Below are positions 1-64,000 of a stretch of 64,000 nt of DNA, one piece after another. The stretch spans positions 62,001-126,000 of the forward strand of contig NZ_JZUE01000001.1 of NCBI RefSeq assembly GCF_000969605.1. Reading direction: 5' to 3'. Below the pieces are notes generated by a model. The model was given only the letters and a program-made list of their open reading frames with translations, was not told the DNA's origin and ran no database searches. The first letter of the stretch is position 1; each line of letters starts with the position of its first letter. This stretch comes from Aquincola tertiaricarbonis. Lineage in GTDB: Bacteria; Pseudomonadota; Gammaproteobacteria; Burkholderiales; Burkholderiaceae_C. The position numbers were made by a program, and so were the translations under genes.

Positions 1-431
1 TGGCGTTGCGCCGCCTCGCCCAGCCGGCGGTCGAAGGTGAGCAGCGGGCAGCGCAGCGCATCGGCCAGGGCGAGGTAGCCCGCGTCGTAGGCCGACAGCG
101 CATAACGGGTGGCGAGTGCCGCCACCACGGTGAAGTCGACCTCCGCACGCTGCAGAGCCAGCCGCGCCAGGTCGGCCAAGGCCTCACTGGCCGCTTCGGG
201 CGCCGCGCCGCGGCGCATCTTGGTGACGGCGACGCTGGTCACTTCCCAATCGATCAGCGAAGGCGCATGCAAGGCATAGCCGCCGGCCGCGGCACGGGCC
301 TGCTCGGCCTCGGGCTCGTCGAACAGCAGCGCGCAGATCAGGCTGGCGTCCACCACGGCGGGCGGCTGGGCCAGGTAGGCGGGCGGCGGTTCGGCCACCA
401 GCAGTGCCCGCGGCGCAGGCTCACCGGCCAT
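1..431 (-). CDS. VapC-like PIN-domain ribonuclease toxin (3' end cut by window edge)
   Basis: Read on the minus strand from an ATG at 431, the frame stays open to base 1. The acidic PIN residues are visible: VVDASLICALL near the N-terminus, the middle EVTSVAV segment, then SAYDAGYLALAD and LLTFDRRL at the C-terminus. PIN toxins of type II systems cleave RNA, often tRNA. The start overlaps the stop of the antitoxin gene just upstream, the usual layout of a translationally coupled toxin-antitoxin pair. A proline-rich extension of about 20 residues precedes the first beta strand, so a later start is possible. Only the last few residues are missing. Confidence 0.8.
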   Translation of the reverse strand, partial: MAGEPAPRALLVAEPPPAYLAQPPAVVDASLICALLFDEPEAEQARAAAGGYALHAPSLIDWEVTSVAVTKMRRGAAPEAASEALADLARLALQRAEVDFTVVAALATRYALSAYDAGYLALADALRCPLLTFDRRLGEAAQR

Positions 432-738
432 CAGCTTCGTCGCGCAAGGCGCGCAGGATGTCTGTCGAGCGGCCGCTGGCCACGGGATCGGCGCCGAAAC
501 GGCCCCGCGCCCGCTGCGCTGCCTCAGCCACCGACAGCGGCCGTGCGGCGAGGCCGGCCGACCGCACGGCAGGCATCCGGGTCGACTGCACCGGCATCGG
601 GGTTGCCTCGTCTCCCACGGCGGCGCCAAGCAGCGCCATCAGCTCGCCTTGCAGCGAGCGATGGTGCTGTGCGGCCCGCTCACGCAGGCGCTGCGCCCAG
701 GCGTCGGGAACGCCCTTGATCGACAGGTTGATGCTCAT
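421..738 (-). CDS. Ribbon-helix-helix antitoxin (VapB/FitA-like)
   Basis: The 105-residue protein starts SINLSIKGVPDAWAQRL, a typical FitA/Arc-type ribbon-helix-helix N-terminus. The alanine/arginine-rich tail probably wraps and blocks the toxin. I chose the ATG at 738 because it places the beta strand right at the N-terminus; an in-frame ATG at 777 would add 13 unlikely residues. It is upstream of the PIN toxin and overlaps it by 11 bases. Such antitoxins normally repress their own promoter, which would lie between 738 and 806. Confidence 0.78.
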   Translation of the reverse strand: MSINLSIKGVPDAWAQRLRERAAQHHRSLQGELMALLGAAVGDEATPMPVQSTRMPAVRSAGLAARPLSVAEAAQRARGRFGADPVASGRSTDILRALRDEADGR

Positions 739-806
739 GGCAGCTCCGGATCCGGAATGGCACCATTCTGACGCCATTCCGGAACGCCGTGCAGGTCAGG
801 GGCCGA

Positions 807-2234
<1,428 letters not shown>

Positions 2235-2316
2235 TGGGGGCTCCAGGTCAACGGGCCCGCCGAATCGCGGTCAAGGGAGGCGTGGGAACCGGCTCACCCT
2301 GGACACGACACGTGCG

Positions 2317-2406
2317 GGTGAGCGCTGTTGCAATCCGCGGGCGGCAGGCCTGCCGCGGCGGGGTCCGAGCCTGGGGCACTGGATGTGCCTTGCAACGCTC
2401 CTCGGA
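2317..2406 (-). promoter_or_regulatory. SAH riboswitch upstream of ahcY
   Basis: On the minus strand the leader contains CCGAGGAGCGTTGCAA, then CCAGGCTCGG, then GCAACAGCGCTCACC, in that order. These are the conserved blocks of the SAH riboswitch aptamer: CGAGG pairs with the CTCGG of the middle block, and GAGCG/TTGC pair with GCAA/GCGCTC at the 3' end to form the second helix. A GC-rich variable hairpin lies between the blocks. The aptamer ends about 80 bases before the ahcY start, which is the expected place for an ON switch that senses S-adenosylhomocysteine. Confidence 0.92.
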
Positions 2407-2505
2407 AGCGGGGATTGTAATCAGCCGCGGAATTCCTGCAGGCGATCCAAGGCCGGTGGGCTTGCACGGAGGCTGGCCGCGGGCAGCCTGTGCAAGACTG
2501 CACGG

Positions 2506-3315
2506 ATGCCTGTTGCAAGCAGTTCACTTCCCTGGTCGGCCGCGCCGGCCGACGCGCTGGCCGGTGTGCTGGGCGTGTTCACCGACATCGACGACACCTT
2601 GACCGAGGGGGGCGCCATCGACCCGCCCGCGCTGGCCGCGCTGCAGGCGCTGGACGCGGCCGGCATGCCTGTCATCGCCATCACCGGCCGGCCGCTGGGC
2701 TGGAGCCGCGAGTTGGCCGCCACCTGGCCGCTGCGCGCGGTGGCCGCCGAGAACGGCGCGGTGGCGCTGATCCGCCATGACAGGGGCTGGCACACCGTCT
2801 ACGCGCAGGACGAGGCCACCCGCGCCGCCAACACGCCGCGGCTGCAGGCCGCCGCCGCCCGCGTGCTGCGCGAGGTGCCCGGCGCCACGTTGGCCCGCGA
2901 CAGCGCCGGCCGCGTGACCGACATCGCCGTGGACCACAGCGAGTTCAGCCACCTGCCGCCCGAGGCCATCGCCGAGGTGGTGCGGGTGATGCGCGCCGAG
3001 GGCATGCACTGCAGCGTCAGCTCCATCCACATCAATGGCTGGTACGGCGCGCACGACAAGTGGAGCGGTGCGCAGTGGATGCTGCGCAGGCTGTTCGGCC
3101 GCGCGCTGGCGCCCGAGGCGGACCGCTGGATCTACGTGGGCGACTCCACCAACGACCAGGCCATGTTCGGCCGCTTCGCGCTCAGCGTGGGCGTGGCCAA
3201 CCTGCTGCGCTTCGCGGCCGAGCTGCACACCTGGCCGGCGTATCTCACGGCTGGCGAGCGCGGCGCCGGCTTCGCCGAGGTGGCGGAGCGGCTGCTGCAG
3301 GGCCGGCGCGGGTGA
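2506..3315 (+). CDS. HAD-IIB family sugar-phosphate phosphatase-like hydrolase
   Basis: This is a 269-residue HAD hydrolase. Motif I is FTDIDDTLTEGG (the two Asp of DxDxT/D), motif II lies in VIAITGRP, the lysine in AHDKWSG, and motif IV is YVGDSTNDQAMF. The cap insertion is of the IIB type seen in mannosyl-3-phosphoglycerate and sucrose-phosphate phosphatases. The exact substrate cannot be read from the sequence. The ATG at 2506 was chosen because it leaves a short leader before motif I. The gene overlaps the following transporter by four bases (GTGA), so the two are probably co-translated. It diverges from ahcY. Confidence 0.8.
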   Translation: MPVASSSLPWSAAPADALAGVLGVFTDIDDTLTEGGAIDPPALAALQALDAAGMPVIAITGRPLGWSRELAATWPLRAVAAENGAVALIRHDRGWHTVYAQDEATRAANTPRLQAAAARVLREVPGATLARDSAGRVTDIAVDHSEFSHLPPEAIAEVVRVMRAEGMHCSVSSIHINGWYGAHDKWSGAQWMLRRLFGRALAPEADRWIYVGDSTNDQAMFGRFALSVGVANLLRFAAELHTWPAYLTAGERGAGFAEVAERLLQGRRG

Positions 3316-4511
3316 GCACCGCGCGGCCAAGCCCGGCGCCGGCCGCCGATGCGCCGCAGCCGGCGCGGCTGGGCATCGCCATCTCGCTGGCCCTGGCGGC
3401 GGCGGTGTCGCTCGGCCTGGCGCGCTTCTCATACGCGCTGCTGCTGCCGCCGATGCGGGCCGACCTGGGGTGGAGCTACTTCACCGCCGGCGCGATGAAC
3501 ACGGTGAACGCCGCCGGCTACCTGGCCGGCGCGCTGCTGCTGCCGCGCGCGCTGGCGCGCTGGGACGCGCGGCATGTGCTGCTGGCCGGCGGCGCGGGCG
3601 CCGCGCTGGCGCTGGCACTGCATGGGTTGGTGGCGGGCGACGGCCTGCTGTTCATGCTGCGCTTCCTGACCGGGCTGGCCAGCGCCGCCACGTTCGTCGC
3701 AGGCGGCTTGCTGGCCGCGCGGCTGGCGCAGCGCGCCACGCGGCCCGGCCTGGTGCTGGGGCTGTACTACGGCGGCACCGGCCTGGGCATCGTGCTGTCC
3801 GCGCTGGTGGTGCCGCCGCTGGCGGGCGGCGCGGCGGCGCATGCGTGGCAGCACGCCTGGCTGGCGCTGGGCGCCCTGGCCGCGCTGTGCACCGCCATCA
3901 CCGCCGCCACCACCGGCACGCTGGCGGCGCATCCATCGGCGGCGGGTGGGGGGCAGCAGGTGCGCTGGGCCGCCTTCGGCTGGCTGCTGGCTGGCTACCT
4001 CATGTTCGGGCTGGGCTACATCGGCTACATGACCTTCGTGGTCACGCTGCTGCGCGAGCAGGGACTGGCGCCGCGGCTGATCGTGGCCTTCTACGTGCTG
4101 CTGGGGCTGGGCGTGGTGGCCTCGTCGTGGCTGTGGGCCGGGCTGCTGCAGCGCTGGCGCGGCGGCCAGCCGCTGGCGCTGCTCAATGGGCTGCTGGCGG
4201 CGGCCACGATGCTGCCGGTGGTCAGCGCGCATCCGGTGGCGGTGTTCGCCTCGGGCGCGCTGTTCGGGGCGGTGTTCCTGTCGGTGGTGGCGGCCACCAC
4301 CGCCTTCGTGCGCCACAACCTGCCGCCGGCGGCCTGGCCGGCGGGCATCAGCGCCTTCACCATCGTGTTCGCGGCTGGGCAGATCGTCGGGCCCAGCATC
4401 ACCGGTTGGGTGGCGGACGGCCCGGGCGGCCTGGCTCGCGGCTTCGTGCTCTCCGCCGCTGCGCTCGCCCTGGGTGCAGGCCTGGCGCTGAAACAGCGCC
4501 CGCTGGGCTGA
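3312..4511 (+). CDS. MFS transporter, YbfB/YjiJ family
   Basis: The 399-residue protein is strongly hydrophobic, with about 12 predicted membrane helices and the MFS family's small-residue-rich segments (AGYLAGALLL, FGLGYIGYMTFVV). The segment RFSYALLLPPMRADLGWSYF is typical of the YbfB/YjiJ branch. The GTG start overlaps the stop of the phosphatase, so the pair forms an operon. The substrate is unknown. A phosphatase next to a transporter suggests a linked role with a sugar or small organic compound, but that is inference. Confidence 0.85.
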   Translation: MSTARPSPAPAADAPQPARLGIAISLALAAAVSLGLARFSYALLLPPMRADLGWSYFTAGAMNTVNAAGYLAGALLLPRALARWDARHVLLAGGAGAALALALHGLVAGDGLLFMLRFLTGLASAATFVAGGLLAARLAQRATRPGLVLGLYYGGTGLGIVLSALVVPPLAGGAAAHAWQHAWLALGALAALCTAITAATTGTLAAHPSAAGGGQQVRWAAFGWLLAGYLMFGLGYIGYMTFVVTLLREQGLAPRLIVAFYVLLGLGVVASSWLWAGLLQRWRGGQPLALLNGLLAAATMLPVVSAHPVAVFASGALFGAVFLSVVAATTAFVRHNLPPAAWPAGISAFTIVFAAGQIVGPSITGWVADGPGGLARGFVLSAAALALGAGLALKQRPLG

Positions 4512-4538
4512 CGCAGGACGTTGGAGGGTGCGACGGCG

Positions 4539-5450
4539 TCAGCCGGCGCCGGGTGCCCGATCCTCTTCGATGAGCGGCGCCATGTTCAGCATCTGCACCG
4601 GGCCGAAGATGGTCGAGAACGCCACGTCCTTGGCGTCGCGGCCGGCGGCGATGCGCACCAGGTCCTCCACCGGCGACATGCGCGTCGGGTCGAACATCAT
4701 CCACTCGCCGCCGAGGTAGGCCTCGAACACCGCGTGGAAGTCGGGCGGCGGCTCCTCGAACTTGGCGTAGCCCACCACCAGCCGCGCCGGGATGTTCAGC
4801 GCGCGGCAGAAGGTGACGCCCAGGTGCGCGAAGTCGCGGCACACGCCCGCCCGGCTGCGGAAGACGTCGGCCGCCGTGGTGGTGGCGGTGGACGAGCCAG
4901 GCCTGTAGTCGATGTTGTCGTGGATCCAGTCGGAGATCGCCTGCACGCGCTGGTAGCCCGGCGGATGCTGGCCGAACATCTTGAAGGCCGCATTGCCCAG
5001 CAGGTCGCTCTCGCAGTAGCGGGTGGCCATCAGGTGGTGGAGCACGCAGTCGGGCAGCTCGTTCACCGGCACCTCGGGCGCGCTGGTGTTCCACACCCGG
5101 GGCGCCACCTGCACCGTGGCCGCATAGTGCACCGTGAAGTTGCCGGCCGGCGCCTGCAGCCGCAGGAAGCGGTGGTGCTCCAGCGGATCGGGGTACACAT
5201 GGCTGTCGATCATCGGATCCAGCGTCAGCGCCTCGGCCAGCACCTGCTGGTCGCGCCCGTGCTGCGCATGGATCTGGAACAGGAAGCTGGTGGGCTGCTG
5301 CAGCTGGTAGCCCAGCGTGCAGTCGATCTTGAACCGGCGCGAGGGCGGCGGCGCGGCACCCGGGCCGGTGGCGCGCTGGCGCCTGGGCTTGGCCGGTTCC
5401 GCGACTTCGATGTGGGAGGGCGCGGGTCGTTTCCTGGTGGCGGTGGTCAT
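4539..5450 (-). CDS. Transglutaminase-like cysteine peptidase family protein
   Basis: This 303-residue protein carries a transglutaminase-like core with the Cys-His-Asp triad: Cys in RAGVCRDFAHL, His in PDFHAVFEAYL and Asp in WMMFDPTR. The N-terminal half has the beta-rich region that accompanies bacterial members (TGM/CYK3-type, SMART TGc). The start at 5450 gives MTTATRKRP, a basic N-terminus with no signal peptide, so a cytoplasmic location is likely. It is convergent with the MFS gene. These proteins usually act as peptidases or amidases; the substrate is unknown. Confidence 0.85.
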   Translation of the reverse strand: MTTATRKRPAPSHIEVAEPAKPRRQRATGPGAAPPPSRRFKIDCTLGYQLQQPTSFLFQIHAQHGRDQQVLAEALTLDPMIDSHVYPDPLEHHRFLRLQAPAGNFTVHYAATVQVAPRVWNTSAPEVPVNELPDCVLHHLMATRYCESDLLGNAAFKMFGQHPPGYQRVQAISDWIHDNIDYRPGSSTATTTAADVFRSRAGVCRDFAHLGVTFCRALNIPARLVVGYAKFEEPPPDFHAVFEAYLGGEWMMFDPTRMSPVEDLVRIAAGRDAKDVAFSTIFGPVQMLNMAPLIEEDRAPGAG

Positions 5451-5586
5451 GATGGTGGAGCGGTGACGCGAAAGAGCGGGAGGGCGCGTCGACGACGGGC
5501 CGGCGCGGCAACGCATTGCAACGCCGGGCCGGCTGGCGGCCCATCGGCGCGCAGGTTCCTGCTTTGTAGGAAGCCGCCGCGCGCGA

Positions 5587-6684
5587 TCAGGTCTGCGCCT
5601 CGCGTGCCAGAAAGTGGTGCATGCGCTGCAGTTCTTCGTCCAGCGCGGCGATGAATCCGCTGTCTTTTGGTGCACTCCCCACATAGCCGAACGCAGGCAC
5701 CAGCACCCCCTGCCGCACCGACATATTGGCCCAGCCGATCACCCGGTCGCGCCACAGCAGCGGCAGCGCGTAGTAGCCCCATTGGCGCCGCGGCGCCGGG
5801 GTGTAGGCCTCGAAGCGGTAGGCCCAGCCCCACAGCAGCTCGAAGCGCAATCGGTCCCAGACGATGGGGTCGAAGGGCGCCAGCAGCCGCACCTCGTCGG
5901 CAGGCTCATGGCGGGCGCTTTGCGGTCGCTCGCCGTCGGGCCATAGCCACTTCACGCCGTCGACAGTGGCGCTGGGCAGGCTCGCGCGGGCATGGGCCAG
6001 CGCCGCGCGCAGCTCGGCCCCCAGCTGCGGCGCGCCGTAGCCCAGGTGGCTGACGAGCTGCCCGAGCGTGCGCGCCGGCAGCGGTGCGTACTTGTCCAGC
6101 ACCAGGGCCAGCAGCGCCGCGGCGCGTTCGGCGGGCGAGCGGCCATCGTCGGCATGGGCCGCGACCGCATACACCCGCACGCCGGCATCGCGCCGCGCCA
6201 CGCGCAGCAGGCCGCGGTAGTGCATGCCGTCCAGCAGGTGGGTGATCTCGTTGGACTGCCCGCCCCAGGCATTGGTGGTGCGGCCGTGCTCGAAGGCGGC
6301 CTGCACCTCGCGCGGATGGCTGGGGCCGTGCTCGCGGATGAAGGCCAGCACGCTGGCGGCGCGCCGCTGCTGCGTGCCGTCCCACACTCGCCTGGCGGTG
6401 CGCGGATGCATCAGCGCCAGGTGCTCGCGCGGCAGGAAGCCGTAGTTCACCAGCGCGTCTTCCTCGATGGGCAGGCGCGGGTAGCGCCGTTCCAAGTCGC
6501 CGGCGCGGTAGTCGCGCACGCGGTGGCGCAGCGTCAGGTCCTGCGCACGGGCGGGCGCGCGGATCGGGTCGGCCTGCACGAAGCCCAGCTGCCGGATGGC
6601 CGCGGGCAGCGTGGTGGGCGTGAACAGCGTGCGGGCAACGGCGTGGCGCCGCAGGTGGTCGAGGGTGACGGGCTTGGTGGCCAT
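5587..6684 (-). CDS. Winged-helix DNA-binding protein, YcaQ/AlkZ (HTH_42) family
   Basis: The 365 residues match the HTH_42 family of DNA glycosylases that unhook interstrand crosslinks or excise bulky alkylated bases. The N-terminal wing starts LDHLRRHAVARTLF. The segment FVQADPIRAPARAQD holds the Q-x-D motif that forms the active site in AlkZ/YcaQ. The C-terminal part, with LLAPFDPIVWDR and WGYYALPLLW, is also typical. Transcribed alone, it lies directly downstream of metK but is separated from it by a clear terminator. Activity on crosslinks is inferred from the family. Confidence 0.82.
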   Translation of the reverse strand: MATKPVTLDHLRRHAVARTLFTPTTLPAAIRQLGFVQADPIRAPARAQDLTLRHRVRDYRAGDLERRYPRLPIEEDALVNYGFLPREHLALMHPRTARRVWDGTQQRRAASVLAFIREHGPSHPREVQAAFEHGRTTNAWGGQSNEITHLLDGMHYRGLLRVARRDAGVRVYAVAAHADDGRSPAERAAALLALVLDKYAPLPARTLGQLVSHLGYGAPQLGAELRAALAHARASLPSATVDGVKWLWPDGERPQSARHEPADEVRLLAPFDPIVWDRLRFELLWGWAYRFEAYTPAPRRQWGYYALPLLWRDRVIGWANMSVRQGVLVPAFGYVGSAPKDSGFIAALDEELQRMHHFLAREAQT

Positions 6685-6704
6685 GGGCGACGGGGGGCGC
6701 CATG

Positions 6705-6733
6705 AAAAACGGCACCGGGGTGAGCGGTGCCGT
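6705..6733 (-). terminator. Rho-independent terminator after metK
   Basis: On the minus strand an 8-bp perfect stem (ACGGCACC / GGTGCCGT) with a 9-base loop is followed directly by a run of five T. It starts 37 bases past the metK stop codon and separates metK from the YcaQ-like gene. Confidence 0.88.
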
Positions 6734-6769
6734 CGATTCTGGCGGGGTCAGGCGCGACAGCGCCGAAGG

Positions 6770-7951
6770 CTATCGACCTGCCGCTGCGCGCAGGGCAGCG
6801 GCCTTGTCCGTGCGCTCCCAGGTGAACTCGGGCTCCTCGCGGCCGAAGTGGCCGTAGGCCGCCGTCTTGGTGTAGATCGGCCGCAGCAGGTCCAGCATCT
6901 GGATGATGCCCTTGGGCCGCAGGTCGAAGTGCTCCTGCACCAGCGCGGCGATCTGGTCGTCGGGGATGACGCCGGTGCCTTCGGTGTAGACGGTCACGTT
7001 CATCGGGCGGGCCACGCCGATGGCGTAGGCCACCTGGATCTGGCACTGGCGCGCCAGGCCGGCGGCCACGATGTTCTTGGCCACGTAGCGCGCGGCATAG
7101 GCGGCCGAGCGGTCCACCTTGGTCGGATCCTTGCCCGAGAAGGCGCCACCGCCGTGGGGGCAGGCGCCGCCGTAGGTGTCGACGATGATCTTGCGGCCGG
7201 TCAGCCCGCAGTCGCCCTGCGGGCCGCCGATGACGAAGCGGCCGGTCGGGTTGATCAGGTACTTGGTGTCCTGCAGCCACTCCTTGGGCAGCACCGGCTT
7301 GATGATCTCCTCGATCACCGCCTCGGTGAACGACGCCTTCATCTTGCTCTGCGTCTCGCTCTGGTCGGGGCTGTGCTGGGTGCTCAGCACCACGGTGTCG
7401 ATGCTGTGCGGCTTGCCGTCCACGTAGCGCATCGTCACCTGGCTCTTGGCGTCGGGGCGCAGGAAGGGCAGGCGGCCGTCCTTGCGCAGCTGGGCCTGGC
7501 GCTCCACCAGCCGGTGGGCGTAATAGATCGGCGCGGGCATCAGCTCGGGCGTCTCGTCGCAGGCGTAGCCGAACATCAGGCCCTGGTCGCCGGCGCCGGT
7601 GTTCAGGTGGTCGTCGCTGGCATGGTCCACGCCCTGGGCGATGTCGTTGCTCTGCTTGTCGTAGGCCACCAGCACCGCGCAGCCCTTGTAGTCGATGCCG
7701 TACTCGGTGTTGTCGTAGCCGATGCGCTTGATGGTGTCGCGCGCGACCTGGATGTAGTCCACGTGCGCGTTGGTGGTGATCTCGCCCGCCAGCACCACCA
7801 GGCCGGTGTTGGTCAGGGTCTCGGCGGCCACGCGGCTGCGCGGGTCCTGGGTGAAGATCGCGTCCAGGATCGCATCGGAAATCTGGTCGGCCACCTTGTC
7901 GGGATGGCCCTCGGAGACGGACTCCGAGGTGAAGAGAAAGTCGTTCGCCAC
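6770..7951 (-). CDS. metK: S-adenosylmethionine synthetase
   Basis: The enzyme makes S-adenosylmethionine from methionine and ATP. The 393-residue length and motifs are typical: [13 protein letters not shown] at the N-terminus (ATP site), [12 protein letters not shown], and the phosphate loop [16 protein letters not shown]. The start is GTG at 7951, with GGAG about 11 bases upstream; no ATG gives the conserved ANDFLFTSE start. It has a long leader (about 180 bases) with a perfect 11-bp inverted repeat beside a consensus -10 box, and ends in a strong terminator. Confidence 0.98.
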
Positions 7952-8088
7952 TTGCTTAAACTCCGTGAGTTGGTTGGTTCCTGCGCGTTGCCGGCCAGGA
8001 AACTCTGGAGAGCGGCGAACGCTTTAGCAGCATTTGTTGAGCCCCGGCCTGAAAGCCTGGAACCCGGCGCCCGGGCTGTTTCGGCCCT

Positions 8089-8138
8089 GGCGCATCGCCC
8101 CGCAAGTTGTTCAGTAACTCGGCGATGCGCCAATTATA
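8089..8138 (-). promoter_or_regulatory. metK promoter -10 box overlapping an 11-bp perfect palindrome
   Basis: On the minus strand a perfect TATAAT lies at 8138-8133. It is followed two bases later by GGCGCATCGCC (8131-8121), whose exact reverse complement occurs at 8099-8089 after a 21-base spacer. A transcript starting at the normal distance from the -10 box would begin inside the first arm. The palindrome is therefore more likely an operator than a simple RNA hairpin, though a leader structure is possible. No good -35 box is visible. The remaining leader to 7952 shows no known SAM riboswitch that I can recognise. Confidence 0.55.
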
Positions 8139-8144
8139 GGAACC

Positions 8145-9014
8145 ATGCTTTCTTTCATTCGCTGGATATCGAGGCGGCCCTTGCGCCTTCTCCACGGGGC
8201 GGGCTCTTTGCTGGGCTGGCTGGCCTGGGCGGGCTCGTCCTCCTACCGGCGGCGCTGCCGCGAGAACGCCGATCTGGCCGGCCTCACCCGCGCGCAGCAG
8301 CGTGCCGCCATTGGCCAGGCCGGCCGGCTGGCGGCCGAGCTGCCCTGGCTGTGGCTGGGCCCGGCCGCGCAGCCCATCGAGCGCTGGTGCCGCTGGCAGG
8401 GCGCCGAGCTGATCGACGACGCGCTGCAGGCCGGCCGCGGCCTGGTGCTGCTGACGCCGCACATGGGCAGCTTCGAGGTGTGCGCCCAGGCCTATGCCGA
8501 GCGCTTCGGCGCGCGCCGGCCGATGACCGCGCTGTACCGCCCGGCCCGCCAGCCCTGGCTGCGCGAGCTGGAGGAAACCGCGCGCGCCCGCCCCGGCCTG
8601 GCCACCGCGCCGGCCTCGCTGGCCGGCGTGCGGCAGATGATGCGGGCGCTGCGCAAGGGCGACACCATCGGCCTCCTGCCCGACCAGGTACCGCCCGAAG
8701 GCATGGGCGTGTGGGCGCCGTTCTTCGGCAAGCCCGCCTACACCATGACGCTGGCCACCCGGCTGCTGCTGCAGACCGGTGCCACGCTGCTGCTGATGTG
8801 GGCCGAGCGCCTGCCCGGCGCGCAGGGCTGGGTGCTGCATGTGAGCGCGCCTGCCGAGCCCATGCCCGCCCAAGCCGCGGACGATGAGGCGCTGCAGCTC
8901 GCCTGCGCCGCCTTCGTCAACCGAGAAATGGAACGCCTGATCCGCCAATCCCCGTCGCAGTACCTCTGGGGCTACCACCGCTACCGCACGCCACGCGACT
9001 CGCTGCCCACATGA
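8145..9014 (+). CDS. Lysophospholipid/lipid A acyltransferase (LpxL/HtrB family)
   Basis: This 289-residue inner-membrane enzyme belongs to the family that adds a secondary acyl chain to lipid A. A hydrophobic anchor sits at the N-terminus. The catalytic H-x4-E-type motif is TPHMGSFEV, and the later LLPDQVPPEGMGVWAPFFGKPAYT and YLWGYHRYR blocks are characteristic. It overlaps the next acyltransferase by four bases (ATGA), and the two start a run of same-strand genes leading to xerC. It is divergent from metK and shares the intergenic region with it. Confidence 0.9.
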   Translation: MLSFIRWISRRPLRLLHGAGSLLGWLAWAGSSSYRRRCRENADLAGLTRAQQRAAIGQAGRLAAELPWLWLGPAAQPIERWCRWQGAELIDDALQAGRGLVLLTPHMGSFEVCAQAYAERFGARRPMTALYRPARQPWLRELEETARARPGLATAPASLAGVRQMMRALRKGDTIGLLPDQVPPEGMGVWAPFFGKPAYTMTLATRLLLQTGATLLLMWAERLPGAQGWVLHVSAPAEPMPAQAADDEALQLACAAFVNREMERLIRQSPSQYLWGYHRYRTPRDSLPT

Positions 9015-9901
9015 GCCATCTCTCCGCCCGCTTGACGCTGGCCTTGCTGTGGCTGCTGCACCTGCTGCCGCTGGGCCTGCAGGCCTTCATCGGCGCCCAG
9101 ACCGGCCGCCTGCTGCATGCGCTGGCCGGCTCGCGCCGCCGCATCGCGCGCCGCAACGTGGCGCTGTGCTTTCCCGAGAAGAGCGCGGCCGAGCAGGATG
9201 CGCTGGTGCGCGAGCACTTCCGCTGGCTGGGCCGCAGCCTGCTGGAGCGCGGCCTGCTGTGGTGGGCCTCGCCACAGCGGCTGCGCCGGCTCATCCATGT
9301 GGAAGGCGACGTGAAGCTGGCCGAGACCGCGGGCCGCCCGGTGATGTGGCTGGTGCCGCACTTCATGGGGCTGGACGTGGCGGGCTCGGCCACCCAGCTG
9401 TTCCAGAGCCGGCTGGTGGGCTCCATCTACCAGGCGCAGAGCAACGCGGTGTTCGACGCCGCCATGCGCCGCGGCCGGGTGCGCTTCGGCCAGGGCGACA
9501 TCTTCTCGCGCAAGGAAGGCCTGCTGCCGCTGATGCGCGCCATCCGCCAGCGCGGCTTCATGTTCTTCAACCTGCCGGACATGGACTTCGGCCGCCGCGA
9601 GGCCGCCTTCGTGCCGTTCTTCGGCGTGCCGGCGGCCACGCTGCTGGCGCCTTCCAAGCTGGCGCGGGCGCTGGACATGGTGGTGCAGCCGGTCGTGGCC
9701 GAGATGCTGCCCGGCGGCCAGGGCTACCGCGTGCGCTTCCTGCCGCCTTGGACCGACTTCCCGACCGACGACCCGGTGGCCGACGTGGCCCGCATGAACC
9801 GCTGGATCGAGCAGGAAGTGCGGCGCAATCCGGCGCAGTACCTGTGGGTGCACAAGCGCTTCAAGACCCGGCCCGAGGGCGAACCGAAGCTGTACCGATA
9901 A
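9011..9901 (+). CDS. Second LpxL/LpxM-family lipid A acyltransferase
   Basis: The 296-residue paralogue of the preceding gene has an N-terminal membrane anchor, the catalytic segment [11 protein letters not shown] (H and D of the H-x4-D motif), [19 protein letters not shown], and the C-terminal [13 protein letters not shown]. Two tandem acyltransferases probably add the two secondary acyl chains of lipid A in turn, or act on different precursors. Translation is coupled to the previous gene by an ATGA overlap, and dapF starts seven bases after its stop codon. Confidence 0.9.
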
Positions 9902-9908
9902 TCGACCG

Positions 9909-10760
9909 ATGCGACTGAAGTTCACCAAGATGCAGGGCGCGGGCAACGACTTCGTCGTGCTCGACGGCACCGCCGCGCCCGTCGACCTGCAGCCCGAACA
10001 GGCGCGCGCGCTCGGCGACCGCCGCTTCGGCGTGGGTGCCGACCAGATCCTGGTGGTGGAGCGCAGCGGCACGCCGGGCATCGATTTCCGCTACCGCATC
10101 TTCAACAACACCGGCGACGAGGTGGAGCACTGCGGCAACGGCGCGCGATGCTTCGTGCGCTACGTGCACGAGCACGGCCTGACCGACCGCCGCAGCGTGC
10201 GCGTGGAGACGATGAACCGCGTGATCGAGCTGCATCTGCAGGACGACGGCCGCGTCACGGTCGACATGGGCGAGCCGGTGTTCGACCTGCTGGAAGTGCC
10301 CTTCGATTCCACCGGCCTCACGCCGCGCGCCGAAGGCCACGGCCTGCTGTGGCCGGTGGAGGTGCAGGGCCATCCGGTGGAGCTGCACATGGTGTCCATG
10401 GGCAACCCGCATGCAGTGCAGCGCGTGGCCAACGTCGACAGCGCGCCGGTGCTCACGCAAGGTCCGCTGATCGAGCACCACCTGCGGTTTCCGCAGCGGG
10501 TGAACGCCGGCTTCATGCAGGTGGTGGACCGCGGCCGCATCCGGCTGCGCGTGTACGAGCGTGGCGCCGGCGAGACGCTGGCCTGCGGCACCGGCGCCTG
10601 CGCCGCCGTGGTCTCGGGCATCCTGCTGGGCTGGCTCGATGGCCGCGTGGACGTGGAAGCCCGGGGCGGCACCCTCACCATCGAATGGGCCGGCCCGGGT
10701 CATCCGGTGCTGATGACCGGCCCGGCCGAGACTGTTTTCGAAGGGGAAATCGAACTGTGA
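9909..10760 (+). CDS. dapF: Diaminopimelate epimerase
   Basis: DapF converts LL- to meso-diaminopimelate, the last step before lysine and the source of the peptidoglycan cross-linking residue. Both catalytic cysteines are visible: [10 protein letters not shown] in the N-terminal half and [10 protein letters not shown] in the C-terminal half. The N-terminus [20 protein letters not shown] is typical. It is 283 residues long and overlaps the DUF484 gene by four bases (GTGA). The dapF-DUF484-xerC order is common in proteobacteria. Confidence 0.98.
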
Positions 10761-11440
10761 GCAATCCATTAGGCACGTCGGGCATCACCGAGACCGACAT
10801 CGCCAACTACCTGGCCAACACGCCCGGCTTCTTCGAGCGCAACGCCGAGCTGCTGGCCAGCATCCAGCTCACCAGCCCGCACGGCCAGCGGGCCGTCTCG
10901 CTGCAGGAGCGGCAGATGGAAATGCTGCGCGACCGCATCAAGGGCCTGGAACACAAGATCGTCGAGATGATCCGCAACGGCCAGGACAACGTGGCCATTG
11001 CCGACCGCCTGCACCGCTGGACGCGCGCGCTGATGGACACCGCCGATCCGGCCGAGCTGCCCGCGGTGCTGGTGTCGCAGCTCAAGCACCAGTTCCTGAT
11101 TCCGCAGGCCGGCGTGCGCGTGTGGGGCGTGGACGAGCGCTATGCGGACCTCCCCTTCGCGCAGGGCGTGAGCGACGACGCCCGCAGCTTCGCCAACAGC
11201 CTGACGCTGCCCTACTGCGGCGTGAATTCCGGCTTCGAGCCGGTGCGCTGGCTGGACGACCCCAGCACGGTGATGTCGATCGCCCTGGTGCCGCTGCGCC
11301 GCGGCGATGTGGCCTTCGGCCTGGTGGTGCTGGGCTCGCCCGACCCCACGCGCTACAGCGCCGACATGGGCACCGAGTTCCTCATCCGCATCAGCGAACT
11401 GGCCGGCGGCGCGCTGGCGCGCCTGCTGCCCCAAGGATGA
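10757..11440 (+). CDS. DUF484 family protein
   Basis: A 227-residue DUF484 protein with the typical N-terminus ([33 protein letters not shown]), a coiled-coil stretch ([19 protein letters not shown]) and a C-terminal GAF-like fold. The biochemical function is unknown; the family nearly always sits between dapF and xerC. The GTG start was chosen because it overlaps the dapF stop and gives the conserved N-terminus. Its stop overlaps the xerC start. Confidence 0.93.
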
Positions 11441-12396
11441 CCCAGCCCGCGGCGCAGCCCCAGCCGCTGCCCGACGACCTGCGGGCCTGGCTGCAGCACC
11501 TGGAAGTGGAGCGGCGCCTGGCGCCGCGCACGCTGGTCCTCTACACCGAGGCGCTGCGCCGGCTGGTGCGCGCCGCGCAGGCCCATCCGATCGAGCTGCT
11601 GCAGGTGCAGAGCCACCATGTGCGCCGCTGGGCCGCGCAGCTGCACGGCCAGGGCCTGGCGCCACGCAGCATCGCCATCGTGCTGGCCGCCTGGCGCGGC
11701 CTGTACCGCTGGTGGGGCGACAACGGCCGCGTGACGCACAACCCGGTGGTAGGCGTGCGGGCGCCCAAGGCCGGCCGGCCGCTGCCCAAGGCCTTGTCGG
11801 TGGACCATGCGGTGGCGCTGGCCGACCACCAGCCCACCGACGCCGATCCCGCGCTGCGCGCGCGGGACCATTGCATCGTGGAGCTGCTGTACGGCTGCGG
11901 CCTGCGCGTGGGCGAGCTGGTGGCGCTGGACGTGCGCGGCAGCCCGCAGGCCGCCGGCTGGATCGACGCCGAGCCGGCCGACGAGGCCACTGCCCATGTG
12001 CTGGGCAAGGGCAGCAAGCGGCGCAGCGTGCCGGTGGGCGGCGCCGCGCGCACCGCGCTGGCGGCCTGGCTGGCGCTGCGCGGCACGCTGGCCAAGCCCG
12101 ACGAGCCGGCGCTGCTGGTGAGCCGCCGCGGCACCCGCATCACCGCCAGCCAGGTGCGCTCGCGGTTGAAGGCCATCGCGCTGCAGGCCGGACTGCCGGT
12201 GCATGTGCATCCGCACATGCTGCGGCACAGCTTCGCCTCGCACCTGCTGCAGTCCAGCGGCGACCTGCGCGCGGTGCAGGAGCTGCTGGGGCACGCCAGC
12301 ATCGCCACCACACAGGTTTACACGCGGCTCGATTTCCAGCATCTGGCCCAGGTCTACGATGCCGCCCATCCCCGGGCCCGCAAGCGAAGCGGCTGA
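11437..12396 (+). CDS. xerC: Tyrosine recombinase XerC
   Basis: XerC resolves chromosome dimers at dif together with XerD. The 319 residues show the N-terminal SAM-like core-binding domain (LRAWLQHLEVERRLAPRTL) and the catalytic set: Arg in CGLRVGELVAL, Lys in LGKGSKRRSVPVG, H-x-x-R in HPHMLRHSFASHLL, His in LLGHASIATTQ and Tyr in VYTRLDFQHL. The ATG overlaps the DUF484 stop. Position in the dapF cluster argues for the housekeeping XerC rather than a phage integrase. Confidence 0.96.
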   Translation: MTQPAAQPQPLPDDLRAWLQHLEVERRLAPRTLVLYTEALRRLVRAAQAHPIELLQVQSHHVRRWAAQLHGQGLAPRSIAIVLAAWRGLYRWWGDNGRVTHNPVVGVRAPKAGRPLPKALSVDHAVALADHQPTDADPALRARDHCIVELLYGCGLRVGELVALDVRGSPQAAGWIDAEPADEATAHVLGKGSKRRSVPVGGAARTALAAWLALRGTLAKPDEPALLVSRRGTRITASQVRSRLKAIALQAGLPVHVHPHMLRHSFASHLLQSSGDLRAVQELLGHASIATTQVYTRLDFQHLAQVYDAAHPRARKRSG

Positions 12397-12484
12397 TCCG
12401 CCCAGGGTGGCTCTTTTGGGCGATGCCAACGCACAGCCCCTGCGCCGACACTGCCGGCCTGAAGCAGTGCAGGACAAGCAAGAC

Positions 12485-12703
12485 GTGAACTCCAAGACCG
12501 ACCCCATCTCCTGTGCCGTTGCCGCGGTGGGTACCCTGGTGCTGGGCATTGCGCTCACCGGGCTGTACCGCGCGGTGGAGGCACCCCAGTCCGCCGCCGC
12601 GCCGGTGGCCGCGCCCACCGTCACGGTGAAGAACCAGCAGGCCGCCCCCGCCGCGACGGTGCCGGTAAGCCAGCAGGCCACGCCCGCCACGCCGCGCGGC
12701 TGA
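12485..12703 (+). CDS. Small single-pass membrane protein
   Basis: A 72-residue protein from a GTG start: a short polar N-terminus, one hydrophobic segment (CAVAAVGTLVLGIALTGLY), then an Ala/Pro/Val/Gln-rich low-complexity tail likely to lie in the periplasm. I do not recognise a family. It lies between xerC and rlmI on the same strand, 22 bases before rlmI, and may be co-transcribed. Codon use matches the neighbours, which supports it being real. Confidence 0.6.
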   Translation: MNSKTDPISCAVAAVGTLVLGIALTGLYRAVEAPQSAAAPVAAPTVTVKNQQAAPAATVPVSQQATPATPRG

Positions 12704-12725
12704 CGGCGGCGGCGACAATCGCCGC

Positions 12726-13925
12726 ATGAAAAAGATCAAGCTGCGCGAAGGCCGCGAGCGCTCGCTGCTGCGGCGCCATCCCTGGGTGTTTGCCGGCAGC
12801 GTCGTCAGCGGCAAGGCCGATGCGGGCGAGACGGTGCGCGTGGAGTCCGACGAAGGCAAGTTCCTCGCGTGGGCCGCCTACAGCCCCGAATCCACGATCC
12901 GCCTGCGGGCCTGGAGCTTCGACGAGCATGAGCGCATCGACCGCGCCTTCTTCGAGCGCCGCCTGCGCACCGCCATCGCGCTGCGCGACTGCCTGCCCAT
13001 CGCCAGCGACGGCCGCCGCCTGGTACACGGCGAGGCCGATGGCCTGCCTGGCCTGGTGGTCGACCAGTACGGCAACACGCTGAGCGCGCAGTTCCTGGCC
13101 ACCGGCGCCGAACGCTGGAAGCCGGTGATCGCCGAGCTGCTGCTGCAGATCACCGGCTGCAGCCGGCTCTACGAGCGCTCCGACGCCAGCGTGCGCGAGC
13201 TGGAAGGCCTGCCGCATGCCAGCGGCTGGCTGCGCCGCACGCCCGCCGGCGAGGCCGACGACAACAGCAGCCTGGTGATCCACGAGCACGACTGGCGGCT
13301 GCAGCTGGACGTGGCGCTGGGCCACAAGACCGGCTTCTACCTCGATCAGCGCGACAACCGCGCGCGCTTTGCCGAGCTGGTGGCGCACTTCGGCGCGCAG
13401 CGGGTACTCAACTGCTATTGCTACACCGGCGGCTTCACCGTCGCGGGCCTGAAAGGCGGCGCCACCCAGGTCACCAGCGTGGATTCGTCCGGCCCGGCGC
13501 TGGAGATGGCGCGCGCCAACGTGCGGCTCAACGGCCTGGACGACAGCCAGTGCGCCTTCGTCGATGCCGACGTCAACAAGTACCTGCGCGAGCAGAAGGC
13601 CGCCGGCCACCGCTTCGACGCCATCGTGCTCGACCCGCCGAAGTTCGCGCCGACGGCCGCCGCCGCCGACCGCGCTGCCCGCGCCTACAAGGACATCAAC
13701 CGGCTGGCGCTGGAGCTGCTGGAGCCGGGCGGCCTGCTGTTCACCTTCTCGTGCTCGGGCGGCATCAGCGCCGACCTGTTCCACAAGATCGTGGCCGGCG
13801 CCGGCATGGACGCGGGCGTCAACGGCATCCTGCTGGACCGCCTGTCGGGCGCGTGCGACCACCCGACCACCATCGAATTCCCCGAGGGCGAATACCTCAA
13901 GGGCCTGGTCATCGTCAAAAGCTGA
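12726..13925 (+). CDS. rlmI: 23S rRNA m5C1962 methyltransferase (RlmI family)
   Basis: The 399-residue class I methyltransferase has an N-terminal PUA domain (MKKIKLREGRERSLLRRHPWVFAGSV), the EEHD-like middle region and a Rossmann core with NCYCYTGGFTVAGLKGGA as the SAM motif. The catalytic segment is LDPPKFAP, and the second cysteine of m5C enzymes lies in TFSCSGGI. The protein ends with EGEYLKGLVIVKS, the standard C-terminus. Its stop overlaps the end of the convergent Lrp-type regulator by 11 bases. Confidence 0.92.
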   Translation: MKKIKLREGRERSLLRRHPWVFAGSVVSGKADAGETVRVESDEGKFLAWAAYSPESTIRLRAWSFDEHERIDRAFFERRLRTAIALRDCLPIASDGRRLVHGEADGLPGLVVDQYGNTLSAQFLATGAERWKPVIAELLLQITGCSRLYERSDASVRELEGLPHASGWLRRTPAGEADDNSSLVIHEHDWRLQLDVALGHKTGFYLDQRDNRARFAELVAHFGAQRVLNCYCYTGGFTVAGLKGGATQVTSVDSSGPALEMARANVRLNGLDDSQCAFVDADVNKYLREQKAAGHRFDAIVLDPPKFAPTAAAADRAARAYKDINRLALELLEPGGLLFTFSCSGGISADLFHKIVAGAGMDAGVNGILLDRLSGACDHPTTIEFPEGEYLKGLVIVKS

Positions 13926-14376
13926 TCGCGGTGGAGAACTTTGCGCGCTCCACGCTGAAGTAGCTCTTCACGTTGCGCACGTTGGCGTCCTGGGTGAAGA
14001 GGCGCTCCACCAGCTGGTTGTAGGCCGCCATGTCGGCCACCCCGACGATCAGCACGAAGTCGGGGCCCGCGGAGGTACGGTAGCACTGCTGAACGCCGTC
14101 GTCGGCCACCGCCCTTTGCTGGAAGGCCGCCAGGTGCTCCGCGCCCTGGCGGTCGAGCGTCACTTCCACCACCGCAGTGAGCTGCGGCCCCAGCCGCTCG
14201 GCCGACAGCAGCGCCACCCGGCGCTCGATGTAGCCCTCGTCCACCAAACGCTTGACGCGGCGCAGGCAGGTGGCGGGCGACACATGCGCTGCTGCGGCCA
14301 AGTCCTGGTTGGTACGTGAAGCGTCGGATTGAAGCAACGCGAGCAGGCGGCGATCAATGTCGTCGAGTGGGGGCAT
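13915..14376 (-). CDS. Lrp/AsnC family transcriptional regulator
   Basis: A 154-residue regulator with an N-terminal helix-turn-helix (LDDIDRRLLALLQSDASRTN, then AHVSPATCLRRVKRL) and a C-terminal RAM ligand-binding domain (GVADMAAYNQLVERLF). These proteins sense amino acids as dimers or octamers. The ATG at 14376 fits the conserved MPPLDDIDR start; an in-frame ATG 31 codons upstream would add non-conserved residues. It is divergent from glmS, with about 150 bases between them, and could regulate itself from there. Confidence 0.92.
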   Translation of the reverse strand: MPPLDDIDRRLLALLQSDASRTNQDLAAAAHVSPATCLRRVKRLVDEGYIERRVALLSAERLGPQLTAVVEVTLDRQGAEHLAAFQQRAVADDGVQQCYRTSAGPDFVLIVGVADMAAYNQLVERLFTQDANVRNVKSYFSVERAKFSTAISF

Positions 14377-14530
14377 GAGAGATTGTTTCGATTGAAAGCC
14401 CGTTTTGCACCAAATCACCATGCTGGCCGTGACGTAATTCTGGTCGTCACTCAAGCGCCAATTTCGCAAGAAAATTTCATGCTATGACGCCTAGCATTCC
14501 GCCCATCGTGATCCCAAGAGGGCTTGAACC

Positions 14531-16360
<1,830 letters not shown>

Positions 16361-16385
16361 GGGTCGCTAGGCGGCCAGATCGGGA

Positions 16386-16430
16386 AGGTTCTTGCTAACA
16401 GTAAGTTGACATTCTCAACAGCAACTTGAC
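16386..16430 (+). repeat. glmS-proximal transposon end with two TnsB-type sites
   Basis: Two related sites lie in a row: CTAACAGTAAGTTGAC (16395-16410) and CAACAGCAACTTGAC (16416-16430). Their reverse complements read GTCAACTTACTGTTAG and GTCAAGTTGCTGTTG. The other end has the equivalent pair (GTCAACTTGATGTTAG outer, GTCAAGTTATTGCGC inner). TnsB binding sites in this family are short repeats inside the ends, so these are the best candidates. Confidence 0.8.
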
Positions 16431-16588
16431 GTTGGAGGCGTAGGCCGCCAGATTAATTGCGACTCGCGCCGTAGTGTTGCGACTGGAGGGCGCTAGTTGT
16501 TGCGACTGATCTACAGGCCATCGACATGAGCCCCACTTGATTCCCTGCTGCGGGGTCCAGCGGCCAGTGACTTAGTATGCGCTCACTG
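16431..16588. other. Non-coding left-end DNA with three TTGCGACT repeats
   Basis: No gene is visible here. The octamer TTGCGACT occurs three times in the same direction, at 16457-16464, 16477-16484 and 16500-16507. The spacing is 20 and 23 bases, about two helical turns. This suggests further TnsB-binding repeats inside the transposon end, but the octamer differs from the outer sites, so the link is inference. Confidence 0.6.
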
Positions 16589-17377
16589 TCACCAAGAGAG
16601 CAATTGGCACTGTGCCCGGTGGAAAGCGAGGTACGGCTGATGCTGTGGTGCCACCCACCTCAGCTGCAGGCCGGCCGTCAGCCCCAGCTGCTCTCGGGCC
16701 ACTGGTGGTACCGAAGGGGCGATGAGCAGCGTGCCGTGGTCTGTAAAGCTGGCCAGGTAGCTGTCGAACAGCGCATCCAGATTGGCGCTGAGCAGAAAGC
16801 CGTTGAATACATCGAGCCGCTCTGCGTCATGGGTGCACAGCGCCCAAGCCTTGGCATGGCTGGCCCTCAGGGCTTGCGGCACGGCCAGGCCCGTGACCGC
16901 GCAGGCGCCCTGCCAGTAGTCCAGCATGGCTTGGCGGAAGGCTTGCTGCCCCACCCGCTGGCGCACCATGCGCTGCACCTCGGTGTTCTTGGCCGCAGCA
17001 GGCTCCAGGCTTGCCAACGCCGCCTCTACGTCCGCCACGAACCCCGCCATCGCCTGGTTGGGCAGCGCCTGGGCCAGCGCCGCGGCCCGTCTCAGCCAAC
17101 GGGCCAAAGCAGCTACGTCTGCTGCGCGGTACGCCGTGGCTTCCGAGACCGTTGCGTTGGAGCCCGAAGGAAAGCTGCGGGACAGCTCGGCGGGCAGGCT
17201 GGGCGGTGAGCTCAGCAGCCTTGCATCGAAGCCTTGCGCGATGGCTTGCACCGACACGGTGGTGGCATGCCGCGCAGACCCCAGAATTAGCCAGCCATCG
17301 GCCGAGGACGGCAACACGTTTTCAAAGCCGTTGTCATGGCCAGCCTTCTCGATCAGCGCGCGCTGCAGCAGGTTCAT
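16589..17377 (-). CDS. HNH endonuclease (HNH_2-type), last gene of the defence operon
   Basis: A 262-residue protein. The C-terminal half has an HNH_2 module: YWQGACAVTG, then RASHAKAW (His, about residue 172) and NGFLLSANLDALFD (Asn and Asp, about 195-200), followed by IAPSVP. The N-terminal part, rich in Ala and Arg, has no recognisable domain and may bind DNA or a partner. It starts 25 bases after the RNA ligase stop and is the seventh gene of the operon. It could be the DNA-cutting effector of the system or an independent restriction nuclease; context favours the first. Confidence 0.75.
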   Translation of the reverse strand: MNLLQRALIEKAGHDNGFENVLPSSADGWLILGSARHATTVSVQAIAQGFDARLLSSPPSLPAELSRSFPSGSNATVSEATAYRAADVAALARWLRRAAALAQALPNQAMAGFVADVEAALASLEPAAAKNTEVQRMVRQRVGQQAFRQAMLDYWQGACAVTGLAVPQALRASHAKAWALCTHDAERLDVFNGFLLSANLDALFDSYLASFTDHGTLLIAPSVPPVAREQLGLTAGLQLRWVAPQHQPYLAFHRAQCQLLSW

Positions 17378-17402
17378 CGTAGGTGGGCGCTACAGGGTGG
17401 AG

Positions 17403-18110
17403 TCAGTGCCCGCTGGGCGTCGCCAAGCGATTCCATTCCACCTGGCGCCCGCGCCAGTGCTCGCCGATGGCCTGGGTGAAGTCTGCCCGCACGAGCTTCG
17501 CTCGCTGTTCGCACCAGTCGGCCGACTCCTTGCGGACGACGACGCCCTCCAGCGGGCCGTCCCGGAACCGGCTGGGCCAGATGTCCAGGCCTTTGATGAG
17601 ATCGTTAATGTGGAAATGCCCCTGGGCCACTCTTGGCGTCGTCACCAGGCCCAGACGCTCAGCCATGGCGTTGCGGCGCGTACTGCTCCAGAACCGTCCG
17701 GCTCCAGAGTCGAAGACGTCGAACAGTAGCAGCCAGTCTGGCAGCCGGGTGTAGGCGAGCGAGTGCCGGGCGGCGCACCACTCGCCAAACAGGATGAGTG
17801 GGGAGTCGTGGTGATCCAGAAGAGCCTCCGCGATGCCCTCGCCGTGCGCGGCCAGCCAAGCAGACAGGCGGGTGAACTGGCCCACGTGGGGCTCTGACAA
17901 GTAGGTGCCGCGGTTCTGCACGCGCAATTCACCCTCAGGTCCCAGCGAGAAGCCCAGGTTCGCACCGTCGAGCTTCTCTTCGACCGTCAAGGTGTGGGCC
18001 GTCAGCGAAGCCGCCTCGGAGGATGACAGCACCTTGTCTGCCCGCGATTCGGCCGGCCCAAGCCAGGCCAGATGGGGCGTGTGTGGAAAGCGGAAGAAGT
18101 CTCCTGTCAT
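17403..18110 (-). CDS. ATP-dependent RNA ligase (Rnl2-like nucleotidyltransferase)
   Basis: The 235 residues contain the nucleotidyltransferase motifs of RNA ligases and capping enzymes in order: motif I VEEKLDGANLG (adenylated Lys, about residue 45), motif III LFGEWCAARHS, motif IIIa LLLFDVFD, motif IV EGVVVRKE (about 190) and motif V RAKLVRADF (about 203). Length fits a bare catalytic domain of the Rnl2 or DRB0094 type, with no large C-terminal domain. Such enzymes seal RNA nicks. It overlaps the PIN nuclease gene by four bases (ATGA), so cutting and sealing enzymes are probably made together. Confidence 0.9.
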   Translation of the reverse strand: MTGDFFRFPHTPHLAWLGPAESRADKVLSSSEAASLTAHTLTVEEKLDGANLGFSLGPEGELRVQNRGTYLSEPHVGQFTRLSAWLAAHGEGIAEALLDHHDSPLILFGEWCAARHSLAYTRLPDWLLLFDVFDSGAGRFWSSTRRNAMAERLGLVTTPRVAQGHFHINDLIKGLDIWPSRFRDGPLEGVVVRKESADWCEQRAKLVRADFTQAIGEHWRGRQVEWNRLATPSGH

Positions 18111-18643
18111 GTGGCCGAGAGCTTAGCCTCGTACCACTCGTCAGGAAGCAAGCGAACAAAACACAAGCCGATCGCACGCAGCTGCTGCTCCGCACAGTAC
18201 CAGTCGGACTCCGCCGCGTAGACGATCGGCGGAACGGCTCCGTGCAATGTCTGCGCTGCCAGCGCACAGGCCACCCACTTGCGGTCTGCTCGGTCAGAGA
18301 CCAGCGCCTCGTGCTCGGGCTCAAGCACGGCAATGTGCTCCCCGTTGGCCTCCAGGGAATCGATGGGCACAAAGTCAACCTGGTTCCGGTCCAGCTTGCT
18401 CTGCAGCACCAGCAAACCGTACTCCTGCGCCTGCCAGTTATGGGGCAGATTGCGTTCGTACTCGTCCCGAATGAGTCCCACGTCGTCCAACACCAGGTGG
18501 TTCTGTGACTTGTCAAACTCGACCAGCCACTCGAAGACCTGTTCACGCAAAGCCTGCTCGCGAGGCATGGCTCGTGCGGCAACGAGGGAGAGCGCATGCA
18601 CTGCGCTGGCTGCAAGCATGACGTTTGTGTCAACCAGCATCAT
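18107..18643 (-). CDS. PIN-like nuclease
   Basis: A 178-residue protein starting MMLVDTNVMLAAS, with the first PIN Asp at residue 5, Glu in LIRDEYERNL and a later acidic group in SDRADRKWVACALAA (about residue 117). This is a PIN fold, although the domain is longer than VapC and the last acidic strand (VYAAESDWYC) is degenerate. The start was set at 18643, because upstream codons overlap the ATPase gene and are not PIN-like. It overlaps the ATPase stop by 14 bases and the RNA ligase start by four. ATPase plus PIN-like nuclease suggests an ATP-gated nuclease effector. Confidence 0.75.
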   Translation of the reverse strand: MMLVDTNVMLAASAVHALSLVAARAMPREQALREQVFEWLVEFDKSQNHLVLDDVGLIRDEYERNLPHNWQAQEYGLLVLQSKLDRNQVDFVPIDSLEANGEHIAVLEPEHEALVSDRADRKWVACALAAQTLHGAVPPIVYAAESDWYCAEQQLRAIGLCFVRLLPDEWYEAKLSAT

Positions 18644-19988
18644 GGCCACCTCGTGCCCTGAGCTCCCTGGCGCGCTGGATGGCAAGGGCCGTCTGTTCTC
18701 GCGTCTCGCCTAGAGCATCGCCGAAGAATTTGTCAGGCCAGTTGGCCACGCGCCCCAGGGCGTCTAGCTCCAGCTCGCGCAGCTTGGCCGCTTGGCCGTC
18801 GCGCTCCACGAAGTAGAGCGCTGCTTGATCGGGCTGCACCTCTTGCCGGGCGATCAGCGTTTGCAGCCGGCGGAACAGGTGCTCGGAGTGTGTCTCCACG
18901 ATGAACTGCACCCCGCGTTCCGCGCTGACTTTGGCGAGTAGTTCGGCCAACTTCGCCTGAGCCAGCGGGTGGAGGTGACTCTCGGGCTCCTCGACGATGA
19001 CGATGTGGCCAGGCTTCGCGAACAGGGCTGCTACCACCACAGGGATCACCTGCGAGACGCCGACGCCCACGTCCTTGAGGTTGACCAGAGCGTCGCGGTG
19101 CTTGACGAGCAACTCGTAGCGGGCCGAGCTGCCCAGCGCGCGCACTTGAAGACCATCAGCAATCTCCAGCGTCTTCAACCACTGCTCGGTCTCACGGAAG
19201 ATGCGCCCTGTGTCGGTTGCCGCCCCGCGCCTTCTTTGCTGTGCGACGCCGCTGGCGAGCAGCACATCGACCGCCCGCCCGCCGTCGTCCCCGATGTGGG
19301 CGGGCATGCGGCCGCTCCACACGTAGTCGCGGCGGGCCAGCTGGCGCACGGGGCCTAGGTAGATGATTCGGCTCAGCTCGTCCAGCAGTGCCGGACCCAC
19401 GGGTCGGATCTCTTCGACCCGCACGCCGAGCTTCTTCGTCTTGCTCAGCTTGTTCAGCGTGGCCGCTGAGAAAACGAAAGAGCGTTCAGGGCGGAAATCG
19501 GCGCTCTGCCCTACTGGGCTGGCCTGGCTGCCGAGGGACAGTCGATAGATGCCGGCCTTGCGTCGCTGCACGGCAAATCCCTGCCCATCCTGGCCTAGTC
19601 GCAGTGCTTCAAGTTCGGCGCTGCCGGCTGGGCCGGCGCGGTAGCGGGCCGAGAACATCGTAGTGTCGGCCGTCTCGCTGCCGTGGGGCTGCCAGCGAAA
19701 CTCGATGCCCACCTGGTTGTCTCGTGTCGTCTCGGTGGCCTGCCCGTGGCGGCACAGCAGGTCGCGGAACTGTCCCATCGTTACCGTGTCGCCGGCGTCG
19801 GGGTTACCCAGGTTGAGGTCGAGCCCGGCGTCGTTGCCCTTCACGGTCTGCCGCATCAGCAGCAGGCTCTGGATCAGGCTCGACTTGCCTGACGAGTTAG
19901 TTCCCAGCAGCAGCGTCAAAGGTGCAAGCCGCATAGGGCCAGTGCTGCGCCAGATCTTGAAGTTCTCGAGCTTGAGGTGCTTGAGCAT
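18630..19988 (-). CDS. AAA family ATPase, OLD-like/DUF3696 type without TOPRIM domain
   Basis: This 452-residue ABC-type ATPase starts MLKHLKLENFKIWRSTGPMR. Walker A is LLLGTNSSGKSSLIQSLL (about residue 32), and the C-terminal signature/Walker B region reads VGVGVSQVIPVVVAA, then HIVIVEEPESHLHPLAQ (about 333) and FIVETHSEHLFRRLQ (D-loop/H-loop). The short C-terminal extension fits the DUF3696-type relatives of OLD; no nuclease domain is present. In Septu, Gabija and PARIS, similar ATPases sense infection and switch on a separate nuclease, here most likely the PIN protein that follows. The start overlaps the methyltransferase stop (ATGA). Confidence 0.88.
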   Translation of the reverse strand: MLKHLKLENFKIWRSTGPMRLAPLTLLLGTNSSGKSSLIQSLLLMRQTVKGNDAGLDLNLGNPDAGDTVTMGQFRDLLCRHGQATETTRDNQVGIEFRWQPHGSETADTTMFSARYRAGPAGSAELEALRLGQDGQGFAVQRRKAGIYRLSLGSQASPVGQSADFRPERSFVFSAATLNKLSKTKKLGVRVEEIRPVGPALLDELSRIIYLGPVRQLARRDYVWSGRMPAHIGDDGGRAVDVLLASGVAQQRRRGAATDTGRIFRETEQWLKTLEIADGLQVRALGSSARYELLVKHRDALVNLKDVGVGVSQVIPVVVAALFAKPGHIVIVEEPESHLHPLAQAKLAELLAKVSAERGVQFIVETHSEHLFRRLQTLIARQEVQPDQAALYFVERDGQAAKLRELELDALGRVANWPDKFFGDALGETREQTALAIQRARELRARGGHDAG

Positions 19989-22900
19989 CAGCTTAGTGCT
20001 CCCGAGTCCAATCGGTCCCAAGCTTGCAGCACCAATTCTGCAGTGCGGAAGTGTCCACCGAACTCCTTCTCCTCCCGTTCTCGTAAGACGCGGAAGGTTT
20101 CGGACGGGTACCCGGGCCCCATCACATCTTCGGGATCCAAGATGTATCGCAACTCGTCGAGGGTGAGACCGTAGAGGCGGGCAAAGTAGGCGTCCAATTC
20201 AGCCCTTAGCCTTAATCTTGTGTCGATGTCAAAGCTGAACGGTTTTCCCTTGAAGCCAAGATCTTCGGCCCATGCTGCCAAATCATATGCGGTATAGGTC
20301 AGTGCTAGAACTCTAGGCACAATGAACTCAAGATCAGACTCGGTGTAGCGTAAGGGTGCGAGAGTCGGAAGCTGCTTGAGAATTTCCACTGTGAGGTGGG
20401 TCCCGCCAAGCTTTTGGCGGCATACGTAGTCGAACGGCAAACAGGAGAGATTGGCGAGGAAGGCTGCCGCAAGGCGCGGTGTTGCATCAATAAATGCGAT
20501 GCGCAACGTATGTGCGACGGCAACCCGCGGAAACACAGTGGCAATCACAGTGCGCTCGTTTGTCGCATTGGTAATATCCCGCCAGCCCATAAGCCATGGC
20601 CTCACCCAACTTTTGCTGGCCAAACGGTCTTCTACCCGAGGGGACGCCATCCAATATCGAGTCTGAACGGAAAACTGCGGATCTGCTTTTTCAGCACTAG
20701 AACACAGGGTGGCATCGACAGTTCCGGGCTTGGTGGAGGCCCACCTATGGTCGTAGATGTGGATGTGTTTCGCCTCATATAGCGGACGAAGTGAGTCTCG
20801 TAGCATTCCGTTGACTGTTGACAGCTCGATAAACTCATGGCTGTTGTCTGCCATGTCGAACATCTTTGTCATGTAGTCAAAGCGCCAAGGATTGATCTCG
20901 TTACCCTCCTTGTGTAGCGTCAGATAGGACGCAGCGCTGCGATAGATTTTCTTTGTAAGTTCGGCATCGCGCTCGCTTCGGAATACCGGACAGGTGAGTG
21001 AATTGGGATTGATAAGGCGAAACTCATCTGGGGTGAGCGTAAATCGACGACGCGAGTCAGCGAGCTGATCGATGGCCAGGATGTAGTGCGCGAGATCCAC
21101 ACTCGCGCGCGCACGACCCAGCGTGACGAGCGAGAAGGGGGTATCTGGGTGAACAGCGGGGAAAATTCTTCGCGCGTTGTCGAAGCCGAAAAGCGAGACC
21201 AGCCGATCATCATTGACCAGACTCTGAAAGAACCTCTTTGTGCTGTCGTCAGTGGCCAGACCCGAGGGCACGATGAAACCTGCTCGACCTTCGCTGTGTG
21301 TGACTTGGTTTATGGTCTCGGCAAAAAGGGCGTAGGTATTGACATCACCGACGCCGGTGAGTGGGTAGCGCCCGCCGTCCTCGCCCTTTACGTGTGCAAA
21401 GAGGCTGGTGGCCTCCGCCGTGCGGCGGGCGGTGATGAATTCGTCATACAGGTGCTGTTCCGCTTCACTCTCAGCCGGCGAGTGGTGCGACGTGTCGCCG
21501 GGGTATAGGTGCTGCGCCAGCATGCCTTCGCTCAGCCATTGGATGCGCTGGCTGCGCTCGGCCTTGTTCTTCGCCTCGGCGATGGCGGCGTGGCGAGAGG
21601 CAAAGAACTCTTCTTCCTGCAGCTTGATGCGCTCCCACGGCGGGTTGCCCAGTACGCAGTCGAAGCCGCCTGCCGCAAACACTTGGGGAAACGCCAGCGG
21701 CCAGTGCAGCACACGGGCCTTCGCGCAGGCCTCGTTCGCCGCCGCCTGGACAGCTTGCTGGGCCTGCTTGAGCGGCTCGCCCAGGAGCGTCAGGTAGAGG
21801 GTGGCCGTGGTGGGGCTGGTGTCGGCTGTCGCCGCGGTCTTGGGAAGCAGGTAGGCGCCGAGCAGCTGGTTGGCGGCCTGGGCCAGCCGGCCGGTGCGTG
21901 CTTGAGTCAGGTAAGCATCGTAGGCGGCGGCCTTGGCGGCGATCTGTTCGGTATCGCTTTCGGGCATGGCCTCGATGGCCTGCAGTGCCGCCAGTCCGCT
22001 GTCGGCCTGGTGCACCACGTCCAGCTGGCCAAAGGCCTTGGCCACGCGCTTCTTTTCCAGATCCTTCAAGGCCGTGCTGTTGGCTTTGGTGAGCTCCTTG
22101 CAAACGGCCTTGTCGTCGCCGGACAGCACCTTGAACGCATCCTTGGCGATGCCGTGCTCGAGTGCCTTCAGGTCCGTCAGGCCCAGCAGTGCATCACCGA
22201 CCTGCAGGTGGTGGTCCAGAAAGCCCAGGGGCCGGCCTTCCTCGAAGCCCTCGATCCAGAGCGCCGTGCGCGCCAGCTCGATGGCCATGGGATTGCGGTC
22301 GACTCCGAAGATGCAGCGGGCCACCACCTCACGCATGGCATGCCGGTAGGCCTGGGGCGTGACGGCGCCGTCGGCTGATCGCAGCGCCGCTACGCGCTCG
22401 GCAATGCGCCGTGCCGCGGCCAGCAGGAAGTGCCCGCTGCCGCACGCTGGGTCCACCACCTTCAGCGAGAGCAGGGCCTCCATCGGCTGCTGGGGGTTCT
22501 GGGCAACGCGGTCATCGATGACATGGTCGAGTGCGCTGCGGATCAGTTCCTGCACCAGGCTCTTGGGCGTGTAATAGCTGCCGCTGGTCTTGCGCTCGTT
22601 GCCGGCGGTGCTGCCTTCGCTCGTGAGGCCGACGAAGCCGAAGCTGCGGGCATGCACGTCTACTTCGGGCACCAGCTCCAGCAGGCTTTCGTAGACGCTG
22701 CCCAGTTCCTCGGTGTCCATGTTGTGGTAGCTGATGGGCGAAAGCGAGCCGCCTGCCGTGGTGGTCCAGCGCAGGCTCTTGATGGCGGCGAGGAGGCTGG
22801 CGTTGCTCAGCGAAGCGTCATCGAGGTCGGGGCATTGGGTGTCAGCGAACAGGCCCCCTAGAGCCAGCAGGCCCAGTCGCGGTTGGCCCTTGCCCAGGCC

Positions 22901-24058
22901 GCGGAAGACGATGCGCACCGCTTGCCAAAGATCGTTGTGGCGGTTCTGGGCGCGGCGACGCAGGGCCAGGTCGCGAAGGCGGGCCATGGCATAGCCCTCG
23001 GCATACAACTGGGCGGCGGCGTGGCGGGCCTGCACCGTGGCGTCGTCGTCACCCGGTTGAGCCGCAGCAGGGATCAGGCCGCGCTCTTCCACGGTGAACA
23101 GGAAGATGAAGCGGTACACCAGCCGCAGCAGTTGGGCGAAGTAGTCCTCGCGCTTCAGCACGCCCGTCTGCAGCTTCACGCGCAGGGCATCGTTGGCCGG
23201 GTTCTGAACGAAGCCTTGTCCCAGGGTGATGAGGGCCTCGGTCACGCCGCGGCGAAGGCCCTCGCGGACCCGGGTACCTTCCTCCTGACCGGCCTGTTGC
23301 CAGGTGGCCCAGGCCACGGGCGGCGGCGCCTTGGCGGCGTCTTCTGTGGCCAGGTCCAACAGGCCTGCGCGGCTGGCCTGCAGCAGGTACCAGGCGCTGC
23401 GGAACTCCACGAAGCGTTGGCCGGCCAGCAGGTCTTGCAAGTCCACTTCCAGGTAGCTGGGGCGGGTGAGCGTGGCGGCATCTCGCAGTAGGCGCAGGGT
23501 GCGCCCGTTGCTGACCAGCGCCCACTCGTGTGCCGGGCTGGCGTTGAGGAACTCTTGGGCCAGCTGGAACGATGACTTACGCTTGGCCCCAGAGCCCTGC
23601 ACCGCAAAGCGCGGATCGGGGTCGTCCAGGCCTTGGTTGTGCGGCGCCACGACGATGGCCACCGACTTGGCGCCAGCGGCCTTTGCCGCCGGCGCCGGGT
23701 GTGCGAGGTGGGTGATGGGATAGGTGCGGTCGCCGATGGGCACGCCGCTGACGGCGGCGACGGCGGGGTAGGCCAGCGCATCGCGCAGCAGCTCGCTCAC
23801 GAACTGCACGCTGGCGCGCTGCGGGTTGAAGTCAGAGCGTTCCAGCAAGGCGGCGAAGGTGCGCCATTGCGCGCTGGCGATCTGGAAGGCCCGGCTGGCC
23901 TCGTCACGCAGCTTCAGGCCCTTCGGCAGGCCGTAGTCGGCCTCGGTCTGCAGGCGGCCCTGGCCCAGCGCGGCCTTCTCCAGGATGTCGGGCAGGAACA
24001 AGCTGCCTTCCAGGCGCAGTGCCGGAAGGTTCAGGCCGGTGGTTCGAGAGGTCTTCAT
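19988..24058 (-). CDS. Large N6-adenine DNA methyltransferase (DISARM DrmMI/PglX-like)
   Basis: The 1356-residue protein has an N-terminal alpha-helical region, then a gamma-class methyltransferase: motif I VVDPACGSGHFLLAAA (about residue 535), IFGVDRNPMAIELARTAL, and motif IV FDCVLGNPPWERIK (about 800). NPPW indicates N6-adenine methylation. A long C-terminal part with a likely target-recognition region follows (TRYWMASPRVEDRL, CRQKLGGTHLTVEIL). There is no restriction nuclease domain. Size and layout fit the Eco57I-like methylases of class 1 DISARM (DrmMI) and BREX (PglX); these mark host DNA as self. It lies 23 bases after the SNF2 helicase and overlaps the ATPase gene. Confidence 0.9.
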   Translation of the reverse strand: MKTSRTTGLNLPALRLEGSLFLPDILEKAALGQGRLQTEADYGLPKGLKLRDEASRAFQIASAQWRTFAALLERSDFNPQRASVQFVSELLRDALAYPAVAAVSGVPIGDRTYPITHLAHPAPAAKAAGAKSVAIVVAPHNQGLDDPDPRFAVQGSGAKRKSSFQLAQEFLNASPAHEWALVSNGRTLRLLRDAATLTRPSYLEVDLQDLLAGQRFVEFRSAWYLLQASRAGLLDLATEDAAKAPPPVAWATWQQAGQEEGTRVREGLRRGVTEALITLGQGFVQNPANDALRVKLQTGVLKREDYFAQLLRLVYRFIFLFTVEERGLIPAAAQPGDDDATVQARHAAAQLYAEGYAMARLRDLALRRRAQNRHNDLWQAVRIVFRGLGKGQPRLGLLALGGLFADTQCPDLDDASLSNASLLAAIKSLRWTTTAGGSLSPISYHNMDTEELGSVYESLLELVPEVDVHARSFGFVGLTSEGSTAGNERKTSGSYYTPKSLVQELIRSALDHVIDDRVAQNPQQPMEALLSLKVVDPACGSGHFLLAAARRIAERVAALRSADGAVTPQAYRHAMREVVARCIFGVDRNPMAIELARTALWIEGFEEGRPLGFLDHHLQVGDALLGLTDLKALEHGIAKDAFKVLSGDDKAVCKELTKANSTALKDLEKKRVAKAFGQLDVVHQADSGLAALQAIEAMPESDTEQIAAKAAAYDAYLTQARTGRLAQAANQLLGAYLLPKTAATADTSPTTATLYLTLLGEPLKQAQQAVQAAANEACAKARVLHWPLAFPQVFAAGGFDCVLGNPPWERIKLQEEEFFASRHAAIAEAKNKAERSQRIQWLSEGMLAQHLYPGDTSHHSPAESEAEQHLYDEFITARRTAEATSLFAHVKGEDGGRYPLTGVGDVNTYALFAETINQVTHSEGRAGFIVPSGLATDDSTKRFFQSLVNDDRLVSLFGFDNARRIFPAVHPDTPFSLVTLGRARASVDLAHYILAIDQLADSRRRFTLTPDEFRLINPNSLTCPVFRSERDAELTKKIYRSAASYLTLHKEGNEINPWRFDYMTKMFDMADNSHEFIELSTVNGMLRDSLRPLYEAKHIHIYDHRWASTKPGTVDATLCSSAEKADPQFSVQTRYWMASPRVEDRLASKSWVRPWLMGWRDITNATNERTVIATVFPRVAVAHTLRIAFIDATPRLAAAFLANLSCLPFDYVCRQKLGGTHLTVEILKQLPTLAPLRYTESDLEFIVPRVLALTYTAYDLAAWAEDLGFKGKPFSFDIDTRLRLRAELDAYFARLYGLTLDELRYILDPEDVMGPGYPSETFRVLREREEKEFGGHFRTAELVLQAWDRLDSGALS

Positions 24059-24081
24059 GTTCTTGTTGTCAGGCTGCAGCG

Positions 24082-26934
24082 TTACACCGTATCAGGCAGC
24101 AGCACGTACACGCCCACCAGGTCCACCGGCAGGCAGGGCTGCACCTGGTGCTGACCGCCGCCGCGGCGCTCGGTGGCCTTGCGCACGCGTTCGTGGTCTT
24201 GCAGCAGCTCGGCGGCCCGCTGGTTGGCCAGCTCGTTGAGCCGCGGGGTCTCTGCCTGCAGCGCTTCAAGTGCCTTCGTCACCTCGCGTTCGGCGGCTTC
24301 GCGTGGCAGGTTGCCGGCCGGGGTGCTCTCCAGCAGGCGGGCAGCCTCGGGGCCTGTCAGCCACTCGGGGTTCTGCCGCCCGCGGATGGCCAGGGCCACG
24401 CACTCTTCGGCCAGCATCTGGTGGCTCACCTGCTTGCGTTGGTAGGCCAGCTGGTGGCGCAGCCGCAGCAGCACCACGGTGGTGACACGGTCCACGCTGG
24501 CGGTGACGGTGGCTGCGCTGCGGGCGGCCAGGGTGCTTTCGCCCTGCAATGAGGTTTCGATCAAGTACTCGGCCAGCACGCTCACCAGCGGGTGGCTGCG
24601 GTGCAGCTCTGTGGTGTCCAGCAGCAGCGGCTTGTTGCTGCCCTCGGGGACTAGGCCTTCGTCGGCCAGGCGTAGGCGAAGCGCTTCTGGCAGGTGTTGG
24701 GGGTGTAGCCGGTGCTGATCGCGGTGGGCCTCCAGCGGGGCGTTCAGGCGCGCGCAGGCGCTGGCTAGGAAGCGCTGCACATCGGCCTGCGAGCCCAGGG
24801 CCTCTTGCTGCTTGTGCCACTCGGGCAGAACCTCGCCCGGCCGGATGGCCCGCTGGGCGAACACGGTGCGGTTACTGCGTGCCTTGTCCAGCGCGTCTTG
24901 CCAGCGGGTCTGCAGCGGTGCGAGCAGTTGCTCGGGCTCGCCGAAGTCAAAGGTTTGCTGCGGGCTGGCGTTGGTGCTGCGCCGCATCAGTGCCGCCTTG
25001 ACCAGGGCCTGGTTGATGCGAGGGCGGTCTTCGGGCATGGGCACCAGCACTCCCAGCTCCTTCTGGATGGCATCGCCCTTGCGCAGGATGACCTTGAGGA
25101 CGAAGCCATCGACCGGGTTGTCCTGCCCGTAGAGCATGGTGCATCGCACCTCGGTGGCGCGCTGGCCGTAGCGGTCGACACGGCCTTCCCGCTGCTCGTG
25201 GCGGGTGGGGTTCCAGGCCAGGTCGTAGTGCACGACGGCCGTGAACAGGTGCTGGAGGTTGATACCTTCCGACAGGCAGTCGGTGGCTACCAGGACTCGG
25301 CCGGTTTCCTTGTCAGCCTCGCCCATGCGGTTGACGCGTTCGCGGCGCTCTTCGGGCACCAGTTCGCCCGTCACCGCATCGACCATGGCCTTGGGAAAGT
25401 GCTTGCGCAGCTCGGCCGCCACGTAGTTGGCGGTGGCCACGTAGCGGCAGAAAACGACGGGGGCGTAGCCGTCCTTCAGGAGGTCGCCGATGTGGGCCAC
25501 CAGTGCAGCCAGCTTGGGGTCGCCCGCCGCGCCGCTGAGGCGCTCTGCTGTAGCGATGAGGGCCTGCAGACGCTGCGCACCGGCTTCTGCCTGCAGTTGG
25601 GCAGCGGGCTCCAGGTCGAGGCTGCTCAGGTCTTCAGCCGCCCCGTCTTGCAGGTCGGCCAGGGCGGCGTCTTCCTCGGTGTCATCGCCGTCCTCTCCCA
25701 GGCCCAGGTGTCCTTCGAGCCGCGTGTTGAGGGCCTTGGCGGCCGCAGCCGGTGATGACGCCACGCAGCGCAGCAAGGCCAGCGTGGCGTACCAGATCAG
25801 CCGTGCGCCGCCAGCGTCCCCCGAACGCTCGACGTTCTCGGCCAACTCACGGCAGTAGGCCTGTACGTCGTCGAAGAAGCTGCCCCAGGCGCCGCTGAGG
25901 CGGTAGGTGACCTCGGCCTTCATGCGACGGGGGAAGCCGTGGCCGTCTTGGGTGGCGGTTTGCCACTCGACGATGTCTTTGCGGCGGCGTTGAACGAAGT
26001 GCAGTGCCAGCTGCTCTCGCAGCGGATCATCCTTTGACGTGCGGTGCTGCAGCTCGGCGAAGACGGGATTGATCAGCGACAGCAGGTTGAAGAACGCCAC
26101 CTCGTCGCCCGAGTGGGGCGTGGCGGTCAGCAGCAGCAGGTGGCGCTCAGCGTTGGCCGCCAAGCGCTGCAGCAGTTCAAAGCGCAGCTGCTTGCCGGCA
26201 CCGCTGGCCGAACAGGTGTGGGCCTCGTCCACCACGATGCATTCGGGTGCGATGGAGAGGAAGTGCTCGCGGTGGCGTTCGCTCTTGATGTAGTCGAGGC
26301 TGACCACCACCACGGGGTGGTGATCGAACAGGCCCACGCCGTGGGGCAGCTGCCGCTCCAGGCGGCTGGCGCTGGCGGCCGTCAGCGCCACGGCGGGCAG
26401 GTTGAAGCGCTGCTGCAGCTCGCCCTGCCACTGTTCCACCAGGTGCGGTGGGCAGAGCACGGCAACGCGCTGGATTTCGCCCCGGTCCATCAGCTCGCGG
26501 ACGATCAGCGAGGCTTCGATGGTCTTGCCGATGCCGACGTCGTCGCCAATCAGCAAGCGCACGGTGGGCAGCCGCAGCGCCATGAGCAGCGGCACCAGCT
26601 GATAGGCCCGCGGCTCCACGGCGATATTGCCGAAGCTGCGGAACGGGCCGGCGCCGGCGCGCAGCTTCAGGCGCAGGGCATCGCGCAGCAGCAGGGCTGC
26701 GGCGTGGTTGCCTGCCTGGGCCGGATCGGGCTTCTCGAACGTGGCCGGTTCGACCGGGCTGAATTCCTCCAGCTCTGGCAACAGTGTGATCACGTCGCCG
26801 TCAGAGCCGCCCAGGGGCCGCAGACGCAGGGCGGAGGCGCCATCCGCCAGCCGGGTGTCGGACTGAACCACCCACTCGCGGCCGCGGGCCCGAACGAGGT
26901 TGCCAGGCAGGAACTCGGTGGCGGTTGTTGTCAT
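24082..26934 (-). CDS. SNF2-family helicase (DISARM DrmD-like)
   Basis: The 950 residues form a SNF2/RapA-type DNA translocase. Visible are the Q-like LRLPTVRLLIGDDVGIGKTIEA Walker A block (about residue 133), motif II CIVVDEAHTCS (about 234), motif III LLTATPHSG, and the C-terminal helicase motifs DCLSEGINLQ and QREGRVDRYGQ (about 583). The first 60 residues (LPGNLVRARGREWVV) resemble the beta-barrel leader of RapA/DrmD proteins. In DISARM class 1, DrmD stands next to DrmMI, as here. The start is 18 bases past the stop of the large helicase. Confidence 0.9.
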   Translation of the reverse strand: MTTTATEFLPGNLVRARGREWVVQSDTRLADGASALRLRPLGGSDGDVITLLPELEEFSPVEPATFEKPDPAQAGNHAAALLLRDALRLKLRAGAGPFRSFGNIAVEPRAYQLVPLLMALRLPTVRLLIGDDVGIGKTIEASLIVRELMDRGEIQRVAVLCPPHLVEQWQGELQQRFNLPAVALTAASASRLERQLPHGVGLFDHHPVVVVSLDYIKSERHREHFLSIAPECIVVDEAHTCSASGAGKQLRFELLQRLAANAERHLLLLTATPHSGDEVAFFNLLSLINPVFAELQHRTSKDDPLREQLALHFVQRRRKDIVEWQTATQDGHGFPRRMKAEVTYRLSGAWGSFFDDVQAYCRELAENVERSGDAGGARLIWYATLALLRCVASSPAAAAKALNTRLEGHLGLGEDGDDTEEDAALADLQDGAAEDLSSLDLEPAAQLQAEAGAQRLQALIATAERLSGAAGDPKLAALVAHIGDLLKDGYAPVVFCRYVATANYVAAELRKHFPKAMVDAVTGELVPEERRERVNRMGEADKETGRVLVATDCLSEGINLQHLFTAVVHYDLAWNPTRHEQREGRVDRYGQRATEVRCTMLYGQDNPVDGFVLKVILRKGDAIQKELGVLVPMPEDRPRINQALVKAALMRRSTNASPQQTFDFGEPEQLLAPLQTRWQDALDKARSNRTVFAQRAIRPGEVLPEWHKQQEALGSQADVQRFLASACARLNAPLEAHRDQHRLHPQHLPEALRLRLADEGLVPEGSNKPLLLDTTELHRSHPLVSVLAEYLIETSLQGESTLAARSAATVTASVDRVTTVVLLRLRHQLAYQRKQVSHQMLAEECVALAIRGRQNPEWLTGPEAARLLESTPAGNLPREAAEREVTKALEALQAETPRLNELANQRAAELLQDHERVRKATERRGGGQHQVQPCLPVDLVGVYVLLPDTV

Positions 26935-26952
26935 CAGCTTGCGGAAATGAAG

Positions 26953-29900
26953 TCAGGCGAACAGGGCGGCATGAGTGCTGAATTGTTGCGCCCACTGGGA
27001 TGGGTCCGACATGTCCAGCACCGTCCAGCCCAGATCGGCCAGTTCTGACACCAAATCGGGCTGCAAGGGCTCGAGTGCCACGAGCGTGCGGGTGGCCTTG
27101 TAGCGGGCTGCAACCTGGGCACGCCCCCCCAGGACGGCGAGTTGGCCCTCGTCGGGCGCGCGACAGCCTGCAGCCCGGGCGGCGAGCAGCCACTGGGCGT
27201 GTTTGTCGTCGCTAGCGGCCGCCGGAGGCTGTGATGGTGCCGCTGGGGCGGAGACCTCGGCCGCCTGGGGAGCCACCCGGGCGTTGGCCAGTGCGACCAA
27301 CAAGCCTAAGGCGCCCGCGTCGCGGCGGTTGATGTGCTCGTGGTCTGGCTGGTTGAAGTAGGACAGCAGGCACTGGTAGCAGCCCGCTTCGCAGATGCTG
27401 CTGCCGTCTTTGCGCTTGATCTCAAGATCCGGTAGCCCATCCACCGACCAGGCGCCGCTGGGCTTGCGATGGTGCATCAGTTCGAGGGCCTGTGCCGCTA
27501 CCTGTGCCAGGGCATCGGGCTCCGTTGCCAGGCGGGTGAGCACACCGGCACCGCCCTCCGCGGCTTCGTAGAACAGCAACGCCTTGCGGTCGTCCTGGGT
27601 GGGCAGCGGCTCTGCGACGAGCTCGGACTCTTCGATCTGGAACACCAGTTCGATGCCGCGCTTGAGCGCCGCCTGGAGCGTGGCCATGGCCGGGGCTTCG
27701 AGAGACTTGACGGGGGCCAGGATCAGAACGTTGCGGTGGTCCTCAACGAAGGGGACGATGGACTGGTTGGGAACCTTGTTGAGCAGCTCCTCCGCTGGCT
27801 CTGCCGCGTCGTCGCTGCCGCCGGGTTCGTCTTTCCGGCTCCACTGGCCGGTGATGGGGTTGATGTAGAAGCCCAGCTGTTCCTTGTGCTTGCGGCGGCG
27901 CCATCCCCGGTTGATGCGCCAGATCTGCGCGGCGGGGGCGTACTTCAGGCTGGCGAGCGGAGAGTCCGCGTCGCCAGCGGCGTCCATCACCAGCGAGGTC
28001 TGCAGCGCGATCCGACCCTCCGGGCCTGGCAAGAAGCGGTAGGTGGTCTGCAGCTCGAAGCCCTGGCGCTGGCGGTCTTCGTCGTTGATGGAGATGCGCT
28101 CCACTGGAACGGTCTCCACCGTCTCGATGCGGTAGAGGTTGCGCACCCAGTCATGGTCGGTGAGCAGGGCGCCGCAGTTCTCGCACAGGTTCTCGGTGGG
28201 CTCGGAGCCGTCTTCGCCGCCCATATGAGCATAGCCACACTGGCTGCATACGCGGCTTGCCACCGTGGCCAAGGTGGTGTTTCCCGACACGTGGTCTGCC
28301 GAGCCGACGTTGAGCTTGGCACGCACCACGCGGTACATGCGGCCCTGGTGGTAGATGAGGCTGCGGGGGCCGAATTCCGATAGCGCCAGGAACCGGGGAC
28401 GGCTCACCATGCTGCCTTCATCGTCCTTGCCCTTGACCATGTTGCCCCCACGCGCCGGAATCCAGGCCATCAGCGGCAGGCGCGGAAAGTTGTAGCCAGG
28501 CAGGAAGCCTTGGCTGGCCAGGTAGCGGTACGTGTAGAAGTCGGAGTTCTGGGTGTTGCCCGACTTCAGCAGCACGGCGTACTGCCTGGCCGCATCGCCG
28601 TAGCGGCGCTGGGCGTTCTGCTTCTCCTGGTGCGTGGTGGTGTAACTCTTCACCACCTGGTCCGCCATGTCCATTTGTTTGCGCGTGGCGTCGACCATCA
28701 CCCGCCAGCGGCCGAAGGCGGCGTTGAACTCTGCGCTGGCTTGCTGCATCGCAGCGGAGACGTGCGCGTCTGTGAACCACGTGCTGGACGACAGCAGCGG
28801 ACGAATCTGTCGCATCAGGCGCTCCCCGCTTTCCGTGGCCCGTAGGGTGACCTCGGGCGCCTCCAGCGCCGCTCGGAGTGCGGGAACGAGCGGCTTGTCG
28901 GGCTTCTCCAGATCGAGCAGCGGTGCGATGCTGGTGTCCAACTGCACCTGGGCAGCCGCGAGCCACACGGCATGCAGATGGCTGTCGATGAGGTCGCGGT
29001 TGGCCAGATCGAGCGTAGGCGGTCGGACCACACCGTGCACCATCTCGTTGGCGTGGTGGAAGAACCACTGGTCGTGCGGGCTCAAGGCCGCGCAGTAGGT
29101 AATGACGAGAGCCTGCTGCCCCGAACGGCCTGCACGGCCGCTGCGCTGCGCGTAGTTGGCCGGCGTAGGGGGAACGTTGCGCAGGTAGACCGTATTGAGG
29201 GCCGAGATGTCGACGCCCAGCTCCATGGTCGGCGAGCAGAACATCACCGGCAGCCGCTCAAGCGGGGCCTCATGGGCGGGGTTCTCCAGCCAGTCCTTTC
29301 GGTCCTTCTCGGTGTAGCGGAAGCGCTGTTCGAGCAGCTGACGCCGGCCCGCATCAACTTGCGCGGTGTGCTCCTGCGCCTCGAAGTCGAACAGCGTGTG
29401 CTGCTGCTGGGTAAGGGTGGCAGCGACTGAAAGGTAGAGCTGCCGGAAGAAGCGGTTGTGCTTGCCCTCTTGCTCGACCTCGCGGGTGTCGACGAGCACC
29501 CAGTCCATGGCGGAGGCGTTCAGGCGCCAGCCGATCAGGTTGGGCTCGACCTCATGCCGCTGCGCGTAGCCGTAGTGCGAGGCGCCGATGAGGAACAGTT
29601 GCAGCAGCTCCAGCCACTGGGCGTCTTTCCAGCCCTTGACGTTGCCCAGCAGGTTGGGCGACTTCCACAGGGGAAGCACCTTCAGCTCCTTAAGGAGACG
29701 CGAACGCGCCCCGCCAGGCACCAGGTCCGTCCGGGGCTTGCCCTTTTTGTCGTCTGGCCGCTTGCTGAGAATCAACCAACGCGACGTTTCAAGGTTCTCA
29801 TCGCCGAAGTTCCACCGCTCGCTGAGGTACTGGAATGCGGTGGTCTTGGCGCGTTCTTGTTCGACCGGGTCGAGGTAGCGGGTCTGCAGGCACAAAGCGC

Positions 29901-32250
29901 GCCGCATCGCGTTGAACACCGTGGCGGCCATCTCCGTGCGCTGGGCCGGGGTCATGGCGGAGAGCACGGGGTTCGCGGCAAAGAGCGTCGCTTCGCTGCT
30001 GAACTCGTCCAGACCTCGGTACTGAATGGCCAGCAGGTTGAGCTGGTCAAGGTTGGGGTTGTTGAAGCGCCAACCGCGGCGCAGGTCTCGAAGCAGGCGG
30101 TAGCCCAGGATGAAGCGCAGGGTGCGCTGGGCTTCTTGGCGGGCCAAGCCCATGAGCTTAGGCGTCTTCAGGTACTCCGCGAGCGTGCCGGCGTCGGTGC
30201 GGTCGAAGCCGAGAGCCTTGAACACGGCATCGGCCAGATGCTCTTCGTCGAGCACGCTGCCTTGCTTCTGCAGCGCGGCCACGAGTGCCGAACGAAGGGT
30301 GAGCAGGAAGACGAAGTCGTTGAAGTGCCCGGCCTGCAGGGCGGCGTCTTGGCGGTTGTCGGAGAAGCCCAGGAGTTTGCGAGGGTCTGGCTGGTCCGAA
30401 AAAGGCTCTCCCAGCTCGAACAGCTGACGTAGGGCGCTGAGGGTCAGCATCGTCGTTGCCGATGAGCGCCCTTCGCCGGACAGGCTGGCCAGGCGGTTCA
30501 TGTCTTTGCCGTAGGCCTCGTGCGTGAGCCCGCAGCCCAGGCAGAAGCGGTACTTGCCCGGGATGAACCAGTACTCCCCACCGGGCCCCGTGGCGCCTTG
30601 CGGAGTGACGCTGACGGACTCCGGCACGGCGTGCTTGTAGGTGGACTTGACCTTCGGCTCGACCTTGGTCAGGTCGAGCCAGCTCTCGGGCAGGTCCTCC
30701 CAGCTGTTGTAGGTCAGCCCAGGGCGGACGGGGCAGAGGAAGCCGTAACGCGCATCCTCATCGTCGTCGCCAGAGATGTCATCGATCTCGCGGGGATCGA
30801 AGCTGGGTGCCCCTTTTCCCGAGCGCCACACGGGGTGGTACTCCTGACCACAGTCGCGGCAGAAGTGGACGGGGTAGAGGCGGGTGCCCTCTGTCTGGCG
30901 CCCGGGGGCGAACCGCTGGGCGTCGAGGGTGATGTGCCGCTGGCCCGGAGCTTCCAGTGTGGCCAGCACCTTGCCTGGACCGCTGATGAACTGGTGCAGC
31001 TTAAACGCAAAGGGTGCCCGGCCCTGCGGGGTGCGCATGTCATGAGCGGCTACCAGGAAGCGGCGAAGTCCCTCCTTCGCGACCTCCACCTGGCACCCCG
31101 CGTCAGCGGCCAGACGCGATGAAGCCTCATTGAGGGTGATCGGCTTCGCTCGGCGAGGTGGTTGGTCGGCCGGGAGGTCGATGCCCAGGTTGAGCTCGAC
31201 CCAGATCGCCAAGGGGTCGTCCTTGAAAGCGTCGAAGCTGGGCCACGAGTGCTCAGCTTTCTTGAGAGCCGCGAGCAGCAATCGCTTGACGGCCGCAACG
31301 TCACGAGACGGGTTCGTGACCCGCTCAAGGGTTTCGCCAATCACATCTAGCGCCGTAAGCGGTGTGCCGAACAGCAGGCTCGCGACGTCGGCGACGGCCT
31401 TGTTGCGATCGTCTTCCCGCTCGGAGGAGGACATCGTGGCTGAGGTGCCGATGCACACGAGCTGTTCGGCCTGCAGGCGTTCTCGAATGCGGCGCACAAG
31501 CATGGCCACGTCCGCACCCTGTCGCCCGCGATAGGTGTGCAGCTCGTCCAGCACCAGGAACTCCAGGCCTCGGCAGTGATCGACGACGCGGCGATCGATG
31601 TCTTCGAAGCGCGTGAGGATCAGCTCCAACATCATGAAGTTGGTAAGCAGGATGTCGGGCGGGTTGTCGGCGATAGCCTTGCGCTCGTCGCTGCTCTCTT
31701 GGCCGGTGTAGCGCTTGGCGCTGAAGGGCTCTTGCCCAGCCGCATAGCCATGCAGGAACTTGTCGAGTTCTTCGAGCTGGCTGTTCGCCAGCGCGTTCAT
31801 CGGGTAGATGACGATCGCGCGGGTGCGGGGTGTCGGGTCGGCCTGCTTGGCCTTGAGGATTCGGTCGATGACTGGGATGAAGAAAGACAGCGACTTGCCG
31901 GACCCGGTGCCGGTGGTCACGACGTAGCTCTGCTGCTGGTGCGCTTTGGCAATCGCTTGCAGCTGATGTACGTAGAGGTGAAGGTTGGCGGGCTTGCCTT
32001 CCACCTTGCCGGTCTTGAACAGCTCTGCACAGGACGAATGCAGGCTGCCCTGGGCGACCAACTCTTGAACAGTGCCGCTACGCTTGTAGTTCGGATTGAT
32101 CTGGATGAGCGGCTCTGGCCAGTAGCGGCCGCGGGCGTACTCTTCCTCCACCCGGGAAGCCAAATCCGCGGCGGCAATTCGGGAAAAGCTGCGCGAGAAC
32201 GCGCTGTACTCGTCGACGAGACGGTTGCGGAAGTCGAAGACGTCCTTCAC
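26953..32250 (-). CDS. Giant DEAD/DEAH helicase with C-terminal DUF1998-type region (DruE-like or DrmA-DrmB fusion-like)
   Basis: This 1765-residue first gene of the operon has superfamily 2 helicase motifs: Walker A VVTTGTGSGKSLSFF (about residue 115), IVIYPMNALANSQ, motif II VLDELHTYRGRQGADVAML (about 234), GTSATMSS, and in the second lobe MELGVDISALNTV and YAQRSGRAGRSGQ (about 1038). A zinc-binding block follows (CSQCGYAHMGG and LCENCGALL, about 1335-1365). The C-terminus has the DUF1998 signature: YEAAEGGAGVL and CEAGCYQCLLSYFNQ (about 1623). Helicase plus DUF1998 in one chain of this size is the hallmark of Druantia DruE, whereas DISARM splits these functions between DrmA and DrmB. It most likely loads onto or unwinds foreign DNA. 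Confidence 0.88.
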   Translation of the reverse strand: MKDVFDFRNRLVDEYSAFSRSFSRIAAADLASRVEEEYARGRYWPEPLIQINPNYKRSGTVQELVAQGSLHSSCAELFKTGKVEGKPANLHLYVHQLQAIAKAHQQQSYVVTTGTGSGKSLSFFIPVIDRILKAKQADPTPRTRAIVIYPMNALANSQLEELDKFLHGYAAGQEPFSAKRYTGQESSDERKAIADNPPDILLTNFMMLELILTRFEDIDRRVVDHCRGLEFLVLDELHTYRGRQGADVAMLVRRIRERLQAEQLVCIGTSATMSSSEREDDRNKAVADVASLLFGTPLTALDVIGETLERVTNPSRDVAAVKRLLLAALKKAEHSWPSFDAFKDDPLAIWVELNLGIDLPADQPPRRAKPITLNEASSRLAADAGCQVEVAKEGLRRFLVAAHDMRTPQGRAPFAFKLHQFISGPGKVLATLEAPGQRHITLDAQRFAPGRQTEGTRLYPVHFCRDCGQEYHPVWRSGKGAPSFDPREIDDISGDDDEDARYGFLCPVRPGLTYNSWEDLPESWLDLTKVEPKVKSTYKHAVPESVSVTPQGATGPGGEYWFIPGKYRFCLGCGLTHEAYGKDMNRLASLSGEGRSSATTMLTLSALRQLFELGEPFSDQPDPRKLLGFSDNRQDAALQAGHFNDFVFLLTLRSALVAALQKQGSVLDEEHLADAVFKALGFDRTDAGTLAEYLKTPKLMGLARQEAQRTLRFILGYRLLRDLRRGWRFNNPNLDQLNLLAIQYRGLDEFSSEATLFAANPVLSAMTPAQRTEMAATVFNAMRRALCLQTRYLDPVEQERAKTTAFQYLSERWNFGDENLETSRWLILSKRPDDKKGKPRTDLVPGGARSRLLKELKVLPLWKSPNLLGNVKGWKDAQWLELLQLFLIGASHYGYAQRHEVEPNLIGWRLNASAMDWVLVDTREVEQEGKHNRFFRQLYLSVAATLTQQQHTLFDFEAQEHTAQVDAGRRQLLEQRFRYTEKDRKDWLENPAHEAPLERLPVMFCSPTMELGVDISALNTVYLRNVPPTPANYAQRSGRAGRSGQQALVITYCAALSPHDQWFFHHANEMVHGVVRPPTLDLANRDLIDSHLHAVWLAAAQVQLDTSIAPLLDLEKPDKPLVPALRAALEAPEVTLRATESGERLMRQIRPLLSSSTWFTDAHVSAAMQQASAEFNAAFGRWRVMVDATRKQMDMADQVVKSYTTTHQEKQNAQRRYGDAARQYAVLLKSGNTQNSDFYTYRYLASQGFLPGYNFPRLPLMAWIPARGGNMVKGKDDEGSMVSRPRFLALSEFGPRSLIYHQGRMYRVVRAKLNVGSADHVSGNTTLATVASRVCSQCGYAHMGGEDGSEPTENLCENCGALLTDHDWVRNLYRIETVETVPVERISINDEDRQRQGFELQTTYRFLPGPEGRIALQTSLVMDAAGDADSPLASLKYAPAAQIWRINRGWRRRKHKEQLGFYINPITGQWSRKDEPGGSDDAAEPAEELLNKVPNQSIVPFVEDHRNVLILAPVKSLEAPAMATLQAALKRGIELVFQIEESELVAEPLPTQDDRKALLFYEAAEGGAGVLTRLATEPDALAQVAAQALELMHHRKPSGAWSVDGLPDLEIKRKDGSSICEAGCYQCLLSYFNQPDHEHINRRDAGALGLLVALANARVAPQAAEVSAPAAPSQPPAAASDDKHAQWLLAARAAGCRAPDEGQLAVLGGRAQVAARYKATRTLVALEPLQPDLVSELADLGWTVLDMSDPSQWAQQFSTHAALFA

Positions 32251-32501
32251 GTGTGGCTTCTCCCTGGCAAAGTGACTCGCTGCGTCCGTTCATCGGACTT
32301 TGAAACGCGAGGTGTCCAGTTTAGGTTCTCGACGCGCGTCTCCATCAAGGAGAACGCCGGTGTATCGAGGTAGGCTGAAGGCTTGCCAGCTTGCTATATT
32401 TGAAGAGGCCAAGCGTCAGCTGTCCAGACCGAGTTTCTGGCGGAGCCGTTGCGCTCCGCTTGCGACTGTCCGCTTGCGCTCGCTGGTCCTCGCGAGCTGT
32501 C
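32251..32501. other. Leader region of the seven-gene operon
   Basis: No gene is supported here. The stretch should hold the promoter and ribosome binding site of the operon, which starts at 32250 on the minus strand. I see no clear -10/-35 pair, although the GC content drops compared with the genes on both sides. Confidence 0.4.
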
Positions 32502-32822
32502 TTACGTGTATAGGAAGTTCTGTCGGATTGCCTCGTGGCTTGCTCCCAGCTTCTTTCCGATCTCGGCCAACGACATGGCGTGGCCATCATGCCGATTGAA
32601 TGTACGCCGTAGCGCGACCATCGCGTCTCGATCGATGTAGAGGTACTTGTCCAGCACCGCGTCAACTGTCTGCCAAGCGCCGAGATGAAGAAGGTCGAAG
32701 GCTGCCCTTTTAAAAATGACAAGCACTCCCAGCGAAGCAGGGTGAGGCGAGTCAATCTGCAGGCCATCAACGCGTCGACTGGTCCCATGAGCTGGCGTGC
32801 CCGCGGCCGAATTTGCAGCCAA
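32502..32822 (-). CDS. Small sigma-70 region 4-like helix-turn-helix protein
   Basis: The 106-residue protein ends with LRRTFNRHDGHAMSLAEIGKKLGASHEAIRQNFLYT. This closely resembles the region 4 helix-turn-helix of sigma-70 factors (the LR.RFG...TLEEIG..LG.T.E.IRQ pattern), but the expected helix after IRQ is replaced by a stop. The N-terminal half has no clear domain. It lies upstream of the seven-gene operon on the same strand and could be its activator, a repressor, or a remnant. The true start may be further in. Confidence 0.55.
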   Translation of the reverse strand: MAANSAAGTPAHGTSRRVDGLQIDSPHPASLGVLVIFKRAAFDLLHLGAWQTVDAVLDKYLYIDRDAMVALRRTFNRHDGHAMSLAEIGKKLGASHEAIRQNFLYT

Positions 32823-33383
32823 GAAGGTTCTGCTAACTCAACCACTTCCGAGCGTTGACGCGAGCTTCTGGGGGGTGCGGCGGTTTTCTTGTACTGTTAT
32901 GCAGCGAGTGCTAGAAGCTTTGGGTGCTCGTTGGGGATGCGGAGGCCGAGTGAAGTTCGGATCCACTCCCTGCTGTACCAGCGGATGTCAGGCGCTTCAA
33001 CGTATCCAGGCGCTGTACGCCGTCGAAGCGATATCCTCGGAAGTTGAACCGAGTTGCGGCGCCAGCGCGCCAGACGCTCGCCGTCGACGAAGTCGGAATT
33101 GGCTCGGCGCCCAGGATGATGAAAGGAATTGGCATATCTGATCTGCCTGTCGCGAATCGAGCCGTCTGACTGATCGGCTGCTGTTTTGATGTCTGCGTCT
33201 TGCGGCTCACGATGTGAGCGACTTAACTTTTTAAACCGAGAGAGTGTCCGCCGTTACTTCGCCGACTGATACCAATCCGTCGGTCTCCAGGAGCGTAGCG
33301 AGAACAACATCACACAGACTAAAGAGGAGTCTGCCCGTGCGCCGGGCAAGGCCGCTAGCTAAAACCGCCTAGTTGCCAGCTCT
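32823..33383. other. 560-bp region without a supported gene
   Basis: Short frames exist on both strands, but none has a convincing domain or codon pattern. One minus-strand frame (near 32911-33210) contains MPIPFIILGAE, which resembles the start of many small membrane proteins but then becomes random, so it may be a gene remnant. Near 33240-33380 the DNA looks like decayed intergenic sequence. Confidence 0.4.
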
Positions 33384-33677
33384 TCACGGCTGGCTCACCG
33401 GATGAGCCAGCGCGATCCCACACTGGAGGTCCGCCCCTATCAGCGCTGACGACAAGGGCCGTGATGTGAGTGCGGACCTGACTGCCTCGGCTCGCCAACG
33501 AGGAACGATCCCGGATTTCCACTTGGGCGAGTAACGGCCGAAGTTGTCCTTGGCGATGGCTTGGATCATCAACACTACGTCCGGGTCATAGGTATCACCT
33601 TGACCGCCTGATCGCCCGAAGGAAATTCCTTGACCGTCCATGGATGCAATCACAGTAGGCGCGCATTGCCCCGGCAT
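33384..33677 (-). CDS. Hypothetical 97-residue protein downstream of PD-(D/E)XK-like gene
   Basis: This frame begins at an ATG nine bases after the stop of the gene at 33688-34458 and has plausible protein sequence (GQGISFGRSGGQGDTYDPDV, then LMIQAIAKDNFGRYSP). I recognise no family. The same frame is open further upstream across the end of the previous gene, so it may instead be the displaced C-terminus of that protein after a frameshift near 33690. Either way, coding potential continues to 33384. Confidence 0.5.
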   Translation of the reverse strand: MPGQCAPTVIASMDGQGISFGRSGGQGDTYDPDVVLMIQAIAKDNFGRYSPKWKSGIVPRWRAEAVRSALTSRPLSSALIGADLQCGIALAHPVSQP

Positions 33678-33687
33678 CGCTTTGATG

Positions 33688-34458
33688 TCAGATTCGAACT
33701 GCCCAGCGATGCAGTGGCGTGCTGTCAGTGGCGACACCGTCGACGTGTACAAGCTCCCAAACGTGCACGTAGGGTTGCGAATCGCCAGGGGGAGCGTCCA
33801 GAAGCTGAAGCCTCGGTGAATCCTCCCAGAAAAGTTTCTGACTACGCGGCGTCTGTTTTGCAATGAACTCCTGATCCTCACAATGCCAATCACGAACGGG
33901 CATCCGATGTGCCAAGGGCTGGGCGCCGTAGCGTTGGCCGCCCAGGCCGACAGACTTGTCCACCAGAACAAAATGAAGTTCCGGACAGGCGGTGCATTGA
34001 GGGCAGGCTTCGGCAAGTTCAAGAAGCTTCGAAAGATCAAGCCGGAATTTGTGGCGCTCTGCAAGATCAGCGGAGCAAGCAGCCTTTACTTCAATCACTG
34101 CAGACGTATCGGCAACACACAGCTTCGAGACGATGTCGAATACGCCGTTTGGATAGCGCGTTGCTGTAATAGGGTCGGCTGTGGCTTCGCTTGTAGACCG
34201 AAGGATGACGATGTCCGACTTTTTAGGGCCAATGCCCTCGTTGTCTGTCACCCGGACCTCCATCTGGATGCGTTCGGTCAACATGGTAGTGAGATGATTG
34301 GCGCGTCCTGCTCGCACTTGAACTCGACAGGTCTCTTGTAAGAGACATTCCCGCAACATCGCGTGGAGTCGCGCCTGGAGGCCGATTTCACGCATAACGG
34401 CGAATGGTTGGCTGTGATATTCAGAGAAGAGCTCGGTGATCGCTGCGGTGATAGGCAT
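33688..34458 (-). CDS. Putative PD-(D/E)XK-like nuclease-related protein
   Basis: A 256-residue protein. The core has KKSDIVIL, then after about 45 residues SAVIEVKAAC: an Asp followed by E-x-K, the pattern of the PD-(D/E)XK nuclease fold. A CPQC pair (EACPQCTACPEL) may bind metal. The start at 34458 gives MPITAAITELFSEYHSQPF, which reads naturally; an in-frame ATG 29 codons upstream would add an unlikely leader. It is not obviously tied to the large operon, since about 860 bases separate it from the small HTH gene. Restriction-like function is inferred from the motif only. Confidence 0.6.
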   Translation of the reverse strand: MPITAAITELFSEYHSQPFAVMREIGLQARLHAMLRECLLQETCRVQVRAGRANHLTTMLTERIQMEVRVTDNEGIGPKKSDIVILRSTSEATADPITATRYPNGVFDIVSKLCVADTSAVIEVKAACSADLAERHKFRLDLSKLLELAEACPQCTACPELHFVLVDKSVGLGGQRYGAQPLAHRMPVRDWHCEDQEFIAKQTPRSQKLFWEDSPRLQLLDAPPGDSQPYVHVWELVHVDGVATDSTPLHRWAVRI

Positions 34459-34824
34459 ATTGAAACTGAAGAACTTGAGTTGTCCAGAGGGGATCCCAGA
34501 CCTTGCGTGAAGGTGCAGGTGAACTCTACGGGTAATCGGTTCCAACGATCCCTTCTTGACGGTGTATTTGAGGGTTGGTGAACCGGGAAGAATGCCGAGT
34601 CATCGATGCTGTCAGTCGATGTCGCTGCAGAAGGAGCCCTTCGCAGTCATTGGTGGTAGGCGTGCTTGAAGAGGTCGGATGCGCAACACGCGTCGGGCGA
34701 TGTGGTTCGCACCATCGGGCACCACTTCACGGAAATTTGCGCTGGGGAGTGCCTGCAAGCTAGTCATGCGACTCAACTTGTCGCAGCGTCCGCCGAAGAT
34801 GAGTCGTCCCTCTGGAGTCGACAG
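34459..34824. other. Divergent intergenic region
   Basis: This lies between the minus-strand PD-(D/E)XK-like gene and the plus-strand three-gene set. Open frames extend from both sides into it, but their sequence is not protein-like. It should contain two divergent promoters; none matches consensus well enough to name. Confidence 0.4.
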
Positions 34825-35415
34825 ATGTTCTTCCGTGCCGTCAAAACCCTCGCAGCTTCAGACTGCGAACTGCCAATCGCTGCGCGCCACACGACCCGGT
34901 TGCCGGCCAACGTGCCCTACGTCGTCGACAACCTCTGGGAGTACCTTCGCCCCACAGGCATGCCCTGCCGCCGCCGAGCCATCTACGCGAGCCCGAGCGC
35001 GGCGTCCGCGCTGTCCAGTGCGGCGACGGAAGATCAGCGTCATCTGTTCTCCGCGTACGAGGTCCGCATCGAAGGTGAGCATTTCGCCACGCAGATTCCC
35101 CAAAGAGACGCGCGGGAGCATCCAGACATTCGCCGCGTGCTTCGGCTTTTGCAGGAGAGACAGCCCGCATGGGAATCGCTGAGCTGGGAGGCGCGTCAGC
35201 GCGCATCTCTGCTGTTCTCTCCCGCATGTGCACGTGACGATGTGCAGAAACTGGTCGAAGAAGACGAAGTCGCGCGATCTTTCATTCAGGAAGCCACTGC
35301 CCTCAGCACGTTCTGGGCTGACGCAGCGCCTCCTGGTCACTACCCGCACGGAGAGGTGTTCTTCGAGCTGTTGGGCGCTGCGAAATATCGCCTGTACCCG
35401 AGAAGTCTTCCGTGA
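34825..35415 (+). CDS. Unknown protein, first of a three-gene set with DUF2779 and WYL genes
   Basis: The 196-residue protein (start ATG 34825, MFFRAVKTLAAS) contains VPYVVDNLWEYLRP, then RRRAIYASPSAASAL. The second part faintly recalls ADP-ribosyl transferase or RES folds, but I cannot assign a family. An in-frame ATG at 34666 would add 53 unconvincing residues. Its stop overlaps the next gene's GTG start by four bases, so the two are translationally coupled, and the WYL regulator follows. The coupling suggests a common role, possibly defence. Confidence 0.65.
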   Translation: MFFRAVKTLAASDCELPIAARHTTRLPANVPYVVDNLWEYLRPTGMPCRRRAIYASPSAASALSSAATEDQRHLFSAYEVRIEGEHFATQIPQRDAREHPDIRRVLRLLQERQPAWESLSWEARQRASLLFSPACARDDVQKLVEEDEVARSFIQEATALSTFWADAAPPGHYPHGEVFFELLGAAKYRLYPRSLP

Positions 35416-37436
35416 GTTCGGCGGCCGTTTCGGCCGACGCTGTGCGGGTGGCGCCTCGGTACCTGACCAAGAGCCGCTTCAAGCTGGCGCTCGAGTGCCC
35501 GACCAAGCTCTTTTACACCGGCAAGCCGGAGTTTCAGAACAACGCCCTGGACAACAGCTTCCTGCAGGCACTAGCCGAAGGCGGGTTCCAGGTCGGGGCA
35601 CTGGCCTGTCTGATGTACCCCGGCGGCATCGAGGTCACGGACTCGAGCCATGCCGCCCAGCTGGCGACGACCCGCGAGCTGCTGCGTCGGCCGGAGGTCA
35701 CTATCTACGAAGCCGCGTTCGAGGCCCACGGCCTGTTCGTGCGTGTGGACATCCTGCGCAAGCGCGGCAACACGGTCGAGCTGATCGAGGTCAAGGCGAA
35801 GTCCTACGACCCGATGGAGGACGCCGACTTCCGCGGTGCCAAGGGCCAGTTGTCGAGAGGCATGCTGCCGTACCTGCGCGACATCGCCTTCCAGCGCTAC
35901 GTGGCACAGGCGGCGTTCCCGGAGATCGCGTTCCAGTGTTTCCTTATGCTGGCCGACAAGTCGGCGCAGTCCTCGGTGGATGGGCTGAACCAGTGCTTCC
36001 GCATCAAGCGTGCGGGTCGGCGCACGCGTGTTGAGATCGAACCGGGCACGGAAGGGCAACTCGGAGCCCCGCTGCTTCGAGCCGTGCCGGTCGACACTCA
36101 AGTGGATGAAATCCTCGGCGGCGAGCTGGTGGTCTCGGGACAATTGATAAGTTATCCCGCAGCTGTCGCGCAGCTGGCCGATGCCTACCGCGCCGATCGG
36201 CGCATTGCTGCCCAGCCGAGCTCGAACTGCGGTTCCTGCGAATTCAGGTCGTCGGCACCTCCTCAGCCTGGCCAGTTGCGAAGCGGGTTCCACGAGTGCT
36301 GGACCGAAGCGTTCGGGTGGCAGCCCGCTGACTTTGAAGGCGGGACGGTCCTCGATCTGTGGAACTCGCGCAACAAGCAAAAGCTACTGGAGAGCGGCGT
36401 CCGCAAGCTAAGCGACATCACATCAGAGCACCTGCCTCTGGCGGACGCGGAGCCTGGCCCCAAGGGCATGAGCAAGCAGCAGCGGCAATGGTTCCAGTGC
36501 AGCGGCCAATGGCCGGGCGGCGGTGAGCAGTACGTGAACGCGGCCGGGCTTCGGGCTGCTATGCGCACTTGGCGCTATCCGCTGCACTTCGTCGACTTCG
36601 AGACGTCGGCCGTGGCCATTCCCTTCCGCCGTGGGCAGCGCCCGTACCAGACGGTCGCATTCCAGTTCTCGCACCACGTCATGCACGCGGACGGGCGCGT
36701 GGAGCATCGCACGCAGCTTCTCGAGGCCAGTCCCGGGTTGGATCCCACTGTGCCGTTCCTGAGGGCGCTGCACGCTGCGCTGAGCGGCGACGAAGGCACC
36801 GTGTTCCGGTGGGCGTCGCATGAGAACACCGTGCTGCGCCAGTTGCACGCACGGCTTGCCGAAGACGTGGCCCCACCGGCGGATGCCGAGGAGTTGCTGG
36901 CGTTCATCGACTCGATTACCCGCCGCAAGATCGCAGAGGGTGAGGTGGACGGCCCTCGCGCGATGGTGGATCTGTGCGAGCTCGCCGCGCTGCATCATTT
37001 CCATCCGTCGACGCAGGGCGGCGCATCGCTCAAGAAGGTACTGCCGGCCTTGATGCACGGCTCGGCCCGGCTTCGGTCGATCTACAGCCGACCCGTGTAC
37101 GGCCAGGGCGCCGAGATCTCGAGCCTGAATTTCCGCGAGCCCATGGCTTGGTGGGTGCAACAGGACGGGCGCATCCTGGACCCCTACGAACTCCTGCCGC
37201 CCGTCTTCGCCGACCTCAACGCGGTGGGCGAGCCCTCGAGCGACGAAGCCATGTCCGAGCTGCGAGCGGGCGGAGCAGCGATGTCGGCCTATGCGCGTCT
37301 GCAGTTCGAGGACATCGACCCGGCCGCGCGACGTGCCATCGAGAACGCGCTTCTGCGCTACTGCGAGCTCGACACACTGGCGATGGTGATGGCGGTCCAG
37401 GCTTGGCAGGCATGGATCGAAGAAGCAGCGCCCTGA
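35412..37436 (+). CDS. DUF2779 protein: Cas4-like nuclease domain fused to DEDD-type exonuclease domain
   Basis: The 674-residue protein begins with a Cas4/RecB-like PD-(D/E)XK module: LTKSRFKLALECPTKLFY, VRVDILRK (Asp), VELIEVKAKS (E-x-K), and a Cys cluster (CGSCEFR, FHECW) that together with the first Cys could hold an iron-sulfur centre. The second half is DUF2779, with HFVDFETSAVAIPF as the D-x-E motif of a DEDD exonuclease and a C-terminal RYCELDTLAMVM. This is a two-nuclease protein acting on DNA or RNA. It uses a GTG start overlapping the upstream gene, and a WYL regulator follows 11 bases later. Confidence 0.85.
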   Translation: MSSAAVSADAVRVAPRYLTKSRFKLALECPTKLFYTGKPEFQNNALDNSFLQALAEGGFQVGALACLMYPGGIEVTDSSHAAQLATTRELLRRPEVTIYEAAFEAHGLFVRVDILRKRGNTVELIEVKAKSYDPMEDADFRGAKGQLSRGMLPYLRDIAFQRYVAQAAFPEIAFQCFLMLADKSAQSSVDGLNQCFRIKRAGRRTRVEIEPGTEGQLGAPLLRAVPVDTQVDEILGGELVVSGQLISYPAAVAQLADAYRADRRIAAQPSSNCGSCEFRSSAPPQPGQLRSGFHECWTEAFGWQPADFEGGTVLDLWNSRNKQKLLESGVRKLSDITSEHLPLADAEPGPKGMSKQQRQWFQCSGQWPGGGEQYVNAAGLRAAMRTWRYPLHFVDFETSAVAIPFRRGQRPYQTVAFQFSHHVMHADGRVEHRTQLLEASPGLDPTVPFLRALHAALSGDEGTVFRWASHENTVLRQLHARLAEDVAPPADAEELLAFIDSITRRKIAEGEVDGPRAMVDLCELAALHHFHPSTQGGASLKKVLPALMHGSARLRSIYSRPVYGQGAEISSLNFREPMAWWVQQDGRILDPYELLPPVFADLNAVGEPSSDEAMSELRAGGAAMSAYARLQFEDIDPAARRAIENALLRYCELDTLAMVMAVQAWQAWIEEAAP

Positions 37437-37447
37437 TCCTCGACGTC

Positions 37448-38410
37448 ATGACGAAGCGATCCAACAACCTGGACACCGTGCAGTTCTCTCTGCACCTGCT
37501 CAAGCGCATCCCGCGTGGCCGCAAGGTGACGACGGTCGAACTGCAAAGCCAGCTGGCGGATGCCGGCTTCGAGCGCGATCTGCGCACCATCCAGCGTCAG
37601 CTCGAGGCGCTCAGCGAGCACTTCGACATCGAGCGCGACACCCGGAACAAGCCTTATGGCTATTCGTGGAAGTCGCACGGCGCCGGATTCTCGTTGCCGA
37701 GCATCAACGAGCAGGAGGCCGTGCTGCTGACGCTCGCGCAGCAGCATCTGCAGAACCTGCTGCCTGCGCACCTCATGAAATCGATGGATGCGTTCTTCCA
37801 GCAGGCCCGGCTGACGCTGAACCATGGCGCCTCCGACTCGGCCAAGGCGTGGCAACGCAAGGTGCGCGTGATCCCGACCAGCCAGAAGCTGCTGCCGCCG
37901 AAGACCAGCATGGAGGTCTTCGAGGCCGTTAGCCAGGCGCTTTACGCGGACCACTGGCTGGAGGTCAGCTACGTCAACGCCGGCGGCAAGCGGTCGGACG
38001 CCAAGGTCATGCCGCTCGGGCTGGCGCAGCAAGGCGCGCGGCTGCTACTCGCGTGCCGGTTCGATGGCCACGACGACGTGCGCGCCCTGGCCGTGCACCG
38101 CCTCCAGTCGGCCAAGGACACGGGGATGCCCTTCAAGCGCCCGGCAGACTTCGATCTCCAGGCCTATGAGGAAGACGGGCGGTTCGGCTTCAGCACCGGA
38201 AAGCGCATCTCGCTCGTGTTCCGCCTGCCGAAGCTGGCGGGTGTCCACCTGACCGAGTCGCCGCTCTCGCCGGATCAGACCGTCAGGGAGTCGGCCGGTG
38301 GATACGAGTTCACGGCGACGGTGACCGAGTCGGAGCAGTTGAAGTGGTGGCTGCGGGGATTCGGGGCAGACCTCGAACTGATCAGCCCGAGAGGCTTGCT
38401 CGCCCCCTGA
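37448..38410 (+). CDS. WYL-domain transcriptional regulator
   Basis: The 320-residue protein has an N-terminal winged helix (FSLHLLKRIPRGRKVTTVE, then FERDLRTIQRQLEALS), a WYL domain in the middle (LEVSYVNAGGKRSDAKVMPLGL) and the WCX-type C-terminus ending LKWWLRGFGADLELI. WYL proteins sense nucleic acids or nucleotides and control many defence loci. It starts 11 bases past the DUF2779 stop, so it probably controls this operon from within. Confidence 0.88.
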   Translation: MTKRSNNLDTVQFSLHLLKRIPRGRKVTTVELQSQLADAGFERDLRTIQRQLEALSEHFDIERDTRNKPYGYSWKSHGAGFSLPSINEQEAVLLTLAQQHLQNLLPAHLMKSMDAFFQQARLTLNHGASDSAKAWQRKVRVIPTSQKLLPPKTSMEVFEAVSQALYADHWLEVSYVNAGGKRSDAKVMPLGLAQQGARLLLACRFDGHDDVRALAVHRLQSAKDTGMPFKRPADFDLQAYEEDGRFGFSTGKRISLVFRLPKLAGVHLTESPLSPDQTVRESAGGYEFTATVTESEQLKWWLRGFGADLELISPRGLLAP

Positions 38411-38418
38411 TCGGCTTC

Positions 38419-39264
38419 ATGGCGGCACCGTGTGCCGCACGCCAGTACGTCAACGTCACGCTCGTCGACACGGAGACGACCGGCCTCGACCCGGACCAGC
38501 ACGAGTCATCGGCTTGAGCTTTTTGTGCGTGCGCATCGACGTTCAGACGGGCCGCAGTGCAGGCGTGCTCATGAGAACCGCGCAGCGTCGCGAACCAGGG
38601 CGCATGAGCCCCAAGGGGGAAGCCATGGTCGGGGTCACGAAGCGGGAGCTGAAAGGCTGCCGATTCGACGAGGCGGAGATCGATGCGGTGCTGTCGATCT
38701 CGGACGTGGTTGTCGCACATGCCGCAGCCTTCGACAGACTATTCCTCGAGCCGCTGATCCAGGCCTTGACTCACAAGCGCTGGGCGTGTTCGATGACGGA
38801 CATCGGCTGGCGTCAACCGGAGGGTCTGGCGAATGCATCGATCGACCTCCTTCTGACGCACCACGGCGGCGGTGCCTCCGGGCACACCCTTGAAGACGAC
38901 TGTCGCGCGCTCTGCTTTGTCCTCGACCAGCCACTTCCGAAGAGTTTGGTACCGGATTCCGAAAGCTGATCGAGGCGGCGGATGCCGTGACCGTCGAATG
39001 CCGACTCGACGACGCTGAAGAGGGTGTGGCGGCGCTGGAAGCGCTTCTCAGCGGCTTTGGCTGTCAACGACAAGACTCAGCGTGGCGAACGCATTGTGCT
39101 GATGCACAAGTGGCGGATCGTCTCTTGGCCGATGTTCGTCGCCGCGTGGCAGGCTGGCACGGCTCAGACGGGCTGATGCTGCGGCAAGTGAATGCGTGGG
39201 ACCGATTCACGCAGCGGGAGAACAGTAGAGCCACCGGCGGTCGGCGGTCACGCTGCAGCCAGGC
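38419..39264 (+). pseudogene. Broken DnaQ-like 3'-5' exonuclease
   Basis: Starting at ATG 38419 the frame reads VTLVDTETTGLDPDQHE (the D-x-E exonuclease I motif) and then stops. In another frame it continues at once with GLSFLCVRIDVQTGR, VVAHAAAFDRLF (motif II), CSMTDIGW and GHTLEDDCRAL (motif III). A third frame then carries KLIEAADAVTVECRLDD and beyond. Restoring one G after CACGAG (about 38507) joins the first two parts as HEVIGLSFLCVR. At least two frameshifts are therefore present. It is a decayed gene, or sequencing errors. No separate 3' boundary is certain. Confidence 0.8.
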
Positions 39265-39412
39265 GGATCCAGTCAGACAGGCGAGGCGCCGGGGCCTCCG
39301 TGAGGCGAAACCCTGGACTTGAGCGGCGGGCACCGAGCCGGGGGCGCGTCGATTCAGAGGACGAGCGCACGCTGCGATACAGCGCGTCGCATGCCCTGGG
39401 CACCATCCCGGC

Positions 39413-40228
39413 ATGAACGAGAACCCTCTATCTTCTCAATCCCTTGACGTCCCACCCGAACTGGTTCGCGATGCCCGAGCCGCAAGGAACATCGTGGTGC
39501 TGACCGGTGCCGGCATGTCCGCCGAGAGCGGCATCCCCACCTTCCGCGACACGCGCACCGGCTTTTGGGCCAACTTCGATCCGTCGGCGCTTGCCAGCGC
39601 ATCGGGGTTCAAGCGAAATCCGGCACTCGTCTGGGGTTGGTATGAAGGGCGGCGGCGCGACGTGAGGCGCCGAAAGCCGAATGCGGGCCACTTCGCATTG
39701 CAGGACTTGGCGAAGCTCGATGGTGTCGAGAGCTTGACGGTCATCACGCAGAACGTGGACGACCTGCATGAGCGCGCAGGGTCGACCGATTTGATTCACC
39801 TGCACGGCAACCTGTTCGGGTCGCAGTGCTTCGCCTGCCAGCGCCCATACGTCGCGGATACGCCGTCGGCCGTTGAGGATCTTGCTGAGCCAGATGCAGA
39901 GGAAGATCGCCCGACCCCTCCACCGCGATGCCGTCGCTGCAACGGTCTGGTTCGCCCGGCGGTCGTCTGGTTCGACGAGCTGCTGTCGCCAGCGAACTGG
40001 ACGGAAGCCTGCCGGCATGTGCAGGGCGCCGACCTGGTCCTGGTGGTGGGCAGCTCTGGGGAGGTGTACCCGGCGGCGCTCCTTCCCGACATGGCCGTGG
40101 AGCGTGGTTGCCCGGTCTGGATCATCAATCCCGCCGATGGCCTTGATACGACCTTCAGAAAGGCCTGGCGATCCACTGCGGCGGTCGCGCTGCCGGCGCT
40201 GGTCGCCGGGTGTGCGAAGGAGGAGTAG
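39413..40228 (+). CDS. Sir2-family NAD-dependent protein deacylase (sirtuin)
   Basis: The 271 residues contain all catalytic blocks: VVLTGAGMSAESGIPTFRD, TQNVDDLHERAG, the general base His in IHLHGN, a four-Cys zinc site (CFACQRP and CRRC), RPAVVWFDE, and LVVGSSGEVYPAA. These are the features of a CobB/SirT4-like deacylase rather than the shorter SIR2 effectors of Thoeris or DSR defence systems. It lies alone on the plus strand. The role in the transposon is unknown. Confidence 0.9.
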   Translation: MNENPLSSQSLDVPPELVRDARAARNIVVLTGAGMSAESGIPTFRDTRTGFWANFDPSALASASGFKRNPALVWGWYEGRRRDVRRRKPNAGHFALQDLAKLDGVESLTVITQNVDDLHERAGSTDLIHLHGNLFGSQCFACQRPYVADTPSAVEDLAEPDAEEDRPTPPPRCRRCNGLVRPAVVWFDELLSPANWTEACRHVQGADLVLVVGSSGEVYPAALLPDMAVERGCPVWIINPADGLDTTFRKAWRSTAAVALPALVAGCAKEE

Positions 40229-40344
40229 TACGTTGCATGCGATGGCGCGACTGAGGGCCGCGGCGGAGCTTCAACGGGCTGGATGTGACACAGCCTGTCG
40301 CACGCCGGCCGAGCATCGTGGGTCTCGAAACGCAGGAAGCTCCC

Positions 40345-40530
40345 ATGCTGAAGGTTCCCGACATCCACGCCCGTCGCTGCAAGGCCAATCCAGACCCGAC
40401 TCCTGATGGGCACTGGGTCGGTCTTGTTTTCGAGAACGCCTATGGCACCCACGTTCTCGAACTGAACGGACGCATGCCCTTGCCGGATCACGACCCGGAC
40501 CTTCAGTTCGATCTCAAATACTTCCTGTGA
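40345..40530 (+). CDS. Small hypothetical protein
   Basis: A 61-residue frame from ATG 40345: LKVPDIHARRCKANP, ending LPDHDPDLQFDLKYFL. Composition is acidic and soluble, with no membrane or signal segment. I do not recognise it. The codon pattern fits the cargo, and an in-frame ATG at 40285 would add 20 residues. Confidence is low because of its size. Confidence 0.45.
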   Translation: MLKVPDIHARRCKANPDPTPDGHWVGLVFENAYGTHVLELNGRMPLPDHDPDLQFDLKYFL

Positions 40531-40716
40531 GACTACGGTCTGGTTTCCCAGCAGACAGCAAGACCCAGGAGGAGCGCATCCGTGTGGCGCAGGAGCTGTG
40601 GGATACACAACGCACATGCCACGTCTTGGCGCGTCAGTACATCGAGCACCTCGGGCTGATCACGGACCCCGCGCTGTGGGCCGGCGTGCAGCGGCTCTGC
40701 TGAATGCAGCGGGGAA

Positions 40717-41034
40717 TCAGGGCAGGGTCTTCTGCTCGGTGCTCCACCCGTCCGGCCCTGGACGAAACCCGCGACCGGCCTGGTCGGCGATGAAGGTGAA
40801 CACAACCCGCTTCGGAGCTGTCGGATGATTGTCGGGGAGGACGCGGAAGCTTTCGATGGTGCCGCCGTAGAAGGACTCGCCGGCCTGCGTTTCCAGGAAG
40901 TAAATCCTGCGGCCCACCAGTGACGCAGCCTTCTCCTCCGCGACGACCCAGTTCCCACTTTCGTACCGGTGGGCCTCGCGGTCGATCTGGCGGATGTTGT
41001 TGGCCTTCTCGATGAAGCAGATGGCAGACGGCAT
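40717..41034 (-). CDS. Hypothetical 105-residue protein in the AAA ATPase cluster
   Basis: The protein MPSAICFIEKANNIRQIDRE continues with a basic/acidic mix (GRRIYFLETQAGESFYGGTI, then RVVFTFIADQAGRGFRPG), probably a small beta-rich fold. No family recognised. It lies on the same strand as and after the MoxR fragment and the tandem AAA ATPase, so it could be part of one transcriptional unit with them. Confidence 0.6.
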   Translation of the reverse strand: MPSAICFIEKANNIRQIDREAHRYESGNWVVAEEKAASLVGRRIYFLETQAGESFYGGTIESFRVLPDNHPTAPKRVVFTFIADQAGRGFRPGPDGWSTEQKTLP

Positions 41035-41161
41035 CGGTGATCTCCTTGGTGGTAGACGGTTGCGAACCCGGCGGATTAGCTGAACTGGAAGACGGGCTTG
41101 CCGGTGCGAGACGGTAACCGGCGGCCCTGCGGCAACAGGAATGCATGGTCTCTCACGACCG

Positions 41162-41368
41162 TCAGGTCGGTATGCCGATCAGGTCTTCCAGTGCGAGCTG
41201 CGAGCCGAGCAGCGACACGCATTCCAGGCCGAGGTCCTGTGCGAACTGCTCGACCAGCGAGCTCTTGCCGATTCCGGGTGGCCCCCAGATGAACACCGGT
41301 CGGACGGGCGCCACTTGCAGGAGGAAGGTGCCGACCTGCTGAATCGAGAGGGTGGTTTGAGGTGTCAT
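41162..41368 (-). pseudogene. Truncated MoxR-type AAA ATPase
   Basis: The 68 residues hold the start of a MoxR-like ATPase: VRPVFIWGPPGIGKSSLVEQF (Walker A) and LLGSQLALEDLIGIPT, then a stop. Full-length relatives continue for 200-300 residues with Walker B and sensor motifs, which are absent here. It lies 28 bases after the tandem AAA ATPase on the same strand. Probably a deletion remnant; a short functional form is unlikely. Confidence 0.7.
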
Positions 41369-41396
41369 GAAAGCTCCAAGGGCTTGAGCGAACCGC

Positions 41397-43649
41397 TCAA
41401 ACGAAACCGATGCGCGTGCTCTTGGAGCCGCGCTTGGTGCTGTGTTCGACTCGCAGCTCCTCCAGCCAGGCAGACCCGGGAAGCCCCAACGCGCGGATGC
41501 GGCGTGCCGCGTTTGCGAAATCGCCGGGTGTCAGGCCTTCGAGGTGCTTGAGCTCCCTTCGAGTGACATCGTCAACCGGTGGGGATTTGTCTTCAGGTTC
41601 CGGTCGCCAGCCTTGTGCGAGTTCGGCGTACAGCTCGATGCGTTGACGCTCCAGCAGTGGTGCGAAGTCCATGCGGAACGTGAAACGCCGCATCAACGCT
41701 GCATCGAAGAAGCTCGCGTGGTTGGTCGCGCAGATGAAGATGCCCTGGAACAGTTCGATCCAGCGCAGGAACTCCGCCGTCACGGCGCTGTCGGCCCGAT
41801 GCGAGTCCTGGCCTCGCGCGCCGAGCAGGACTTCGGCTTCATCCAGAAAGAGCAGTTCCGTGCGAGGGTCACAGTCGCGGAACATGGCGGCCACGTTGCC
41901 CTCCGACTCGCCGAACCACTTCGAGTGGATGTCGGAAGCGGTGCGAACTACCAGGCGCACGCCGAGCTGCGCTGCGATTTCACCTGCAAGCTGCGTCTTG
42001 CCCGTGCCGGGTGGTCCGGAGAAGACCATGGCCACCCCTGCGCCTGCGTCCTTCGCCGTGCTTCGGCGCTTCAACGATTGAATGACGGCCGCCGGAGTCG
42101 TGTTCCCCTGGACGTTCAGGTAGCGCAGGTCGAACCGGGTCGACCTTTGTGGAGATGTCGACAGGGACGTCTTGCCGCTCGCCTTGAGGTGCGAATCTAG
42201 GACGAAGCGAACAGCGTCGTTGACCGCCGACTTGTCCATCGAACACATCGAGGTGAATCGCGCTGCGATGTCCAGGTGGGCAGGGCTGATCTCCGGGATG
42301 GCACTGGCGTACTCGACCGTCTCGTCGTCGCAACCCAGTGCGCCCAGGCGCTGCTGCGCAATCGTGCGACGCAGGGCGTAGGGGGTGGCGGGAAACTCGA
42401 GGCAGAACGAGAACCGCCGCAGGTAGGCAGGGTCGAGCTGAGAGATGCTGTTGCTGATCCAGACAACAGGTGTCGGGTTCTGCTCGAGCAGGTTGTTGAT
42501 CCAGGCCTTGCCCTCCGTCTGGGACTTGATTTCTCCGAAGACGGGGTGGCTGAACTTGTGCTGGAAGATGTCCTCCGCTTCATCGAGCACGATGATGGAG
42601 CTTCCAGCTTGGCCGACAAAGCTCTGGTTCAGCTGCAAATGAGCCAATCGTTCGTTGCGGCTGGCCTCGTCTCCGTCGTCGTCGCAGGCACTCACGGCGA
42701 AGGCATTCGCGCCGATGTCGGCCGCGAGTTGCCTAACGAACTCGGTCTTGCCGGTGCCGGGAGGGCCGTAGACCAGGATGTTGACTCCGTGCGCGGCGCT
42801 GTCGAGCGCACCGCGCAGTGCAGTCTTCAGGAGCGTGCGTTGGCGCTCAAGGTGCGGCCACTCGAGCGAGGCGGTGTCGGGCTTTGCGATGGGAGCCAAG
42901 ACGGACAACGCCATCTCTTGCTCGTTGGCATAGACGCCGCCCAGGAGGCGTTCACCGAGGGAGCTCAGGGACAGCAGGTCGTCGAGTTCGCTCCAGTCAC
43001 GCATGCTGCTGAGACCTTTTATCAGCCCGCAGCGCGTCAACCGGCCTTTGGAACTGAACAACTTTGCGGCCTCGACAGCGCTGAGGTCCATGAGCGTGGC
43101 CACAGCCAGCTCGACGCGAGCCGCTCGCTTGACGAACTGGAAAAGCGATGCATCGATACGGCCGAAAGAGCAGGCAGTGACGAGGCGGAGCATCCCGGCC
43201 TCTCCGTCGTTTAGACCGACGAGCCTGGTCAACATCTCCAGGTTCCGGTCACCCGGATACTCGTTCTCGGTGACAAAGGTCAGCAGGGTCTGCTCCACCT
43301 TGTCGACCAGGGTCCGGAATCGCGGCAGGTCACGAGCGATGGCCTCTCCAAGCGCACTCAGGATGCCGCGGCTGAAGGGCATGCTCGGCTTTTCACCCGG
43401 CTCGACACAAGGTTCGAGGCCCGCTGCGCTTTGGGCCTTGCTGTGCGCTTGCAACGCGGTCAAAAGCGCGCGAGGGTGCTTTTGGAATGCTGGAGCGAAC
43501 GCAGCGCCGAGGTCATCCATGCTGTGTTCGGGAAAGGGATTGCCTGTGTGCCGCACACAGTAGAACAAGGCAAGTGCCATGCGCGCAGTCGGAACGGCCT
43601 GCGGGTCGCTCGGATCGAGCTTCCACAAGTTTTTGTTGATGCGAGGCAT
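41397..43649 (-). CDS. Tandem AAA+ ATPase (two Walker modules)
   Basis: The 750-residue protein from ATG 43649 (MPRINKNLWKLDPSD) has an N-terminal helical domain of about 250 residues and two AAA+ modules. The first has Walker A ILVYGPPGTGKTEFV (about residue 295) and Walker B SIIVLDEAEDIF. The second has VFSGPPGTGKTQLAGE (about 545) and LLFLDEAEVLLGARG, with the sensor ICATNHASFFDAALMRRF. In-frame codons reach further upstream, to 43877, but lack protein character. Such cytosolic two-module ATPases remodel partner proteins; the partner here may be a MoxR/VWA-type protein now lost, or the small gene downstream. Confidence 0.85.
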   Translation of the reverse strand: MPRINKNLWKLDPSDPQAVPTARMALALFYCVRHTGNPFPEHSMDDLGAAFAPAFQKHPRALLTALQAHSKAQSAAGLEPCVEPGEKPSMPFSRGILSALGEAIARDLPRFRTLVDKVEQTLLTFVTENEYPGDRNLEMLTRLVGLNDGEAGMLRLVTACSFGRIDASLFQFVKRAARVELAVATLMDLSAVEAAKLFSSKGRLTRCGLIKGLSSMRDWSELDDLLSLSSLGERLLGGVYANEQEMALSVLAPIAKPDTASLEWPHLERQRTLLKTALRGALDSAAHGVNILVYGPPGTGKTEFVRQLAADIGANAFAVSACDDDGDEASRNERLAHLQLNQSFVGQAGSSIIVLDEAEDIFQHKFSHPVFGEIKSQTEGKAWINNLLEQNPTPVVWISNSISQLDPAYLRRFSFCLEFPATPYALRRTIAQQRLGALGCDDETVEYASAIPEISPAHLDIAARFTSMCSMDKSAVNDAVRFVLDSHLKASGKTSLSTSPQRSTRFDLRYLNVQGNTTPAAVIQSLKRRSTAKDAGAGVAMVFSGPPGTGKTQLAGEIAAQLGVRLVVRTASDIHSKWFGESEGNVAAMFRDCDPRTELLFLDEAEVLLGARGQDSHRADSAVTAEFLRWIELFQGIFICATNHASFFDAALMRRFTFRMDFAPLLERQRIELYAELAQGWRPEPEDKSPPVDDVTRRELKHLEGLTPGDFANAARRIRALGLPGSAWLEELRVEHSTKRGSKSTRIGFV

Positions 43650-43889
43650 AACGACTGACCCTACTGTTGCTGCTGAGGAACTCAGTGTCTGCAGGTGAAC
43701 GACAGCATGTGTCGCACACACGCCGGCTTCGTCGAGGTGTCTGCGAAATCGGAGCGACGATGAAGCCAGCGCACAGCGTCGCGTTGTCCGCCCATCGCTT
43801 CGAGTTCGGCGAGGCTTCGCTGACCCCGCGGTGCGCAGCAACCACCGGCTCGCTGAGCGGCCGACCCCGCTTACCATGAACTCGGGCCG

Positions 43890-44753
43890 CTACCTGTATC
43901 TAGGGGCGGTGTAGCGCATGCTGTTGGCCTGGTACTCATTCGACTGGATGAACACCGGAAGGTATAGGCCTGAGGAGAGCAGATATGCAAATTCAGACTT
44001 GCGCGGAGACTGCGATGGGACCGAGTAGGTGCAAGTGACAAGCAAGTAGCTACCGACAATCGATGGGTCAAGGGCTTTGGCTGAAACTTCAGCGCTTCCT
44101 ACCGTGCACGAGGCCGACTCTGTGATCGTGTGCAGCGTGTTCGAAGACAGCATCGAGCCTTGGAACTTGCGTTGCTCTTCTCGCGTGGACTGATAGGTGA
44201 ACGAAGTGCCTGGCGTGGGTTTGCAGAGATTCGCGGCGCTTGTGGAGAAGCTCACCAGCCTCACTCGCGAGCCGATCTGATGCTTGCTGCTGACGTCGAA
44301 CGGCAGGAATACCCCACCGGCGGGGATCGCAGTTGTCAGTCGTGAGTCGGTCGTACTCCCAGACTCACCGAGCAAGGGTACAAGTCCGCAGAGACTGACG
44401 GAAGTCGCGATCGAAGCACTCATCGACCCGTCTCCACCCTTGTAGCGCCCTGTGGAGGTAGAGCTAAGCCGACCATCTGACTGCCAACGAAATGTCGACT
44501 GCTGTTCGCTTGTGGCGATTCGACCGAGGTTGGCTTTGTGATCGATCTTGACCACTTCGTTCACCGAAACCAGTTCTGCCGACACAGGAAGTGAAGGGCT
44601 GTGAGCTGCAACTGCAAGCTCAACTGACGGTACAACGACAAGGTCGATGTCGCGATCGATAGGCGTTCCGGATGACGCACAGCCGGACACCGCGAGGAGC
44701 ACGGCACTGAGTAGTGTGCCGGCCTTGACGACGGCAAATTGAGATCTGAGCAT
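43890..44753 (-). CDS. Predicted lipoprotein of unknown function
   Basis: The 287 residues begin with a lipoprotein signal (MLRSQFAVVKAGTLLSAVLL, lipobox AVSGC), then a Ser/Thr/Val-rich extracytoplasmic domain containing three further Cys. No family recognised. The start at ATG 44753 puts the basic residues and hydrophobic core at the usual place; an upstream ATG at 44813 would bury the signal. It diverges from the small membrane protein at 44851, and is one of several lipoproteins in this part of the cargo. Confidence 0.75.
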   Translation of the reverse strand: MLRSQFAVVKAGTLLSAVLLAVSGCASSGTPIDRDIDLVVVPSVELAVAAHSPSLPVSAELVSVNEVVKIDHKANLGRIATSEQQSTFRWQSDGRLSSTSTGRYKGGDGSMSASIATSVSLCGLVPLLGESGSTTDSRLTTAIPAGGVFLPFDVSSKHQIGSRVRLVSFSTSAANLCKPTPGTSFTYQSTREEQRKFQGSMLSSNTLHTITESASCTVGSAEVSAKALDPSIVGSYLLVTCTYSVPSQSPRKSEFAYLLSSGLYLPVFIQSNEYQANSMRYTAPRYR

Positions 44754-44850
44754 TTTTGCTGGGCATTGAATGGGCAGCAAGAGTTTGCCAAAGCCAACCT
44801 CGAATCTGGCCAACCTTCAATCGCATCCGAGCGACATGCCTTGTCGTTCA

Positions 44851-45060
44851 ATGGATCACGATGTGAAGGTGTCCAGCAGCCTCCCTGGAATCGCCATGTC
44901 CTCGATCCTGTTGATCCTCGTGCTTGCGATGCCGCAGGGCGTGACGTCGTTGACCCAGTCCTACGAGAACGAGGCGGCATGTGCCGCCGCGAGCGCAAAG
45001 ATCCGTGAGCGTCTGGTCACCGGCCGGATCGTGCTGCTGGTGTGCACGCCGCAAGCATGA
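44851..45060 (+). CDS. Small membrane-anchored or secreted protein
   Basis: A 69-residue protein with one hydrophobic segment (MSSILLILVLAMPQGVTS) and a short tail with two Cys (NEAACAAASAKIRERL, LVCTPQA). The start is either ATG 44851 or ATG 44896. It is similar in shape to small phage-type membrane proteins, but I cannot name it. It is divergent from the lipoprotein gene. Confidence 0.5.
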   Translation: MDHDVKVSSSLPGIAMSSILLILVLAMPQGVTSLTQSYENEAACAAASAKIRERLVTGRIVLLVCTPQA

Positions 45061-45475
45061 GTCGGCCCCCCGCGCTCGTCGGCCGTATAGAGGCGATTGG
45101 AATACACGTAGATGTCTGCAGGCCAACGGGGCAGTGCCAGCTCTCCCACGAAATACTGCGCCAAATCCTTGGTAGCGACCGAAAACTATATCTTGTTGCC
45201 TTCAAAGGCACTGCACCAGCGAAGCGACACTCCTTAATCGCAGATATAAGTCCGGTTGAACGGATACTTATGTCGTCGTTACGACACTAGCAGGAGCGCG
45301 GCCGGCAATCGGGCACAGCCGCCATCCTCCAAATCCACATAGCGGAGGTGGCGACCAACGTACAAGCGGGTCCGAAACTTGACCAAGATCTCAACTAGGA
45401 ACACGATGGTCGTTGGCGGCAATGCGCCGCCGATGGTGCAGCCTAGCGGTGTGTGAGCCGCTGCACATGCGGCCC
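45061..45475. other. 415-bp region without a supported gene
   Basis: Several short frames are open but none reads like a protein. The first 100 bases may hold the 3' end and terminator of the small plus-strand gene; no clear hairpin with a T run is present. Confidence 0.4.
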
Positions 45476-45640
45476 CGGATTAAGTTCAGTTTTCGCTCAC
45501 CACTTCATGAAGGTGAACCTCAACGTGCGAGCGAATCGATGCCGTCAGCGGTGCTCTGCACTTGCACAGAGTGTGTCCTCTCTTCGGCAAAGCCCGTGCG
45601 AGGCAATAAGAGCGCAATTTGTCGGTCAGCATCTAGGGTA
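45476..45640 (-). pseudogene. Decayed fragment of a CAP-domain lipoprotein gene
   Basis: This stretch is a degenerate copy of the 3' end of the gene at 49334-50410, including the bases just past the stop. Shared words include GCTCACCACTTCATG, GTGCCCTGCACTTGCAC-like and CGGTCAGCA. Translated, it gives VQVQSTADGI where the intact gene has VQVQGTTDGI, but a frameshift removes the end FARTFSFTTMKW. About 160 bases are recognisable; the rest of the copy is gone. Confidence 0.75.
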
Positions 45641-45773
45641 ACTATGGGACCTTTGGACCTGCACCTTACGAGGCGACCGTGCGTGGCAACGAACGCCCCC
45701 GTGGTCAGTTTCCCCGCTGCGATGCCGGGCCGCGCCTGCTCAAAGAGGTCGTCAGGCGCGCGGTCAACGCCGG

Positions 45774-46250
45774 CTAGACTCGCTGATCGTAGAAGAACCG
45801 TCTCACACGGTGCGTCACAAGGCGCTTCGCATCTGCGTGAGCCGGATTGACCAGGACGTTCAGTTCCTCGTTGATGATGACGGAGGGGACACACAGCAAG
45901 GCGCTCGACCCGCGCGCCAGCCACGTGGACCCGATGGTCGTGCTCACCCTTCCCTCCGGGACAACGTCCCAGCCGAGCGGCAGCGGGAGGGTCTTCACCT
46001 CGCGTGCCGCCCAAACGTCGTCGGGGACGTCAATGCGCACAAGGATCCGGTTGAACGGAAGCTTGGTGCCCTGATGGCCCAGGTGCGCACGCGTCTCCCA
46101 GGCGGCGAGCGAGGCCGACATGGACGTGTAGGTCACGTGCTCGCCTGCGGCGTTCCAGCGTCCGCCCTTGTGAGCCGCACCCTTGCCGGCCAGGTCCTCA
46201 ACGGTCCAGTCGGGCGTATCGGAAGCGATGCGCCAGAGCGAAACCGTCAT
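45774..46250 (-). CDS. RES-domain toxin (NAD+-targeting)
   Basis: The 158 residues match RES toxins, which break down NAD+: WRIASDTPDW, the Arg/Tyr block KGGRWNAAGEHVTYTSMS, the Glu in LAAWETRAHLG, and the C-terminal Ser block STTIGSTWLARGSSALLCVPS with NPAHADAKRL. Length fits. The start overlaps the antitoxin stop by four bases (ATGA). Toxin after antitoxin is the RES-Xre order. Confidence 0.9.
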   Translation of the reverse strand: MTVSLWRIASDTPDWTVEDLAGKGAAHKGGRWNAAGEHVTYTSMSASLAAWETRAHLGHQGTKLPFNRILVRIDVPDDVWAAREVKTLPLPLGWDVVPEGRVSTTIGSTWLARGSSALLCVPSVIINEELNVLVNPAHADAKRLVTHRVRRFFYDQRV

Positions 46251-46792
46251 GCGACCAGGCCGCCCCGCATGCGTTCGAGAAGCGTCTCGACCACGCGCTG
46301 CCCATCCGGGTTGCGCAGCAGCGCCGCCGGCGTGGCGCCGCCAAGTTCCGGCAGCGGAGTACGGATCCAGGTACTGACCCAGCTTTCGAGGTCGAAGTCC
46401 TTCACCTGTTCGGCGTCCCCGCTCTCCTCCAGCAGCTGGCGCAAAGTGGCCACCACGCGCATCAACGCGACGGTACGGTGGCCAGCCGCGTCGGGGAGCA
46501 CCTCGCCGGCCTTTGCCTTGCGCAGGTACGTGGTTTCCGGAAGACCGATGATGTCGAGCACACTAGGGGCCGGCTCGCTCAGGGCCTTGGACAAGAGGAT
46601 CACGGTGATGGCCGGCACACCCTCTTCCACGGCGCGGTAAAGCGTGAGGTGGTCGCTCAGGCGTACTTGGTCGACCAAGCGATCCCACTGGGACCGCCAG
46701 CTCTTCTCCACAACGCTGCTGGGAAGCGCCCAGAAACCCCCACGGGTGTGCAGGCGACGAGCGGGAACGACTGCGTCCATACGAGCCTCCAT
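46247..46792 (-). CDS. Xre/MbcA/ParS-family antitoxin
   Basis: The 181-residue partner of the RES toxin. An N-terminal Xre-like helical domain (LPETTYLRKAKAGEVLPD) precedes the MbcA/ParS toxin-binding region (VVATLRQLLEES, EQVKDFDLESWVSTWI) and the typical C-terminus with GGATPAALLRNPDGQRVVE. It blocks the RES active site and represses its own promoter, which should lie just beyond 46792. Start codon ATG 46792 or the ATG four codons later. Confidence 0.88.
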   Translation of the reverse strand: MEARMDAVVPARRLHTRGGFWALPSSVVEKSWRSQWDRLVDQVRLSDHLTLYRAVEEGVPAITVILLSKALSEPAPSVLDIIGLPETTYLRKAKAGEVLPDAAGHRTVALMRVVATLRQLLEESGDAEQVKDFDLESWVSTWIRTPLPELGGATPAALLRNPDGQRVVETLLERMRGGLVA

Positions 46793-47240
46793 TTGGTGGC
46801 GATTCTACGCCATACGGAGACCACTGCGCCGGCGACTTTCCTTCATGAGGAGTCGATGGCTGCGCACTTCGCGGATCCTGCGCTTTCCCATACCAGTGCA
46901 CGGATAGAACCAGCGCGTGCGCCGCAAGAGGCCGCTACGACTTGTCCGACAGCCCCAGACGCAGAGCCTGCGAGCGAATCCAACTAGCTCTGTCCGGCGC
47001 CATTGCCCGAGAGCAGGCGACCCCACGTACAAAGTCGTAAGCAGGCTGGCCGCGGCACGGCCTCAGTTAGTGACCACTCAACTTTTCGGCCACCTGGCCG
47101 ATTACGCTTGTGATGAAGCAGTCAAACAGCGTGCCGGACTGCGTCATCAGCTTGGCACATCACAACGCATGTGATTCTCGTTGGCATTGACGCCCAACGG
47201 ACTCGACCGGCGTTTACCACCTCCCTCTTGGATTTTTCCG
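46793..47240. other. Divergent intergenic region before the first CAP lipoprotein
   Basis: About 450 bases with no supported gene. It must hold the RES-Xre promoter (minus strand) and the promoter of the CAP lipoprotein (plus strand). No convincing consensus boxes are seen. Confidence 0.4.
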
Positions 47241-48338
47241 ATGAATGCACGCACGAACACGCTCCGCAACCTCAGCGTTCTGGCGCTGGCCGCAACGCTC
47301 GCCGCATGCGGTGGTGGCGGTGGTGGTAGCGACTCCAACTCCGGCGGCTCGACTGGCGGTGGTGTCAACAACCCCGGCGGCGGCACGGTGACGACGCCCT
47401 CGACCGACGTGGTGACGAGCGTGGGCACCCTCAAGACATCCGCCGGCACCTCCCCGTACGCGGGCGCCGGCTTCGAAGCTGAAGCGTTCGCCACCATCAA
47501 CGCGACCCGCCTCGTCGCCGGTGCCGGCTACGTTTCGCAGAGCGCTGCACTGGACACCGCTGCAGCGGCGCATGCCAAGTACCTGACGACGAACATCGCC
47601 CTCGGCCTCGGACACGCCGAAGACCCGACCAAGGCCGACTACTACGAAGCTACCGCGGACAGCCGCGCCACCAAGGCGGGCTATCCCAGCGGTTTCGTCA
47701 CCGAGGCGGTGGGCGGCACTGGCGCCACCATGAAGGCCGCTGACTGCGTACTGGGCCTGCTGAACACCGTGTACCACGCCGCGGCGGTACTGAGCCCGGC
47801 GACCAACGTCGGCGTGGGCGTCGGCACTGATGCTGCAGGCATCCCGATGTGCGTCACGGTCCTGGGTGCCCCGGCCAGCGAGACATACCCGCAGGTGGCG
47901 GCGGCCGGCGATCTGGTCGCTTATCCGTCGGCTGGCCAGACCGGCGTCTTCGAGACGTTCTACGTCGGCTACGAGTTGCCGCGCCCGCCGGTCACGCTTT
48001 TCCCGAACACGACTGCGGGCAGGCCCGTCATCGTAAGCGTGCGCAACGCCGACTTCGTGAACTTCAAGGCGGCCGGCACCCTGGCGGCTGTCGTCACCAA
48101 GTTCGAGCTGAAGGACACGGCCGGCAGCGTGGTGCCGGCAGGCATCCTGGCGAACGCGGGCTTGACCGGTTCCGGCGTCGCCCTGACGGCCGACTCGAAT
48201 CTGGGCGAAGGCTTCGCCGTGCTGGTGCCCCTGGCGCCGCTGGCCAAGGGCGCGGTCTACACCGCGACCTTCACTGCAACGCTGAAGTCGGGCGGTACCC
48301 CTGTCGCCAAGACCTGGAGCTTCACCACCAACAACTAA
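47241..48338 (+). CDS. CAP-domain (SCP-like) lipoprotein, copy 1
   Basis: The 365-residue protein starts with a lipoprotein signal (MNARTNTLRNLSVLALAATL, lipobox LAACGGGGGG), a Gly/Ser/Thr-rich linker, a CAP-like domain (FEAEAFATINATRLVAG, ALDTAAAAHAKYL, GHAEDPTKADYYEATADSR) and a C-terminal Ig-like domain ending AKTWSFTTNN. The His and Glu of the CAP metal site are only partly kept. It is probably exported and lipid-anchored. A paralogue lies at 49334-50410 in the opposite direction. A terminator follows the gene. Confidence 0.85.
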   Translation: MNARTNTLRNLSVLALAATLAACGGGGGGSDSNSGGSTGGGVNNPGGGTVTTPSTDVVTSVGTLKTSAGTSPYAGAGFEAEAFATINATRLVAGAGYVSQSAALDTAAAAHAKYLTTNIALGLGHAEDPTKADYYEATADSRATKAGYPSGFVTEAVGGTGATMKAADCVLGLLNTVYHAAAVLSPATNVGVGVGTDAAGIPMCVTVLGAPASETYPQVAAAGDLVAYPSAGQTGVFETFYVGYELPRPPVTLFPNTTAGRPVIVSVRNADFVNFKAAGTLAAVVTKFELKDTAGSVVPAGILANAGLTGSGVALTADSNLGEGFAVLVPLAPLAKGAVYTATFTATLKSGGTPVAKTWSFTTNN

Positions 48339-48359
48339 GCGGTCTCCTACCGCCTAGCT

Positions 48360-48392
48360 CGGAACCCGGCACAGCCGGGCTCTTGTGTTTCT
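48360..48392 (+). terminator. Rho-independent terminator after CAP lipoprotein copy 1
   Basis: The stem CCCGGC/GCCGGG with a 3-base loop (48365-48379) is followed by CTCTTGTGTTTC, a moderately T-rich tail. It starts 22 bases past the stop codon of the CAP lipoprotein. Confidence 0.7.
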
Positions 48393-48580
48393 GCAGCAGC
48401 CCACCCATGAGCATGAATGACCTCGCCATCATCAGCCAGCTGACGGCTCCCGCATCCATACCCTCGGTCCAGTCGGCCCCGTCGGTGGCGTCGGTGCAAG
48501 CGGCTGTTTAGCGATACCGGGCAGCGCGCCGCGACATTGACCAACTTGGTCACCCACTACCAGCGGAGGTCCGGGACGCT

Positions 48581-48949
48581 TTGCGCGTATCGGCTGCGCA
48601 GCGACTTGGTGCAAGCCACGCCGCCAGAAGGAATCTCGCCGCGCACCAGGAGCTCATTCGAACCCTGTTGAGTCAGCTCAGCGAGGCCGAGGCCGAAGCC
48701 ACCGCGGTCGCTCTTCCCTACCTGAGCAGCCTCTTTGGCGTGCCGATTCCTGGTCCGGTCACGTTGCCGCTCGACGAAGGACAGCAAACGATCACGGAAC
48801 ACGTCATCGGACTTAAGTCCCTACGGACGAGACTCGGCAAGGTGTCGGGCGTCGTGCGGACCGCTGGTCGTGACCTCCGTCATCGGGGCACCAGGGCGTT
48901 TATCAATTGCGGCTCCTCCCTCTACTTCACCGAGGACTACGCCTTCTGA
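48581..48949 (+). CDS. Hypothetical protein (possible remnant)
   Basis: A 122-residue frame from TTG 48581, with a helical N-terminal part (HQELIRTLLSQLSEAEAEA) and a tail INCGSSLYFTEDYAF. In-frame protein-like sequence (DIDQLGHPLPAEVRDALR) continues upstream to about 48520 without an ATG, so the 5' end may be lost or the start is non-standard. No family recognised. Confidence 0.4.
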   Translation: MRVSAAQRLGASHAARRNLAAHQELIRTLLSQLSEAEAEATAVALPYLSSLFGVPIPGPVTLPLDEGQQTITEHVIGLKSLRTRLGKVSGVVRTAGRDLRHRGTRAFINCGSSLYFTEDYAF

Positions 48950-49333
48950 CCGGCGGCGGCCGTTGATGTAGCGTCCAATGCCGTGCGGGCTACAGCGAGC
49001 GCCGCGTTGAAGCTATGCGTACCTCCGATAAACCCATTGTTGTGCATGAACCCGGGCACCCACCTACATTGTTCTCGGCAACGCCGCGGGCCGATCGCCA
49101 GAGTTCGTTAAGCGAAATGAGCGATGGTCCATCGTGCCGACCACGACGTGCGGTTCGGCAGGAGCGCAATAGAAAACCCGCGGCCGACCGAAGTCAAGCG
49201 CGCGGGCTGTGTGGGACGCGAGCCTTGGGACGCGCCGCTTTGCGGGGGCGCTAAGGCTTCATCTCGAACGTAACATTCGGGCGTGCCTGTAGCTGGCCAT
49301 CATCATCTAGTCCGGATTGAGGTCAGTCCTGGC
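48950..49333. other. 384-bp region without a supported gene
   Basis: No protein-like frame. The last 20 bases (CCGGATTGAGGTCAG) are shared with the 3' flank of the decayed CAP fragment at 45476, showing that the ancient duplication extended past the stop codon. Confidence 0.45.
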
Positions 49334-50410
49334 TCACCACTTCATGGTGGTGAAGCTGAAGGTACGAGCGAAGCCGATGCCGTCAGTGGTGCCCTGCACT
49401 TGCACGGTGTAGGTCGTCTCTTGAGCAAGGCCCTGACGCGGGATGACGAACGCTTGATTGCCGGTCAGCACCTTGTGCGGGTCCTGGCTGGCGTGGTACA
49501 GGAACACCGGGATCGAGTCGCCGGTGCTGCTGGTGATGGTTGCGCTCAGCAAGTCGATCTCCTTGCCTGCTGGTGCACGGACATAGATGGGTTGCCCCAC
49601 GTGCTCGTCTGCCGCGAAGCCCAGGCCAGCGAATGGGTCCGGTGCCTCACCCCGCATGCTGGGCTGCACGCCTGTCGTACCTTCGCAGGGATAGGTCACC
49701 ACATCGGCCGGCTCTTGCCTAGGGACGTCTGTAGGCTGCCCAACAGTCCAGTTCAGGGTCGCAACCGGGTTTAAGCCACCTTCGGCAAACGACACCCCCA
49801 CGCCTGCATCGCGGTAGCCGTCGAAGCTGCCGGCCAAGTGGTAGACGCTGCCCAGCAGTGAGCGCACAAGGGCGTCACCCATGTTCGACGCCGTGCCGAT
49901 GCCCCGATAGCTGATGAACTCGCCGGAGCCACCTACATAGCCGGCTTTCGTGCCCCGCTCGTTCGGAGTTATCGCCTGAAAGCCGCTCTTGTTGGCGTCC
50001 TCAAGGTGCCCGCCGGCCTCCCCATCCATGAAACGCAGACGTTGGTATTCAGCGTGCCAGCCAGCCGCCGTGTCCAGCTTCGCGTTTTGAGCCACCTTGC
50101 CGAAGCCGCAGCGCGAGCGCTCGCTGTTCAACAGGTCGAAGGCTACAGCAGCCACAGAGCCAGGCATGTAGGTTGGAGCAGGAACCGTCGTCACCGGGTC
50201 CACCGTCACCGGCTTGGAAGGCGCGGGCGCCACCACCGGAGGAACCGGAACGCTCGGCACTTCAGGAACGGTCGGGGGTCGTGGGGACAGCGGGCTGGTC
50301 GAGGTGCTGTCGCCGCCACCACCGCCACCACCGCAAGCGGAAAGGGCCGCAGCAGCTACGACGAGGAGGGCGAACGTCGTGTGAGACGCGAAACGGATGG
50401 GGGCTTGCAT
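49334..50410 (-). CDS. CAP-domain lipoprotein, copy 2
   Basis: The 358-residue paralogue of the protein at 47241. It has a lipoprotein signal (MQAPIRFASHTTFALLVVAA, lipobox LSACGGGGGGG), a long Pro/Val linker (PPTVPEVPSVPVPPVV), a CAP-like domain (AFDLLNSERSRCGFG, LDTAAGWHAEYQRL, GGHLEDANKSGFQAIT), YDAGVGVSF-like core (YRDAGVGVSFAEGG) and an Ig-like end (YTVQVQGTTDGIGFARTFSF). It is closer to standard CAP proteins than copy 1. Probably lipid-anchored in the outer membrane. Confidence 0.87.
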   Translation of the reverse strand: MQAPIRFASHTTFALLVVAAAALSACGGGGGGGDSTSTSPLSPRPPTVPEVPSVPVPPVVAPAPSKPVTVDPVTTVPAPTYMPGSVAAVAFDLLNSERSRCGFGKVAQNAKLDTAAGWHAEYQRLRFMDGEAGGHLEDANKSGFQAITPNERGTKAGYVGGSGEFISYRGIGTASNMGDALVRSLLGSVYHLAGSFDGYRDAGVGVSFAEGGLNPVATLNWTVGQPTDVPRQEPADVVTYPCEGTTGVQPSMRGEAPDPFAGLGFAADEHVGQPIYVRAPAGKEIDLLSATITSSTGDSIPVFLYHASQDPHKVLTGNQAFVIPRQGLAQETTYTVQVQGTTDGIGFARTFSFTTMKW

Positions 50411-50673
50411 GCACGCACTCTATTTTATTGCGACGCGTTATGTATCGACCGATTCGCTTTGCCCACTCTTGTTTGTGACCGATTTCCTGGCAACGCATCG
50501 ACCAACGCCCGGCTCGTCCGACACAGCGTCGGCGTACTGCTCCAGGGCCTGCATCGTGATGCGCTGTTGCTTCACAAGGTCAAGCAGCGCTCGCGCATGG
50601 GTGAGCAAGTTGTTGATCGGCCGTACCGGCGGCTACCTTGATCGTCGGCTTGCCGAGCGCCCGCCGGCCAGGT
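50411..50673. other. Intergenic region between two minus-strand lipoprotein genes
   Basis: About 260 bases with no convincing gene. Read on the minus strand it should hold the promoter of CAP copy 2. A frame on the plus strand is open but has no family features. Confidence 0.4.
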
Positions 50674-51258
50674 TCAGCGCCCCAAAGTGAACTTGATCAT
50701 CGGCTGCGCGCCAGCGGCGCCAACTTTCCAAGCGTAGCTCTTGCTCAGCAGGCCTGGTGTGCGGTCCGCGTTGTGCTCGATGACCGTCGCATTGCTCGGC
50801 AGGCTCACCTCAGCGGTGCCATTGAGCTTGATGCCGAGCGAGCGCATCTCCTCGCGGTCCTTCTCCTTCATGGCCGGCGCCCCGAGCGTGTAAACGCCCG
50901 CCTTGTCACGCGCCACGTAGAAGACCTTGAACGTGCGGACCTGCTGGCCGGGCGGGACCTCCTCGTCGATCCGAAGCTCGTATCGGCCCTGCCCGCTGTA
51001 GCTGACCTTCTTGAAACCTGGCAACTTGGCCGATTTCTCGCCGTCGGCCTTGAGCGATTCGTCGTCCTTGGCCGTCAACGATCCCTTGCCCTTGATTTCC
51101 ATCGCAGCCAGCGCGTTCACGGCGGTGCCATCGTAGGTGAAGGTGTAGCCCCCATCGGGCTTGAAGCGCACTGCCGTCTCGAACTTTTCGGGCACCAGGC
51201 AGCCCGTGAGGACACAGCTGGCGGCGAGGACGGGGACAAGGCGAGCAAGGTTGTTCAT
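50674..51258 (-). CDS. Predicted lipoprotein of unknown function
   Basis: A 194-residue protein with a lipoprotein signal (MNNLARLVPVLAASCVLTGC) and a soluble beta-rich domain: FKPDGGYTFTYDGTAVNA, YSGQGRYELRIDEEVPPG, and a C-terminal WKVGAAGAQPMIKFTLG. No family name assigned. Same strand as the CAP copy 2 gene and may be part of the same envelope-related cargo module. Confidence 0.75.
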   Translation of the reverse strand: MNNLARLVPVLAASCVLTGCLVPEKFETAVRFKPDGGYTFTYDGTAVNALAAMEIKGKGSLTAKDDESLKADGEKSAKLPGFKKVSYSGQGRYELRIDEEVPPGQQVRTFKVFYVARDKAGVYTLGAPAMKEKDREEMRSLGIKLNGTAEVSLPSNATVIEHNADRTPGLLSKSYAWKVGAAGAQPMIKFTLGR

Positions 51259-51521
51259 GCGGGAGTACTTGGTTGAAGCGCAGGCCAGCTACGAGGCTAA
51301 AGGCGGGGTTATGAGTAGGAAGGCGACGATGTTTGCCCCGACCTTTAGCCGCTAGCCAAAGAGCGTTCGACCTTCGGCGCGATCGACGCTCCGCGACTGT
51401 AGAAACGACTTGAGCTATGCGCCGAAGTTGGACAAATTTCCTCCCGTTGTCTCCTAAGGAAGGTCTGCAAAACTCAGCGGCGACTCGCTCTCGATGGCCG
51501 AATGAAACTTGGATGCGTGGC
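51259..51521. other. Intergenic region
   Basis: Holds the 5' region of the lipoprotein gene. Nothing else visible. Confidence 0.4.
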
Positions 51522-51782
51522 TCAGATGGAACGTAGCAACCGTGAGGCTAGCCATAGACACCCAAGGCCGCATGCACCATAGAAGGTGGCTAGCAGCGCA
51601 TGCCCAGCGGCAATGCCGAACAACTCAGCTGCGATGAGTGCCAGTCCGCAAAATACTCGGCAGCCAAGTCCCTGCGGGAGGGAAGGATCGAGTGCGAAGA
51701 TCATGTTGGCGCTAGCCAAGAAGGCTCCGGCGCCAACTACGAGGAGCAGCCAGGCAAACCACTTGTATTGACGGTCCATCAT
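51522..51782 (-). CDS. Small membrane protein with about three helices
   Basis: An 86-residue protein (MMDRQYKWFAW) with three hydrophobic segments: LLLVVGAGAFLASANMIFAL, VFCGLALIAAELFGIAAG and ATFYGACGLGCLWLA. Family unknown. The start at 51782 avoids a long leader that is not protein-like. It lies between the lipoprotein and the IS5-type transposase. Confidence 0.6.
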   Translation of the reverse strand: MMDRQYKWFAWLLLVVGAGAFLASANMIFALDPSLPQGLGCRVFCGLALIAAELFGIAAGHALLATFYGACGLGCLWLASRLLRSI

Positions 51783-51913
51783 GCGATGGTAGCTCCCGTT
51801 GTCGCTGTAAGTCGCGACTTCGCTGCCACACACACCAACTGTCATGCAACGTTCGTAAAACCACGGGGTACTAGGCATAGCTTTGTCGTTCGAGCTCGGC
51901 GACGATGTGGCCC

Positions 51914-52872
51914 ATGAAGCAGCTCGGACTTGGCCTGGACCTTTCAACCAAACGAACTCGTAAGCGCGAGTTCCTCGACGAGATGGGGCGCGTGGTGCCA
52001 TGGGCGGCGCTGGTGCAGGTGGTGCAGCCGCACTACCCCAAGGCAAAGACGGGCCGCCCGCCGTTCGGCATCGAGACGATGCTGCGCATCCACTATCTGC
52101 AGCAGTGGTTCGCGCTGTCGGACCCGGCGATGGAGGAGGCGCTGCATGACATGCCGGTGTTCAGGGAGTTCGCCATGCTCGATGACGGTGTGACGCGGCT
52201 GCCCGACGAGACCACCATCCTGCGGTTCCGCCATCTGCTGGAGAAGCACGACCTGGCCACCGAATTGCTGCGGGTGGTCAACGACATCCTGCAGGCCAAG
52301 GGCCTGATGATGAAGAAGGGCACGGTGGTGGACGCCACACTGATCGCCGCGCCCAGCTCGGCAAAGAACGCCGAGGGCGAGCGTGACTCCGAGATGAAAC
52401 AGGCCAAGAAGGGCAACCAGTGGTACTTCGGCATGAAGGCCCACATCGGCGTGGATGTGGACTCCGGGCTGGTGCACAGCGTGGTCGGCACAGCAGCCAG
52501 CGTCAACGATGTGACGCAGGCCGGGGCGCTTCTGCACGGCCAGGAGGAAGCGGCCTTCGGCGACGCTGGCTACCAAGGCGTGCACAAGCGGCCCAAGGCC
52601 CAGGGCCCTGCCTGGCATGTCGCGATGCGGCCCGGCTTGCGGCGCCAGCTCAACCCGTTTATCGAACCGCAGTTCATCGCCGAGCAGATCGAGCGGGCCA
52701 AGGCCACCATCCGCGCCAAGGTCGAGCACCCGTTCCGGGTCCTCAAAAGGCAGTTCGGCTACACCAAGGTGCGCTACCGAGGGCTCAAGAAAAACACTGC
52801 TCAGATCGTCACCTGTTCGCGCTGAGCAATCTGTGGATGGCACGGCGGCGGTTGACGGGAGATGTGGGATGA
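51914..52872 (+). pseudogene. IS5-family transposase with a 1-base deletion
   Basis: The frame encodes a nearly complete IS5-type DDE transposase: GRPPFGIETMLRIHYLQQWF, VVDATLIAAPSSAKN (first Asp), FGDAGYQGVHKR (second Asp) and the C-terminal ERAKATIRAKVEHPFRVLKR (Glu). Near 52812 it runs into KKNTAQIVTCSR and stops. The expected end LFALSNLWMARRRLTGDVG is present in the next frame up to 52872, so one C has been lost in the run after ATCGTCA. The transposase is inactive unless this is a sequencing error. I could not see the terminal inverted repeats. Confidence 0.88.
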
Positions 52873-53466
52873 GTGCGTCCGCAGCGGCCTCGCGGCCGTG
52901 CGGTACGCGCTGAGCGCATCGCAACGCGTCAAAAAGCAGCGCTGAGACAACAAATGACTGGCATCCTGGCGCATCCGCGGCATCAGTTCACCTTAAACGC
53001 CACTTCGCAGCGCGTTGTGCAGACCTTCCCTAACTCATTGGTCGGTCGGGAAAGACGAAGTTGTGGCCGAGGCCGCATCCTGTGGCTGGGCATGCCGCCG
53101 GCGAAATGCTCCAACGAGCGCTTGGGCACGGATCGAGAGCGAGGTCGCGCGCCATGGTCGAGCGATCGGCCCGTTCACGGTCTCCAGGCGTCGAGGCGAG
53201 ACGCTGATCCGCGCCGTACTAGCAGGTGCGACGCTCTCGCCGCTGACGCGTGACGGGCCTAGCGACCACCTTGCCGAGAAGGTTGAGCGCTGGCTGTGCG
53301 CCCATTCGCAGCTGCAGGCCGCGCTGCGGAACCTCGGAGCTTGTTGATGTCACATCGAACTCGTCAGGCGACCCCGCGGAGGGTTCCACGCGGAATACCG
53401 TGCTACGGCGAATCCAACACCCATAGGTGTTGTGAATTCGAGACGGCGCCAGAAGTTTCGCGGCGT
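52873..53466. other. Region after the IS5-type transposase
   Basis: Probably includes the right end of the insertion sequence. One plus-strand frame (about 53015-53347) has protein-like sequence (AWARIESEVARHGRAIGPFT, then HLAEKVERWLCAHSQLQAAL) without a clear start or known family, and may be a small gene or the remnant of one. After 53350 the AT content rises sharply. Confidence 0.4.
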
Positions 53467-53545
53467 CAGGTTGTGTCAAACCTGATAAGTATTGAAAGCA
53501 ATACTGATGAGTTATTCATCAATAGCTCATTTTCATCGTGAGCTA
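53467..53545. repeat. Four consecutive short inverted repeats
   Basis: Back-to-back palindromes in 79 bases: CAGGTT-AACCTG (53467-53484, loop GTGTCA), AGTATTG-CAATACT (53488-53505), GATGA-TCATC (53506-53520) and TAGCTCA-TGAGCTA (53523-53545). All stems are perfect, 5-7 bp. The DNA here is AT-rich compared with the surroundings. They could be operator sites for regulators of the tns operon, or part of a structured RNA; the start GTCAGGTTGTGTC also faintly resembles the TnsB-type sites at the transposon ends. Confidence 0.6.
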
Positions 53546-54123
53546 CTCGTCGATGTTATTTGGAATCTTTTTAATGCATAACATGTAGCAATAATTCTTC
53601 CGAGAAGTACTGCTAAGTGTAAATGCCCGCTTCCTTTGTGCTTGCAAGGGTTTCCGCTAGGTTTATTTGCCTTGTTTTATCGAATCCACTCGTGGATGAT
53701 ATATAAACAAGTTGAATCGAATTGGACGATTTCGTTGTCGACCTTAACGCTCGCCGCACGAAGAAGCAGTGCTTAGTCGCAAATGGTGAGGAGATCTCAG
53801 GCGGGGCGACCAAGCACGGCTTCTCGCTGGCCCTCGTGTATGGCGTTCTCTCGGGCTGAACCAAGGGTATGCGAGGCGAAGCCTATCGGATCGCGGTAGC
53901 TCTGGGCCTTAAGCCCGGGTCGCAAGATTCCACAGATAGTGCCGCAACCAGGGATAACTCGAGAAAGGGGAACTGAGTCTTCTTTCCGAGCCACAAAAGA
54001 AGAAGGCCAACCTTTGAAGAGGTTGACTTTCCGGCGAAGCCTGAACGATTCAAGCATCAGCTCTGCCTGAGTTTCCTCATCCAAGAATCTTCAGTCAAGC
54101 CCTCTGGCGGTTTTCTCGGCATC
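53546..54123. other. Mostly non-coding region upstream of tnsA
   Basis: AT-rich up to about 53720, then richer in GC. A short plus-strand frame at 53722-53859 (TTG start) reads MDDFVVDLNARRTKKQ and SGGATKHGFSLALVYGVLSG; it looks like a protein end and may be a 45-residue gene or a remnant. No other gene is supported. The tns promoter should lie here. Confidence 0.45.
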
Positions 54124-55134
54124 TTGCGATGGACCGTGAGGCCGACGGTGTCGCAAATGTTAGGCTTAGCCACTAAGGTTATGAACTTGAACGAACCAGC
54201 GGCAGTGCCCGGTGCCTGTTGCAAACAGGCGATCAACCGGCTTACTGAATACACACGATGGGTCTTGCGGCGCCTTGACCGGCAGATGCGAGCTCGACAC
54301 GGCCAAGGCCGCCGGGAGGGATACAAGCCATGGATCCACATCCGGCGCCGCCTTCCAGCAAGAGCCTCGCACCACGTGTTGGCCCACTTGCCGCTCCGAC
54401 CTCGCTCGCTCCACTTTCTTAGCACGATCGAAGAGAACACGGCGCTGTTGCTTGGATGGCTCGGCGCCAAAGAGATTCGAGAAGCGTTGCCGGCCTGGCC
54501 TATCTCACACCCAAGTCCGGCTGCCGGCTGGGATCCAGATCTCGATGCGAGACTCGACACGGTTCCTGGCCTGCTTGAGATCGCCCGCGACGCAGGCATC
54601 GACCATGGGGTGTATCCCGGTACGCGAGTTCCATTCGTCGCGACGATCGACATCGTCGCGGTACTACCCCAGTTGCCGCTTCGCAAATTATTGTTCGTGG
54701 GTTGCAAGCCATCCTCAGCACTGCTCGCAGATCAACGCGCGTTAGAACGCCTGGAACTTGAGCGGCTCTACGCGCAGGCATGCGACGGCGTCCACTCGAT
54801 CGTGCACGAGAAGACATTCGACGAGAGACTCATTGAAAACCTCCAATGGATCGTGCCGCGCTACAGTGAGCTGCAGCGTCTTCAGCGGACCAGCATCCTC
54901 AATGATTTCAGCGGCGAATTCCTCTGCTGCGCAGGCGACCTTCCCGTCGTCGAAGCGCGCAACGTGGCCGCCGCGCGGGTCGGCTGCAAGGAGGATCCTG
55001 AGGCGTTGCTCCGGGCCTGCCTGTGGACTCGCCGGATCGACGCGGACCTGACGCAGCCCATCGTCCGATCCAGGCCTTTGGCCCGTGGCGGCGAGCGTAT
55101 CGTCAACGCGTGCCTTGCCAAACTGCTGAAGTAG
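54124..55134 (+). CDS. tnsA: TnsA transposon endonuclease
   Basis: TnsA cuts the 5' ends of the transposon so that, with TnsB, it moves by cut and paste. The 336 residues fit the restriction-enzyme-like fold. Catalytic residues match Tn7 TnsA: Glu in STIEENT (about residue 103), Asp in VATIDIVAVL (about 176) and Lys in FVGCKPSS (about 195), where Tn7 has Q-x-K. The C-terminal half resembles the TnsC-contacting domain (HSIVHEKTFDERLIENLQW). The start could be ATG 54124, 54157 or 54181. The tnsB GTG follows one base after the stop. Confidence 0.9.
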   Translation: MRWTVRPTVSQMLGLATKVMNLNEPAAVPGACCKQAINRLTEYTRWVLRRLDRQMRARHGQGRREGYKPWIHIRRRLPARASHHVLAHLPLRPRSLHFLSTIEENTALLLGWLGAKEIREALPAWPISHPSPAAGWDPDLDARLDTVPGLLEIARDAGIDHGVYPGTRVPFVATIDIVAVLPQLPLRKLLFVGCKPSSALLADQRALERLELERLYAQACDGVHSIVHEKTFDERLIENLQWIVPRYSELQRLQRTSILNDFSGEFLCCAGDLPVVEARNVAAARVGCKEDPEALLRACLWTRRIDADLTQPIVRSRPLARGGERIVNACLAKLLK

Positions 55135-55135
55135 C

Positions 55136-57421
55136 GTGACGACCGATCTCGCACTCCTGCCGGGCAAAGCGCTCGTCGTGTTCGACGATCAGGCGAATCC
55201 GGAGCCGTGGGCTCGGCTGCTACGTGTCAGGGGACGTTGGGCGTTCATCATGAAGTTCCCCCGCCGCGGTCAAGACGGTGTGGCGGATTGGTACGTGCCG
55301 GGCCCCAAAAGGCTCACCGTCAAGAAGGTTCAGGAGGAGATGCGAGAGCGCGGCCTGAGGCTGATGGACTACCGCGGACCCTCGCGCTGGTACTGGACGG
55401 ACCAGGATCTGGCCAACATGAAGGCTCGCGTCGAATGCGATGGCGAGGACGAAGTGGACAAAGGACTTGGGACCCGGGGCGATCGACGAAACATCGACCT
55501 GTGGATCGCGGAGCGGGACAGGGCTTGGTCGTTCGTCGAGCCGTTGTTCAAGGAGTTCTCGATTGCCGACGTCCTAGAGCTTGGCCTCTACCGGACGTGG
55601 CCAAGCAAACGGGCGAAGGAGCTTGGAGTCGACTCGCGCCATGTCGTGCGGGCTTGCCGTCTCTACATGCTGTCGCTCGGGCAGCTTGGGGCGTTGATGC
55701 CTGCCTTCGACCAGCGAGGCGCACCAGGGGTAGAGAAGTTCAGCAAGGTGCCCACCGGCAGAAAAACCGATTCCGTGCGCAGCGATGGCAGCCGAGGCTT
55801 CGCCGCCACGGCGGGAGACCGGAAGGAGATGCAGGACGTCTGGAAGAAGCACAAGAAGAAGGGAATGTCGGTCGAAAAGGCGCGAGAGCGCGGGCTTACC
55901 GAGTACAGAGCAGAAAGCCTCAGCCAGGAGGGGCCCAACGTCGACGTGACGTTGAAGCCGGAGGGGCAGCTGTGGTCGATCGGACAACTGCGAAGGCACG
56001 GGCCGCGCGGCCAGGGCAACCTGTCGGCGTCCGCAGTCAACAGGGGAGACACCGAAAGCCGCCCAGCGCACAAGCGGCGCGCAAAAGCGCGCTCAATGAG
56101 ACCGGACAGGATTGGACTTGTCGCTCAAATCGACTCGTCACCTGCCGACTTCTATCCATGCTCCGCTGCGTCGAGCCTACATGCACTGTGCAAACCGTGG
56201 CGCACTGAGCTCACCGATGAGGAGCTTGGCTATACCTTTGGTCTCTACGTTGGCTTCGAGCACGTCTCCACCTGTACCTCTCTGTTGGCGATCCTGAATG
56301 CTGCCGAGGACCATGTCGGGTTCTGTGCCCTCTACGGCATACACATAGAACCATGGCAGTGGCACTCTCGCCCGTTCCGGCGAGTCAAAGCCGACAACGG
56401 AGAGATGAAGGCCCAGAGTGCCTTCAAGGCTCTGGGAGAAATGGAACAAACGGGCGAGTACTGTCGAGCTTATGCCTGGGAGGACAAGGCCCTCCAGGAG
56501 TCGCGGCACCGTACTCGCCAAGCCGCCGTCGAGCACCAGGTCGCAGGAACGGACCAGGGCAAGCGCACGGACCGTGGTGCATCGGATCCAAAGCAAGACG
56601 CTGCAGTGACCTTGTATGCGTTCATGCAGCAACTCATCAAGCACATCCTGTGGAAGAACAACGAAGAGCTTGTGCCTCACCTGCTCACGGTCGAGATGCG
56701 AAATGGAGGTGTTCTGCCCTTCCGCGGTGAGATCTACCGGTGGTGTTTGAAGAAGGGCTACGTGGCCGAGGAGGCGATGGACCTCACTGCGCTTCGCGCA
56801 CGGTGCTTACCAGCGATAGAGGCCAGCCTGCATTCGAACGGCGTTCACCTCTTTGATCCCACTTCCTCTCACAAGCGCCTGATCCAGGGTGTGGTCTTCA
56901 GCAGCAACTGGCTGAAAAGCTCGGGCCACCTCGCCAGAGCCGGTGGACGGACGAAACGGGTCGACGCGCGGATCAATCCGTCCCGGCCGAAGAGTGTCTT
57001 TGTGGAGTTCGGCGACGACGGTATGAAGGAGCTGAACCTTCAGACGGACGACCCTTTGCGGAGAGAGCTCACCCTCGCGGAGTGGCTGCACATCGACGCG
57101 GGCGATCGAGTCTTTCGCACGGAGCATGGTGCCGTGGAGTTGGACAACGGCGCATCCCGGCTCGCGTCACTCGATGCCACGAACAGGGCCGGGCGCGCCA
57201 AGAAGCGCAAAGAGATTGCGAACCAGCCGGTCAAGCCCTCCAAGGCATCCCTAGTTAAAGACATGGACGAGCGAACACGGCGCGAAAGAAGGGCGACGAG
57301 TGAACACTACATCCCCGGTCCTCACGATCAGCCGCAGCAATCGAAGGCCGCTGACCGTGCTGCGCCTGTCGGAAATTCAGTGGCGGCGGCAATGGCCAAG
57401 CTGAGGCAGGAGGCGGATTGA
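55136..57421 (+). CDS. tnsB: TnsB transposase (Mu/TniA-type DDE)
   Basis: TnsB binds the transposon ends and joins the 3' ends to the target. The 761 residues have N-terminal DNA-binding helices, then the rve/DDE core: first Asp in VAQIDSSPADFY (about residue 333) and second in RVKADNGEMKAQ (about 420). The Glu lies about 25-40 residues on (LQESRHRTRQAAVEH is the likely helix). A C-terminal beta-barrel and a basic tail for TnsC follow (KKRKEIANQPVKPSKASLVK). It starts at GTG 55136. The matched repeats at the transposon ends are its probable binding sites. Confidence 0.92.
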   Translation: MTTDLALLPGKALVVFDDQANPEPWARLLRVRGRWAFIMKFPRRGQDGVADWYVPGPKRLTVKKVQEEMRERGLRLMDYRGPSRWYWTDQDLANMKARVECDGEDEVDKGLGTRGDRRNIDLWIAERDRAWSFVEPLFKEFSIADVLELGLYRTWPSKRAKELGVDSRHVVRACRLYMLSLGQLGALMPAFDQRGAPGVEKFSKVPTGRKTDSVRSDGSRGFAATAGDRKEMQDVWKKHKKKGMSVEKARERGLTEYRAESLSQEGPNVDVTLKPEGQLWSIGQLRRHGPRGQGNLSASAVNRGDTESRPAHKRRAKARSMRPDRIGLVAQIDSSPADFYPCSAASSLHALCKPWRTELTDEELGYTFGLYVGFEHVSTCTSLLAILNAAEDHVGFCALYGIHIEPWQWHSRPFRRVKADNGEMKAQSAFKALGEMEQTGEYCRAYAWEDKALQESRHRTRQAAVEHQVAGTDQGKRTDRGASDPKQDAAVTLYAFMQQLIKHILWKNNEELVPHLLTVEMRNGGVLPFRGEIYRWCLKKGYVAEEAMDLTALRARCLPAIEASLHSNGVHLFDPTSSHKRLIQGVVFSSNWLKSSGHLARAGGRTKRVDARINPSRPKSVFVEFGDDGMKELNLQTDDPLRRELTLAEWLHIDAGDRVFRTEHGAVELDNGASRLASLDATNRAGRAKKRKEIANQPVKPSKASLVKDMDERTRRERRATSEHYIPGPHDQPQQSKAADRAAPVGNSVAAAMAKLRQEAD

Positions 57422-57523
57422 GGGTGACATAGGCTCTTGGCAACTGGACTAGCGGAAACGCCCCGCGAGCGACGATTCATTGCCCCCGTGCTTCGTGACA
57501 GCATGGACCAGAAAGGAACCCTG

Positions 57524-58996
57524 ATGTCGATTCCGACCGAACAGCTGTCCCTCTTGACGCGGCTCGAACTCATCGAGCGAAACCCGCTGACTCGGTCTCT
57601 GCAGCGCTACGACGACGACCTCGACTTGGCCAAGGCATTGAGGCGCAATCCATTCGCCGGCGGCGCGCCTGGCGTCTGCTACAGCCGCCGGCTTCAACTC
57701 GTTGATGAAGTCGTATCACTGGTGTCGGTCACGCCGACGATGCTCGCTGGTGCACGAGGTCTGCACAACGCGCTGTTTTCCAGTCTTGATCGACAGAACC
57801 CACTGAATCCCAACAACCGCCGGCGCGTCTTTGCGTTCTTCGAAAGCGTAGGCAAACCCCTCAAGGACTTGCCCTGGGCCCCCGAGTTTGGCGGTGGGTT
57901 GGTGTTCGCTGGGTGGACGGGCAATGGCAAGTCACGCACCGTTGAACGGTTCCTTGAGCTTGTACCCCAGGTTGTCATTCACGAAGCAAACCCGGAGTAC
58001 GGTTGGACCACCCTGAGGCAGCTTGTGTGGCTCAAGGTTCACATGCCCTCGGACGGCAGCCGCGGTGGTCTTTTGGTCGAGATGCTGAAGCAGATTGACA
58101 AGGTACTTGAGACCGACTATGCGAAGCAGTATCTGGGGAAAGGTTGGACCGTCGAGAAGTTGCTTGTCGTTGTGATCTACATCCTGCTCGTGCACCGGTG
58201 CGGGCTGGTGGTCATCGAAGAATGCCAAGACAGAAACCTTGCGGCTACATCAAGGTTCGGCACTGAGTTCGTTCAGTTCTTTCTGCGACTCTTGAACGCC
58301 GGTATGGGCGTGGCGGTACTTGGCAACCCACTGGCTTTTGACGAGCTGACAGGCTCAGCGCAAACCGAAGCGCGGCTGACCGAGTACGGATGGTTTGACT
58401 TCATGCCGATCACGGACGTGAGCAGCGAAGAATGGTCCGTGGACGTTGTGAACGGAGTTTGGAAAGCCGCCCAGTTGCTAGATGACCGAGACGATGAGGT
58501 CGAGGGGATTGCGCAGTTGATCTTCGACAAAACAGGCGGCGTCCTGAGATATGTCGCACGTCTGCGGCGAGTGACACTGGCACTGGGCCTTCGGACTGGG
58601 GCTCGGCGTGTCACAAAGGACTTGATCTTGTCGGCGGCGGAATCACCGGAGATGCATGGCGTGCAGAGACAGATCGGCGTGTTCGCGGAGCGCGACCTCG
58701 CTGCACTCGCAAATTGGGGTGACCTGCCAACAGCATGGATCCAAAGGGCCTGGTTAGCCGGTGATTCCGTGCCAGAGGATGCAGGCGCTGGCGGTCAGCC
58801 CAGTGCGCAACCCAAAAGCACCGCGTCACCGCTGAGCGAGAGCACCAAGAAGCCTTCACCAAGCAGGTCGAAGAAGGCGCGAGAAGGACGCAATAAGGGC
58901 ACACCAACGGGAGGTGTGGCTGGCTATCTGGGCGACGACTTCAGAGCGAAGCTCCTGGCCGAGTTGGAGAATCATGCGGCGTTAGCTGGGAGATGA
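57524..58996 (+). CDS. tnsC: TnsC ATPase (transposition regulator)
   Basis: TnsC is the AAA+ switch that links the target protein (TnsD/TniQ) to the TnsAB transposase. The 490 residues have Walker A LVFAGWTGNGKSRTVERF (about residue 131), Walker B LVVIEECQDRNL (about 230) and the sensor AVLGNPLAFDEL. The ATG at 57524 was chosen because AAGGAA lies eight bases upstream; an in-frame TTG at 57437 and an ATG at 57503 are also possible. Its stop overlaps the next start (ATGA). Confidence 0.92.
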   Translation: MSIPTEQLSLLTRLELIERNPLTRSLQRYDDDLDLAKALRRNPFAGGAPGVCYSRRLQLVDEVVSLVSVTPTMLAGARGLHNALFSSLDRQNPLNPNNRRRVFAFFESVGKPLKDLPWAPEFGGGLVFAGWTGNGKSRTVERFLELVPQVVIHEANPEYGWTTLRQLVWLKVHMPSDGSRGGLLVEMLKQIDKVLETDYAKQYLGKGWTVEKLLVVVIYILLVHRCGLVVIEECQDRNLAATSRFGTEFVQFFLRLLNAGMGVAVLGNPLAFDELTGSAQTEARLTEYGWFDFMPITDVSSEEWSVDVVNGVWKAAQLLDDRDDEVEGIAQLIFDKTGGVLRYVARLRRVTLALGLRTGARRVTKDLILSAAESPEMHGVQRQIGVFAERDLAALANWGDLPTAWIQRAWLAGDSVPEDAGAGGQPSAQPKSTASPLSESTKKPSPSRSKKAREGRNKGTPTGGVAGYLGDDFRAKLLAELENHAALAGR

Positions 58997-60615
58997 GGCC
59001 CTCCACGGTACCCGCCGGTCCTTCAGCCTGGCCCACTGTTCCGAGCGATGCCACATATGCATCGGAGATCCTTGCCTCCGCGCGGTATTCGGGATCGACC
59101 TTGAGCGATCACGTTCGGAAGTACCTCGACGTCTCTATGTTCCAGGGGAACATCTTTGCGTCGGGCGCAGGCGCTTTTAGCGACCGAGCCTTCGGCGAAC
59201 ATGTCGATCCCGAGTTGATCGTTCGGCGACGCACGCCTTTCACGTTCTTTGCCAGCTTCCTGAGCGCCGATGACGAGTCGGCATGGTTGTCCGCGTTGAT
59301 CGCTCGCGATCAAGAAGCGACGCGCACGTTCTCACCCTCCGCGAGCGCTGGACGATTGGTGGCGTCGACGCCTCGAGTGTGCAGGGAGTGCTTGAACTAT
59401 GACCAACGTCATTTTGGAGTTGGTCACTGGCATGTCTTGCATCAGGTCCCAGGGCTGACACGGTGTCCGTGGCATAAGGCGGTCCTGCATGATCAATGCG
59501 GGGCATGCGGTGCTACGTTGGGTGGAACTAGGTCGAATCGCTTGCCAGGAGACCCATGCCGGAGATGTGGTTCGGGAGAAACCAGCAGGGTTCCACTACA
59601 TCGCGACAGCCGTGGCTATGAAGCTCTGGAGGCTCTGATCGTCAGAGCTACCGTTGGCGAGGCGCCTGAACTGCGACCTCTGGTTCGAATGCGATTGGTC
59701 GATCGCATCATCTTTCGGCGGCTTGGTGAGCACGGCATTCGGGAGGCAATGCTGCATTTCCTCGCCTCGTGGCAGGTGGACAGTGCGGCAGATCTGGGGC
59801 CAACGCTTGCCTGCAAAGTCTCCGAGCGACTGCTACTCGGCCTGTTCCGAGGAATCGACGCAGGTTGCTCGCGGTACCTTCAGGCGGCGGTGCTTGCATT
59901 TGCTCTCCGGCACGCGACAACTGCAGACCTAGACGCGTGCATGATGGCCGCGAGTGCATCCGACGACCATGGAGATCTGTTCATGGATCGGCGCATGGAT
60001 AAGGCGGATCTCCTTCTCATGCGCGACTTTTGTCGGAGGGCGGCTGAGGTTGGTTACCCCATCGAAGGTGCCAGGGCGCTTGCTGCAGGAGCCTCAGCAC
60101 GCAAATTATCGAATGAGGGGCTGGCTGCTCCGAACACCACCAATCGTTTTCTGAGCTCGTTCCCGGATGCAATTCGGGCCCGGTACAGAGATTGTCTCTT
60201 CCGGCGAAATGGACGCCGCACTCGTTTGACGCCGACTACCGATCGAGAGGTCATTAGGGAGAGAGTCGCCAGCGCATTGCGGTCAGGGTGTAGGACAAGG
60301 GGGCAGTTGTTGCTCGCCGATCAAGCTGTCTACCGTTGGTGCCTTCGATACGATTCAGCCTGGCTAGATCACGTCATACCAGCTCCGAAGAAAGTAGAGC
60401 ATCGATCGTGGAGCAAAGCGGACCCGCTTGAGATTCGCAAGATCCTGGTTGCCACCATCAAGGGTGGTGCGTGCACGCGTACCCTACTCCAAAAGCGGAG
60501 GCTCCGAGCCTATCGCTGGGCGCTCGAGCACGACTCGGATTGGCTGGACAGCGTAATACCGGCGCGGGGTGTGGGAAGGCGAAAGCCCAGTGTAGATGCG
60601 TCTAGTGCGACCTGA
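58993..60615 (+). CDS. tniQ: TniQ/TnsD-family target protein 1
   Basis: The 540-residue protein contains a TniQ-like region with zinc-binding cysteines: RVCRECLNYDQRHFGVGHWH, then RCPWHKAVL, CGACGATLG and CRRCGSGE. The C-terminus has two copies of a repeat, YRWCLRYDSAWLDHVIPA and YRWALEHDSDWLDSVIPA, which also occurs once at the end of the next protein. These repeats are probably DNA-binding units. It lacks the classical TnsD N-terminus (LPGESLYSW-like), so it may serve a second target pathway or work with the next protein. Confidence 0.85.
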   Translation: MRPSTVPAGPSAWPTVPSDATYASEILASARYSGSTLSDHVRKYLDVSMFQGNIFASGAGAFSDRAFGEHVDPELIVRRRTPFTFFASFLSADDESAWLSALIARDQEATRTFSPSASAGRLVASTPRVCRECLNYDQRHFGVGHWHVLHQVPGLTRCPWHKAVLHDQCGACGATLGGTRSNRLPGDPCRRCGSGETSRVPLHRDSRGYEALEALIVRATVGEAPELRPLVRMRLVDRIIFRRLGEHGIREAMLHFLASWQVDSAADLGPTLACKVSERLLLGLFRGIDAGCSRYLQAAVLAFALRHATTADLDACMMAASASDDHGDLFMDRRMDKADLLLMRDFCRRAAEVGYPIEGARALAAGASARKLSNEGLAAPNTTNRFLSSFPDAIRARYRDCLFRRNGRRTRLTPTTDREVIRERVASALRSGCRTRGQLLLADQAVYRWCLRYDSAWLDHVIPAPKKVEHRSWSKADPLEIRKILVATIKGGACTRTLLQKRRLRAYRWALEHDSDWLDSVIPARGVGRRKPSVDASSAT

Positions 60616-62191
60616 CATGGCTCCAGAAAATCATCTCTTCAGCAGTGAAGGCCTGCGGTTCCTTGCGAACCTGCCCATCCTTGAAAGAGATGAAACACTC
60701 TACAGTTGGGCGGGAACGGTTCACGTTTTCAATCCGACGCCCGACGCACGCGAGACGAGCAGAAGACTATACGGTGAGCCGTTCGCGGCGCTGATGCACG
60801 ACTTCCCGTCGCACCTGTCCGCTCTCAGAAGGAACGTTGGCGATCAACTGGCAGCGCCGAGCGTGTTGGCGCTACGCCATTCTTTGCTGGGCTACTTCCT
60901 ACCCGCGCGGCCCCGTGAAAGTTCTGCGCAAGTCCTTTGCGCTGCTGAGGGCGGGGCCGTCAGTAGCCTGAAGTTCCAGCTTGGAATCGCGGCCAGTCGA
61001 GTTGGCGGTCACCACCCGCTCAAAGGTTGCCGAAGATGCTTTGAAGACCAATTGACGAGGCATGGTCGGGCGTATTGGCGGGTTTCCCATCAGTTGCCAT
61101 CAGTGGTCTGCTGCGTGGAGCATGACAAGATGCTGGAGATCGCCTGGGACCCGACAACGCCAGTGCACCGCCGCGGTTGGATTCTTCCTCTCGGGGGATT
61201 GGCCAGGGAGTGGCGGCTCTATCCGCCAGTTAGCGAAGTGCAATTCCAGCGACTCAAGCGGCTTGCGAACTTCTCAATGCGGTGGGCACAACTGCAGCCG
61301 TCGTCCTTCGTCGCTGAGCGATTGGCGCTTGTCTATCGAGCGGTCCTGCGGGAGCAAGCCCTGCTAACACCGAGAGGAAGCCTGCGCCTTGCCGAAATCG
61401 TGCGACTGGTGCGACAGCACTTCCAGGGCTTCGAGAGGTTCCCAGAGCTGCGTGCGATTCGCAGCAGTGACGCAAGCTGGTCGACGCTCATTGGCGCGGC
61501 GACTCGCCGTGCACCTCGCCCTTGCCATCCGCTCAAGCATTTATTGCTGATCTCCACACTGTTTTCGACGTGGGCTGAATTCGTTGCGGCCTACGAGGCA
61601 GAGCCAATCGAAGAGGCTGAACCTGCTCCGGAGTCCGTCTACCTGCCGGAGGCGGAGGCGGCCCGAAGTGGCTTTGTTGAGCTGGTAGGGCGTCAAGGCC
61701 TTTCCATCTCGGCGGCTGGCCGCCATGTCGGGATCACCGCGACAACAGCAGTTCGTTGGGCGAAGCTGCTCGGCCTGGGCTACACGGCTCGCACCAAGAC
61801 CTATACGCAAGAGCGTCTTGAGCGAGCCCGCGGATTGTTGCGGCAGGGAGCGCCGAAGGCTCAGGTCGGGGAACTTCTGGGCCTTTCGGTTGGCTCGGTG
61901 GATCGTTTGATCTCTTCGGAGCCTGCGCTGGCTTCGGAATGGCGGGCGGCCCGGCATGAACGAGCACGTGAGGTCAATCGTAAGCAGTTTGCGAAGGCCC
62001 TAGCAACCATGCCCGGTCGCCCGCTCAAGGAGATCAGAGCCATCCCGGGTTGCGGGTACGCCTGGCTCTTCCGGCATGACCGGCAATGGCTCATGGAGAG
62101 CTTGCCCTTCTTAAACTACGCTACCGGTCGACGGGAGGCCGCTAGACACCCGACGGCAGGTCATGACCGTATCCCCCCAGCGGTTGCGTGA
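60596..62191 (+). CDS. tnsD: TnsD-type target selector (glmS site)
   Basis: The 531 residues open with LPILERDETLYSWAGTVHVF, the TniQ/TnsD N-terminus, then HDFPSHLSAL, ALRHSLLGYFLPARP, and zinc motifs in CRRCFEDQLTRHGRAYWR and VVCCVEHDKML (about residue 145-175). The C-terminal half is a DNA reader: helix-turn-helix units (SISAAGRHVGITATTAVRWA, APKAQVGELLGLSVGSVDRL) and the end CGYAWLFRHDRQWLMESLP. This matches canonical TnsD, which recognises the glmS end; the element is in fact inserted there. It overlaps the previous gene by 20 bases; an ATG at 60617 is an alternative start. Confidence 0.9.
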   Translation: MRLVRPDMAPENHLFSSEGLRFLANLPILERDETLYSWAGTVHVFNPTPDARETSRRLYGEPFAALMHDFPSHLSALRRNVGDQLAAPSVLALRHSLLGYFLPARPRESSAQVLCAAEGGAVSSLKFQLGIAASRVGGHHPLKGCRRCFEDQLTRHGRAYWRVSHQLPSVVCCVEHDKMLEIAWDPTTPVHRRGWILPLGGLAREWRLYPPVSEVQFQRLKRLANFSMRWAQLQPSSFVAERLALVYRAVLREQALLTPRGSLRLAEIVRLVRQHFQGFERFPELRAIRSSDASWSTLIGAATRRAPRPCHPLKHLLLISTLFSTWAEFVAAYEAEPIEEAEPAPESVYLPEAEAARSGFVELVGRQGLSISAAGRHVGITATTAVRWAKLLGLGYTARTKTYTQERLERARGLLRQGAPKAQVGELLGLSVGSVDRLISSEPALASEWRAARHERAREVNRKQFAKALATMPGRPLKEIRAIPGCGYAWLFRHDRQWLMESLPFLNYATGRREAARHPTAGHDRIPPAVA

Positions 62192-62297
62192 GCGGGGATC
62201 GGGATGTCAAGTTATTGCGCGAACGGCGGGACAAAGAACGCAGCGTAAGTGCTTGATTCTTGGATCCCCGGTGTCAACTTGATGTTAGAAGGAACCT
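62192..62297 (-). repeat. Distal transposon end with two TnsB-type sites
   Basis: An inner site GTCAAGTTATTGCGC lies at 62206-62220 and the outer site GTCAACTTGATGTTAG at 62273-62288, followed by AAGGAACCT up to 62297. Read inward, the end matches the glmS-proximal end at 22 of 26 positions. GGGA at 62298-62301 is the likely target-duplication remnant. The last codons of the neighbouring GAF-domain gene lie inside this end. Confidence 0.85.
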
Positions 62298-62894
62298 GGG
62301 ATACGCCGGCACCTTCCCCGACTGCGCGATGGCGCTGCTGACCTGCAGCAGCAGCTCCAGGTCCAGCTGCTGCGGGTCGCGCGGGATGAGGTCGTAGAAG
62401 CACAGGGTGCCAATGAGCTGGCCATCATCCGGCTGCAGGACGGGCACCCCGCAGTAAGCCAGCACCACGTCCTTGGCGGGGTGGCTGGCCGTGCGGCTGT
62501 CCTGGCTGGCGTCGGCGGTGACGAAGGGCTGGCCCGTCTCGCGCACGAAGCTGCAGTAGGTGGCGGTGTCGGGCACCTCGGCGGCCTGGGTGACGGCGAG
62601 GTTCTCGCGGTCCACGTGCACCACCGAGGTGGCCTTGCCATCCTTGAAGCGGAAGATGCTGACGAAGCGGTAATCACTGCGCCGCAGCAGCGAATACAGC
62701 GCCGCGCGCAGGCCGTCGCTGTCCAGCAGCCGCGAGAACACATTGAAGGCCACCGCGGTGGGGTCGATCTGCCCGCCATCGCTCACCGCCGGCCGCCCCA
62801 GCGGCGCGTCGCCGGCCGGGCGTGCGGTCCGGGCCGCTTCCACGGCGCGGCGAAGCGCCTGCAACGCATCTTCGTAGCTGTCCAGCTTGCTCAT
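62274..62894 (-). CDS. GAF-domain protein with transposon-derived C-terminus
   Basis: The 206-residue chromosomal protein has a C-terminal GAF domain (FNVFSRLLDSDGLRAALYSL, YCSFVRETGQPFVTADASQ, VVLAYCGVPVLQPDDGQLIG, GTLCFYDLIPRD). These domains sense small molecules; function unknown. It faces glmS. The final residues RFLLTSS and the stop codon are transposon DNA. With the element removed, the frame would read PAYPDLAA and stop 7 bases after the glmS stop. The change is short and probably harmless. Confidence 0.85.
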   Translation of the reverse strand: MSKLDSYEDALQALRRAVEAARTARPAGDAPLGRPAVSDGGQIDPTAVAFNVFSRLLDSDGLRAALYSLLRRSDYRFVSIFRFKDGKATSVVHVDRENLAVTQAAEVPDTATYCSFVRETGQPFVTADASQDSRTASHPAKDVVLAYCGVPVLQPDDGQLIGTLCFYDLIPRDPQQLDLELLLQVSSAIAQSGKVPAYPRFLLTSS

Positions 62895-62979
62895 TCGATG
62901 ATCCTGTTGCCGAGGGCCCATTGTGTCCTGCAGACCGCATGCCCACCGCGCCGCCGAGAGCTGCGTGCACCCTGGATGC

Positions 62980-63251
62980 GATTCAGCTCAATTCATTTGA
63001 TTTCAGTTCGACCTGCGCCCAGCGGCGGCGCCACGCAAGGCGGCGTGGAGTTCGGCACCTTTGGCGGCGCTCCCAACTCGAGCGACAGCGGCTTGTTCAC
63101 GCAGACCGGCGACCGCATCGACGCCTCGCTGGCCGCCTTCGGTTCGTTCGGCGCCAGCCCGCTCGGCGCTACCGCAGGGCTGTTTGGCCACGACTACGGC
63201 ATCACGCTGGCCAACAGCACCGCCACCGACATCGAGGTGGGGCCGGTATAA
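62980..63251 (+). CDS. Hypothetical short protein, uncertain
   Basis: An open frame with a possible ATG near 62980 contains GGVEFGTFGGAPNSSDSG and ASPLGATAGLFGHDYGITLA. It could be a Gly/Ala-rich small protein or the 3' end of a decayed secreted protein. The segment ends seven bases before the WYL regulator. The start is unclear and the support weak. Confidence 0.3.
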
Positions 63252-63258
63252 GCGCCGG

Positions 63259-63954
63259 ATGTCCCGTGCCGCCCGCCTGCTCGACCTCGTCCAGTTGCTG
63301 CGCCGCCACCGCCATCCGGTGAGCGGTGCGGCCATCGCCGCCGAACTCGGCATCAGCCTGCGCACGCTGTACCGCGACATCGGCACGCTGCAGGCACAGG
63401 GCGCGGCCATCGACGGTGCGCCGGGCCTGGGCTACGTGCTTCGCGAAGGCTTCGTGCTGCCGCCGCTGATGTTCTCGGCCGAGGAACTGGAGGCGCTGGT
63501 GCTGGGCATGCGCTGGGTGGTGCAGCGGGCCGACAGCCGGCTGGCCGATGCCGCGCGCGATGCGCTCGCCAAGATCAACGCCGTGCTGCCGCCCGCGCTG
63601 CAGGCCGAGATGCAGGCCAGCACGCTGCTGGTGGCGCGCCTGCCGCCCGCGGGCGCTGCAGCGGCCACGGACCACACGCCCACCGTGCGCCACGCCATCC
63701 GCCAGCAGCACAAGCTGTGCATCGGCTACCGCGACGGCAGCGGCCGCAGCACGCAGCGCACCGTGTGGCCGTTCGCGCTCGGCTACTTCGACCGCGCCCA
63801 GGTGGTGGTGGCCTGGTGCGAGCTGCGCGGCGACATCCGGCATTTCCGCTGCGACCGCATCGCCTCGGTGGCGCCGCTGGCCGAGCGCTATCCGCGGCGC
63901 CGCGAAGCGCTGCTGCAGGCCTGGCGGGAGCGCGAAGGCATACCGCCGCAGTGA
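63259..63954 (+). CDS. YafY-family HTH/WYL transcriptional regulator
   Basis: The 231-residue regulator begins MSRAARLLDLVQLLRRHRHP with the HTH_11 winged helix (SGAAIAAELGISLRTLYRDI), then LPPLMFSAEELEALVLGM and a WYL domain (IGYRDGSGRSTQRTVWPFAL, then WCELRGDIRHFRCDRI). Chromosomal codon use. A stand-alone regulator; the target is not visible in this window. Confidence 0.92.
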   Translation: MSRAARLLDLVQLLRRHRHPVSGAAIAAELGISLRTLYRDIGTLQAQGAAIDGAPGLGYVLREGFVLPPLMFSAEELEALVLGMRWVVQRADSRLADAARDALAKINAVLPPALQAEMQASTLLVARLPPAGAAAATDHTPTVRHAIRQQHKLCIGYRDGSGRSTQRTVWPFALGYFDRAQVVVAWCELRGDIRHFRCDRIASVAPLAERYPRRREALLQAWREREGIPPQ

Positions 63955-64000
63955 GGTGCGCTGCTGACAGGAACTGTCAGGCCGCCCGCAGAGCATGGAG

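Follow-up and report, generated by a model that had tools for sequence, protein, structure and literature searches.

A putative HNH-bearing variant of ARMADA type I in Aquincola tertiaricarbonis with a mobile ATPase-PIN-RNA ligase cargo

A run of seven same-strand genes in Aquincola tertiaricarbonis joins two helicases and an adenine methylase to an ATPase, a PIN protein, an RNA ligase and an HNH protein, raising the question of whether this combination is a new defence system, a hybrid of DISARM and Druantia, or a known system carrying additional genes. The genes lie in a stretch of 64,000 nucleotides (contig NZ_JZUE01000001.1), referred to here as the window. Judged from sequence, they would belong to a recently described defence type, ARMADA type I, as an HNH-bearing variant with a mobile ATPase-PIN-RNA ligase cargo.

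Results

A seven-gene operon beside glmS

Seven tightly packed open frames occupy the minus strand from 16589 to 32250, and re-reading of order, sizes and junctions from the sequence bore out the layout given in the initial annotation. The listed frames of genes 1 to 7 encode 1765, 950, 1356, 463, 192, 235 and 262 amino acids. Gaps of 18 and 23 bases separate gene 1 from gene 2 and gene 2 from gene 3. The methylase stop codon overlaps the ATPase ATG (19988) as TGATG, this ATG lying 11 codons inside the listed TTG start, and with the PIN gene read from an ATG at 18640 or 18643, rather than from the TTG at 18685, ATPase and PIN genes overlap by 11 (or 14) bases. The PIN-ligase junction is an ATGA overlap, and 25 bases separate ligase and HNH genes. 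Motifs found in the encoded proteins include GSGKS/DELH, GIGKT/DEAH, NPPW, GTNSSGKS, KLDG and ASH..NG. A search for sigma-70-like promoters from 16000 to 33200 returned none against 1.6 expected in shuffles, which is weak evidence either way.

A Tn7-like element next to glmS seems to carry the operon as cargo. A 26-base imperfect inverted repeat, the putative left end of this element, lies 25 bases past the glmS stop (16386-16411, plus strand) and has its partner, the putative right end, at 62272-62297 (minus strand); the two match at 22 of 26 positions, with a score of 32 against a best of 28 in 500 shuffles. A TnsC-like AAA_22 gene and two TniQ/TnsD-like genes (57437-62191, plus strand) were recognised through the Pfam AAA_22, TniQ and TnsD profiles, the first at 26.6 bits against a cut-off of 27, and no NCBIfam match was found for these genes.

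The helicase-methylase core

Gene 1 (26953-32250) encodes a YprA/DruE-like SF2 helicase, ArmC-like, with DEAD, Helicase_C and MZB (DUF1998) Pfam matches all in one chain. Five CxxC zinc motifs fall at residues 464, 570, 1335, 1356 and 1624, MZB spanning 1525-1628, and the C-terminal Vsr domain is degenerate. Gene 2 (24082-26934) encodes a SNF2/BrxHII/DrmD-like helicase (Pfam SNF2-rel_dom and Helicase_C) that matches PADLOC DpdE PDLC02853 over its full length at 674 bits and PADLOC DrmD at 290 bits. Gene 3 (19988-24058) encodes a PglX/DrmMI-like N6-adenine methylase (Pfam Eco57I/N6_Mtase; PADLOC DrmMI, 224 bits) with NPPW at residue 805. The locus had been described as one defence operon that combines parts resembling those of DISARM (SNF2, methylase) and of Druantia (helicase with DUF1998), and this description stands.

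That the locus is itself a DISARM/Druantia hybrid is very improbable. The PADLOC profiles for DrmD, DrmMI and DruE do all match, as a hybrid would have it, but gene 2 reaches 335.1 of the 610 bits needed for NCBIfam DrmD. The split DrmA plus DrmB of DISARM class 1 and its PLD nuclease DrmC were not found: MZB is fused, and no PLD-like Pfam match occurs in the seven genes. DrmC had already been noted as missing, in agreement with the best score that any DrmB, DrmC or Druantia partner profile attains among the matches listed for the seven genes, 16.4 bits (DrmC, gene 7). The partner proteins of DruE in Druantia are DruA-D, DruF-G or DruH. Among the matches listed here Druantia is represented by DruE profiles alone, gene 1 giving the best score at 300 bits; no partner appears among the matches listed for the other six genes, and PADLOC profiles for DrmB, DrmC and the Druantia partners are unmatched in ten neighbouring frames (32-50 kb).

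The helicase-methylase combination, first taken for either a new system or such a hybrid, has in fact already been named ARMADA type I (Bell et al. 2025, preprint PMC12458937). In that account the gene order is YprA-like helicase, BrxHII-like helicase and PglX-like methylase, the YprA helicase is a single chain with OB-CON-DUF1998 and extra zinc motifs, type I is further marked by a YprA clade of its own and a BrxA-like insertion, and the typical type I helicase ends in a Vsr-type nuclease predicted to be active (PMC12458937). Genes 1-3 agree with this order, and the single-chain feature is matched in gene 1 by MZB and the CxxC motifs. The intact C-terminal Vsr is not: its motif is lost in gene 1 and kept in other homologues, and the locus is therefore filed as a variant of ARMADA type I, not as a canonical member.

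Loss of the Vsr motif and presence of the HNH gene

The C-terminal 115 residues of gene 1 lack the motif [IVL][YFW][ILVMF][DE]G.{0,3}H that other homologues keep. Gene 7 (16589-17377) encodes an HNH_2 nuclease of an ARMADA-associated family, in which H174, N192, D201 and D205 are invariant across 18 sequences, and this gene accompanies the helicase-methylase core of one ARMADA variant. With the Vsr motif defined after the alignment had been seen, an HNH gene is present in 14 of the 15 loci with a scored, degenerate YprA C-terminus and in none of the 11 loci with an intact Vsr and the region after the methylase in view, the latter having no HNH-profile match even at E 0.01 (Fisher 1.6e-6, uncorrected for kinship). 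One locus, L181, lacks both the motif as defined and the HNH gene. On the tree, Vsr loss and HNH gain account for 3 and 2 changes, numbers with which a sign test cannot reach significance. This pattern suggests that the HNH protein probably replaces the decayed Vsr nuclease in trans, with few independent origins. Such an exchange would illustrate how the nuclease of a defence helicase can be taken over by a separate gene, and it would mark out an ARMADA subtype.

The ATPase, PIN and ligase genes

Between methylase and HNH gene, a slot holds mobile cargo: an ATPase, a VapC-like PIN nuclease and an Rnl2-like RNA ligase. Gene 4 (18630-19988; 452 residues counted from ATG) matches AAA_15/AAA_21 and DUF3696 in Pfam and HEC-03B in PADLOC at 275 bits. 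The name "OLD-like" given to it earlier holds for the ATPase part alone, since Toprim has no Pfam match.

Gene 5 (18107-18640; 177 residues counted from ATG) has no Pfam match in the window protein, and 10 of 38 relatives match PF13470 PIN_3 weakly; PADLOC HEC-03A matches it at 37 bits. In the 38 sequences T5, N6, D52, E60, D116 and D119 never vary, and D4 is almost invariant. An AlphaFold model (mean pLDDT 94.4) finds its best VIA-align matches among VapC toxins (VapC21/VapC15, Z 9.3), pointing to a VapC-type PIN fold with a conserved acidic active site.

Gene 6 (17403-18110) matches PF09414 RNA_ligase at 107.6 bits, and K46, D48, G49, E110, E188 and K205 do not vary among 72 sequences. Of the top 40 Foldseek rows, all but Aquifex 3qwu carry an RNA or tRNA ligase description. 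Nucleotidyltransferase motifs with a lysine nucleophile and an RNA-ligase fold thus suggest an ATP-dependent RNA ligase of the Rnl2 type. The ligase could instead repair DNA nicks made by the HNH protein or the helicases, as part of the DNA layer and not as a partner of the PIN nuclease, which we consider unlikely. The fold is common to DNA ligases too, from rank 41 onward, among PDB profile matches the top one is to an Aquifex protein whose entry calls it a DNA ligase (E 1.4e-5), and the HNH gene adjoins the ligase in many loci, both persisting as fragments in G007. Against this, the first 36 fold rows are RNA or tRNA ligases, including Palaeococcus entries called DNA ligase by profile-match name, and the Pfam match is to an RNA ligase family. 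Moreover, by our own rule 24 of the 40 trio loci have PIN and ligase but no HNH (22 other loci plus L111 and L126), and two-gene PIN-ligase pairs exist (L099, L108, L112, L113, L127).

Distribution of the ATPase-PIN-ligase trio

In a sample of 398 genomes that was not chosen for ARMADA, each of the 11 intact high-scoring ligases, that of the window among them, stands in ATPase-PIN-ligase order. The PIN stop overlaps the ligase start or lies within 10 bases of it in 48 of 58 loci. ATPase and PIN genes occur without a ligase in L040, L042 and L165, and a ligase without an adjacent PIN match in 12 of 69 loci, among them L129, which has a PIN frame missed by the distance rule. Another candidate defence effector precedes the ligase in three loci without ATPase-PIN: PD-T4-4 A+B (L075), AAA_13/PDC-S46 (L091), and an RmrA-like gene with a protein matching PIN weakly (22.0 bits, cut-off 23.6; L125). 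No effector was recognised directly before the ligase in L055, L078, L089, L115 and L121.

Of 40 well-viewed trios, our rule places 22 outside any ARMADA operon: two in hsd operons (L063, L067), where they sit between hsdS and hsdR, three beside other helicase/methylase genes (L051, L076, L114), and 17 without a recognised restriction gene, mostly judged by eye, so coupling to DNA restriction would be optional. In L041 the trio comes after a DUF1156 methylase. Conversely, ARMADA type I with HNH is found without the trio in L154, L162, L163 and L168. The initial annotation raised the point of whether genes 4-7 are found apart from genes 1-3, and the answer is divided: ATPase, PIN and ligase are, whereas HNH goes with the helicase-methylase core of one ARMADA variant. 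Co-occurrence of all seven families, suggested there as a check, recurs in the same order in L068, L077 and L094, with YprA only partly in view, and also in L086, where the methylase and the ATPase are each fragmented.

These distributions bear on how tightly the seven genes work together. A single machine in which all parts are needed for one DNA-targeting reaction is improbable: of 55 well-viewed ligase loci, 13 do combine the methylase, the trio and a gene of the HNH family no more than 7 kb away, and in 11 of these HNH is at most 1.6 kb from the ligase, but the trio without ARMADA and ARMADA with HNH but no trio both occur. At the other extreme, the trio may be an independent defence or toxin module in a hospitable ARMADA slot, the common transcript giving expression with no functional coupling. 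The trios outside ARMADA favour this, as do an ARMADA locus without cargo (L163) and the other contents of the slot, namely LmuB-like cargo (L072, 41 bits; L093 by clustering; look-alikes by sequence start, L154 and L155), pAgo (L107) and PD-T4-4 (L075). The TGATG stop-start coupling of methylase and ATPase, the insertion of trios inside type I loci, between hsdS and hsdR, and not next to such loci, and the repeated choice of restriction operons speak against it, and we regard such independence as possible but somewhat doubtful. The slot that separates the methylase and HNH genes also offers a place to search for additional defence modules.

Discussion

We propose, with about even confidence, that the locus is a type I-like HNH variant of ARMADA joined by a mobile trio, combining methylation-gated DNA restriction with a latent RNA-cutting back-up and resealing by the ligase. 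The proposal builds on the observed gene content and order, conserved catalytic residues, PIN-ligase pairing, Vsr/HNH pattern and trio mobility; each mechanistic step is stated conditionally. The PglX-like methylase would mark host DNA, and the SNF2 and YprA helicases would engage unmarked incoming DNA, which the HNH protein would cut in place of the helicase's Vsr, since the helicase's own nuclease has decayed. The ATPase would keep the VapC-like PIN nuclease latent and free it once the DNA-restriction layer is engaged or disabled, following the logic of PrrC. The earlier suggestion that the ATPase gates a nuclease is plausible, and the nuclease so gated is most likely the RNase (PIN), paired with the ligase. 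Once freed, it would nick an RNA of the cell, in all likelihood in a tRNA anticodon loop or an rRNA loop, and so stall translation. The ends produced by PIN cleavage should be 5'-phosphate and 3'-OH. Because an Rnl2-type ligase can join such ends without prior end healing, the ligase may limit leaky damage or later restore the RNA, making the arrest reversible and not suicidal.

A broader and more tentative reading, which we hold with less than even confidence, is that the ATPase-gated PIN anticodon or rRNA nuclease and its own Rnl2-type ligase form a self-reversing abortive defence, a portable "break and reseal" cassette that would give DNA-restriction operons of unrelated kinds (ARMADA I, type I R-M, DUF499/DUF1156 systems) a reversible fallback alarm. 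Candidate effectors of other kinds (PD-T4-4, the AAA_13 protein) can also precede the ligase. If PIN and ligase work as their folds and chemistry suggest, bacteria would have a ribonuclease toxin whose operon also encodes an enzyme dedicated to repair, and a presumed suicide response would become a reversible pause.

Comparison with known systems

A parallel in logic is the tRNA nuclease PrrC (PrrC/EcoprrI). Two papers describe PrrC as a single polypeptide that joins an ABC NTPase domain to a HEPN-type nuclease, kept latent by the hsd complex and responding when restriction is defeated, its breaks being repaired by phage T4 Pnk and Rnl1 (PMC3506569, PMC2610378). Common to both is an ATPase-controlled RNase module (predicted here) tied to a DNA restriction locus, relatives of the trio lying between hsdS and hsdR; the nuclease here is PIN rather than HEPN-type, and the ligase is encoded alongside instead of repair being left to the phage. 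HEC-03, from the Hma-embedded candidates (HEC; PMC12988326) of PADLOC-DB, may be related: its HEC-03B ATPase matches gene 4 at 275 bits and its small PIN-like HEC-03A matches the following gene 5 at only 37 bits. Here an RNA ligase comes next, one that no PADLOC model matches at E 0.01. VapBC type II toxin-antitoxins share the VapC PIN fold, but the operon has an ATPase and RNA ligase in place of any antitoxin-like gene. Gene 6 shares the nucleotidyltransferase fold and motif I KxDG with Rnl2-type ligases (T4 Rnl2, trypanosome REL1, Naegleria Rnl), yet at 235 residues it is shorter than the full-length structures of T4 Rnl2 and the Naegleria enzyme (317-340), and it is linked in an operon to a PIN nuclease.

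With DISARM class 1 and Druantia the locus shares homologous helicases and a methylase, while DrmB and DrmC, or the Druantia partner genes, were not found in the operon. ARMADA type I shares the helicase-helicase-methylase order and a helicase that holds DUF1998 and CxxC zinc motifs in one chain. The main text of the ARMADA preprint contains none of the terms ligase, PIN and ATPase, and mentions HNH only in a reference (PMC12458937). Beyond what that text covers, the fused Vsr here is degenerate and paired with an HNH gene, and the slot between methylase and HNH holds the mobile ATPase-PIN-ligase trio.

The first three genes resemble ARMADA type I

The seven minus-strand genes of the operon (16589-32250) are laid out as the initial annotation described, with overlaps at three junctions and intergenic gaps of 18, 23 and 25 bases at the others, all read from the sequence. 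Two starts are better placed internally, that of the ATPase (gene 4) at the ATG at 19988, which overlaps the methylase stop codon as TGATG, and that of the PIN nuclease (gene 5) at the ATG at 18640 or 18643. Genes 1-4, 6 and 7 contain catalytic motifs, and gene 5 the PIN acidic residues. The same annotation had suggested a mixture of DISARM and Druantia, and parts akin to both are present, but the combination has been published as ARMADA, which the available text of a preprint describes as having a helicase closest to that of Druantia and two other proteins common to DISARM (PMC12458937). Once this description had been found in print, a hybrid was dropped as the primary reading. In the same text, the type I gene order is generally YprA, BrxHII-like, PglX-like (PMC12458937), and genes 1-3 match type I in both gene order and domains. 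The operon proteins did not attain the DISARM cut-offs of NCBIfam, and PADLOC recognised no DISARM or Druantia partner genes in ten neighbouring frames (32-50 kb). Judged by sequence, genes 1-3 are ARMADA type I-like, and we assign the identity of the operon with high confidence. Protection of E. coli is demonstrated, in the available text, for ARMADA type II and not for type I (PMC12458937).

A degenerate Vsr domain is accompanied by an HNH gene

The C-terminus of the ARMADA type I helicase is described in the available text as a Vsr nuclease, predicted to be active (PMC12458937). In gene 1 of the window, the Vsr region is still there and its motif is lost. The ARMADA type I loci scored for this motif (L-handles denote individual loci, G-handles genomes) were drawn from genomes retrieved by a gene 2 search (13 of 398 in a phylum sample and 7 of 369 in a class sample, the window's own genome being counted in both), from plasmids, and from four ligase loci that include the helicase C-terminus (L068, L075, L077 and L086). 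From the phylum sample, 11 of the 12 other genomes were inspected, G445 being in pieces and left out, and nine of 12 plasmid records were inspected, with three near-duplicates left out. Also left out were L082, L164, L189 and L156, whose contigs break off short of the methylase or within it, and L044, L094 and L188, where the YprA C-terminus was unscored.

Using a pattern chosen after the alignment had been viewed, the Vsr motif is degenerate in 15 loci, and 14 of these have an HNH-family gene behind the methylase (the window, L032, L068, L075, L077, L086, L154, L162, L163, L165, L167, L168, L180 and L182). The other, L181, lacks the HNH gene and has a borderline motif. For L167, degeneracy was scored first and the HNH gene was located later, across the start of the plasmid record (downstream part, L183). 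The motif is intact in 11 loci where the view extends past the methylase (L155, L157-L161, L166, L169 and L185-L187), none of which has an HNH match, even at E 0.01. The association of Vsr state with HNH gives a Fisher p of 1.6e-6, or 3.4e-5 when the four ligase-centred loci are omitted, for rows that are related by descent. A kinship-corrected sign test was not significant because independent changes are too few; a quick 26-row tree, which includes one long outgroup row and lacks L165 and the four partial helicases, needs just three Vsr changes and two HNH changes. The pattern in these sequences is strong and its independent replication weak, and the HNH protein probably takes over from the decayed Vsr domain.

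The slot between the methylase and HNH genes holds varied cargo

In the window, the slot between these two genes is occupied by the trio of genes 4-6, which encode an ATPase (AAA_15/DUF3696, HEC-03B-like), a VapC-like PIN nuclease and an Rnl2-like RNA ligase. The slot is empty in L163, and it contains a gene annotated as SMC in L168 and ATPase-PIN without the ligase in L165. Both L154 and L162 have a gene there that resembles LmuB (judged from the sequence start; a similar gene in L072 matches LmuB at 41 bits). In L075 (7969-10735), PD-T4-4 A (673 bits) and B (310 bits) replace ATPase-PIN ahead of the same ligase, while the slot of L091 holds an AAA_13/PDC-S46 protein (706 bits), the ligase, an SLFN_AlbA_2 protein and a ParA-looking gene. 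L107 has a pAgo-like gene (583 bits) between the methylase and the ATPase.

Searching plasmids with the operon DNA returned four records matching in part, among them an Acidithiobacillus caldus plasmid (L032), and searching them with the PIN protein returned no match. Just before the HNH gene of L032, a 65-residue frame (19826-20023) matches the C-terminus of the ligase at 55% identity across 53 residues, likely a trace of a lost trio. Genome G007 has a ligase fragment and then an HNH fragment side by side (L049 8955-9679), which to judge by these matches are a probable relic of a lost system. The A. caldus ARMADA plasmid also bears a Phd/VapC pair between its SNF2 and methylase genes (15275-15909).

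The ATPase, PIN and ligase genes recur together in other settings

A ligase-profile scan of named genomes yielded at least 499 relatives, and the set kept (L051-L130) leans to close relatives because it comprises the best 80 by similarity. Upstream genes were counted in 69 of these 80, after 11 with less than 2.1 kb before the ligase had been set aside, using profiles for PIN, ATPase and HNH that were themselves derived from the 80-locus set; an ATPase match was found in 55 (one being the PD-T4-4 ATPase of L075), a PIN match in 57, and both in 52. The PIN and ligase genes overlap or lie no more than 10 bases apart in 48 of 58 loci. Among 55 loci with a wider view, again from the best 80 of at least 499, the trio is present in 40. 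It is accompanied in 13 by an ARMADA methylase and, within 7 kb, a gene of the HNH family (at 5.8 kb in L088 and L105, and within 1.6 kb in the other 11), in two by the methylase only and in three by HNH only, and it lies in other settings in 22. L103 was classed as HNH only by the distance rule, though a methylase lies 6.6 kb upstream, just beyond the limit. The 15 loci without the full trio comprise three with ATPase and ligase, five with PIN and ligase, and seven with neither by the rule. Among these seven, L129 contains a PIN frame, and L125 has another kind of PIN gene with a weak score. Titles of the trio loci in this best-80 set include Burkholderiales, other Proteobacteria, Pelotalea, Geobacter, Verrucomicrobia and cyanobacteria. 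In addition, an Actinomycetota plasmid (L172) carries, in order, a DUF3696 gene, a hypothetical gene whose size fits PIN, and a gene for an RNA ligase.

To counter the bias of the best-80 set, a second sample of 398 genomes was searched, and 16 had a ligase relative with an E value no worse than 1e-20. Eleven of these, the window's own included, are intact and high-scoring (at least 238 bits; the matching part of the G526 gene contains a single TAG), and every one of the 11 stands in the trio order. The other five are the G007 fragment and four distant relatives (165-173 bits) with no ATPase or PIN match nearby. In the class sample, the ligase was found in 6 of 369 genomes, including the G007 fragment and one distant relative.

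Restriction loci of other kinds also contain the trio. L063 and L067 each have hsdM, then hsdS (Methylase_S in both), then the trio and hsdR; the type I methylase profile, tested in L063, scored 777 bits and the type I restriction profile, tested in L067, 519 bits. In L041 the trio is flanked by a DUF1156 methylase on one side and, on the other, by a gene containing an SNF2-like stretch, and a DUF499 gene is found upstream; L221 looks similar, judged from sequence starts. L042 has ATPase-PIN without the ligase beside an N6_N4 methylase, and PIN-ligase pairs without the ATPase occur in six loci (L099, L108, L112, L113, L127 and L129), five of them titled Burkholderiales or Aquabacterium. No restriction genes were recognised, mostly by eye, in 17 of the 22 trio loci in other settings. 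On the evidence of gene order and sequence matches, the trio is a real, mobile unit. A strict seven-gene unit was rejected because its parts are found apart from each other.

Several further neighbourhoods were observed. In L225 (G441), the trio comes after an AlbA_2-looking gene and before an SNF2 helicase (328 bits), which may represent one more restriction-like setting. A macro-domain gene is divergent from an adjoining lone ligase in L121 (9341-9862, Pfam-tested) and L115 (9325-9951, by sequence likeness), titled Pelagibius and Kiloniellaceae. In L228, L229 and L050, a distant ligase relative adjoins a 381-aa gene of similar appearance in each, and the two may form a separate RNA-repair pair. 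A Pseudomonas aeruginosa plasmid (L173 7956-9974) carries a distant ligase (33% identity) with a gene annotated as an AAA ATPase immediately after it.

Predicted folds and a possible mechanism

The nearest matches to the PIN model (pLDDT 94.4) are VapC21 and VapC15, whose middling scores (Z 9.3, 121 residues) call for caution, with other VapC toxins below; Foldseek alone gave no E under 0.001, and a PDB profile search returned one unrelated chain only. VapC enzymes, in the available text of one source, cut either the anticodon loop of initiator tRNA or the sarcin-ricin loop (PMC5408214). The ligase model (pLDDT 92.8) has RNA-editing ligase 1 and the Naegleria and T4 Rnl2 ligases as its top matches, with a TM-score by query of 0.54-0.62. 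DNA ligases appear in this ranking from rank 41, preceded by just one Aquifex protein named DNA ligase (ranks 37 and 40). That the gene 6 product is a DNA ligase is disfavoured by the ranking, notwithstanding a PDB profile search whose best row is the same Aquifex protein, deposited as DNA ligase; a single-sequence PDB search gave no match.

Metal-dependent PIN cuts leave 5'-phosphate/3'-OH ends, and the pairing of PIN with an Rnl2-type ligase is chemically sensible because such a ligase joins these ends directly. The trio holds no end-healing enzyme. PrrC, whose gene lies between hsdS and hsdR, leaves 2',3'-cyclic phosphate/5'-OH ends. In the available text of two sources, prrC is located with hsdMSR, its product is kept latent by the restriction complex and fires once a phage disables that complex, and T4 heals the broken ends with Pnk before Rnl1 acts (PMC3506569, PMC2610378). 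By analogy, the ATPase could make PIN responsive to the condition of the ARMADA layer. The ligase might serve as antidote, recovery enzyme or part of the attack. We offer such a break-and-reseal mechanism tentatively, as a possible but somewhat doubtful reading.

The operon lies in a putative Tn7-like element

A 26-base imperfect inverted repeat is located at 16386-16411 and 62272-62297, and none as good was obtained in 500 shuffles. The left repeat begins 25 bases past the stop codon of glmS (14531-16360), and in the region bounded by the repeats the operon occupies the end nearest glmS, with TnsC-, TniQ- and TnsD-like genes at the opposite end. Such geometry is that of a Tn7-like element in attTn7, making 16386-62297 a putative 46-kb element with the operon as its glmS-proximal cargo. 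Neither Pfam nor NCBIfam gave a TnsA or TnsB match in the two frames before the TnsC-like gene, and no target-site duplication was found. In the same-genus genome G747, sought as an empty site, glmS matches (90% DNA identity) and the right flank is absent from the 3.8 kb behind it. More cargo, at 35412-43877, includes a DUF2779 gene, a WYL/WCX regulator, a SIR2 gene and a large AAA ATPase weakly similar to the anti-phage ATPase IetA (PADLOC 102 bits).

Relation to known systems

The literature search found no paper on DUF3696 together with an RNA ligase. The ARMADA type I core, the candidate HEC-03, the RNA ligase fold and the PIN fold are already known; what is new, so far as the literature was searched, is the trio of ATPase, PIN and ligase as a portable cassette, together with the cargo slot and the exchange of Vsr for HNH.
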